Shown: piece after piece, positions 1-35,970 of the stretch | How positions within the stretch are numbered: position 1 is the stretch's first letter | Layout of the letters: every line of letters begins with the position of its first letter | NCBI GenBank assembly: GCA_003220335.1 | Contig: QHSB01000238.1 | Coordinates: forward strand, 1 to 35,970 | Reading direction: 5' to 3' | DNA from: Candidatus Rokuibacteriota bacterium | GTDB lineage: Bacteria; Methylomirabilota; Methylomirabilia; Rokubacteriales; CSP1-6 | DNA: 35,970 bases | Notes under the pieces: model-generated | What the model was told of the DNA's origin: nothing | Database searches by the model: none | What the model saw: only the letters and a program-made list of their open reading frames with translations | Program-made: the position numbers and the translations under genes

Positions 1-161
1 CGCAGGATCGGCGCATCCCGCTGCACCACCTGCGAGACCACGACGGCCGGCGCGACCGGTGGGGTCGCCGCCTTGGCACCTCTCGCGCGATCACAGCCGG
101 CGACGAACAACCACGCGCCGAGCACGACCGCAAGGAGGGACCGCAGCCAGAAGTCGCTCAT
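1..161 (-). CDS. RND efflux membrane fusion protein, N-terminal part (cut by window edge)
   Basis: The minus strand opens with ATG at 161 and runs off the left edge after 53 codons. It encodes a lipoprotein-type signal peptide (start MSDFWLRSLLAVVLG, then a hydrophobic run ending VAGC), so Cys23 would be lipidated. An Ala/Pro linker follows, then the segment VVVSQVVQRDAPIL, which resembles the first beta-strand of HlyD/AcrA-type periplasmic adaptor proteins. Such proteins bridge an inner-membrane RND pump and an outer-membrane channel. An earlier ATG at 175 meets a stop after five codons, so 161 is the start. The rest lies outside the window, so pump type and substrate cannot be judged. A GGAC-N4-GTCY box lies about 95 nt upstream. 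Confidence 0.6.
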   Translation of the reverse strand, partial: MSDFWLRSLLAVVLGAWLFVAGCDRARGAKAATPPVAPAVVVSQVVQRDAPIL

Positions 162-222
162 CGCTCGCCGCTCATCACGCCGCTCCTCCGGTGGCGGGCA
201 CGCTGCTTCACCCGCGGTCCCG

Positions 223-266
223 ATGTAAGCAGCCGTGGGGCGGATCGGACTATCGGACCTTGGTCT
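223..266 (-). promoter_or_regulatory. GGAC-N4-GTCC box and -10 for the membrane fusion protein gene
   Basis: The dyad occupies 255-266 (GGAC CTTG GTCT on the plus strand). Read on the minus strand, the -10-like hexamer TTACAT (228-223) follows after 26 nt, giving a leader of about 55 nt. The box overlaps the TGA stop of the receiver gene at 266-268. Confidence 0.5.
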
Positions 267-688
267 CAGGAGCGCGAGGGATCGACGCCGTCGATCCTCG
301 GGAGCGGGAGCTGGCGCCGCCTGAGGACCGCGCGGCGCACCGCATCGAGGAGGATCTCATGGTCGAAGGGCTTGGCGATGAAGTCCACGGCTCCGGCGGT
401 CATCGCCTGCAGGGCCATCGACGCGTCACCATGACCGGTGATGAAGATGATGGGGATGTCGTAGCCGGCGTCGACGAGCATACGCTGCAGATCGAACCCG
501 CTCTGTCGCGGCATCCGGACATCGAGCAGGAGGCAGGTCACGCGACCGTAGTCCCCATGCTCAATGAACGCCCGGGCCGATGCAAATGTCTCGACGTCGT
601 ATCCCGAAACCCTGAGCAGGCGAGTCAGTCCGCGCCGTACGGCGCCGTCGTCGTCGACCACGACGACGCTGACCCTGGGCTCCGTCAC
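266..688 (-). CDS. Single-domain response regulator (FixJ-type receiver)
   Basis: This 140-aa protein is one CheY-like receiver domain. The acidic pocket is DDD at residues 12-14, the phospho-acceptor is Asp56 in LLLDVRMP, Thr84 lies in ITG and Lys106 in AKPF. The sequence is closest in style to FixJ/TodT receivers, but there is no HTH output domain; the protein ends in a short basic tail. The start codon overlaps the stop of the upstream histidine kinase gene in an ATGA overlap, so the two are translationally coupled and almost certainly form a pair. With no DNA-binding domain, it probably acts as a phosphate shuttle or through protein contact. Confidence 0.9.
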   Translation of the reverse strand: MTEPRVSVVVVDDDGAVRRGLTRLLRVSGYDVETFASARAFIEHGDYGRVTCLLLDVRMPRQSGFDLQRMLVDAGYDIPIIFITGHGDASMALQAMTAGAVDFIAKPFDHEILLDAVRRAVLRRRQLPLPRIDGVDPSRS

Positions 689-2739
689 GCCGGGGCGGCC
701 GTGACGGCGGGCATCGCAAAGTGGAACGCGGCACCTCCGGAAGGGTTGTCCTGCGCCCAGATGACGCCGTCGTGGGCTCCGATGATCGATCGGCAGATGG
801 CGAGGCCCATGCCCATGCCCGTCGGCTTCGTCGTGAAGAAGGGTTCGAAGAGCAGGTCATAGGTGCCTGCGCGCAGGCCCGGTCCACAGTCCTCCACGCA
901 GACGTGCACCGTGTCCAGCTCGGTGTTCCGCGTGTGCACGACCACGGCGCGTCGAGCGCCGGTGGATTCGGCCACCGCGTCCATCCCGTTGAGCAAGAGG
1001 TTCAGGACGACCTGCTGGAGCTGCACGCGGTCGGCGAACACGAGCACCGGCTTCTCATCCAGGTCGACCGTAATGGGGACATTGCGAATGATGGCATCGC
1101 TCGCCAGCATCCGGACCACCTCGTGCACCACGACGTTCAGGTCGAGCGATGCGCGCTGGGGGTCGCTCTTGCGCAGGAAGTCGCGCAGGCGCTGGATGAC
1201 CTCGCCCGCCCGTTTGCCGTCGTCGACGATGTCGGACAGGATTGCCCGCATCTCGCTCAGGTCTGGCGGGGCGGCGTCGAGAAAGAGCAGGCCCGCCCTG
1301 GCGTTGGTGAGGATGCCCGTGAGCGGCTGGTTCAGCTCGTGGGCGAAGGAGGCGGTCATCTCCCCCGCCATGAAGACGCGCATGAAATGCGTGAGCTCCT
1401 GGCGGCTGCGCTCGATGTCCAGCTCGGCGGCCTTCCGCGAGGTGATGTCGGCACACGACACAACGGCGCCGCTTTCCGGACGGTCGAGGCGAACGATCGA
1501 CACCGCGAACCATCGCTCGCCCGCTCCGCTCTGGCAGGGATACTCGAACGAGAAATCGTGCCGCGCCCCGTGCAGCACTTCGAGGATGCTGGCCGTGATC
1601 TTAGCGGCCCCGGGCATCCAGACGCTGGCAGTCTGCCCCCACGCCTCGAGAAAGTTGTCGCCGAGACCGAGCCCGGCCACCGCCGGTGCCCCGCCCTGGC
1701 CACTGCCGCGGAACCAGTTCGACCCGAGGTCGATAATCCTGCCGTCACGTCCCAGAACGGCGACCGCGGGGTTCAGAGAGTTCAGGATCGCCGACTTCAA
1801 GGCCTCGCTCTCGCGCAGCTCGTGCACTCGCTCTCCCAGCGCGGACCTCGCTCGACGGTGGTCGACGAGGACCGCCGCCAGGCACAGGATGGGGGTCGCG
1901 AGCATGATCAGGAGGATCTGCAGGGCCCGCACGGTCTCGGCGGGCGGCAGGCCCGCAAAGGGTCCGCGTCCCCCGGCGGCCGCCCAGACCGCGACGACGG
2001 AAGTACCGACCATACAGAGACTCGCGCCGCCGGGTCCGAACCGCACCGACGCCAGCAAGATGATGGGCAGGAGGAACACGATGGGAGTGACGGGTCCGCC
2101 CAGGATCGTCGGATGAACGGTCATCAGACCGAAGACCCATCCGCCGACGAGCACGAGCGCTACGGTCAGGAGCGCCGCCTCCGCGCGCCGCGCGCCGGGC
2201 GCGCGGCGAAGCCAGGCGGGGCCGGCCGTGACGCCCATGACGATCGCCGGAACGAGCATCAGCCCGGTCAGGGCGTTGGAGAAGAACCGCGCCTGCCACA
2301 CTGACCAGTACAATTCCCCACGCACGATCGTCACCGCCGCCGCGTCGAGGAACGACGAAAGGAACGGGGCGACGAGCCCGGCGGCCACGAGGAAGACCGT
2401 CATCCGGCGCAGCGTATCGAACCGCGCAGGAGTGTCACTCAGCCATCGGACGCCGACGGCCGCGATCAGGGCCTCGCTGCAGTTGGTCGCGAAGAGGGCC
2501 AGCACGAGCGGGAGCGGCCACCCCATCCCGAATTCGGCGGCGAGGTGCGCGGGCAGCGCCGCGAGCAGGCAAATCCACCAGCGTCGTGGTGGCGTGAGCA
2601 GCAGCGCCGCCGTCAGAATGGCATTCGGCGGCCAGACGAACGACGGTGTGGACGGCGGGAATTTGAGAACGAGCCCAACGTGGACGCCGGCGTAGTAACC
2701 GAGCGCAACGAGGACGGCGGTCGTCGTTGCCCTCCTCAC
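685..2739 (-). CDS. MASE1-PAS sensor histidine kinase (FixL-like)
   Basis: The 684-aa protein starts at GTG. Residues about 5-290 form a MASE1-type integral membrane sensor with multiple hydrophobic segments and the motif PSFVWPPNAI. A coiled linker and a PAS domain (about 310-440) follow. The dimerisation/phosphotransfer domain carries His467 in FAHELNQPLTG, the FixL/NtrB-like form of the H-box. The ATPase domain has an N-box (VVLNLLLNGMDA), a G1 box (EDCGPGL) and a G2 box (GMGMGLAI). It autophosphorylates and presumably feeds the overlapping single-domain receiver. The input signal is unknown; the PAS domain has no residue I can assign to haem binding. I see no GGAC-N4-GTCC box upstream, unlike most other units here. 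Confidence 0.92.
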   Translation of the reverse strand: MRRATTTAVLVALGYYAGVHVGLVLKFPPSTPSFVWPPNAILTAALLLTPPRRWWICLLAALPAHLAAEFGMGWPLPLVLALFATNCSEALIAAVGVRWLSDTPARFDTLRRMTVFLVAAGLVAPFLSSFLDAAAVTIVRGELYWSVWQARFFSNALTGLMLVPAIVMGVTAGPAWLRRAPGARRAEAALLTVALVLVGGWVFGLMTVHPTILGGPVTPIVFLLPIILLASVRFGPGGASLCMVGTSVVAVWAAAGGRGPFAGLPPAETVRALQILLIMLATPILCLAAVLVDHRRARSALGERVHELRESEALKSAILNSLNPAVAVLGRDGRIIDLGSNWFRGSGQGGAPAVAGLGLGDNFLEAWGQTASVWMPGAAKITASILEVLHGARHDFSFEYPCQSGAGERWFAVSIVRLDRPESGAVVSCADITSRKAAELDIERSRQELTHFMRVFMAGEMTASFAHELNQPLTGILTNARAGLLFLDAAPPDLSEMRAILSDIVDDGKRAGEVIQRLRDFLRKSDPQRASLDLNVVVHEVVRMLASDAIIRNVPITVDLDEKPVLVFADRVQLQQVVLNLLLNGMDAVAESTGARRAVVVHTRNTELDTVHVCVEDCGPGLRAGTYDLLFEPFFTTKPTGMGMGLAICRSIIGAHDGVIWAQDNPSGGAAFHFAMPAVTAAPA

Positions 2740-2822
2740 CCCGGCATCGTAGTGGATCTCGGTGGCTCCTGCCTGTTCCTAAACCCGGCCAGGCCCGGCA
2801 TCGCCCTTCGAGACTTCACGCG

Positions 2823-3224
2823 TCATGAGGGAATTCTCCTCGGCGCTTTCAACGAGACCGACGCCGTTCTTCGAGCGCGATCCGCGACGCCGCCGGCGAA
2901 TCCCGCGAGCGCTCCGACGACCATCATCTCGAGCAACGACGGTGCCGTCGCCACCCCGATCACCGTGACGAACAGCGCCAGCGGCATCATGATGACGTAG
3001 ACCGCCGCCGACAGCACGGCCCCGAGCACCGCTCCAATTCGCGGGGACCCGCTCAGCCCCGCCAGCCCTCCGATCATCACCCCGATCATCGCCGCCCAGG
3101 CCAATACGGGCATGGCCGCCGTGCTGATCGCGTCGAGGTGGACGGCCACGACGGCCGCGCGGCCGAAGGCTGCAATCGCAGCCCCGGCCAGCAGACCCGT
3201 TAACGATGGACGCCACTGACGCAT
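2823..3224 (-). CDS. Small hydrophobic membrane protein, unknown function
   Basis: A 133-aa protein with about four predicted membrane segments rich in Ala, Gly and Val, and a charged Arg-rich C-terminus. I do not recognise a family. ATG 3224 is preferred over ATG 3245: a GGAG lies 8 nt upstream of 3224, while 3245 overlaps the predicted -10 hexamer. The downstream end is about 80 bp from the divergently read kinase leader. It has its own box-type promoter, separate from the Mla operon that ends at 3309. Confidence 0.6.
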   Translation of the reverse strand: MRQWRPSLTGLLAGAAIAAFGRAAVVAVHLDAISTAAMPVLAWAAMIGVMIGGLAGLSGSPRIGAVLGAVLSAAVYVIMMPLALFVTVIGVATAPSLLEMMVVGALAGFAGGVADRARRTASVSLKAPRRIPS

Positions 3225-3243
3225 CGATCGATCTCCGTGCCAC

Positions 3244-3287
3244 ATTCAAGCAAGCCCCGGCCTCGACTCACCATAGGACGTTGGACC
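3244..3287 (-). promoter_or_regulatory. GGAC-N4-GTCC box and -10 upstream of the small membrane protein
   Basis: Box at 3276-3287 (ATAGGAC GTTG GACCTA; the second half is GACC instead of GTCC). On the minus strand TTGAAT (3249-3244) follows after 26 nt. The predicted transcript starts about 14 nt before ATG 3224, just ahead of its GGAG. Confidence 0.6.
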
Positions 3288-3308
3288 TAGCCGCATCCTG
3301 TGTCCGCC

Positions 3309-3914
3309 TCACCGCGTGCTCGCCTGGACACCGCTTCGAAGGGCCGCGGCGATGTCCCGACTCAGCGCGCCAACGAGCCGGCTCTGCGCGGCAACGAGGC
3401 TCTCGTAGTCGGAGCCGGACGGCTCGGTGAGGTGCGCCACGCCCATCGTGACCTCCTCGCCGGAGCGACCCAGGATCCGCCAGCGGGCCGCGAGCACGCT
3501 GTCGGCACCGATCTTTCCCTCGAGTCGTGAGATGTCCACGATGACCTGTGCGTCCGGAGCGAACGCACGGCCCCAGGGGAAGACCATGACCTGGTCTGTC
3601 GGGACGAGTCGCGAGAGGTTCTCGGCCAGGACCACGGGCACGGCCTGTCGCAGCGGCGCGCCCCACTGGTGGAAGTCCGCCACCTCGAGGCGGGTCTCGC
3701 TCGCTCGGGTGACGATCTTCGGTCGCTCGAGGTATCGCGGAAGCTCGACGCTCCGGATGCCGATGCGGAGATCCCGTTCGCTCGCGCTCCTGGCCGCGGC
3801 GCCGGCGGCCGAATCCGTGGGGGCGAGCACGTAGAAGCGTGTCGGGTCGACCGAGCCGGTACAACCGGCCGCGCCGAGCAGCAGCAATGCGACAAGACCG
3901 TTCATCCGGATCAT
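3309..3914 (-). CDS. PqiC/ABC-transport auxiliary lipoprotein
   Basis: A 201-aa lipoprotein with signal peptide and lipobox GAAGC (Cys18), then FYVLAP and the segment SVELPRYLERPKIVTR, typical of the PqiC (DUF330, ABC-type transport auxiliary) family. In E. coli PqiC works with the MCE protein PqiB. Here it is the last gene of the Mla-type operon, and its ATG overlaps the stop of the MCE gene by 4 bp. It is probably an outer-membrane-side partner of the MCE protein in lipid traffic across the periplasm. Confidence 0.85.
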   Translation of the reverse strand: MIRMNGLVALLLLGAAGCTGSVDPTRFYVLAPTDSAAGAAARSASERDLRIGIRSVELPRYLERPKIVTRASETRLEVADFHQWGAPLRQAVPVVLAENLSRLVPTDQVMVFPWGRAFAPDAQVIVDISRLEGKIGADSVLAARWRILGRSGEEVTMGVAHLTEPSGSDYESLVAAQSRLVGALSRDIAAALRSGVQASTR

Positions 3915-4972
3915 TTCGGTACCCGTCCTTTCCCGAACACGACCGAGCTCGGGTTCCGCTCGAGATAATCCGCGAGGGCCCGGATGCTCTGCGCCGCCTC
4001 CGCCAGCTCGTCGAGCGCGCTGACGAGGCTCACACGAACGTTCGAGCCGTCGGCCATGACGTCGTCCGCGCCCCCAAGGGTGCGATCGACGCTGACGAGC
4101 GTGCGGTCCAAGCTTGCCGAGAGCCGGCCGAGGCGATCGTCGAGATTGCGGGCGAGCGTCTGGTAGTCCTTCAGCGAGTCGTCGACCCGGGGCGTCAGGC
4201 GAGCCAGCGAAGATTGCGCCTGATCGAGCGCGCCTCGCGCGGACTTGGCGGTCGCATCCAGCTTCGTCATCACCGGATCGATTTGCGCTTGCACGTGCTG
4301 GGCGAGCTTCTGAATCGCGACCAGTGTCGCGTCGGACCGCTGGACCGCCGCCTGCAGCGAGCGCAGCGTCTCCTTGGTCTCCGGCGCCTGCACGAGCGCG
4401 CGGACGCCGTCGATCGTCTCTTTGGCCGAGGTCATGATTTCCGCGAGCGGCAGGTTCTCGAGCGTTCGCGTCAGCTTCTCGATGTTCGACGGGGCGGTCG
4501 GCACCTCGACGTAATCTTTCGACAGCCCGGTCAGCTTCACGGGAGTGTCGGGCAGGAACGACAGCGCGATCCCCACCTGGCCCGTCACGAAGCTCTGCAT
4601 CTCGAGCTGGGCCCTGAGCCCGCGCTCGATGAGCTGCCTCGTGTTCCCGGAATCCTTGCGGAACGCGAACTTCGCGCCGCTGGGCTCGGTGAGCCGCGAG
4701 GCGTCGATCTCGAAGAAGACGGGCGTGGTGATCTTGAGCGTTTTCGGGTCGATGACGACGCGGACGTCAGTCACCGTTCCGACTTTCGCGCCTTGAAAGG
4801 TCACCGGCCCGCCGATCGCGACGCCCTTCACGGAGGCGTCGAAGTACGCGACGACGGCCCTGGTCTGACGAAAGAAATGGCCGCCGCCGAGCACGACGAG
4901 GCCGACGACGGTGAGCAGCGCTGCGCCGACGACGAAGCCGCCGATGAGCGTCGGGTTCGCTCGCCTAGCCAT
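3911..4972 (-). CDS. mlaD: MlaD-like MCE domain protein
   Basis: A 353-aa protein with one N-terminal membrane anchor (about residues 10-30) followed by a single MCE domain (about 38-115: YFDASVKGVAIGGPVTFQGAKVG). A long C-terminal region rich in Leu, Thr and Asp repeats is predicted to be helical, and may extend as a coiled coil as in larger MCE proteins. MCE proteins bind lipid and sit on the periplasmic side of the MlaFE transporter. Its start overlaps the end of the ATPase gene by 8 bp. It is longer than E. coli MlaD because of the helical tail. Confidence 0.9.
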   Translation of the reverse strand: MARRANPTLIGGFVVGAALLTVVGLVVLGGGHFFRQTRAVVAYFDASVKGVAIGGPVTFQGAKVGTVTDVRVVIDPKTLKITTPVFFEIDASRLTEPSGAKFAFRKDSGNTRQLIERGLRAQLEMQSFVTGQVGIALSFLPDTPVKLTGLSKDYVEVPTAPSNIEKLTRTLENLPLAEIMTSAKETIDGVRALVQAPETKETLRSLQAAVQRSDATLVAIQKLAQHVQAQIDPVMTKLDATAKSARGALDQAQSSLARLTPRVDDSLKDYQTLARNLDDRLGRLSASLDRTLVSVDRTLGGADDVMADGSNVRVSLVSALDELAEAAQSIRALADYLERNPSSVVFGKGRVPK

Positions 4973-5741
4973 GAGGCTTCCTCCCGTTCGATGCGCCCCG
5001 GGTGAGGAACTGCCGGACCTTGGGGTCGGGCGGGCGCTCGAGCAGCACCTTGGGGTCCCCGGTGGCGATCATGGTCTTGGTCTCCGCGTCGAGAAAGACG
5101 CAGTTGGTTGCAATCGCGAAGATACTGGCCAGCTCGTGGGTCACGACCACGACCGTCGCCCCGAGGCTGGCGCGCAGCTCGAGGATCAGGTCGTCGAGCA
5201 GCTTGCTGCTGATGGGGTCGAGCCCGGCCGAGGGCTCGTCGAAGAACAGGATGTCGGGGTCGAGCGCCATCGCCCGGGCCAGGCCCGCGCGCTTGCGCAT
5301 TCCGCCGCTGATCTCCGAGGGGTAGAAGTCCTCGAAGCCGGCGAGGCCGACCAGCGCGAGCTTGAGCGACACCAGCTCGGCGATCCGGTGGCCGTCGAGG
5401 TCCGTGTATTCACCGAGCGGCAACGCGACGTTCTCGGCGAGGGTCAGCGAGGACCAGAGAGCGCCGCTCTGGTAGAGCACGCCGAAGCGGCGGGTCATCC
5501 GGTCGCGCTCGTCCGGCTCCGCCGTCCAGAAGCTTTCGCCGTCATAGAAGACGTCGCCACGCGCGGGCCGCACGAGCCCGATGAGATGCCGGAGCAGGGT
5601 GCTCTTGCCGCAGCCGCTGCCACCCATGATCACGAAGATGTCACCCGTGCGGACGCTGAAGCTGAGGTCGTGCTGGATCACGCGCTCGCCATAGCGCATG
5701 TCGAGGTCGCGGACCTGGATGCGGAGGTCGGACGCGCTCAT
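4965..5741 (-). CDS. mlaF: MlaF-like ABC transporter ATPase
   Basis: A 258-aa ATPase with Walker A GGSGCGKST, Q-loop (YQSGALWSSLT), signature SGGMRKRAGLARA, Walker B ILFFDEPSAGLDP and switch His in VVTHEL. The SGGMRKR signature and ALWSSLT are characteristic of Mla/Ttg2A ATPases. ATG 5741 is chosen because its coding sequence opens MSASDLRIQVRDLDMRYG and overlaps the protease stop in ATGA. It energises lipid movement through the MlaE permease encoded two genes upstream. Confidence 0.93.
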   Translation of the reverse strand: MSASDLRIQVRDLDMRYGERVIQHDLSFSVRTGDIFVIMGGSGCGKSTLLRHLIGLVRPARGDVFYDGESFWTAEPDERDRMTRRFGVLYQSGALWSSLTLAENVALPLGEYTDLDGHRIAELVSLKLALVGLAGFEDFYPSEISGGMRKRAGLARAMALDPDILFFDEPSAGLDPISSKLLDDLILELRASLGATVVVVTHELASIFAIATNCVFLDAETKTMIATGDPKVLLERPPDPKVRQFLTRGASNGRKPHG

Positions 5742-6763
5742 GGCAGCGTCCCGGTCAACTCGACGACCTTGCCCGCCCGCAGCACGGAGAACGTCATCGG
5801 CGTCCCCGGCGGCATGGTGCCGAGCTTCTCGCGAATCGCCGTCAGATCCTCCACGCTCTTGACCCGGATCCCGGCGATTTCGAGGATCACGTCGCCATGG
5901 ACGACGATCTCCTGGCCCTGGATGGTGGCCGTCCGGTCGCCGCCAAGCACGCCGGCCTTCCAGGCAGGTGAGTTCTTGGCGACGGTCTTGATGAGATAGC
6001 CCACGCCACCCGGCACGTTGAAGATCTCGGCCAGGTCGCCCGTCAGCATCATGCCGTCGATGCCGCCCCAGACGGACTTCTTCTCCAGCAAGAGCTCGCG
6101 CGCCGTCCGGAGCGTCACCACGAAGCCGAGACCCTCGCTGCCGCCGGACTTCGAGATGATGTGGCTGACGATGCCGATGACCTCGCCGGATGTCGTGAAC
6201 ATGGGGCCGCCGGAGTTGCCCGTGTTGATCGTCGCGTTGGTCTGGAAGAACTCCGCGAGCGGTATCGCGCGGTACACGGTGTTCGGCTGCCACCGCGCGC
6301 TGATCCACCCGATGCTGAGCGAATACGAGAGCCCATAGGGCGCGCCGACCACGACGACCTGGTCACCCACCAGCACCCGATCCGAGTCGCCGAGACGGGC
6401 GACCTTCGCGCCCGCGGGCACGCGTTCGAGTTGCAGGAGCGAGAGATCCGCCGCCGGCTCCGACTCGACGATCCGCGCCGCGATCCGCTCGCCGCCGAGG
6501 AACTCCACGCTGATCTCGTCCATCGAGTGCACGACGTGCGCCGCGGTCATCACCTTGCCGTCGGCCGAGATCAGCACGCCGGAGCCCGTCTCGCTGAACT
6601 GCCCGACGCCGCGGGCCGCCGTCACCTCGCGGCCCTTCGCGCGCACCACGACGACGGAGGGGTTGATCTCACGGAAGAGCGCGGCGAAATCCTGAGCCGT
6701 CGCCACCAGCGGCATGAACACCCCGGCGCTCAGCACGGCGCAGGCCACGAGTCGTCGCATCAT
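5738..6763 (-). CDS. Periplasmic trypsin-like serine protease with PDZ domain (HtrA family)
   Basis: A 341-aa protein with a cleavable signal peptide (ends VATAQ). The protease domain carries the triad His76 (TAAHVV), Asp106 (AADLSLL) and Ser184 (TGNSGGP). One PDZ domain spans about residues 245-340. This is the S1C/DegP-DegQ architecture with a single PDZ, as in DegS, but secreted rather than anchored. It lies between the MlaE permease and MlaF ATPase genes, 7 bp after the former and overlapping the latter. This position suggests it is co-produced with the transporter and may process or quality-control a partner. That role is inference. Confidence 0.9.
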   Translation of the reverse strand: MMRRLVACAVLSAGVFMPLVATAQDFAALFREINPSVVVVRAKGREVTAARGVGQFSETGSGVLISADGKVMTAAHVVHSMDEISVEFLGGERIAARIVESEPAADLSLLQLERVPAGAKVARLGDSDRVLVGDQVVVVGAPYGLSYSLSIGWISARWQPNTVYRAIPLAEFFQTNATINTGNSGGPMFTTSGEVIGIVSHIISKSGGSEGLGFVVTLRTARELLLEKKSVWGGIDGMMLTGDLAEIFNVPGGVGYLIKTVAKNSPAWKAGVLGGDRTATIQGQEIVVHGDVILEIAGIRVKSVEDLTAIREKLGTMPPGTPMTFSVLRAGKVVELTGTLP

Positions 6764-6770
6764 CGCTCTC

Positions 6771-7913
6771 CTACAGCCCGATCAGGTCGAAGATGACCGT
6801 CGTCGCCGCGTCCGACACGATGATGAGCACGATGCCGGTGACGACGGCAGACGTGGTCGCGGCGCCGACGGCGGCCGAGCTGCGGCCGCACTGGATGCCG
6901 CGCAGACATCCGGCGACCGCGATGAGCACGCCGAAGAGCGAGGCCTTGATCAGCCCGGCCACGCAGTCCTCGATGCCGATCGCCCCGACCGTTCGCAGGT
7001 AGTACTCGACGACGCCCAGATCGAGCATGCCGACGCCGACCGCCATCCCGCCGAGGAGCCCGAGCAGGTCGGCGTACAGAGCGAGCAGCGGCATCATCAC
7101 GGCGAGGGCGAGCATTCGTGGCAGGACGAGGAACTCGATCGGCGAGATCCCCAGCGTCGCCAGCGCGTCGATCTCCTCGTTGACCTGCATCGTGCCGAGC
7201 TCCGCCGCGAAGGCCGCGCCGGTGCGCCCGGCCATGATCACGGCGGTCATCATCGCGCCCATCTCACGCGTCATGCCGATGCCGACCAGATCGGCGACGT
7301 AGATCTGCGCGCCGAACTGGCGTAGCTGCATCGCGCCGACGTAGGCCAGGATCACGCCGACGAGGAAGCTGATGAGGCTGACGATCGGCAGCGCCTTCGC
7401 ACCGACCTCCTGCAGGACCAAAAGGAAGTCCGAGCGACGGTACCGGGCGCGGCCGAGCAGCGAACGCGCGAAGGCGATCGATACCGCCCCGAGGAACGTC
7501 AGCGTCACCCCGGCATCGCGAATGCCCTCGAGCGTCGCGAGGCCAACGCGCGCCAGCCACGACGGCTTCGCGGCGGTCCCGGTGTCTCGACGCTCCGGGA
7601 CGGCCGTGGCCAGCGCGAGCAGACGACGCACCCCCTCGGGCAGCCCGTCGCGGTCCGCGGCGACGCCGCGGCCGTCGGCCTGGGCGACGACTCGCAGGAG
7701 AAACGTCAGCAGGGCGCTGTCCCAGGCCGCGAGACCTTCCGTCTCGAAGCGCACCCGGCGCACGGCGCCGTCGGTTTCGAGCTCCCGCTGGACTTCGTCC
7801 ACGGCGGGCAGCCGCTCGTGAATGGTCCACGGGCCGGACAGCCGCAGGACGAGCGTGTCCGCGACCTGGCGGCCGAACTCGAGCGTCGCTTCCCGTGCCT
7901 CGACGACCGCCAT
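6771..7913 (-). CDS. mlaE: MlaE-like permease with N-terminal STAS domain
   Basis: A 380-aa protein. Residues about 1-105 look like a STAS domain, fused to an MlaE permease (about 125-380) with five or six membrane segments and the family signature EEIDALATLGISPIEFLVLPR (residues around the conserved Glu, split here by position only). In E. coli the STAS protein MlaB is separate, whereas this fused form occurs widely in other bacteria. The gene abuts the upstream gene: its ATG at 7913 directly follows the TAG at 7914-7916. Together with MlaF and MlaD it would form an inner-membrane phospholipid transporter. Confidence 0.92.
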   Translation of the reverse strand: MAVVEAREATLEFGRQVADTLVLRLSGPWTIHERLPAVDEVQRELETDGAVRRVRFETEGLAAWDSALLTFLLRVVAQADGRGVAADRDGLPEGVRRLLALATAVPERRDTGTAAKPSWLARVGLATLEGIRDAGVTLTFLGAVSIAFARSLLGRARYRRSDFLLVLQEVGAKALPIVSLISFLVGVILAYVGAMQLRQFGAQIYVADLVGIGMTREMGAMMTAVIMAGRTGAAFAAELGTMQVNEEIDALATLGISPIEFLVLPRMLALAVMMPLLALYADLLGLLGGMAVGVGMLDLGVVEYYLRTVGAIGIEDCVAGLIKASLFGVLIAVAGCLRGIQCGRSSAAVGAATTSAVVTGIVLIIVSDAATTVIFDLIGL

Positions 7914-9155
7914 CTAGTCGATGATCTCCACGCGCCGGCCAGCCTCCTCGAGCAGGAGGACGCCGCGCTCGCCGAGCCGCTGCCTCACGGTTGGCGATGC
8001 GGCGCCGGTCAGCCAGAGCTCGAGCTTGCCGGAGCCTCTCGCCTGATACGCCGTGAGCACCTCCTCCAATCTCCGCGCTGTCGTCGGCGTCCAGATCAGA
8101 TAATCCACGGGGAGCGCGAGCAGGACGTTGCCGTTGCTGGCGCTCGCCAAGACGACGCGATGGTTCATCCGGATCTCGGTGATCGGCGCGAATGCGTCGT
8201 GATAGCCGCGCAGGATCTGCGCCGTGTTGACGAAGAAGCTGGCCTCGACCTCGTCATCGGATCCGAGCGTCGCCTCGAGGAACGCGTCCCGCCCTCTCGC
8301 CGGAGCGGGCCCGAGCTGCGCCAGTGCCAGCGCGATCATCACGTTCTGCCGCGGCGTGAAGCGCGGCTGCTCGATGAAGCGGCGAATGACCTCCGGCGGG
8401 ACCCCGGCTTCCTTCAGCTTGTCTCCGGCGATGATGCGCAAGCGGTTGGCCGGCTCGACCTTGAGGTAGTCGTTGAGCGCGTTGCTCCAGCGGACGCCGC
8501 TCAACACCGCGCCGGCGGCGCCGCCGACCGGCATCAGGGCCACGCTCACGCTGAGGTTGCCGACGGCGGCCGCCCAGGCGACGCTGTTCAGCTCCTTCTG
8601 GAGAACGGCGTTGCTGGAGTACACGTCCACGCCGAGCTGCGCGGCGTAATCGCGCCGGCGACCGGACACGAGCAGGGCCTTCTGGTACAGCGGATCGTCG
8701 GCCGGGTTCCGCTCGGTCGTGGCCGCCTCGCCGACTTCTTCCATGAGCTTGTAGGCGCCCTTCGGAATACCGGTCAGCGTGTCCGCCGGATTCACGATGA
8801 GGTTCTTGGCGAATCGGAATGGTCCGGCTGCCGAGTCCGCGACGGCGCTGGCGAACGCCTTGCTCGCCTTGATCTCGCGCAGCTTCGCAATGGCGCCGAT
8901 CTCGACAACGAGCTTGCGGAGTGCCGAGGTCCCGGTGATCTCGAACGGTCCGTAGTCGGAGCGCACCGTGAACCGGTACATGTAGCCGTCGAAGGCGACG
9001 GGGTTCTCGACCTTGTAATGCGGGCCGCTGACACGCTCCTTCGAGAGCACGTCCGAGGGACGATAACTCGCAGGCGCCTCGTACGGATCCGACGGCGTGG
9101 CGGCCGTCGCGGCTGTGGCGGCGAGCGAGAGCATCAACGCGACCGCCATTCTCAT
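7914..9155 (-). CDS. Exported protein of unknown function in the Mla operon
   Basis: A 413-aa protein with a signal peptide (MRMAVALMLSLAATAATA). I do not recognise a named family. The mature part opens with a region containing YRFTVRSDYGPFEITG, then a segment with GIPKGAYKLMEEVGEAA. The second half is mostly helical with a Gly/Ala-rich hydrophobic patch (about residues 205-230) and ends in a mixed alpha/beta tail. ATG 9155 is chosen for its AGAGGAG ribosome site six nt upstream and the signal peptide that follows. Its place between the HdeA-like gene and MlaE suggests a periplasmic role linked to lipid transport. Confidence 0.8.
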   Translation of the reverse strand: MRMAVALMLSLAATAATAATPSDPYEAPASYRPSDVLSKERVSGPHYKVENPVAFDGYMYRFTVRSDYGPFEITGTSALRKLVVEIGAIAKLREIKASKAFASAVADSAAGPFRFAKNLIVNPADTLTGIPKGAYKLMEEVGEAATTERNPADDPLYQKALLVSGRRRDYAAQLGVDVYSSNAVLQKELNSVAWAAAVGNLSVSVALMPVGGAAGAVLSGVRWSNALNDYLKVEPANRLRIIAGDKLKEAGVPPEVIRRFIEQPRFTPRQNVMIALALAQLGPAPARGRDAFLEATLGSDDEVEASFFVNTAQILRGYHDAFAPITEIRMNHRVVLASASNGNVLLALPVDYLIWTPTTARRLEEVLTAYQARGSGKLELWLTGAASPTVRQRLGERGVLLLEEAGRRVEIID

Positions 9156-9174
9156 GGACGACTCCTCTGTGACG

Positions 9175-9489
9175 TCATCGCGATGCGGCTCGCAGCGCGC
9201 CGAGCACGGCCAGCGAGGGTGTCGCGCGACACGAGGCCAGCATGCGATCGATGGCCGCGCCCGTCGCCTCGGCGTCGTAGACGGTGGCGGCGCGACGGCC
9301 GTCCGCCACGCCGGACAAATAGATGAGGGCGCGCTCCTGCATCTCGGGCTGGAGCACGAGGAGCTCGCGGCAGGTGAACGCATCGAGCTCGGTCCGCTGC
9401 GGCAGCGGCTCGATGCCTCCGGCCGCCGGTGCAGCACCGAGCATCGCCAGCACCAATCCGCCAACAAGAGCCGACGTCGCGCGCATCAT
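9175..9489 (-). CDS. HdeA/HdeB-like periplasmic protein
   Basis: A 104-aa protein with signal peptide (ends APAAG) and a small helical mature domain with two cysteines, Cys40 in FTCRELL and Cys87 in MLASCR, spaced as in HdeA-family acid-stress chaperones, where they form a disulfide. ALIYLSGVADGRR matches the central helix of that family. It is the first gene of the minus-strand operon that continues through the Mla genes to 3309, 19 bp before the next start. No ribosome site precedes ATG 9489; it lies 8 nt after a -10-like TTGAAT, so the transcript may be leaderless. Confidence 0.8.
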   Translation of the reverse strand: MMRATSALVGGLVLAMLGAAPAAGGIEPLPQRTELDAFTCRELLVLQPEMQERALIYLSGVADGRRAATVYDAEATGAAIDRMLASCRATPSLAVLGALRAASR

Positions 9490-9497
9490 AGCGATGC

Positions 9498-9541
9498 ATT
9501 CAACCAGACTGCGGGCGGCGACCTGAATCGGACCTTGGTCT
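9498..9541 (-). promoter_or_regulatory. GGAC-N4-GTCC box and -10 for the hdeA-like/Mla operon
   Basis: Box at 9530-9541 (AATCGGAC CTTG GTCTCAT on plus). Read on the minus strand, TTGAAT (9503-9498) follows after 26 nt, and ATG 9489 comes 8 nt later with no Shine-Dalgarno sequence. Confidence 0.65.
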
Positions 9542-9616
9542 CATCACATGGTGAAGGCGCTTCGTTCGCCGATGAGCCGCTTGTCACTCCACCAGTTGCG
9601 GCGCGTTCGAGAAATT

Positions 9617-9659
9617 GGACCTTCGTCCGATGGTGAGCGCGAGGGTGCGGACCTAGGCT
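9617..9659 (+). promoter_or_regulatory. GGAC-N4-GTCC box and -10 for the solute-binding protein/cyclase operon
   Basis: Perfect box at 9617-9628 (AATTGGAC CTTC GTCCGATG). TAGGCT (9654-9659) follows after 25 nt and GTG 9666 after 6 more. It lies back-to-back with the box at 9530 for the divergent operon. Confidence 0.7.
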
Positions 9660-9665
9660 CACGTC

Positions 9666-10670
9666 GTGGCTGTGACATGCCCGCGCGAGCGTCCGGCGAT
9701 CTCACGGCGCGCGTTCGTCGGCGGCGCGCTTGCCGTCGCGTACGGACCACGCATGGCCGAAGGGCAACCGGCGGGGAAGCTGGCTGCCATCGGCTTCGTC
9801 TCGGAGCGCGTCCTGCCACCGCGCTATCTCGATGCGCTTCGGGAAGGTTTGGCCGAGCGCGGCTGGATCGAGGGACGCGGCTTCCGCATCGAGCCACGCT
9901 CCGCGGAGGGAGACCTCGAGCGGCTTTCCGGACTCGTCGTAGAACTCATCGGCCTCGGGGTGACGCTCATCGTCACGGGCATCGGGACTCCCGTGGCCCT
10001 CGCCGCCAAGCGGGCGACCGCGAAGATTCCGATCGTGTTCGTGACCGGCGGCGACCCCGTCGACTTCGGAATCGTCCCGAGCGCGGCGAAGCCCGGAGGC
10101 AACATCACCGGCTACGGCGGCGGGAGCTCGCTCATCCAGAAGCGGATTGCGCTGGTGCAGGAGACGAGCCCGCGCGTGAAGCGGATGGCCTTTCTCGTGA
10201 ACCTGACGAATCCGATCCATCCACGAATCCTCCGCGCGGCCGTGAGCGCCGGCGCGCCGCTGGGCATCACGCTGGAGGAGATCGGCGTGTTCGAGGCCGC
10301 GGAATTCGGCGACGCGTTCAAGCGCATTGCGGCCAAGCGACTCGACGCGCTCTTCGTCCCGGGGGACGCCATGTTCAGCCATCATCGGGCGCGGCTCGTG
10401 GCGTTGGCGGGGGCGGCCCGGCTGCCCGCCATGTATGGTGACCGGCTCTTCCCCGACGCCGGCGGCTTGATGTCCTTGTCGGTGGACCTCGTCGAGCTTT
10501 GCCGACGCGCCGCTGGCCACGTCGACAAGATCCTGCGAGGCACACGCGCCGGCGACCTGCCCGTCGAGGAAGCCGACCGGTTCGAGCTGGTGATCAACCT
10601 CACCGCGGCCCAGACTCTCGGCCTGACGATTCCGGCCGCGCTTCGGCAGCGAGCAGAGACCGTGTCATGA
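9666..10670 (+). CDS. ABC transporter substrate-binding protein (ABC_sub_bind family)
   Basis: A 334-aa protein with a twin-arginine-type signal (ISRRAFVGGALAVA). The body matches the ABC_sub_bind family often annotated as tryptophan/tyrosine-binding: GFVSERVLPPRYLDALREGL near the start, IPIVFVTGGDPVDFGIV in the middle and DLPVEEADRFELVINL near the C-terminus. GTG 9666 is used because it follows the -10-like TAGGCT by 6 nt and places the Tat signal near the N-terminus. No permease or ATPase gene is adjacent. The next gene overlaps it by 4 bp (ATGA), so it may serve as a periplasmic sensor for the downstream cyclase rather than a transporter part. Confidence 0.88.
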   Translation: MAVTCPRERPAISRRAFVGGALAVAYGPRMAEGQPAGKLAAIGFVSERVLPPRYLDALREGLAERGWIEGRGFRIEPRSAEGDLERLSGLVVELIGLGVTLIVTGIGTPVALAAKRATAKIPIVFVTGGDPVDFGIVPSAAKPGGNITGYGGGSSLIQKRIALVQETSPRVKRMAFLVNLTNPIHPRILRAAVSAGAPLGITLEEIGVFEAAEFGDAFKRIAAKRLDALFVPGDAMFSHHRARLVALAGAARLPAMYGDRLFPDAGGLMSLSVDLVELCRRAAGHVDKILRGTRAGDLPVEEADRFELVINLTAAQTLGLTIPAALRQRAETVS

Positions 10671-11464
10671 GCGGTCGCGGCGTCGCCGGGTCCGGGGTGG
10701 TCGTCGCGGTCCTGCTCGCGGTCCTCACCGCAGCGCACGCCGAGTCCTCGCTCGACGATCTCCGCGCCCGCGGTGTCCTCCGCGTTGGTGTCAAGACGGA
10801 TGCCCCTCCCTTCGGATCGCGCGACGTGCATGGCCGCCCTGTCGGGTTCGAGATCGATCTGGCGCGGTATCTCGCGCGCGTCCTGTTCGACGACGAGCGC
10901 CGGGCGCGGCTCGTCCCGGTAACCACGGCGACTCGATTCGCGGAGCTACAGGCGGGCCGCGTCGATCTGCTCATCGCCACCGTGACGGCGACCGACGAGC
11001 GGCGGCGACTGGCCGAGCTCTCGGAGCCGTACTTCGTGTCGGCGTCGCTGGTCCTGGTGCCGGCCGCCAGCGCCGTGGACGGCGTCGGCGCGCTGGCCGC
11101 GCGGCGGGTGACCGTCATCCGGGGCTCCGTCCAGGAGCGCGACGTCGCGCAGTGGCAGCCGCGCGCACTCCTGACGGCGGTCGGCTCGGTCGCGGAGGGC
11201 GCGCGCGCCGTCAAAGGCGGCCAGGCCGACGCGTTCGTCTACGACGACGTGACGTTGCTGACGCTGGCGCAACACGACCCGGCGCTACGGGTCACCGGCG
11301 GGCCCCTCGCACCGCGAGGCTACGTCGCGGCGGCGCGTAAAGGCGACGCCGGGCTGATCCGCTGGCTGGATGGCTGGCTGGCGAGGATGCGCAGGGACGG
11401 CAGCTACGTGGAGATCTGGCGCCGCCATTTCCGGGCGTTCGAAGGACGCCTCGTCGGGAGCTGA
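10667..11464 (+). CDS. Periplasmic solute-binding protein, SBP_bac_3 family
   Basis: A 265-aa protein with a signal peptide (ends AAHAES) and the amino-acid-type SBP_bac_3 fold. It shows LRVGVKTDAPPFG, VGFEIDLARYLA, GRVDLLIATVTATDERR and a C-terminal WLDGWLARMRRDGSYVEIWRRHF. Known members bind polar amino acids or similar ligands. The start overlaps the stop of the previous gene. The cyclase reading frame begins at or before its end, so the three genes read as one operon. As with its neighbour, no transporter membrane components are present. Confidence 0.9.
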   Translation: MSGRGVAGSGVVVAVLLAVLTAAHAESSLDDLRARGVLRVGVKTDAPPFGSRDVHGRPVGFEIDLARYLARVLFDDERRARLVPVTTATRFAELQAGRVDLLIATVTATDERRRLAELSEPYFVSASLVLVPAASAVDGVGALAARRVTVIRGSVQERDVAQWQPRALLTAVGSVAEGARAVKGGQADAFVYDDVTLLTLAQHDPALRVTGGPLAPRGYVAAARKGDAGLIRWLDGWLARMRRDGSYVEIWRRHFRAFEGRLVGS

Positions 11465-11465
11465 G

Positions 11466-14360
11466 CTGAAACCCGTCTCACTCCGGACCAGGCTGCTCTG
11501 CGCGTTGCTCGGGGTGGGGCTCCTGGCCCTGCTCGCGACGGGCTGGCAGGCGGACCAGCGGGCGGAGGTGTCGCTACGCCGCACAGCGATCAACCAGCTC
11601 ACGTCGATCCGCGCGGAGCGCAAGCGGCAGATCGAGGCCTACTTCGCCGGCGTGCGGCGTGACGTCCTGACGCTTGCCGAATCTCGCGACGTCATCGCGG
11701 CGATGGAGGAATTCAGGACGGCGTATCGAAGCCTCGAGGCGCAGGTGGCCGGTTGGCCTGACCAGATGCGGGCCCGCTATCGCTCCGAAGTCTCTCGGCA
11801 CTACCGCGAGGCGGTCGTGCCGCACCTGCGGGCGTTCGAGCCGGACGCTGGCCCGGAGCGAGCGCGGGACGATGTGCCGGAGGACGCTGTGACCATCGCG
11901 TTGCAAGCGATCTTCATCGTGAGCAATCCCAACCCTGAGGCATCGCGCGATCGGTTGGACCGTCCGGCGGGCGGCGGACGGTACGCGGAGACGCATGCGC
12001 GATTCAACCCCGTCCTGCGATCGATGGCCCGTCAATTCGGGTATGACGACATATTCCTGATCGAGAGCGAGGGCGGCCGCATCGTCTACACCGCGGCCAA
12101 GAAGCTCGAGTTCGGCACGAATCTTCTGTCGGGGCCATACCGGAACACGCGGCTCAGCCGGGCGTTTCGCGCGGCCCGCAAGGCCGTCGAGGCCGATTTC
12201 GTGCAGCTCGTCGATTTCGAGTCGTACGCCCCCTCGCTGGGCGCGCCGGCGGCCTTCGTCGCCGCGCCCGTCTTCAGGGACGGCCGGCGGCTCGGCGTCG
12301 TGGCCCTCCAGCTGCCGGTCGATCGGATCAACGCCGTCATGACCGGCGACCGGAAATGGGAAGCGCAGGGATTGGGCCGGACCGGAGAAACCTACCTCGT
12401 CGGCCCGGATCGCCGGATGCGAAGCGATTCGCGGTTCTTTCTGACCGAGCCGCAGCGATACCTCGAGACGGCCGCGAAGACCGGCGTGTCCGGTGAGCTA
12501 CTCGCGCTCATGCGAACCCATCAGCGCACCGTCCTGTTCCAGCAGATCACCGGCGCGGCCGCTCATGCCGCGCTGAGTGGCCAGACGGGCGTCTCGACGG
12601 GGCTCGATTACCGCGAGCAGCCGGTCCTCGCCTCGTACTCGCCTCTCGACGTCGGCGGTCTGCGCTGGGCAATCGTCGCCCAGCTCGACACGGCGGAGGC
12701 GTTCGCCCCGGAGGCCGCTCTTCGGCGCGCGCTCCTGGCGACTGCGGCCGGCGTGACCGCGCTCGTGGTCGTCACCGCCGTTCTTCTCGCACGCTCACTC
12801 ACGACGCCGATCCGACGCCTGATCGCCGGTATGGGCAGGCTCGGCCGGGGCGATCTCGGCCATCGCCTTGCGGAGGCGCGTCGCGACGAGATCGGCCAGA
12901 TCGCGATGGCCTTCGACCGAATGGCGAGCGACCTCCAGGAGACGACCGTCTCGCGTGACCACGTGAGCAGCATCCTCGACTCGATGAGTGACGCGGTGAT
13001 CGTCGTCCGGCCGCTCGAGGGGGGGTCCGACTGGCGCGACGCGACGGTCGTCACGGTGAACCCGGCGGCGTGCTGGATGCTGGGCCACGCGGCGGACGAG
13101 ATCGTCGGGCAACGCGTGGGCAGTCTGATCTCGGCGATCACGTCCGCAACGGGGCCCGCTGACGGCCGCGCCGGGCTCTGGCTCGAGGATGTTCTCCGCG
13201 ACGGGCGGATCGGCGGCCGTGAGGCCGTCTACAAGATCCATGACGGCCGGCAGATCCCGGTGCTCTTCTCGAGCGCGATCATCGGACAGGGGCGGAGCGC
13301 CGTGGGCGGCGTCGTCTGTGCGGCGCACGATCTGACGGAGCTGAAGGCCACCGAGGCGCGCAGCACATTCATTCGCGAGACGTTCGGACGTTACGTGTCC
13401 GACGACGTCGTCGCCAGCCTCCTGGGGTCACCCGAGGGGCTCAAGCTCGGCGGAGAGCTGCGAAAGGTCGCGGTGATGATGTCAGACCTGAGAGGCTTCA
13501 CCGCCCTGGCCGAGCGCGTCACGCCGGAAGAGGCGATCCGGTTCCTCAACGACTATCTGCAGACGATGGTCGACCTGATCCTTCACTATCGCGGAACGAT
13601 CAACGAGATCATGGGCGACGGCATCCTGGTCATCTTCGGCGCCCCGACGGCGATGCCGGACGACGCCGAGCGCGCCGTCGCCTGCGCGGTGGCCATGCAG
13701 CGAGCCATGGACGACGTGAACGCGCGAAACCGCGAGCAGGGAGTGCCCGAGATCGAGATGGGCATCGGCATCCACACCGGCGAGGTGATCGTCGGCAACA
13801 TCGGCTCGGACCGCCGGATGAAATATGCGGCCGTGGGCAGCTCCGTCAATCTGACGGGACGGATCGAGTCGTACACGACCGGCGGACAGATCCTCATCTC
13901 CGACAGCACGCGGCGCGAAGTCGGCTCGGTCGTCACGGTGACCCGTTCGCTGCAGATCGAGCCGAAGGGCGCGCGGCATCCGCTGACGGTCTGGGAGGTG
14001 GGCGGAATCGGCGGCGCGCATCAGCTGTTCCTCCGCCAGGGAGAGCCTGCGATGGCCGCGCTCGCGGCGGAGATCCCGATTCGCTACGCCATGCTGGAGG
14101 ACAAGCACGTGGCAAGCCGCGTCTTCGACGCGAGCTTCGTGGCGCTGTCGAAGGGGGGCGGCGAGATACGGTCCGCCGCGCCGGTGCCGCCGCGGAGCAA
14201 TGTGAAGATCTGGGTCGGTGACGCCGAGGTCAGCTCCGAGGCGGGTGAAATTTATGCGAAGGTGGTCGAGAAAGTCCCGGCGACCATGCCCGGCTTCGTG
14301 GTCCGTTTCACGGCGGTGGCGCCGGCCATGACGCGATACCTGCAGCGCCGGCTCAGTTAG
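11466..14360 (+). CDS. Transmembrane Cache-HAMP-PAS class III nucleotide cyclase with PilZ-like tail
   Basis: About 964 aa if read from CTG 11466. An in-frame ATG at 11370 lies inside the previous gene. CTG 11466 has GGAG 5 nt upstream and puts a membrane helix at residues 8-28. A periplasmic Cache-like sensor runs to about 415 and a second helix to about 440. HAMP (440-493) and PAS (495-620) follow. The class III cyclase domain (about 660-835) has metal-binding Asp674 (SDLRGF) and Asp718 (MGDG), and transition-state Asn795/Arg799 (VNLTGR). The purine-specificity positions are Glu714 and Ala788, not the Lys/Asp of classical adenylate cyclases. Residues about 850-960 resemble a degenerate PilZ domain. 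It probably makes a cyclic nucleotide in response to a periplasmic ligand; which nucleotide is uncertain. Confidence 0.85.
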   Translation: MKPVSLRTRLLCALLGVGLLALLATGWQADQRAEVSLRRTAINQLTSIRAERKRQIEAYFAGVRRDVLTLAESRDVIAAMEEFRTAYRSLEAQVAGWPDQMRARYRSEVSRHYREAVVPHLRAFEPDAGPERARDDVPEDAVTIALQAIFIVSNPNPEASRDRLDRPAGGGRYAETHARFNPVLRSMARQFGYDDIFLIESEGGRIVYTAAKKLEFGTNLLSGPYRNTRLSRAFRAARKAVEADFVQLVDFESYAPSLGAPAAFVAAPVFRDGRRLGVVALQLPVDRINAVMTGDRKWEAQGLGRTGETYLVGPDRRMRSDSRFFLTEPQRYLETAAKTGVSGELLALMRTHQRTVLFQQITGAAAHAALSGQTGVSTGLDYREQPVLASYSPLDVGGLRWAIVAQLDTAEAFAPEAALRRALLATAAGVTALVVVTAVLLARSLTTPIRRLIAGMGRLGRGDLGHRLAEARRDEIGQIAMAFDRMASDLQETTVSRDHVSSILDSMSDAVIVVRPLEGGSDWRDATVVTVNPAACWMLGHAADEIVGQRVGSLISAITSATGPADGRAGLWLEDVLRDGRIGGREAVYKIHDGRQIPVLFSSAIIGQGRSAVGGVVCAAHDLTELKATEARSTFIRETFGRYVSDDVVASLLGSPEGLKLGGELRKVAVMMSDLRGFTALAERVTPEEAIRFLNDYLQTMVDLILHYRGTINEIMGDGILVIFGAPTAMPDDAERAVACAVAMQRAMDDVNARNREQGVPEIEMGIGIHTGEVIVGNIGSDRRMKYAAVGSSVNLTGRIESYTTGGQILISDSTRREVGSVVTVTRSLQIEPKGARHPLTVWEVGGIGGAHQLFLRQGEPAMAALAAEIPIRYAMLEDKHVASRVFDASFVALSKGGGEIRSAAPVPPRSNVKIWVGDAEVSSEAGEIYAKVVEKVPATMPGFVVRFTAVAPAMTRYLQRRLS

Positions 14361-15163
14361 TAGAGCCACGAGAGCTGCGTGTTGAGCACCCACTCGGGGG
14401 CTCCGGTCGGCTTCTTGACGTTGTAGTAGGCGCCGATCTGCACGGTGATGCCCTGCGAGCCAATCGTGAACGTTCGTCCGACGTCCACCCCGATCGGGAT
14501 GACCCATCGCTCTCCGCTGGGGGCGTTCCAGTCATGGGAGAAGGTCGGAGACGTCTGGATGTACCAGTCGTTCGAGAAGGTGTAGCTGAATTCCACCTCG
14601 ACCTGGGTCAGGCTCACGTCCTCTCGACTGCCGCGACCCGCGAAGGACCAGAGATGGCTCACCAAGATGCCGTTGACCCACGGTCCATCCACGTAGAGAA
14701 GTGCCGCCGTCGGTCCGGCGGACCACTTCTCAGTGCCCAAGGCCGTGTCGGTCGCGGTCGGGAATTGGACGATGGGACCGGCGCCCCAGACCCACTTTGC
14801 TGTCTTGGTCGGCGTCAGGAAAAGGGAGACGTCGATGTCCCCGAGCCCTGTCGTCTCTTCAGGGCCTGGGACATGGATGATCGACACGTTGGAGCGACTG
14901 ATGACACGCCAGTCCTCGGTCAGCCGCAGGGGGATACGCGGCTGGAGACTCAGCGTCGGCTGGGTGTCACGGCGTGGCCCGGCGCCGAAGCCGAGACTCA
15001 GCGTCGCGGGCAGGTAGATCGAGTACGCCAGCGGATTGAGCTTTTGCTGGGCGACACTGCCCACCTCTTTTCCGGATTCTTGCCCCCATGCGGGAAACGC
15101 GCAGAGCACCAGATGGGAGAGCGCCAGGTTGACGATCAGCCTGATGGCGACGCCGATTTTCAT
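14357..15163 (-). CDS. Outer-membrane beta-barrel protein (MetA-pathway/phenol-degradation transporter-like)
   Basis: A 268-aa protein with signal peptide (ends PAWGQ) and alternating hydrophobic strands ending in an aromatic residue (LSWLY), as expected for an outer-membrane barrel. GLGDIDVSLFLTPTK, WGAGPIVQFPTA, LVSHLWSFAG and DWYIQTSPTFSHDW fit the Phenol_MetA_deg-type family, usually annotated as transporter or hypothetical. Its TAA stop (14357-14359) overlaps the TAG stop of the convergent cyclase gene. The start is ATG 15163. The family role (substrate passage) is only inferred. Confidence 0.75.
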   Translation of the reverse strand: MKIGVAIRLIVNLALSHLVLCAFPAWGQESGKEVGSVAQQKLNPLAYSIYLPATLSLGFGAGPRRDTQPTLSLQPRIPLRLTEDWRVISRSNVSIIHVPGPEETTGLGDIDVSLFLTPTKTAKWVWGAGPIVQFPTATDTALGTEKWSAGPTAALLYVDGPWVNGILVSHLWSFAGRGSREDVSLTQVEVEFSYTFSNDWYIQTSPTFSHDWNAPSGERWVIPIGVDVGRTFTIGSQGITVQIGAYYNVKKPTGAPEWVLNTQLSWLY

Positions 15164-15242
15164 ATGGACGACCGAACCTAGACCAGGTGCGTCCGAAGCA
15201 CAAGGCGCGGGGCTCCCGATCAGCTCGTCGTTCGCCTGGGTA

Positions 15243-15286
15243 GGACCAACGTCCGATGATGAGAACGCCCATGCGCAGTCTACGCT
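15243..15286 (+). promoter_or_regulatory. GGAC-N4-GTCC box and -10 for the polytopic membrane protein
   Basis: Perfect box at 15243-15254 (GGTAGGAC CAAC GTCCGATG). TACGCT (15281-15286) follows after 26 nt. No comparable hexamer lies at the right distance on the minus side, so it is assigned to the plus-strand gene. Confidence 0.6.
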
Positions 15287-15312
15287 CGTCCACGCAACCG
15301 AGGTGACGACGC

Positions 15313-16557
15313 GTGACAAACACGTCCCGGTCCGAGTCCGCGCTCCTGGCTGGTCTACGCGCGCCGGCGTCGGCTGAGCCATCGCTCCCGGATCCCTACG
15401 ACTTCTCGGTCGTCCTGGGTGGACCGCTCTACCAGATCATTCGACGAGCTCACCTGTCCGGCGATGCGCTGCAGCTCTGGCGTCGCCGGATTCTCTTCAT
15501 CACGCTCATCGCCTGGTTGCCGTTGCTGATCCTGTCGGTGCTCGGTGGGCGAGCGTGGGGCAACGCCGTCGCCGTGCCATTTCTCCTGGACATCGAAGTG
15601 CACGTACGGTGGCTGGTGACCCTGCCGCTGCTCATCGTGGCCGAGCTCGTCGTGCACCAGCGGATGCTCCCGCTGGTGCGGCAATTCCTAGAGCGTGGGC
15701 TGATTCCCGACGTCTCCCGCGCGAAGTTCGACGCGGCTGTAACCGCGGCGCAGCGGCTGCGGAACTCGGCGGTGGCGGAGGGACTGCTCATCGTGCTCGT
15801 GTACGTCGTGGTGCTCTTCATCTGGCCTCACTACGGCGTGCTGAATGTTGCGACGTGGTACGCCGTGCCTGGGGGCGGCGGGCGCCAGCTCTCGCCGGCC
15901 GGCTGGTGGTTCGTCTACGTGAGCCTGCCGCTGTTCCAGTTCATCCTCGTCCGGTGGTATTTCCGAATGTTCCTCTGGATACGCTTTCTCTGGCAGGTGG
16001 CGCGGTGCACGCTCACACTTGTGCCCACACACCCGGATCGCGTCGCCGGCCTCGGGTTCCTGTCGAGCAGCGTGGTCGCATTCGCGCCCCTTCTGGCGGC
16101 TCACGGGACATTACTCGCCGGGGCGATCGCCAATCGGATCTTCTTCGAGGGGGCGACGCTGTTGCAGTTCAAGGTGGAGATCATCGTCGTCGTCGCGTTC
16201 CTCCTGCTCGTCGTGCTCGGGCCGCTCCTGCTGTTCACCCCACACCTGGCGGCGGCGCGGCGGGTCGGCCTGCGCGAGTACGGCACGCTCGCCCAGCGCT
16301 ACGTGCGGGAGTTCGACGACAAGTGGCTCCGTGGCCACGCCTCCGCGGGCGAGCCGCTTCTCGGGAGCGCGGACATCCAATCCCTGGCCGATCTCGGCAA
16401 CAGCTTCGAGCTCGTCCGCAGCATGCGGATGGCACCCATCACCAGGGATGCGATCCTCCAGCTCGCGGTGATCACCCTGCTGCCGGTCGCTCCGCTCCTT
16501 CTCACGATGATCTCGCTGGAGGAGCTTCTCAAGCGGCTCGTACAGGTCCTGCTCTGA
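15313..16557 (+). CDS. Polytopic membrane protein of unknown function
   Basis: A 414-aa protein with about seven membrane segments (approximate residues 55-75, 90-115, 155-175, 200-222, 255-275, 285-305 and 375-400) and a cytosolic N-terminus of about 50 residues. Motifs include FIWPHYGVLN, LVPTHPDRVAGLGFL and REFDDKWLRG. I recall similar hypothetical proteins in soil proteobacteria but know no function. GTG 15313 is preceded by a GAGGTGA ribosome site. It is transcribed alone from the box promoter at 15243. Confidence 0.75.
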   Translation: MTNTSRSESALLAGLRAPASAEPSLPDPYDFSVVLGGPLYQIIRRAHLSGDALQLWRRRILFITLIAWLPLLILSVLGGRAWGNAVAVPFLLDIEVHVRWLVTLPLLIVAELVVHQRMLPLVRQFLERGLIPDVSRAKFDAAVTAAQRLRNSAVAEGLLIVLVYVVVLFIWPHYGVLNVATWYAVPGGGGRQLSPAGWWFVYVSLPLFQFILVRWYFRMFLWIRFLWQVARCTLTLVPTHPDRVAGLGFLSSSVVAFAPLLAAHGTLLAGAIANRIFFEGATLLQFKVEIIVVVAFLLLVVLGPLLLFTPHLAAARRVGLREYGTLAQRYVREFDDKWLRGHASAGEPLLGSADIQSLADLGNSFELVRSMRMAPITRDAILQLAVITLLPVAPLLLTMISLEELLKRLVQVLL

Positions 16558-16756
16558 TGTGGCTCCAGCCGAGGTGGAACGACGTCCTCGCGCTGGCTCT
16601 CGCCAGGATCCGGCGCCCCCTGACGAGCGTTCGCCCCGCCATGGTCGTCGCGCACGATCGATCGGCAACGCGTGGCACGACCGCACAGGCGGAAACCGAA
16701 ACCCCGACGAACGAGGCGTGCTCGAGAGCCGCAATGCACGGCAGGCGCGCGTCCTG

Positions 16757-16799
16757 AGACATAGGTCCTATCGATCGCGCCGGCAGCCTGCGGCACCCT
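16757..16799 (+). promoter_or_regulatory. GGAC-N4-GTCC box and -10 for the HpnN-like gene
   Basis: Box at 16757-16768 (TGAGAC ATAG GTCCTATC). CACCCT (16794-16799) follows after 25 nt and GTG 16807 after 7 more, without a Shine-Dalgarno sequence. The rest of the 16558-16806 gap holds no gene that I can support. Confidence 0.6.
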
Positions 16800-16806
16800 C
16801 ACCCGG

Positions 16807-19504
16807 GTGAAGACAGACGTTAGGGACCTTCCGCCGACCGGGGCGTCGCTGTCCCGAGTGGTCCGCGTGGTCACCATTCGACCGAGCCTCACCATCATCG
16901 TGGGTCTGGTGCTCGCGCTCGCCGCGCTCGGCTTCGCCGGCCACAGGCTGACGTTTCAGAGCTCCTCGGTACAGCTGCTGCCGCAGCATCATCTCTACGT
17001 CCAGCGCTTCAAGGAGCATCTGCGCGACTTCGGCGATCTCAACGACATCGTCATCGCGATCGAGGCGCCGAGTGTGCCGCGGGCTCAGGCGTATGCCGAC
17101 CGGCTTGCCACCGAGATCAAGCGTCTGCCGAGCGCAGGCAGAGTCGCGTATCGGGTCGACCCGGACCTCTTCGCGGGCCAGGCACTGCTCTATCTCTCGA
17201 CGGAGCAGCTCGCCGATCTCGCCGACACGATCAGGCTGTACCATCGCTTCGTCGAGCAGTACGCCGCCCGCCCGACCCTCGCCGGCCTCTTCGAGGGCAT
17301 CAGCGCGGAAATCGCGCGGCGCTTCGCCCTCGGATTCGTCGACCTCGGCCTTGGTGACGGCCCCGCAGCCAAGTTCGATCCCGGGTTCGTGGACACGCTG
17401 CTCGGTGCCGTCGCCGACGGCCTCGACAGACGCGGCGAGGACGTCTCGCCGTGGACGCGTGTGTTCACGTCGGCCGCCGATCGTGCACGCTCCGGCTATT
17501 TCTTCTCCGCCGACGATCGGCTGCTGTTCCTTCTCGTCGAGCCGCAGCGGGACGTCGCCAGCTTCACGGACAACAAGGAGTTCATCGCGGCGATTCGCCA
17601 GATCATCCGGAGCCTGCGCGAAACGTATCCCGATGTCGCCGCCGGCGCGACCGGCGATTGCGGTGACGGTGGGCCTCCTCTTTCTCGTGATCCGGCGCAC
17701 CGTCGAGCCGCTCTTGATGCTGGGCGTGCTCCTGCTGAGCCTGGCCTGGTCCTTCGGCGTCATCACCGCCGTCGTGGGCCACCTCAGCGTCTTCTCGGTG
17801 ATGTTCATGTCACTCCTCGTCGGCCTCGGCATCGACTACGGGATCTACCTCTTTCTGCGTTACGAGGAAGAGCTCAGGCTCGGCCGGACACCGCGGCACG
17901 CCCTCATGACGACTGCGGGCCACTCCGGGCCCGGGATTCTCTTCGGAGCCCTCACCGCCGCCGGCACGTTCGGCGTGTTGATGCTGGCAGAGTTCCGGGG
18001 CATCCAGGAATTCGGCTTCATCGCCGCCACCGCCATCGTCATGGCATTCGTCGCCATGATCACGGTCTTTCCGGCTCTGCTGGTCATGACGCGGCGGCGG
18101 CTGCCCGTCGTGCCGGCGACAGCGCCGATCGGCCAGAACGACGCGCCGTGGCCGCGCCGGCTGATGCGCCACCGGCTGGTCATCCTCGTCGTGGCCATGG
18201 CGTTGACGGTCGGCGCACTGCTCGCGCTGCCGGCCATCCGCTTCGACTACAACCGGCTCAATCTTCAGGCGCCGGGCATGGAGTCGGTCATCTGGGAGCG
18301 AAAGATCATGGAGTCGCGCCGCTCGGGATTCGCCGCGCTCGCCACCGCGGATTCGCTGGCGGAGCTGAGGGCGAAGCAGGGCGCCTTCGCCGCCCTGCCT
18401 GGCGTGTCCGAGGTGGTGAGCGTGCTCAAGCTCGTTCCGGCCGATCAGGAGGCGAAGATCGGCGTCGTGCACGCGTTCGCCCGTCTCGTGGTGGCCTTCC
18501 ACGTCGGTGACCAATCCGCGGTCGATCGGGCGGCGATTCAGCGCGCGCTGCAGATGCTCCGACGTCGCCTCGAGATCGCCGCGGCAGAGGCGGAAGGTCA
18601 TACGGCCGAGACAACGCTGCGCTCGGCTCACGAGCGGACCGTCGCACTCCTCGCTCGCCTGGCGAGCGGCGACGCCCAGCTGGCGTCTCGACTCGCGCAC
18701 GTGCAGCTCCTCCTTCGCGACGACTTCATCGCCACGCTGCGGAAATTGCAGGACAACCTCGCGCCGCGTCCCGTCACGGTGTCGGAGCTGCCGCCGGAGC
18801 TGACGCGGAAGTTCATCGGCGCCAGCGGGCGTCTGCTCATGCTGATCTACCCGGGCATCGATACCTGGGAGCGCGAGGGAGCAAGGGAGTTCGTGCGGCA
18901 GCTGCGCTCGGTCGACGCCGCCGTCACCGGCTCTCCGGTGATCAGCTACGAGGCGAGTCGAATGGTCGAGGCGGCGTATCTTCAGGGCACCTTCTACGCC
19001 GCCGGGGTCGTGGCGCTGCTGGCCGCGGTCATGCTGCGACGCTCCCGGGACACGCTGCTGGCCCTGGTCCCGCTCGGGCTGGCGACGCTGTGGACCATCG
19101 GGCTCATGCACCTTCTGGGCCTGTCCTTCAATCTCGCCAACGTCTGGGGGCTGCCGCTCGTCGTCGGAACTTCGGCCGAGTACGGCATCAATGTCATGCT
19201 GCGCTACCGCGAGCAGACCGCCGCCGGGCGCACGCCATTCCCGCGCAGCGCGATCCTGGCGGTCGCCCTCAACGGCCTGACGACCATGACCGGCTTCGGA
19301 AGCCTGATGGTGGCCCGCCATCGAGGGATCTTCGGCCTGGGCCTCTTTCTGACGATCGGAGCGGCGGCCGCCCTGGCCGCGTCGCTCGTCCTCCTCCCGC
19401 TGCTCCTCATGCTCTTCGACCGTCCCGCGGCCGGTCCCGCGCGGGAACAGGACGGAAAGGAGTCATCATGTCATCGCGCCGTGCGTTCGTCGTCTGTGGG
19501 CTGA
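16807..19504 (+). pseudogene. HpnN-like RND/MMPL transporter, frameshifted with internal deletion
   Basis: The N-terminal part reads from GTG 16807: one membrane helix, then a periplasmic domain with SSVQLLPQHHLYVQRFKEHL, up to AAGATGD near 17655. The next frame resumes with AIAVTVGLLFLVIRRTVEP and continues through the MMPL helices (GLGIDYGIYLFLRY), the second periplasmic domain and the final helices to 19504. Between the pieces about 20-30 residues expected in this family are missing, together with a frame change. HpnN-type proteins carry hopanoids or other lipids to the outer membrane. The following HpnM-like gene begins inside its 3' end. It is either broken or a misassembly; the rest of the sequence looks under selection. 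Confidence 0.8.
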
Positions 19505-20058
19505 TCGTCTGGGTGCTCGTTCACGCGGCCGCGGCCGGGGCCGGCGCACCGACCAACCAGCTGCGGGCCGACATCGACGAGCTGTACCGGTCCGTGCAGC
19601 CGTCCCCGGCGCCGGTTACCGGACCGGGCCGGGCGACCGGCCGGGCGATACTCGATCGGATGTTCGATTGGACGGCCATGGCGGAGTCCACGCTCCGCGG
19701 CCAGTGGCAGAAACGGACGCAGGCCGAGCGCGCCGAGTTCACCCATCTGTTCTCAGACCTCTTCGCACGCGCGTATCTCTCCCGTATCCACCTGGTCGAC
19801 GCCACGACCTTCCAGTACCTGGGTGACACGATCGCCGGCGACCGGGCGACGGTGAGGACGAAGGTCTTCGTCAAGCGTGGCAACGCCATCGACGTTGACT
19901 ACGTGGTTCGGGAAACGAACGCGCCGCGCTGGCGCGTGCAGGACATCCGGGTCGAATCGATCAGTCTGGTGGACAACTACCGCGTCCAGTTCGCGACGAT
20001 CATCGCCCGGTCCTCGTACGAGGATCTGGTGCAGCGGCTCCGCGCGACGGCGAAGTAG
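19468..20058 (+). CDS. hpnM: HpnM/MlaC-like periplasmic lipid-binding protein (Ttg2D family)
   Basis: A 196-aa protein with signal peptide (ends AAAAGAG) and the MlaC/Ttg2D fold: DRMFDWTAMAESTLRGQWQKRT, EFTHLFSDLFARAYLSRI and WRVQDIRVESISLVDNYRVQFATII. ATG 19468 has AAAGGAG five nt upstream. It overlaps the end of the HpnN-like gene by 37 bp, the usual hpnN-hpnM order in hopanoid gene clusters. Such proteins ferry lipids through the periplasm. It could equally serve the Mla system, whose operon here has no mlaC. Confidence 0.88.
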   Translation: MSSRRAFVVCGLIVWVLVHAAAAGAGAPTNQLRADIDELYRSVQPSPAPVTGPGRATGRAILDRMFDWTAMAESTLRGQWQKRTQAERAEFTHLFSDLFARAYLSRIHLVDATTFQYLGDTIAGDRATVRTKVFVKRGNAIDVDYVVRETNAPRWRVQDIRVESISLVDNYRVQFATIIARSSYEDLVQRLRATAK

Positions 20059-20062
20059 TCCC

Positions 20063-20438
20063 GTGCTGTCGGCACTGCACTTCCTGACCCACGTCGGCAT
20101 CAGCTGGATCGTCGCCGACCTGGCGCAACTCACGCCGAGAGATCGCTGGATCGTCGTACTGGCGGGCACGCTGCCGGATCTCGACGGCATCGGCATCCTG
20201 TGGAGCGAGCACGCCTACGCCGCCGCCCATCGCGCGGCGGCGCACAGCGTGCTCTTCGCGGTGCTCATCGTCGTCCTCGCCGATCCGCTACCTGTGGCCG
20301 CTCACCGAGCGGGAGTGGTCGTACGACGGCCACTGGGTGCTGGCGTCGTGGCCGAATGCGGCCGTCATGACCGCCACCGCGCTCGGCGTCGTGGTGATCG
20401 AGTGGCGACGGAGGAGCCTTCGGGAACCGCCGCGCTGA
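20063..20438 (+). pseudogene. DUF457-type membrane-bound metal-dependent hydrolase, internally deleted
   Basis: From GTG 20063 the frame reads LSALHFLTHVGISWIVADL, then GTLPDLDGIGILW and HRAAAHSVLFAVLIVVLAD, matching the YdjM/DUF457 family with its His/Asp residues. Near 20282 the frame changes: the conserved C-terminus IRYLWPLTEREWSYDGHWVLASWPN is read in another frame to TGA 20436-20438 (strings given in two parts of the same segment). Some 30-40 residues between the two, including the expected second metal-ligand helix, are absent. The gene follows hpnM by 4 bp, and its 3' end overlaps the convergent HpnL-like gene by 74 bp. Confidence 0.7.
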
Positions 20439-21411
20439 CCGGCGCCGGTGTCGCCGAGTCCCGCAGCAGAGCGAGGGCGACGAGCCCCGCGACACTCCAG
20501 GCCACCATTCGAAGCCGCCGGACGAGCGTGAAGGACAGACCCAGGCCGCCGTCGAAGCCGAACGCGCTGAAGAGCACCATGTACCCGCCCTCGAGAACGC
20601 CGAGGGCGCCCGGGATCGCGAAGGCCATGAACTTGATCCCTGCGCCGAACGCATCGATGGCGAGAGCGGCTGCAAAGGATGCCCTGACGTCCAGCCAGCG
20701 CAGTACGAGATAGACCTCGAGGCTCCCCACCAGCCAGGCCAGTAGATGGACGAGGACGCAGGCGAGGACTGCGCCCCGCCGCTCGCGATAGGCCGCGGCG
20801 AGCATACGGTCGAATCGCGCCACACTGCGCGCGTGGGCGCCGCCAGCGTCGAACCCGAGCCGGCCGAGGACCCGCACCGTCCGGTCGCCGAGCCCGGCGC
20901 ACTGCACGAACATGAACGCCGCGACGACGATGATCTGGACACCGAGCAGGGCCACCATGGCCCAGAGGACGTCGACGGCCAGATCGAAGCGTAGGATCGC
21001 GACGACGAGCCCGACGGCAAGAAAGAGGACCTGACCGATTGTGATGCCGGTCTTGTCCACGATCTGCGCGGCCGAAGCCTGCGCCAGCGGCACCCGGCCC
21101 CTGAGGAGATAGACCTTCACCGGCTCACCGCCGACGGACGCGGCGCTCAGGTTGAGGGCCTCGCCTGCCAGGCGTATCGAGAAGAGCCGTCCCAGGGACA
21201 ACGGCGCGGGCACGAGGACGAGGCGCCAGGCGATCGTGTGCAGCAGCGCCACCACGGTATAAGGGATCACGATGAAGACGGCGAGGCGCCACGAGAGCGT
21301 CCGGACCGACGCCACCAGCACGTCGATGCCCGTCGTGGCCACCAGATACGCGACCGACGCCAGGCCGGCGACGACGAGCAGGTAGCGGGCCAGCCCCATC
21401 GAGGTGCTCAT
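20365..21411 (-). CDS. HpnL/YbhN-like integral membrane protein (LPG synthase TM family)
   Basis: A 348-aa protein with about eight membrane segments and motifs of the lysylphosphatidylglycerol synthase TM / UPF0104 family: SVGGEPVKVYLLRGRV, DKTGITIGQVLF and AIPGALGVLEGGYMVLF. HpnL is the member found in hopanoid clusters. Next to HpnN- and HpnM-like genes that identity is plausible, but family membership is surer than the name. ATG 21411 starts MSTSMGLARYLL; a second ATG at 21399 is possible. It is divergent from the PAP2 gene, with only 36 bp between the starts. Confidence 0.85.
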   Translation of the reverse strand: MSTSMGLARYLLVVAGLASVAYLVATTGIDVLVASVRTLSWRLAVFIVIPYTVVALLHTIAWRLVLVPAPLSLGRLFSIRLAGEALNLSAASVGGEPVKVYLLRGRVPLAQASAAQIVDKTGITIGQVLFLAVGLVVAILRFDLAVDVLWAMVALLGVQIIVVAAFMFVQCAGLGDRTVRVLGRLGFDAGGAHARSVARFDRMLAAAYRERRGAVLACVLVHLLAWLVGSLEVYLVLRWLDVRASFAAALAIDAFGAGIKFMAFAIPGALGVLEGGYMVLFSAFGFDGGLGLSFTLVRRLRMVAWSVAGLVALALLRDSATPAPVSAAVPEGSSVATRSPRRRARWRS

Positions 21412-21447
21412 CTGCCGATTCGAGCCTCCGCTATACTGGACGTGACG

Positions 21448-22077
21448 ATGGTAACGGCAGTCCGACGACCCGCGGCGCTCGCCCTCTTCGTGCTCGTGCT
21501 CGGCGCCGCCCTGCTGTTCGACGGGCTCGTGGCCGCCTCGATCCCGCACTTCAAGAGTCCGATCCTGAACGCGCTGGTCGGCACCATCAACCCGATCGGC
21601 AGCGGCGTGACGCTCCTGGTCGTATGCGTGGCGCTCGCCGTCATGAGCCGACGGATTCGGCGACCACGGCTGCACGACGCGGCCTGCATCTCCGCGCTCG
21701 CGTTCGCCTCCGCCGGCCTCATCGAGTTCAGCCTCAAGCACCTCGTCGGCCGGCCGCGACCGGACGCCGCGCTGGCGAGCGCCGGCGTTCTCGGCCCCTC
21801 GTTCGCGCCCGACATCGATTCCTTTCCCTCCGGCCATGCCACCTCGGTGTTCGCGGTCGCCACCATCTTCGCCGCGTACTATCCTCGCCTGCGCTGGCCG
21901 CTGTACGCCCTGGCCGCGGCCATCGCCCTTGGACGCGTCTATCTCGCGCGTCATTACGTCTCCGACATCATCGCCGGCGCGGCGCTCGGGACGATCGTCG
22001 CGGCGTGCCTCTACCGGCACCGGCAGGCCTTGCCCGGCGGGATAACGCTGGAGGCGTCTGCCGACCGGTCCGACTGA
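21448..22077 (+). CDS. PAP2-family membrane phosphatase
   Basis: A 209-aa protein with six predicted membrane helices and the three phosphatase motifs: KHLVGRPRP, FPSGH and RVYLARHYVSD (catalytic His and Asp present). The first residue of motif three is Gly rather than Ser. Family members remove phosphate from phosphatidic acid, phosphatidylglycerol phosphate, undecaprenyl pyrophosphate or lipid A. A position beside lipid-transport genes suggests a lipid phosphate substrate. ATG 21448 is used; a TATACT hexamer lies ten nt upstream but no clear ribosome site is seen. Confidence 0.9.
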   Translation: MVTAVRRPAALALFVLVLGAALLFDGLVAASIPHFKSPILNALVGTINPIGSGVTLLVVCVALAVMSRRIRRPRLHDAACISALAFASAGLIEFSLKHLVGRPRPDAALASAGVLGPSFAPDIDSFPSGHATSVFAVATIFAAYYPRLRWPLYALAAAIALGRVYLARHYVSDIIAGAALGTIVAACLYRHRQALPGGITLEASADRSD

Positions 22078-22096
22078 CGGCCGGCCGGGGCCGAGC

Positions 22097-24720
22097 TCAC
22101 CCCGCGCGCTCCAGCACGCGGATCCGGCCGGTGCTGCCATCGAGCTCGACGCGATCCCCGTCCCGGAGGCGTCGCGTGGCACCGTGCACGCTCACGACGG
22201 CAGGCAGCCCGTATTCGCGGGCGAGAATCGCGGCGTGGGAGAGCAGACCGCCCATCTCGGCGATGAATCCTCGGACGAGCGGAAAGATCGGCGTGAGGGT
22301 CGGCTCGATCGCCGGAATCACGACGATCTCGCCGGACAGATGTCCGATCGTCTCCGCCGATCGCAACACGCGGACGCGCCCGGTCACGATCCCCGAGCTC
22401 ACGCCGTAACCGAGCAGCTCGTTGTCACCCGGCGCGTCCGCCGCGCGCTCGACACCGCCCGCGGTCCCGTCGTCGCTGACGATGTCCGGCGCCTGCAGCT
22501 GTGCATCGCTCTCGCGCTGTCGCCGCCGTTCGGCCGCCAGGAGGCGCCAGGCGCCGTCACGCTCGACGAGCACCCGCGGCATCTCGTCGAACGTCAGGAA
22601 GAACACGTCCGTGGGATCCGCCAACACGTTATCTCGGCTCGCGCGGCGCCCGATCTCCAGCGCCACGCGCCGCAGATGCGCCACCATCATGGTCATGACG
22701 TGGCGGCATTCGTCGCGCAGCGCCAACAAGCGGTGGAGCGCGCTGCACATGATACGAAACAGCGTCCACTGCGCCACGAACGCAAGGGAGCCACGGCCCT
22801 CGTGAAGCACACAGCGCACGTCGGCCATCGCGACGTGCCGGACGCGGGATCGCTCGGCGGCGTGGCGCGCGGCATCCTGCGTGGCACCTGCGCGGACGTG
22901 GAGCTGGACGAGGCGCAACACCGGCCCCGGATCGTCGGCGAATCTGGCCGACATGACATCGGACTCGTAGGGACCACGATGGCCGAATTCCCGCAGGAAG
23001 GCGCGCAGGCCCGCGAGCACGGCGGTGCCGCCGAGGGCCGCCTCGTACCCGGCAAGGGCGTCCTCGTCGAGGTCGCCGGTAAAGTACGCGCGCGCCCGGC
23101 GGTCTTGCACGGCGAGAGCGGCGAGATCCATGAGGCGATAGGTCATCCGCACGTTGGGCAGCGTACCGAGTCCGGTCATGAGCCGCTTCAGCAGGCCGTC
23201 GACATCCGTCGGCATCCACGCCGTGAGCAGGGCCTCCAGCGTCATGTAAGCGCGGGACTGTGCGGAGACCACCTCGTGCAGACGCCCGAGTATGCTCTCG
23301 TGCATGAGCGTTGCAAAAAACGCGTCGGCATGTGCGCTCAGCGCTCGGTCGTCGAGAGCCTCGAGCGAGCGGTCGTCGAGCGCGGCCGCCTGGCGCCGCA
23401 TGCCGCGGAAGAGTCGGTGGCCTCGATAGGGTGTCCCCAAAAAGGTCGCGAGCATCTCGCGCGCGAGTCGGGCGCGACCACTCCTCGGGATCTCGGGGCG
23501 CGAGGCCGGCGCCGGCGGTCTCGGTTCCACGGGGCTCGCGCCCCCGAAGAGCCGGCCGACGATGGCCGGGTCGCCGCCGCGCTCGATCGTCATCTGCTGC
23601 ATCAGCGAAAGGTTCAGATACGGGCGGCCGTGGATCACGCAGACGAGCCTGGAATCCGGCGCCACCGAATACCCGTGCGTGGCATGATATGTGCGGAACA
23701 TTCGGTTCAGCGCCAGCGTGAGGTATGAGAGCGCCAGCGGGCTGGGCAGCTCGGGAAAGACCTCTTTGAGGTTGGCCCGCGTCCACAGCGTCGGGGCATG
23801 CGCCGATGCGTGCAGGGCCTCTGTCAGCGTGGTGATCGGCCTCGCCTGCACGGCCCACAACGCGTCTCCGTCGCAGACCCACTCGAGGTCAACCGGCGTC
23901 CCGAGCGTCCGTTCGACGGCCTTCGCGACACTGGCAAGCTCCCGCACCTGCGAGTCGTTCAGCACCGGCCGGCCTCGTCGCGTGTCGTCGAGCGGCAGAG
24001 CAGCCGAGCGACCATCGCGCCAGACGGTCATCTCCTCTTGCCGTCCCGGGCGCCGGTGGGCGCCGGCAGGGCCATCGCCATTCAGCGAGACGCGATACTC
24101 CTCGGGCGTCATCTTCCCTGAAACCAGCGCCTCGGCGGTTCCCCATCCCGCCTCGATCACGACGGTTGTCCGGTCCTTCGTCAAGGGATCGGCAGAGAAG
24201 GCGACGCCGGAGCAGACCGCGGCCACGTAACGCTGGACGACGACCGCCATCGCCGCCGAGGCGTGAGGGATGCCGAGGCGCTCGCGATACGTCCACGCCG
24301 TCTCCGTCCACACGGAAGCCCAGCACGTCTTGATGGCCGCGATGATGGCGCGCACCGCACCGAGAGAACGTCGCCGTCCCGCCCAAGGGTCACACGGCCG
24401 ATCCCCTGCCGAAGCGCTGCCTCCGCATCCGCGGAAAGCGGCGTTGCCTCGACCTCACATCTGATCTGTTCGAGGATCTTGCGTCGAACGTCGGCGTCGC
24501 CCGCGGTCGCGACGAGCTCGGTCAGGCGGGGCCCGAAACCGGATACGTCGAGCCAGTGCCGGTAGAAGTCCGTTGTTAGACATACCGCGCGCGGCACGGA
24601 CACGCCGATCCGCTTCAGCATCGCCAGGCCCACCGCCTTGCCTCCGCACAACGTGGGGTCGGTCGCGTCGACGATGTCGACCAGCCAGCGGTGCGTCCGG
24701 GGCGCGGTGGTAGCGATCAC
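22097..24720 (-). pseudogene. PEP-synthase/rifampicin phosphotransferase-like enzyme, internally deleted and frameshifted
   Basis: From GTG 24720 the N-terminal ATP-grasp part (LCGGKAVGLAMLKRIGVSVP) reads to GRDGDVLSVR near 24356. The next frame then continues AIIAAIKTCWASVWTE, QRYVAAVCSGVAFSADP, the PEP/pyruvate-binding region and the swivelling His domain (GGLLSHAAILAREYGLPAVV, catalytic His) to 22097. At the junction a tandem GTGCG GTGCG is seen. The conserved stretch with the ATP-binding Arg and Ser-Phe-Ala-Gly motif (about 25-35 residues) is missing. The family transfers phosphate from ATP to pyruvate, rifampicin or other acceptors. The real acceptor is unknown. Confidence 0.8.
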
Positions 24721-24726
24721 GCGGCG

Positions 24727-24769
24727 ATGCTAGCGGCCATGCGCTTGAGCCTCTATGAGACGAAGGTCC
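24727..24769 (-). promoter_or_regulatory. GGAC-N4-GTCC box and -10 for the PEP-synthase-like gene
   Basis: Box at 24758-24769 (minus strand GGAC CTTC GTCT). On the minus strand TAGCAT (24732-24727) follows after 25 nt and GTG 24720 after 6 more. The box also ends one base before ATG 24771 of the divergent kinase gene. Confidence 0.65.
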
Positions 24770-24770
24770 C

Positions 24771-25613
24771 ATGGAGCCTCGGCTCCTCGCGGCGGTAGAA
24801 GAGACGCGTATGGCGCTCGCCGGCCACGATGCATCGAGCAATCCGAAGCAGGCCGCCATCGCCGCGATCGCCCGGGCGCAGATCGATCTGGAGCGCGCGG
24901 TCGGGGAAATCGACATGCTGCCCGCGGTCGACGTCCATTCGGTCGCCCTCGCCGCCCATGCCCTGAACAATTTCCTGACCGTGTCGGGCGGTGTCGTCGA
25001 TCTCCTGCTCCCGCTGCTGCGTCACCATCCGGATCGCCAGGTGACGGTGTGGCTCGAAGGCCTCGCGCACGCGACCGATCTCATGAGCCACACGGTAAGC
25101 CAGTTGATGAACAACTCCGTGGGCGTCGAGATGACGTTGCAGCTCGAAGACGTCGACTTGCCGCGGCTGGTCGAGCGCGCGTGCGGGTACTACAGGCGGG
25201 CCGCCGAGATCAAGAGCATCGAGCTGAGGTTCAGCGCCCACGGCGATGTCCGGCCCGTCCGAACGGACCGCGTGGTCGTCGCCGCCGTCCTCGACAACCT
25301 CCTGTCGAACGCCGTGAAGTACTCGCCCCGCGACCGCCGGATCTGGGTCGAGTTGCGCGGCGAGCGCGATGGCGCTGTGTGCAGCGTGCGGGACGAAGGT
25401 CCGGGGCTGACCAGCGACGAGCAGGTACGCCTCTTCCGACCGGGCGTACGTCTCGGGACGACGCCGTCCGGCGGCGAGCCCTCCAGCGGCTACGGCCTCG
25501 CCGTCGCCATGAGCTTTGTCGACCGTCTCGGCGGCGAGCTCACATGCGCGAGCACTCCCGGCCGGGGCACCACCTTCTCGTTCTGGCTGCCGATGGTTCG
25601 GCCGCGCCCCTGA
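24771..25613 (+). CDS. Soluble histidine kinase without recognised sensor domain
   Basis: A 280-aa protein. A helical N-terminus leads to a dimerisation region with His66 in AAHALNNFLTVSGG, then an ATPase domain with N-box LDNLLSNAVKYSP, G1 box RDEGPGL and G2 box SSGYGLAVAMSF. No membrane segment or PAS domain is seen. ATG 24771 follows GAAGG by 4 nt but would put the regulatory box inside the ribosome-binding region; ATG 24810 is an alternative. A degraded copy of part of this gene is fused to a copy of the mlaA tail at 30270-30521. No receiver gene is adjacent. Confidence 0.85.
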   Translation: MEPRLLAAVEETRMALAGHDASSNPKQAAIAAIARAQIDLERAVGEIDMLPAVDVHSVALAAHALNNFLTVSGGVVDLLLPLLRHHPDRQVTVWLEGLAHATDLMSHTVSQLMNNSVGVEMTLQLEDVDLPRLVERACGYYRRAAEIKSIELRFSAHGDVRPVRTDRVVVAAVLDNLLSNAVKYSPRDRRIWVELRGERDGAVCSVRDEGPGLTSDEQVRLFRPGVRLGTTPSGGEPSSGYGLAVAMSFVDRLGGELTCASTPGRGTTFSFWLPMVRPRP

Positions 25614-25666
25614 CCGCCCGCGCTCATCTCCGCCGGTGTTCCCTGCCCTCACGTCGCGGACGCATG

Positions 25667-25709
25667 GGACCAGGGTCCGATGGAGAGAACCCTGTCGACC
25701 CGCTACCCT
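25667..25709 (+). promoter_or_regulatory. GGAC-N4-GTCC box and -10 for the mlaA gene
   Basis: Perfect box at 25667-25678 (CATGGGAC CAGG GTCCGATG). TACCCT (25704-25709) follows after 25 nt. The predicted transcript begins about 50 nt before ATG 25765, so this one has a leader with a normal AGGAG ribosome site. Confidence 0.65.
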
Positions 25710-25714
25710 CGCCG

Positions 25715-25768
25715 ATGGTCACACGGAACGAGCAACGCCCAGCAAGCCAGGAGAAGGGTACGTCATGA
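25715..25768 (+). other. Possible 17-codon leader ORF overlapping the mlaA start
   Basis: ATG 25715 lies 5 nt after the predicted -10 and reads MVTRNEQRPASQEKGTS to TGA 25766-25768, overlapping the mlaA ATG in ATGA. It could couple translation to mlaA or be chance; nothing else supports it. Confidence 0.2.
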
Positions 25769-26733
25769 GCGCAAAGGCCTCTACGAATGTCGATCGGCTC
25801 GGGCTTCACCGCCTCGCCACCGTCGCCTGCTTCGGCGCGCTCGCGCTCGGGTTGACGGCCTGCGGCACGTTCTCGGGCACAGCCCGTGTCGACTCCGCCC
25901 TCGACGTCGGCCCGCCGCGCACCATCGAAGCCGCCCTCCCGAGCGACGCCGACCTCGCGTCGGTGCCCTCCGCCGCCGCTCCCGAGCGCGACACGACGCT
26001 CGTCGCCGCCGCGCCCGCCGACGCGGCGACCGACGCCGAGCCGCAGGGCGCAGAGCCGGTCGCCGACATCTCGGCGCCCGGCGAAGGCATGGCGCAGGCG
26101 CGCGAGACGGCCACGGACGTGGAGCCCGAAGCGTACGATCCGTGGGAGCGCTGGAACACGAAGGCGTTCGATTTCAACCGGCGGGTGGACAATTACGTCC
26201 TCAAGCCGATCGCCAAGGGCTACAACTTCGTCGTCCCCGACGAGATCCAGACCATGATCGGGAACGGCTTCGACAACATCTCGTTCGTGCCGCGGTTCAT
26301 CAACAACCTGCTCCAGGGCAAGATCTTGGGCGCCGGCCGCGAGGTGACGCGCTTTCTCATCAACAGCACGGCGGGCGTCGGGGGTCTCTTCGATCCGGCC
26401 AAGGACGTGTTCGGCATTCTGAAGAGCCGCAAGGACTTCGGACAGACGCTGTGTGTCTACGGCGTGCGACCCGGCCGGTACGTCGTCGTGCCGTTCCTGG
26501 AGCCGCTGACGATCCGCGACGGCGTCGGGAAGGCGATCGACAGTGCGATGGACCCGCTCTCCTACGTCCTGCCGCTCATCTGGGACCGCCTGGGCATGAA
26601 GGTGGGCGACATCGTCAACGAGCGCTCGCTCAACCTGGACCTGTTCCAGGGCTTCGAAGAGAGCACGCTGGACATGTACAGCGCCGTTCGTCACGCGTAC
26701 CTGCAGCGCCGCGAACGTCTCTGCCGCGAATAA
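25765..26733 (+). CDS. mlaA: MlaA (VacJ) outer-membrane lipoprotein
   Basis: A 322-aa lipoprotein with lipobox LTAC, a low-complexity Ala/Asp/Pro linker of about 85 residues that is longer than usual, then the MlaA domain: DPWERWNTKAFDFNRRVD, FINNLLQGK, FLINSTAGVGGLFDPAKD and GRYVVVPFLEP. MlaA extracts mislocalised phospholipid from the outer leaflet and passes it to MlaC. It is encoded apart from the mlaFED genes, as is common. ATG 25765 has AGGAG upstream. Its last 35 codons are duplicated at 30417-30521. Confidence 0.95.
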   Translation: MSAKASTNVDRLGLHRLATVACFGALALGLTACGTFSGTARVDSALDVGPPRTIEAALPSDADLASVPSAAAPERDTTLVAAAPADAATDAEPQGAEPVADISAPGEGMAQARETATDVEPEAYDPWERWNTKAFDFNRRVDNYVLKPIAKGYNFVVPDEIQTMIGNGFDNISFVPRFINNLLQGKILGAGREVTRFLINSTAGVGGLFDPAKDVFGILKSRKDFGQTLCVYGVRPGRYVVVPFLEPLTIRDGVGKAIDSAMDPLSYVLPLIWDRLGMKVGDIVNERSLNLDLFQGFEESTLDMYSAVRHAYLQRRERLCRE

Positions 26734-26819
26734 CGGCCTCGGGAGAGGGCCGGCGTGGCGCGGTGGGCGCCGACTGCGACTGCGACGAGCGTCTGCACAA
26801 ACGATCTACCGTTTTTCAT
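26691..26819 (-). pseudogene. Truncated copy of the 5' end of the glycine-rich exported protein gene
   Basis: ATG 26819 opens MKNGRSFVQTLVAVAV, closely matching MKTGRSFARTLAAVAA of the gene at 31778-32311. Similarity ends after about 18 codons; the frame then runs antisense into the mlaA tail and stops at 26691. The AGGAGG-type ribosome site and the upstream region with its box are conserved as well, so a promoter plus signal-peptide fragment was copied and the body lost. Confidence 0.6.
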
Positions 26820-26910
26820 CACTCGGCCTCCTTTGTTCCCGCGCCATCGTCCACGCGGCAGGGGGATGTTGCCGTCAGCGTGCCGCTCGCAACAATCGGA
26901 CGTTCGTCCT
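26800..26910 (-). repeat. Duplicated promoter-plus-start segment (second copy about 32292-32402)
   Basis: About 110 bp align with the region upstream of and including the start of the gene at 32311, with scattered substitutions. Both hold the box CAATCGGACGTTCGTCCT, a Pro/Gly-rich leader and the signal-peptide start. In this copy the box is at 26898-26909, but the hexamer 25 nt away has decayed to GCAACA. Confidence 0.65.
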
Positions 26911-26937
26911 TGAGGCGAGGGTCCGCGACGCGTCGCC

Positions 26938-27192
26938 CTACCGCGACGCCTCGATCTCGAGACCGAGCTCGCGGAGAACGGCGCAGGCGTTGCCGCGCCA
27001 GGCGCCGGCGATCAGCTGATTGGTTTCGCGCGCCACTTCTCTGAGTCGATAGACACACGCCGTCTCCTGCCAGGCCCGCGCCTGCTGGCGCTGCTCGTAA
27101 CCCCATCCGACGGGGAGCAGGATCGCCGCGATCAGCCCGACGAGGGCGACCCCTTGGAGCATCCGATCGATCTCCGGTCTGAAGAATCTCAT
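26938..27192 (-). CDS. Small membrane-anchored protein, unknown function
   Basis: An 84-aa protein with one N-terminal membrane helix (about residues 12-30, GVALVGLIAAILLPVGW) and a short soluble tail with two cysteines (TACVYRL and NACAVL). No family recognised. It starts 33 bp after the end of the lipoprotein gene at 27226-27897, so it is probably the second gene of that transcript. Confidence 0.55.
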   Translation of the reverse strand: MRFFRPEIDRMLQGVALVGLIAAILLPVGWGYEQRQQARAWQETACVYRLREVARETNQLIAGAWRGNACAVLRELGLEIEASR

Positions 27193-27225
27193 CGTCGGCT
27201 CGTGTGAAGTCGCGCTCGCATCGCA

Positions 27226-27897
27226 TCAGCCGGTGGGGATCGTGAGCACCGGCGGGGCGTCCTTGCTGCCCGGCTCGACGAGCGCGAAGACGAACATGAT
27301 GAAGCTGAACATCCGCTTGGACGAGACGTCGCGATCGTCGATCCAGAACCAAAAGTCGCGATAGGACACCGCCACGAACGCGTCGGCCGGCCGGTCCCTG
27401 GAGCTCTTGATCTGGATCAGCGGCCTGACGGGCCCGGCCGGGCCTTCCTCGGCGGCCGCTGTCGGGCTCACGCGGCGCTCCGCGATGTGCTCCTCGGGCA
27501 CGGTGATGAACGACGACAGGTCGACCAGGATCTCCAGGGCGGACCGGGTCAGGATCGCGATCTCCTTGTCGCTCGCCACCGACCCGTACCCGACCCGGAA
27601 CTCTCGGGCACCGGGGTCGAGGCCGAGGAGCTGCCGGATCTCGCGGAGGTCGGCCTCGATGGCCGGGTCCACCTTCTGGCGGAACGTCATCAGGCCGGCT
27701 TCGTCGCTCTCGAGCCGGCGCACGCGCATCCCGATTCCGCCGGAGAGCTGGACCCGGCGCATCCGCTCGAGGAGCGCGTAGTCGGCGACCGCGGCGCTGT
27801 AGTCGAAACGGTCGCGGATCCCGGTGCCCGGCCCGAGGACGCACCCGGACGTCAGGCCCACCAGGGCCAGGATGAGGAGCGCGGAGTGCAGCCTCAT
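27226..27897 (-). CDS. Lipoprotein, shortened paralogue of the 374-aa lipoprotein at 32498
   Basis: A 223-aa lipoprotein with lipobox LTSGC. The N-terminal part RDRFDYSAAVAD matches [12 protein letters not shown] of the 32498 protein. It then jumps straight to LERMRRVQLSGGIGMRV, which matches [17 protein letters not shown] some 150 residues further on in the paralogue. The rest aligns to the end, including FITVPEEHI, YRDFWFWIDDRD and a C-terminal PPVLTIP. It therefore looks like an in-frame internal-deletion version that remains open. The family has no function known to me. It precedes the 84-aa gene on the same strand. Confidence 0.75.
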   Translation of the reverse strand: MRLHSALLILALVGLTSGCVLGPGTGIRDRFDYSAAVADYALLERMRRVQLSGGIGMRVRRLESDEAGLMTFRQKVDPAIEADLREIRQLLGLDPGAREFRVGYGSVASDKEIAILTRSALEILVDLSSFITVPEEHIAERRVSPTAAAEEGPAGPVRPLIQIKSSRDRPADAFVAVSYRDFWFWIDDRDVSSKRMFSFIMFVFALVEPGSKDAPPVLTIPTG

Positions 27898-27937
27898 GAT
27901 CGGCTCACGGCTTGGTGATCCTGTCGCTCGATGCCGC

Positions 27938-27980
27938 AGTGTGGATCGAGCCATGCGCGGATACCACACGACCTAGGTCC
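27938..27980 (-). promoter_or_regulatory. GGAC-N4-GTCC box and -10 for the shortened lipoprotein
   Basis: Box at 27969-27980 (CGAC CTAG GTCC on plus). On the minus strand CACACT (27943-27938) follows after 25 nt. It is the left member of a back-to-back pair of boxes, start-to-start distance 24 bp. Confidence 0.55.
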
Positions 27981-27992
27981 CACACGGCTATG

Positions 27993-28036
27993 GGACCTAG
28001 GTCCGGTAACGGCGCGCGACCGCCTGGTGGTCCACT
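27993..28036 (+). promoter_or_regulatory. GGAC-N4-GTCC box and -10 for the mosaic lipoprotein remnant
   Basis: Perfect box at 27993-28004 (TATGGGAC CTAG GTCCGG). TCCACT (28031-28036) follows after 26 nt and ATG 28044 after 7 more. The stretch 28005-28043 closely resembles 33651-33688 before the MscS-family gene. Confidence 0.6.
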
Positions 28037-28043
28037 GCCCGTG

Positions 28044-28329
28044 ATGAGAAGGTTGCACGACACCGTCGCGGTGTGCGCGCTCCTCTGCGTGCTGGCGGCC
28101 TGCGATCCGGCGGCGACGTCGTCGCGCTCTGCGCGACGCCCGCCGCCGACCCCCTCTACGCGGCGGCCGTCCACATGTGTCACGGGTTCGGCGCCGGCAC
28201 GTACCAGACCATCATGGCGCTCACCAGGCACGAGAAGCTCACGCCGTCGGATTGCTCGGTGGGCTGATCTACGACCAGAACCAGAAGTCCTACGAGCAGG
28301 GCCGTCGCGACGGTCAGACGGGGCGTTGA
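28044..28329 (+). pseudogene. Mosaic lipoprotein remnant (signal peptide, Rap1a-like piece, glycine-zipper tail)
   Basis: Three pieces in three frames. First, ATG 28044 gives the signal peptide MRRLHDTVAVCALLCVLAAC. Second, from about 28105 another frame reads GDVVALCATPAADPLYAAAVHMCHGFGAGTYQ (two overlapping parts), resembling the Rap1a/HdeA-like periplasmic family. Third, from 28246 a further frame reads VGLLGGLIYDQNQKSYEQG to TGA 28327-28329, typical of the end of glycine-zipper lipoproteins. Each junction implies a deletion. The promoter and signal peptide resemble those of the MscS-family gene at 33689. Confidence 0.55.
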
Positions 28330-28907
28330 CGGACCATGGTCTCCTCGCCGAGAAACGCCGGCAGAACGATGTGAAAGGTGGCGCCGCCCCCCAGGTTGTT
28401 CTCGGCCCGAGGCGGCCCTCGTGCGCGTGCACGATGCTGGTAGAGGCCATTGATGGGCGCATTGGCGACCGCGTGAAGCCGCTGGAGCGCATCGTTCTCG
28501 TTGTGGGTCACACCCGCCGTGTCCCGGATGAGCAATGCGAGGAGGATGAAGGAACGTGGGGGCAACGTGGCAGCGCGCTCCAGCAGCTGTTCGAATGACA
28601 GGTCGTTGACCCAGGTGAAGCTCACGCGGTGTGTGAATGGCTCGAACGCGCGGCGAAACTCAGCCGTCCAGTACCGTTCGAACGGTGAGGCACCGAGCAC
28701 CACGACAATGTTGGTCGTCTCGGGCGCCAGCTGGAGGATGTCCTCGACCAGATCGGTGAGCTTGAAGTCTTCTCCGACGAACGTGGCATTTTTCTGGAAA
28801 CCGTCGGGCGGCAACGTCCGCCGGTCCATCCCGGTGTAAATGATGGGTGTCTTCGGAAACAGACGATCCTGGTATTTTGCCAACGCCTCGCTCTCCCGCC
28901 CAATTGC
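28314..28907 (-). pseudogene. Remnant of a histidine kinase with ABC_sub_bind-like sensor domain
   Basis: A frame open from a TGA just above 28905 reads SEALAKYQDRLFPKTPIIYTG, then IVVVLGASPFERYW, VSFTWVNDLSFEQLLERAA and LQRLHAVANAPI. This is the substrate-binding-like sensor region found at the N-terminus of some rhizobial-type histidine kinases. It then passes abruptly into the last ATPase residues: SIVHAHEGRL in one frame and AENNLGGGATFHIVLPAF in the next, one base apart. The N-terminus, membrane helix, PAS, H-box and most of the ATPase domain are gone. A kinase lost its centre by deletion plus a single-base frameshift. Confidence 0.7.
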
Positions 28908-28953
28908 GCGTCAAGCGACGCCGTCAAGTCTGATCCGGGGTCGGCCTCCGAGG

Positions 28954-29331
28954 CTATGGCGGAGGGAATCGCTCGAGGATCCGTCGCACGGCTTCCTGGA
29001 TGCGCGCTCGCCGAGTCAGGGGTTCGCCGGATCCCGCGAGCTGGGCCTGGGCCGAGCCCCGCCAAACGACCGCGTCCGCGCCGGCATCCACGACGTCGAG
29101 GATGAGCGTCCCTTCCCTGTACTGGCGGGTCACCATCACCGGCACGCTCGGACTCCCAGCCCACGGCATCGGCCGGACATCTCGAAAGGTCGGAGTGTCC
29201 ATGGTCGTCGGCTGAGGCCTGCTCCCGACGCTCACGTACCACTTGACGACGAAGTCCGGGCGGCTCGCCTCCTGCCGATAGCCCTTGCTCCCAAGCGTCT
29301 CGTCTAGCGAGCGCACAATCGCGCCTCCCAT
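28954..29331 (-). CDS. DUF4136-family protein, 5' end uncertain or truncated
   Basis: From ATG 29331 the frame encodes 125 aa: AIVRSLDETLGSKGYRQ, PDFVVKWYVSVG and a C-terminal half ending RRILERFPPP, matching the DUF4136 lipoprotein family. The usual N-terminal strand is readable upstream in the same frame as SFDYDQGPICRTYRVLP, but no convincing signal peptide precedes it. That stretch also contains the box at 29393-29404 and runs on towards the receiver gene. Either the gene is truncated, or the true start lies upstream (open to 29640). Confidence 0.55.
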   Translation of the reverse strand: MGGAIVRSLDETLGSKGYRQEASRPDFVVKWYVSVGSRPQPTTMDTPTFRDVRPMPWAGSPSVPVMVTRQYREGTLILDVVDAGADAVVWRGSAQAQLAGSGEPLTRRARIQEAVRRILERFPPP

Positions 29332-29392
29332 CGCGACGTCATCCACCGACCCGTAACTAGACGCCGGCAGGACACGGTATGTGCGGCAAATC

Positions 29393-29404
29393 GGACCTTG
29401 GTCG
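29393..29404. promoter_or_regulatory. GGAC-N4-GTCC box, target unclear
   Basis: AATCGGAC CTTG GTCGTAAT. The plus side has a weak TGATAG 26 nt on and would serve the receiver gene at 29536 with a leader of about 90 nt. The minus side has no good hexamer at that spacing. It overlaps the possible N-terminal part of the DUF4136 frame. Confidence 0.4.
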
Positions 29405-29535
29405 TAATCAAAAGAACCACAACAACCGCGTGATAGCTGCCCAGCTGCGCAAGGAATTCTTACAACAACCTTCGGGCTGGATCGTGTGAATCTGGTTCGT
29501 GCGAATGAAAAGGCACATCGAGTCGTCGCACGAGA

Positions 29536-29940
29536 GTGGCCCGGGACATCGACGTCGCGACCAAAGATCCGCCCACCGTCTGCATCGTCGAAAATGACGC
29601 GTCGTTGCGTCGTGGCCTGGTGCGACTCGTTCGCGGCCATCGCTTGACGGTCGAGGCGTTTGCCTGGCCCGGTCAGGTCCTTCGGAGGCTACAAGCCGGA
29701 CAGCTTCACTGCGCGGTCCTGGTGCTCGACATACACCTCGGCAAGATGAGCGGCTTCGATCTCCACGATCGACTGACCCAAATGGGATTGTCCATTCCCA
29801 CGATCTTCATGACCGGCCGCGACGATACGACGAGCCGTGAACGTGTCCGTCGGCTCTGTGCGAAGGCGTATCTCGTCAAGCCATTTGAGGATGCCGCCTT
29901 GATCGGCGCGATCAGGATGGCGCTGAAGGAAACCCGATGA
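29536..29940 (+). CDS. Single-domain response regulator (FixJ-like receiver)
   Basis: A 134-aa receiver with acidic pocket Glu19-Asn20-Asp21, phospho-acceptor Asp65 (VLVLDIHLG), Thr93 (FMTG) and Lys115 (LVKPF). No output domain. It is an intact gene inside a region of remnants and stands near the collapsed kinase at 28314-28907, which may have been its partner. The start is GTG 29536; no strong ribosome site is visible. A strong hairpin ending in TTCTTC lies about 70 bp downstream. Confidence 0.85.
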   Translation: MARDIDVATKDPPTVCIVENDASLRRGLVRLVRGHRLTVEAFAWPGQVLRRLQAGQLHCAVLVLDIHLGKMSGFDLHDRLTQMGLSIPTIFMTGRDDTTSRERVRRLCAKAYLVKPFEDAALIGAIRMALKETR

Positions 29941-30007
29941 CGTAGACCACGACGGGTGCCTTCATCTTGCGGCGCGTCGCCACACGTACAGCGCGGGCAA
30001 CGTACAA

Positions 30008-30046
30008 CCCCGCCCGCTGCCGACCAAAGGCACGGGCGGGTTCTTC
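30008..30046 (+). terminator. Probable intrinsic terminator of the receiver gene
   Basis: CCCGCCCG (30009-30016) pairs with CGGGCGGG (30033-30040), and the inner arms TGCC (30018-30021) and GGCA (30029-30032) extend the stem past one unpaired base. TTCTTC follows. It lies 68 bp after the stop codon. The T run is short. Confidence 0.55.
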
Positions 30047-30215
30047 ATCGGCCTCTGCTGGCCCGCATCGCCGCCAGGCCGGACCTCGCGACCTCGAAGG
30101 CGACCGTCCGCGCGACCTCCTTACCCTCCGCCATGGCGCTGCGAGGGACCACGCGAGTTCGAATCTTCTTCGTCTTTCCTCTAATCAAGCACGGACAGAA
30201 CACAGACAAATACAA

Positions 30216-30246
30216 AAGGGTTACGGAGCCGCGCTCCGTAACCCTT
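30216..30246 (-). terminator. Perfect 14-bp inverted repeat, probable minus-strand terminator
   Basis: AAGGGTTACGGAGC pairs perfectly with GCTCCGTAACCCTT around a 3-nt loop CGC. On the minus strand the hairpin runs into TTTGTATTTG, an intrinsic-terminator layout for transcription arriving from the DUF3313 gene (stop at 30693). On the plus strand no T run follows. Confidence 0.5.
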
Positions 30247-30269
30247 CCCCTTCATGGTTGCGGAGGCTG

Positions 30270-30521
30270 GAGTCGACCTGTCGCGTCTGGTCGAGCGCGC
30301 GTGCGCGTACTATCGACCAGCGGCCGAGGACAAGGGCATCGAGCTGAGCTTCAGCGCCCGAGGCGATGTGCGGCCCGTCCGAACCGACCGCGTTGTCGTC
30401 CCGGCCGTCTTCGACACTCAACCTCGACCTGTTCCATGGCTTCGAGGAGAGCACGCTGGACATGTATAGCTCCGTCCGTCACGCCTACCTGCAGCGCCGC
30501 GAACGTCTCTGCCGTGAATAG
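30270..30521 (+). pseudogene. Fusion remnant: piece of histidine kinase joined to mlaA tail
   Basis: 30270-30416 aligns without gaps to 25150-25296 in the kinase gene (VDLSRLVERACAYYRPAAED; HGDVRPVRTDRVVV appears as RGDVRPVRTDRVVV). 30417-30521 aligns without gaps to 26629-26733, the mlaA end (FEESTLDMYSSVRHAYLQRR), including the stop. Relative to the intact locus, 1332 bp are missing at the junction, where CAACCT occurs at both source ends. The two parts are in different frames, so no functional product is expected. The 167 bp from here to 30692 hold nothing I can identify. Confidence 0.8.
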
Positions 30522-30692
30522 CGGCTGGCTGGCTCCGGCCGGCCGCTCATTCTCCTTGTAGCTTCGGCGCCCGCGCGCCCGCGCCACGTCGCCTCACGGG
30601 CGCCCGGCCACCATCCCGCCACCATCCCACCGGCCGCGACGGTGAGGACGGCGACCATCACGCCGATCGCGAGCCGCTCAATGCCACTGCGA

Positions 30693-31382
30693 TCAGGATG
30701 CTTTTGCCGTGCCCTTCGTCCATGAGGAAAGGCGCTGGGCGGCCAGCTGCGCCCAGGCCGTCATCGCGTTCTCGGCGTCGCCCCACTGCCACTGCGCGGC
30801 CGTCGTGATCGAGCCACCGCCAATGCGGCGGTCCACGCCGGCCGCCAGGAGCGCACCGGTCGTCGAGTCGGTGAGCTTGAACTCCGCCTGCGCACCACCC
30901 ACGAAGGGATAGGATCCGGTGGCGCCGCGCTTGATCGTGCTCAGCAGCCGCGCCTGCGGAATCGCCATGGTCATAGTCCGAAGGCCGGGCGTCGCCGCGG
31001 CGAGATCCGTTACCGCCACCTGGAGCTTCATGACGTCCGGACCATCCTGGTCGACGACCTGGAACTGCTTGGACACTTCCTGGTTCAGGGCGGTATAGAA
31101 AAAGTTCACCAGCCGCTGTTGATCCTCGGTCGAGACCTTCGAGTTCTCCTCGCCCCAGAACGTGACCGGCTGGATCATGATCTTCGTGTACCGCGTCCAC
31201 TTTGCGCTCGGGTTGACGTAGCGCAGCGCGATCTGGCCGTCGGTGCCAGGGCTGAGCTGCGAGCACGCCGACCCCAGGAACCCGCACTTGACGTCCCCCT
31301 GCGACACCGCCGCCTGCTGCGTGGTGCTGCATCCCGCCAACAACGCGGCGCCTACGCCGATCATCAAGACGTGCTTCAACAT
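30693..31382 (-). CDS. DUF3313-family lipoprotein
   Basis: A 229-aa lipoprotein (MLKHVLMIGVGAALLAGCST) with hallmarks of DUF3313: LRYVNPSAKWTRYTKIMIQP, LVNFFYTALNQEVSKQF, VVDQDGPDVMKLQVAVTDL and a C-terminal glycine-rich part with ARLLSTIKRGATGS. Outer-membrane location is expected; function unknown. ATG 31382 follows AAGGGGAAC by 3 nt and starts the signal peptide. An ATG at 31420 in the same frame is less likely. It is transcribed alone from the box promoter near 31503. Confidence 0.85.
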   Translation of the reverse strand: MLKHVLMIGVGAALLAGCSTTQQAAVSQGDVKCGFLGSACSQLSPGTDGQIALRYVNPSAKWTRYTKIMIQPVTFWGEENSKVSTEDQQRLVNFFYTALNQEVSKQFQVVDQDGPDVMKLQVAVTDLAAATPGLRTMTMAIPQARLLSTIKRGATGSYPFVGGAQAEFKLTDSTTGALLAAGVDRRIGGGSITTAAQWQWGDAENAMTAWAQLAAQRLSSWTKGTAKAS

Positions 31383-31470
31383 ATTGTTCCCCTTTGAAGT
31401 CGCAGCATGTGTCGCCATCACGGCCTCCTCAATGATCACCGTGCGCAGGAGTTGCCCGGCGCGTTTAGCT

Positions 31471-31514
31471 ACGGTACCGGCCGCTCCGCCGGGTTGGCTA
31501 TTGGACGTTCGCCC
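31471..31514 (-). promoter_or_regulatory. GGAC-N4-GTCC box and -10 for the DUF3313 gene
   Basis: Box at 31503-31514 (TATTGGAC GTTC GCCCTATG). On the minus strand TACCGT (31476-31471) follows after 26 nt. The leader to ATG 31382 is about 80 nt. Confidence 0.6.
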
Positions 31515-31666
31515 TATGTCGATCCGTGGCGGTCGAAGGAGGCGCAGCGAACACGGAGCACGGGTGGCGACGCAACCGGCGGCGAGGACGAGGCGCATCC
31601 GGCGATCGCGGTGTTCATAAGCGCGAGAGCCAGCGTCCACATTGCGGCCGATAGGCGACTGATCAT
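31514..31666 (-). pseudogene. Short lipoprotein, probably truncated
   Basis: ATG 31666 reads 50 codons: signal peptide MISRLSAAMWTLALALMNTA, lipobox IAGC (Cys24), then a Ser/Pro/Val-rich tail ending at TAG 31514-31516, which abuts the box of the next gene. The signal peptide is convincing, the mature part is too short for a known family. The sequence before the ATG (CCTAGGTGGTCGCCACG) resembles the -10/start region of other units here, but I see no box upstream. It could be a real small lipoprotein. Confidence 0.4.
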
Positions 31667-31777
31667 CGTGGCGACCACCTAGGTGCCCCCCCCGTTCGGA
31701 GGGCCGGCTGCTCCGGGTCGGCGCTCACTGAAGGTGGCGGCGCCCGGGGCAGTCGGCCGGAGTTTCGCGACTCTCGA

Positions 31778-32311
31778 CTATTGAGTGGTGCGCGGCGCCG
31801 CGGCAGGCGGCCCTTCGGCATTCCTCCGCATCCTCGCCGCCTGCTGTCGTGCTTCGGGCGTGAATTTCACGTTGAGTCCCGCGTGAGCCATCGAGAAGTT
31901 CAGCCCCTGATTCGTGGCCGTCCACACCATGCTGACGTAGTTCTGGTTCTGCATCGCGGCCGCACCCGCGCCCCCACCGAGCGTGGCGCCCGCAATGGCC
32001 GCCATGAACATCCCCTCGAAGTCTTCGACGTTCTTCAGGTTGAACACGTCGCCGTTCGCGAATACCTTCGCCACGCCCACGTCGACGATGCTGAACGCCG
32101 TCACCGTGAACGGATATTTCGCCCCACGGTACTCGAGGACGCCGTTCCCCCAGGCGTACCCCAGCCCGGCGGCAACGGACATGCTCTCGATCGAAACCTT
32201 CCCCGTGGTCTCTTTTCCCGTGGTCCCCTGTGCCGCCCACGCCGTGCCGCCGGCGAGGGCCAGGGCGGCAACGGCGGCGAGCGTTCTCGCAAACGACCTA
32301 CCGGTTTTCAT
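31778..32311 (-). CDS. Exported glycine-rich protein, unknown function
   Basis: A 177-aa protein with signal peptide (ends AWAAQ). The mature domain has GLGYAWGNGVLEYRGAKYPF, FSIVDVGVAKVFANG, a glycine stretch GATLGGGAGAAA and QNQNYVSMVWTATNQGLNFS. The pattern of short glycine-rich strands recalls small periplasmic proteins of the EipA/SYLF type, but I would not assign it. ATG 32311 has AAGGAGG 7 nt upstream. A copy of its promoter and first codons lies at 26800-26910. Confidence 0.75.
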   Translation of the reverse strand: MKTGRSFARTLAAVAALALAGGTAWAAQGTTGKETTGKVSIESMSVAAGLGYAWGNGVLEYRGAKYPFTVTAFSIVDVGVAKVFANGDVFNLKNVEDFEGMFMAAIAGATLGGGAGAAAMQNQNYVSMVWTATNQGLNFSMAHAGLNVKFTPEARQQAARMRRNAEGPPAAAPRTTQ

Positions 32312-32357
32312 GATCGGCCTCCTTTTGTTCCCGCGCTGGCGTACACGCGGCTAGCGC

Positions 32358-32400
32358 ACGATGCCGTCAACGGGCGCTCGCGCCAATCGGACGTTCGTCC
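32358..32400 (-). promoter_or_regulatory. GGAC-N4-GTCC box and -10 for the glycine-rich exported protein
   Basis: Perfect box at 32389-32400 (CAATCGGAC GTTC GTCCTAG). On the minus strand CATCGT (32363-32358) follows after 25 nt. Confidence 0.6.
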
Positions 32401-32448
32401 TAGAGCCGGATACGGAGTGACCTCTTTCCGTCGCGCTGGAAATGTATG

Positions 32449-32491
32449 AGACCAGAGTCCGATAGCGAGCGTGCTGTCGTCAGGCTAGGCT
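32449..32491 (+). promoter_or_regulatory. GGAC-N4-GTCC box and -10 for the 374-aa lipoprotein
   Basis: Box at 32449-32460 (TATGAGAC CAGA GTCCGATA). TAGGCT (32486-32491) follows after 25 nt and GTG 32498 after 6 more. It is divergent from the box at 32389. Confidence 0.65.
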
Positions 32492-32497
32492 CGCCGC

Positions 32498-33622
32498 GTG
32501 ATGCGACCGCCGGCCACCGGCGCCTGCGGATCGAAGATGAAGATGAGGAAGACCAGCGCGTTGTGGGGTTTCCTCGCCGCCGGCCTCGCCGGGTGCGCAA
32601 GCTACGGTTCGGTGACCCTCGACCGCGACCGACTGGACTACACGTCGGCGGTGGCCAACTCCTGGAAGCAGCAGACACTCCTCAACATCGTCAAGCTTCG
32701 CTACGCCGATACCCCGATCTTCGTGGACGTCGGGCAGATCGTGGCCGGCTACCAGTGGCAGGTCGGTGCGAACGCGACCGGCACGATCTTTCCAGGCGGC
32801 AGTCCGGGCAATCTCCCCAGCCCGAACTTCTTCAGCGTCGGCGCGGCGGGGACCTTCACGGATCGTCCGACGATCACCTACACGCCCCTGACCGGTTCGG
32901 CGTTCATCCGCACGCTCATGACGCCGATCCCACCCGTGCGGCTGATGGAGCTGATCGACACCGGCTACGCGGCGGATGTGCTGTTCCTGGTCGCCGTGCA
33001 GCAGGCCAACGGTGTGTCGAACCGGCGGGCGGGCGGGCGCGCGCAGGCCGCGGACCCGGACTTCGTGCGGTTTCTCACAGCCCTGCGGCGGATCCAGGAC
33101 TCCGGGGCCATCGGATTCCGCGTCGAGCCGGACAAGGAGTCGGGCAAGCGCGAGCGGCTCGTCATGTTCTTCACCAGGGAAGAGATCGAGCCGGACGTCC
33201 AACAGGAGCGACAGGCGCTCAGGAGGATCCTCCATCTCAGCCCTGACCGGATGGACTTCCAGGTCATCTACGGGGCGGACACCGACCGGGACGATGTCGT
33301 CGCAATCCAGACGCGCTCTGCGATGCAGATCCTCGGTGTGATGTCGTCGTTCATCAGCATTCCGGAGGAGCACGTGCGCGACGGTCGCGCCTTCCCCGCA
33401 CCGACGCCGGCGGCGGGCGTGCCGCCCGTCATGGCCATCGCGAGCGGGCCCAGCAGGCCGGACGGCGCCTTCGCGGCCGTGCAGTATCGCGACCTGTGGT
33501 TCTGGGTCGACGACCGCGATCTGCGGTCCAAGGGCGTGTTCACGTTCCTGCTGATCCTCATGACGCTGGCCGACACCGGCGAAAAGCCCCCGCCGCCGAT
33601 CCTCACGATTCCCGCCCAGTGA
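32498..33622 (+). CDS. 374-aa lipoprotein of unknown function
   Basis: Read from GTG 32498, the predicted 5' end; [20 protein letters not shown] at 32537 gives the signal peptide with lipobox LAGC. The mature N-terminal half has [20 protein letters not shown] and a variable Gly/Pro region. The C-terminal half has [47 protein letters not shown] and a final [10 protein letters not shown]. No named family known to me. A shortened paralogue lies at 27226-27897. ATG 32537 may be the functional start if a leader is used. Confidence 0.8.
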
Positions 33623-33638
33623 CGCGCCCGGCGGCGTG

Positions 33639-33681
33639 GGACTTACGTCCAATAGGGCGCGCGGCGGCCCGGTGATCCACT
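33639..33681 (+). promoter_or_regulatory. GGAC-N4-GTCC box and -10 for the MscS-family channel
   Basis: Perfect box at 33639-33650 (GTGGGAC TTAC GTCCAATAG). TCCACT (33676-33681) follows after 25 nt and ATG 33689 after 7 more, with no Shine-Dalgarno sequence. Confidence 0.65.
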
Positions 33682-33688
33682 GCACCTG

Positions 33689-35970
33689 ATGCGAAGATCG
33701 CGCGGTGTCATCGCGGCGTACGTGGTCCTCTGTCTGATGGCGACTGCGCCGGACTGCGTCGGCGCGCCGGCCTCCCCGGCCCCCGCCACCGTTCTGCCGG
33801 CAGAGGCTCCGCAGAAGACGCCGCCGGCGCCGGGGACGCCGCTCAAGGGGGCGGCGCCGCAGGCGCCGGTGTCGATTCCCGTGCCAGAGATCGTCGCGAA
33901 GGCCCAAGAGGTGACGAAGCTCCTGCGTGAGCTCGACGCGCTGGCCGCGCCGGTGCCCGAGATCGTGGCGATCCAGACTCGATTGCCCGACATCAGCACG
34001 AAACTCGGGCCCGAATTGAAATCCACGATCGAGATCCTCGAGCAAGGGCCGCCGATCGGGATCCAGGAACGCTTGACGCAGTCCTGGCAAGCGAGCAGCT
34101 CGGAGCTGGCCGGCTGGCTCGATATCATCACGAAGCGCGCGACCCAGCTCGAGCGCGAGCTGGACCGCCTGGCGTCACTACGCGCCACGTGGGCGCAAAC
34201 GCGCATCGACGCGCAGGCATCGCGTGCCCCCACCCCTGTCGTGCAAAACGTGGAAACCGTCCTCGCCGACATCGAGGCGGCACGCGTACGATTGCAGGCA
34301 CAGCGCGCCGTCACGCTCGTCTTGCAGGACCAGGTGGCCGAGCAGGCCAAGCGCTGCCAGCACGCCCTGGCAGAGATCACCCGGCTCCGCCAAGGATCGC
34401 TGGCGCTGACGTTGACTCGCAGCTCGCCGCCGATCTGGAGTCACGAGCTGCGCAGAGCGGATTTCGAGCGGATGCCCGCGCGCCTTGGGGAAGAGCTCCT
34501 CGCCAGCGTGACGCTGTTGAGGCAATTCGCCACGGAGCACGCCATCCGCCTGCTCCTGCATGGTCTGCTCTTCATCGGGCTGATCCTCCTGACGCGTGGC
34601 GCCCGATCGTGGGCACACGGCGCCGCGGCCCGCGAGGGAGCGCCGCCGGCTGCCGCGGTGTTCGATCGCCCGTACGCCGCGGCCGCCGCGGCCGCCCTGG
34701 TGTCCGTCCTCTGGATCTATCCAGTCCGGCCTCGCACGATCGGCGACGTCGGCGGGATCCTGTTGCTCGTGCCGCTGCTGCGCATCTTCCGACTGCTGAT
34801 CGCCCGTGCGATGGCTCCCGCGCTCTACGCATTCGCCGGCCTGATCCTCGTCGATCGCGTCCGAGCCCAGGTGGTCGTCACTCCCCTGGGCGATCAGGTC
34901 ATCCTGCTGGTGGAGATGCTGGCTGCCATCGTCCTCCTGGCGTGGCTCCTCGGTTCCCGGCAGCTCCATCGTGCCCTCCGCGCAGACGGCATGACGCCGC
35001 AACGGCTGCACGCCCATCACACCGTCGCCGGTTTCTGTCTCCTCGTCTGCGCCGCATCGTTCGGAGCGGCCGCCTATGGCAGCGTGCGCTTGGCGCGAAT
35101 GCTCGGGTCCGGCTTGCTCGTCGACGTGTTCCTGGCGATTGCCGCCTATGCCGCGGTCAAGGTGTTGGACGGTCTGCTCGCCTTTGCCTTCCGGGCGTGG
35201 CCATTGTGCCGGCTCGGAATGGCGGCGCGGCATCGCGATCTCCTGCAGCGGCGCGCCCACCGCACGCTCGTCACGATCATGGTGGGCACGTGGGCGTTGG
35301 CCGTGCTGACCCACCGTGGTCTCATCGATGTTGCCGCCACGGTCGGACGGGCAGCCCTGGCCGTCGAAGTACGGCGTGGCGGCATCGGCGTCTCGGTGGG
35401 CGACGTCCTGACCTTCTTCTTCACCGTGTGGCTGGCGTTCATGGTCTCCGCGTTCGTCCGATTCCTGCTCGAGGAGGACGTGTTCCCTCGGCTCAGGCTC
35501 GGGCGCGGCCTGTCGTACACGATCTCGAGCCTGCTGCACTACACGGTCCTCCTTCTCGGCTTCCTGCTGGCGATCGCCGCGCTCGGGGTGGATCTCAACA
35601 AGGTGACGATCCTGGCGGGGGCCTTCGGAGTGGGTCTCGGCTTCGGACTGCAGGGCATGGTGAACAACTTCGTCTCGGGACTGATCGTGCTCCTCGAGCG
35701 GCCCATGCAGGTGGGCGACGCGATCCAGATGGGAGACGTGGCGGGCGAAGTGCGCCGGATCGGCATCCGCTCGACCACGGTACAGACGGCGGAGGGCGCC
35801 GACGTCATCGTCCCCAATGCCAGCCTCGTGGCCGAGAAAGTGACCAACTGGACGCTCTCGCGCCACGTGCGACGCGTGGACGTGCCGGTCGGCGTGGCCT
35901 ACGGCACCCCGCCCGAAAAGGTGCTGGAGCTGTTGCGCGGCGTGGCGGCGGCACACCCACACGTGCTCGT
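33689..35970 (+). CDS. MscS-family mechanosensitive channel with long periplasmic domain (runs off the window)
   Basis: 760 codons are visible and the frame is open at the right edge. A signal peptide (about 1-25) is followed by a Pro/Ala-rich linker, a helical coiled-coil-like region (about 65-250) and several membrane helices. The MscS pore region is at about 634-680: VDLNKVTILAGAFGVGLGFG, QGMVNNFVSGLIVLLERP and VGDAIQMGDVAGEVRRIGIR. The start of the beta domain follows (ADVIVPNASLVAEKVTNWTL). The layout is like MscK/YbiO-type large channels, which release solutes on hypo-osmotic shock. The start ATG 33689 fits the box promoter spacing. Confidence 0.93.
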   Translation, partial: MRRSRGVIAAYVVLCLMATAPDCVGAPASPAPATVLPAEAPQKTPPAPGTPLKGAAPQAPVSIPVPEIVAKAQEVTKLLRELDALAAPVPEIVAIQTRLPDISTKLGPELKSTIEILEQGPPIGIQERLTQSWQASSSELAGWLDIITKRATQLERELDRLASLRATWAQTRIDAQASRAPTPVVQNVETVLADIEAARVRLQAQRAVTLVLQDQVAEQAKRCQHALAEITRLRQGSLALTLTRSSPPIWSHELRRADFERMPARLGEELLASVTLLRQFATEHAIRLLLHGLLFIGLILLTRGARSWAHGAAAREGAPPAAAVFDRPYAAAAAAALVSVLWIYPVRPRTIGDVGGILLLVPLLRIFRLLIARAMAPALYAFAGLILVDRVRAQVVVTPLGDQVILLVEMLAAIVLLAWLLGSRQLHRALRADGMTPQRLHAHHTVAGFCLLVCAASFGAAAYGSVRLARMLGSGLLVDVFLAIAAYAAVKVLDGLLAFAFRAWPLCRLGMAARHRDLLQRRAHRTLVTIMVGTWALAVLTHRGLIDVAATVGRAALAVEVRRGGIGVSVGDVLTFFFTVWLAFMVSAFVRFLLEEDVFPRLRLGRGLSYTISSLLHYTVLLLGFLLAIAALGVDLNKVTILAGAFGVGLGFGLQGMVNNFVSGLIVLLERPMQVGDAIQMGDVAGEVRRIGIRSTTVQTAEGADVIVPNASLVAEKVTNWTLSRHVRRVDVPVGVAYGTPPEKVLELLRGVAAAHPHVL

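Follow-up and report, generated by a model that had tools for sequence, protein, structure and literature searches.

The 35,970-nt window (the whole stretch of DNA analysed, a contig of a Candidatus Rokubacteria MAG from an uncultured soil organism) contains palindromic boxes with the core GGACSWWSGTCC, many of which precede genes for envelope proteins. Nineteen 12-mers in it score at least 11/12 against GGACSWWSGTCC, where Markov sequence gives 2.4 ± 1.5. The complete palindrome spans 20 bp; relatives have it as TATTGGACYWWRGTCCAATA, and the island of boxes in the window as TATCGGACC..GGTCCGATA. The 16 boxes on which the original prediction was based are not all independent, because those at 27993 and 33639 (plus strand) are homologous copies and those at 26898 and 32389 (minus strand) lie in repeated sequence. 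The features are listed below, with predicted leaderless units first; G002 is a genome of the same genus, SD denotes a Shine-Dalgarno sequence, and the offsets of the putative -10 hexamers are counted from the core.

9175..9489, minus: HdeA/HdeB-family protein with signal peptide (Pfam HdeA, 3.5e-7); without SD; predicted leaderless
9498..9503, minus: -10 hexamer TTGAAT, offset 27, 8 nt before the ATG at 9489; identical in G002
9530..9541, minus: box AGACCAAGGTCC of the HdeA/HdeB-family gene starting at 9489; conserved in G002
9617..9628, plus: box GGACCTTCGTCC of the gene at 9666
9654..9659, plus: -10 hexamer TAGGCT, offset 26, with an in-frame TAG stop for the 9666 gene
9666..10670, plus: ABC substrate-binding protein (Pfam ABC_sub_bind), starting with GTG 6 nt past the hexamer; predicted leaderless; layout also found in G002
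16757..16768, plus: box AGACATAGGTCC of the gene at 16807
16794..16799, plus: -10 hexamer CACCCT, offset 26, 7 nt before the GTG at 16807; conserved in G002
16807..18510, plus: putative MMPL/RND-type membrane protein (frame without Pfam match); frame broken near 17654
24181..24720, minus: first part of a PEP-synthase/PPDK-like gene (the continuing frame matches PPDK_N; frame broken near 24354 relative to G002); predicted leaderless
24727..24732, minus: -10 hexamer TAGCAT, offset 26, containing an in-frame stop, 6 nt before the GTG at 24720
24758..24769, minus: box of the PPDK-type gene at 24720; a 16-bp insertion in the G002 counterpart of this promoter brings a second box
27993..28004, plus: box GGACCTAGGTCC, orthologue of the G002 mscS-type promoter
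28031..28036, plus: -10 hexamer TCCACT, offset 27, 7 nt before the ATG at 28044; gene remnant
32449..32460, plus: box AGACCAGAGTCC of the gene at 32498
32486..32491, plus: -10 hexamer TAGGCT, offset 26, 6 nt before the GTG at 32498; true start uncertain
33639..33650, plus: box GGACTTACGTCC of the MscS-type gene at 33689
33676..33681, plus: -10 hexamer TCCACT, offset 26, 7 nt before the ATG at 33689; conserved in G002
33689..35968, plus: mechanosensitive channel of the MscS family (Pfam MS_channel_2nd); predicted leaderless
255..266, minus: box with TTACAT at 223-228; gene running past the contig end
266..688, minus: stand-alone receiver-domain protein without DNA-binding domain (Pfam Response_reg)
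3276..3287, minus: box with TTGAAT at 3244-3249; ORF 2823-3245
15243..15254, plus: box with TACGCT at 15281-15286; membrane protein at 15313, leadered
25667..25678, plus: box with TACCCT at 25704-25709; MlaA lipoprotein, leadered, ATG at 25765 with SD
27969..27980, minus: box with CACACT at 27938-27943; lipoprotein-like ORF 27226-27969
29536..29940, plus: second stand-alone receiver-domain protein, close to the box at 29393
31503..31514, minus: box with TACCGT at 31471-31476; DUF3313 lipoprotein, leadered with SD
32389..32400, minus: box with CATCGT at 32358-32363; ORF 31778-32311, resembling (by eye) EipA-like targets in relatives; this promoter has a diverged repeat at 26898

The exact motif was not found described in the literature searched, in which the one relevant match was DosR, and the exact 20-mer TATTGGACCAAAGTCCAATA had no match in viral contigs. 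An ECF sigma -35 element was considered and rejected, since the box is a symmetric palindrome and some boxes have hexamers on both sides (at equal distance, in several cases); a mobile repeat was rejected because flanks and spacer vary between boxes.

The spacing was assessed for the 16 gene-facing boxes of the original prediction by scoring the presence of at least two of the letters T1, A2 and T6 of TANNNT. At offset 26 or 27, 15 of the 16 boxes have such a hexamer, and six have a strict TANNNT, versus maxima of seven and one, respectively, for all other offset pairs. All 14 hexamers that had been reported to follow a box at a fixed distance were recovered, although several are weak (CACCCT, TCCACT, CACACT); the two boxes with no hexamer listed, at 26898 and 29393, have CAACAT (two of the three letters) and none, respectively. 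A further 132 boxes, taken from relatives and from other contigs, have a strict TANNNT at these positions in 70 cases (offset 26, 48; offset 27, 22), against a background of about 0.7–1 per offset elsewhere; 84 oriented box sides from other phyla gave 23 at offset 26 and six at offset 27, with a background of about 1. The composite pattern was found at 22 places in 60 related genomes, versus three with the reversed control. The spacing, the loss of which would have counted against the prediction, is thus kept in relatives and in other phyla. In comparisons with G002 orthologues, the hexamer is the most conserved part of the promoter (1/48 positions substituted, versus 10/96 in the box and 44/201 in the spacer). 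Given the -10 as placed, the box would be centred at -43.5/-44.5, consistent with an activator overlapping the -35 region. The proposal of a dimeric activator site centred near -44 is therefore supported, as the spacing recurs and a candidate regulator co-occurs with the box; it is from the box position alone that we infer activation rather than repression.

This candidate, the likely reader of the box, belongs to the FixJ-type response regulators, which combine a receiver with a LuxR-type HTH, and has the recognition helix EKT[VI]KxHRxR. The box is present at 35 of the 41 loci that encode helix EKT.K.HR.R and at two of the 39 that do not (Fisher 4e-14, a value that overstates independence because the loci are related); six EKT-type loci have no nearby box. 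The close linkage of fixJ and box is seen in many phyla, the box usually lying 10–150 bp after fixJ and ahead of a receiver-only gene, and every family-level composite match comes from a genome that has a close FixJ orthologue. In G025, which has such an orthologue, the composite pattern was not found, and in G005, where the boxes have CAT flanks, the best regulator match is at receiver level only. In the Rokubacteria genome itself, one of six GerE matches has the EKTVK helix; this protein, C517 FixJ, has a FixJ/NarL-type architecture (Response_reg 2.5e-27, GerE 6.9e-20) and adjoins a kinase with GAF, HisKA and HATPase domains, in which PAS was not found (ORF as read from the contig). C517 FixJ is encoded on a contig other than that of the island and the box beside it has AATT flanks, whereas the island boxes have GAT flanks; in G002, two further FixJ paralogues adjoin the island. 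The cognate regulator of the island may, for these reasons, be missing from the assembly. The FixJ proteins of C517 and both G002:C91 paralogues are candidate binders of TATTGGACCAAGGTCCAATA.

An ATG or GTG codon lies 6–8 nt after the hexamer at seven of the 16 boxes (1.2 expected), and none of these seven genes has an SD 4-mer at -5 to -18, in agreement with the arrangement originally described. Leaderless transcription is well supported as a prediction for the genes at 9666, 24720, 9489 and 33689, which have a -10 hexamer 6–8 nt upstream and neither an SD nor a better start. The hexamers of the 9666 and 24720 genes contain an in-frame TAG, so the 9666 gene can have no upstream start; a later start with an SD was sought for it and none was found, and the sole later start with an SD at 24720 would cut the conserved PPDK N-terminus. 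The starts at 9489 and 33689 coincide with the beginnings of signal peptides. Support is moderate for 16807. The 28044 unit shares this layout, but seems to be a truncated duplicate of the 5' end of the 33689 gene, and 32498 is uncertain because a lipoprotein signal could begin at ATG codons 39–45 nt downstream. Of the seven genes originally named, about five have support for the prediction, with conservation in G002. It does not hold as a property of the regulon, because the box promoters of relatives mostly have leaders with SD sites. Nor is there support for the view that leaderless mRNA is unusual for this kind of bacterium: in tests run on stretches of the genomes, TANNNT is found 12 to 14 nt ahead of start codons more often than expected both in this genome (21 versus 6.5) and in G001/G002 (23 versus 8.9), and leaderless genes are known from many phyla (PMC3160421). 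The genus has a genome-wide leaderless signature, which is not special to the box regulon; no report of leaderless genes in Rokubacteria was found in the literature searched.

The DosR consensus site is TTSGGGACTWWAGTCCCSAA. DosR/DevR of Mycobacterium tuberculosis is likewise a NarL/FixJ-type response regulator, with a 20-bp palindrome of GGACYWWRGTCC-type core, and the boxes resemble the DosR regulon in placing a GGAC..GTCC palindrome at a fixed distance from the -10. The proximal DosR site overlaps the -35 (PMC3029386, PMC5360333), TANNNT -10 elements and leaderless mRNAs are common in its host (PMC3898074), and DosR contacts DNA via K179/K182/N183 (PMC5999986). By contrast, the helix here is EKTVKVHR, the box is usually single, with flanks TATT..AATA or TATC..GATA, the targets are envelope genes, and the regulator, beside a GAF-type kinase, is FixJ-like in its receiver. 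It is closest to StyR/FixJ and matches DosR much more weakly, and is not a DosR orthologue paired with heme sensors of the DosS/DosT type. The best solved relatives are StyR (1yio) and FixJ (5xso). FixLJ of Sinorhizobium and Bradyrhizobium shares the receiver plus GerE architecture and the HisKA kinase partner, but rhizobial FixJ structures have the helix RTVEVHRANVM or RTIEVYRANVM, rather than EKTVKVHRARVM, and the kinase here has GAF and no evident heme-PAS. Neither the FixJ-type helix nor the heme-PAS oxygen sensor FixL of FixLJ sensu stricto was found, and no fixK or nifA was seen among the box targets; Burkholderia dolosa FixLJ, considered as a possible studied case, had no binding site in the paper searched. 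EL222, the LOV-HTH protein of Erythrobacter litoralis, has the helix EKTVKMHR and binds RGNCYWWRGNCY (PMC10521638), a 12-bp site that the box core fits, but it is a light-driven one-component protein and not a response regulator. Leaderless genes of Actinobacteria and Deinococcus-Thermus also have TANNNT about 12–14 nt upstream of the start and lack an SD (PMC3160421, PMC12340547); here, such genes form a minority class, and their layout is combined with a fixed-distance activator box.

The loose hexamer definition of the original prediction (TANNNT or variant) might suggest that short GC-rich hexamers were picked post hoc, but such a chance origin is refuted by the sharp strict-TANNNT peak in independent boxes (the 132 boxes and other phyla) and can be given practically no weight. 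It is unlikely, although less so than the other alternatives, that boxes and spacing are real and no gene is leaderless, with start points elsewhere or translation from later, SD-preceded codons. The leadered promoters of relatives would fit this, as would 32498, where the signal peptide is better matched by ATG codons further on, and the 25667 promoter, whose gene does not start at the nearby ATG; the in-frame TAG at 9666 and 24720 without an acceptable later SD start, the signal peptides at 9489 and 33689, the layout kept in G002, and the genome-wide TANNNT peak argue against it.

Palindromes can serve as repressor operators, and in E. coli EL222 has served as an engineered repressor (PMC10521638). 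However, activation accords with the fixed 26–27 nt spacing and the absence of a -35 consensus, the box is clear of the -10, being located upstream of -34, and several boxes have equidistant hexamers on both sides, making it improbable that the box is a repressor site, or that of an activator touching polymerase without -35 overlap. There is a similarly small chance that another regulator reads the box, such as a different LuxR-type or LOV-HTH protein outside the FixJ family: the gene for C517 FixJ lies outside the island contig and EKTVK helices occur in further HTH proteins (EL222), but fixJ–box linkage in many phyla, the co-variation of helix and box, and the single EKTVK helix among the GerE matches of this genome favour FixJ.

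The boxes are thus very probably operators of EKT-type FixJ, with activation at a fixed distance, an envelope regulon and some leaderless targets. In response to a signal, a cognate sensor kinase would phosphorylate the regulator, which would then bind, as a dimer, the 20-bp palindrome; this would overlap the -35 and have its centre about 43.5–44.5 bp before the start point. The bound dimer would recruit sigma70-type RNA polymerase to a TANNNT -10 without a good -35, which would make the 26–27 nt spacing obligatory. At some targets, the -10 would be so near the gene that the start codon lies at +1 or 1–2 nt from it, yielding a leaderless mRNA; leaderlessness would be a genus-wide minority mode of translation, separate from the switch. 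Most targets are genes for the cell envelope or for stand-alone receiver proteins, and they may form an envelope-maintenance regulon including Mla lipid transport, porins, MscS, EipA-like and BON/OmpA-type proteins.

It is slightly more probable than the contrary that a single EKT[VI]KxHRxR FixJ subfamily controls such a regulon in about ten phyla, through a common operator with the 26–27 nt geometry and often a receiver-only gene downstream, the geometry being combined in some lineages with leaderless target mRNAs. The regulator is present in many uncultured phyla and in cultured Paraburkholderia phenoliruptrix, Caballeronia terrestris and Desulforhabdus sp. These results provide computational evidence for leaderless genes in Rokubacteria and a testable operator code, in which helix EKTxK.HR.R would read GGACYWWRGTCC, so that the targets of a widespread regulator may be predictable from sequence.

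The predicted operator (box) is a palindrome with the core GGACSWWSGTCC, and 19 12-mers in the window reach 11/12 or more against it, versus 2.4 ± 1.5 in Markov sequence. Fifteen of the 16 gene-facing boxes are followed, 26 or 27 nt past the core, by a hexamer with at least two of the letters T1, A2 and T6 of TANNNT, and six by a strict TANNNT, whereas the best rival pair of offsets gives at most seven and one, respectively. All 14 hexamers named in the original prediction were recovered. Two pairs of these boxes are non-independent: 27993+ and 33639+ are copies of one ancestral promoter, which is single in G002 (a genome of the same genus), ahead of an MscS-type gene, and 26898- and 32389- are both part of a repeated stretch. 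Gene calling was crude, and the source MAG (5.5 Mb, 743 contigs) is 94.9% complete and 7.1% contaminated.

The fixed box-to--10 spacing was borne out on sequence beyond the window. Among 132 de-duplicated boxes (264 oriented sides) from the genome's other contigs and related genomes, unseen when the prediction was made, offsets 26 and 27 have 48 and 22 strict TANNNT hexamers, respectively, and any other offset about 0.7; loci of other phyla, fetched via regulator similarity (84 sides), give 23 and 6 against a background of about 1. Scanning 60 related genomes for the composite pattern gave 22 places, and scanning for its reverse gave 3. At L145:3679, L145:15456, L147:2489 and L157:10877, one box is flanked in both directions by TANNNT at offset 26 or 27, which suggests a single dimer site for divergent promoters.

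Loss of spacing in orthologous promoters had been named as refuting evidence, and no such loss was found in C91, the syntenic contig of G002 (identity mostly 80–90%). Substitutions affect 1/48 hexamer, 10/96 box, 44/201 spacer and 18/65 hexamer-to-start positions; the spacers have only two indels, each of 1 nt, with the 28044 promoter, unplaced by the aligner, set aside, and this objection therefore fails. The 28044 hexamer and ATG are conserved in a BLAST alignment with G002. In C91 (L163, 9410–9655), 16 bp inserted beside the 24758 box orthologue give rise to another box in tandem, and the proximal box retains its distance.

Placing the hexamer at -12 to -7 puts the box centre at -43.5 for offset 26 and at -44.5 for offset 27, in agreement with the predicted -44, and the 20-mer box then extends to about -34. 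This position matches that reported for the proximal sites of DosR, which overlap -35 (PMC3029386; PMC5360333). The bound regulator would most likely activate by contacting polymerase.

Six GerE matches exceed the cut-off in the genome, and only one, on contig C517, has the helix EKTVKVHRARVM; there, a GAF-HisKA-HATPase kinase is followed by this EKT-type FixJ, then by a stand-alone receiver gene and a box. Close orthologues (>60% identity) occur in 11 of 36 family genomes, and composite matches in 8 of these 11 versus 0 of the other 25. Among 80 loci from a public-genome scan with the C517 protein, a box (20-mer scoring at least 23) is present in 35/41 with the helix EKT.K.HR.R versus 2/39 without (Fisher 4e-14, ignoring kinship among loci), usually 10–150 bp past fixJ, ahead of a receiver-only gene. 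Titles for this layout include Deltaproteobacteria, Spirochaetota, Planctomycetota, Omnitrophota, Verrucomicrobia, Acidobacteria and Caballeronia; Paraburkholderia phenoliruptrix BR3459a has both helix and box. EL222, with the helix EKTVKMHR, binds RGNCYWWRGNCY (PMC10521638), and the core DNA contacts of DosR are K179, K182 and N183 (PMC5999986), which together constitute independent experimental support for the helix-box code. The G002 island is flanked by two more EKT-type paralogues (helix KIHRGR), and island boxes have TATCGGACC..GGTCCGATA in place of TATTGGACC..GGTCCAATA; the helix difference may account for the flank difference. The window island's own regulator may be absent from the fragmented assembly. 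FixJ relatives with an ERTVKAHR helix (L063:3000, L097) have other palindromes in the locus, TATTGAACCAAAGTACAATT and TATTGTACTAAAGTGCAATG, possibly an altered operator code.

An ATG or GTG lies 6–8 nt past the hexamer in 7/16 window promoters (1.2 expected), and a Shine-Dalgarno 4-mer in 0/7 of these genes. The TAG of the hexamer is an in-frame stop in 9666, 24720 and 32498, which therefore have no start upstream. Leaderlessness is firmly predicted for 9666, 24720, 9489 and 33689, and moderately for 16807; 28044 appears to be a truncated duplicate of the 5' end of the 33689 gene, and the true start of 32498 may lie 39–45 nt further downstream. Because the codon-position bias of substitutions just past six starts is slight (0.175/0.188/0.237, misaligned 28044 included), it neither proves nor excludes these start codons. 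Frame is lost in an MMPL/RND-type gene (17640–17670, ~65 nt of C91 absent), which may be a real pseudogene or the product of an assembly collapse, and changes in a PPDK-like gene (24350–24360, ~79 nt of G002 absent).

The leaderless claim thus stands as a prediction, but not as a trait of the switch: box promoters in relatives are mostly leadered, with a Shine-Dalgarno sequence, short leaders being a minority (e.g. L164, L094, L100, L057). In the last three, receiver-only genes of Deltaproteobacteria and Omnitrophota, the ATG lies 6–8 nt past the hexamer, so leaderless layouts exist outside Rokubacteria too. Whether or not a box is present, TANNNT has a peak 12–14 nt ahead of candidate starts in this genus, with 16 in 337 kb of own-genome sequence, 21 versus 6.5 expected in all own-genome sequence analysed, and 23 versus 8.9 in G001 and G002 (same genus); the other-phyla loci have no such peak (39 versus 34). 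Leaderlessness is therefore a genus-level minority mode rather than a switch feature. Leaderless genes have been reported from many phyla (mean 15.8% in the deltaproteobacteria detected; 13.3% in Acidobacteria; PMC3160421).

Window 30272–30525 is a decayed duplicate, with neighbouring pieces copied from a kinase gene (25152–25296, 85%) and mlaA (26629–26737, 92%); the same MAG holds another partial PPDK-mlaA copy (L125, G000:C443; 80–88% identity). Window targets, some not directly after a box, include Mla-type genes, MlaA, MlaC, MscS, DUF3313, DUF4136, HdeA-family, PPDK and receiver-only genes, and those in relatives include MlaC, BON plus peptidoglycan-binding, PRC-barrel, transglycosylase-associated, DksA/TraR-type, receiver-only and EipA-like (under Pfam's cut-off) proteins. 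These targets suggest a role of the regulon in envelope maintenance.
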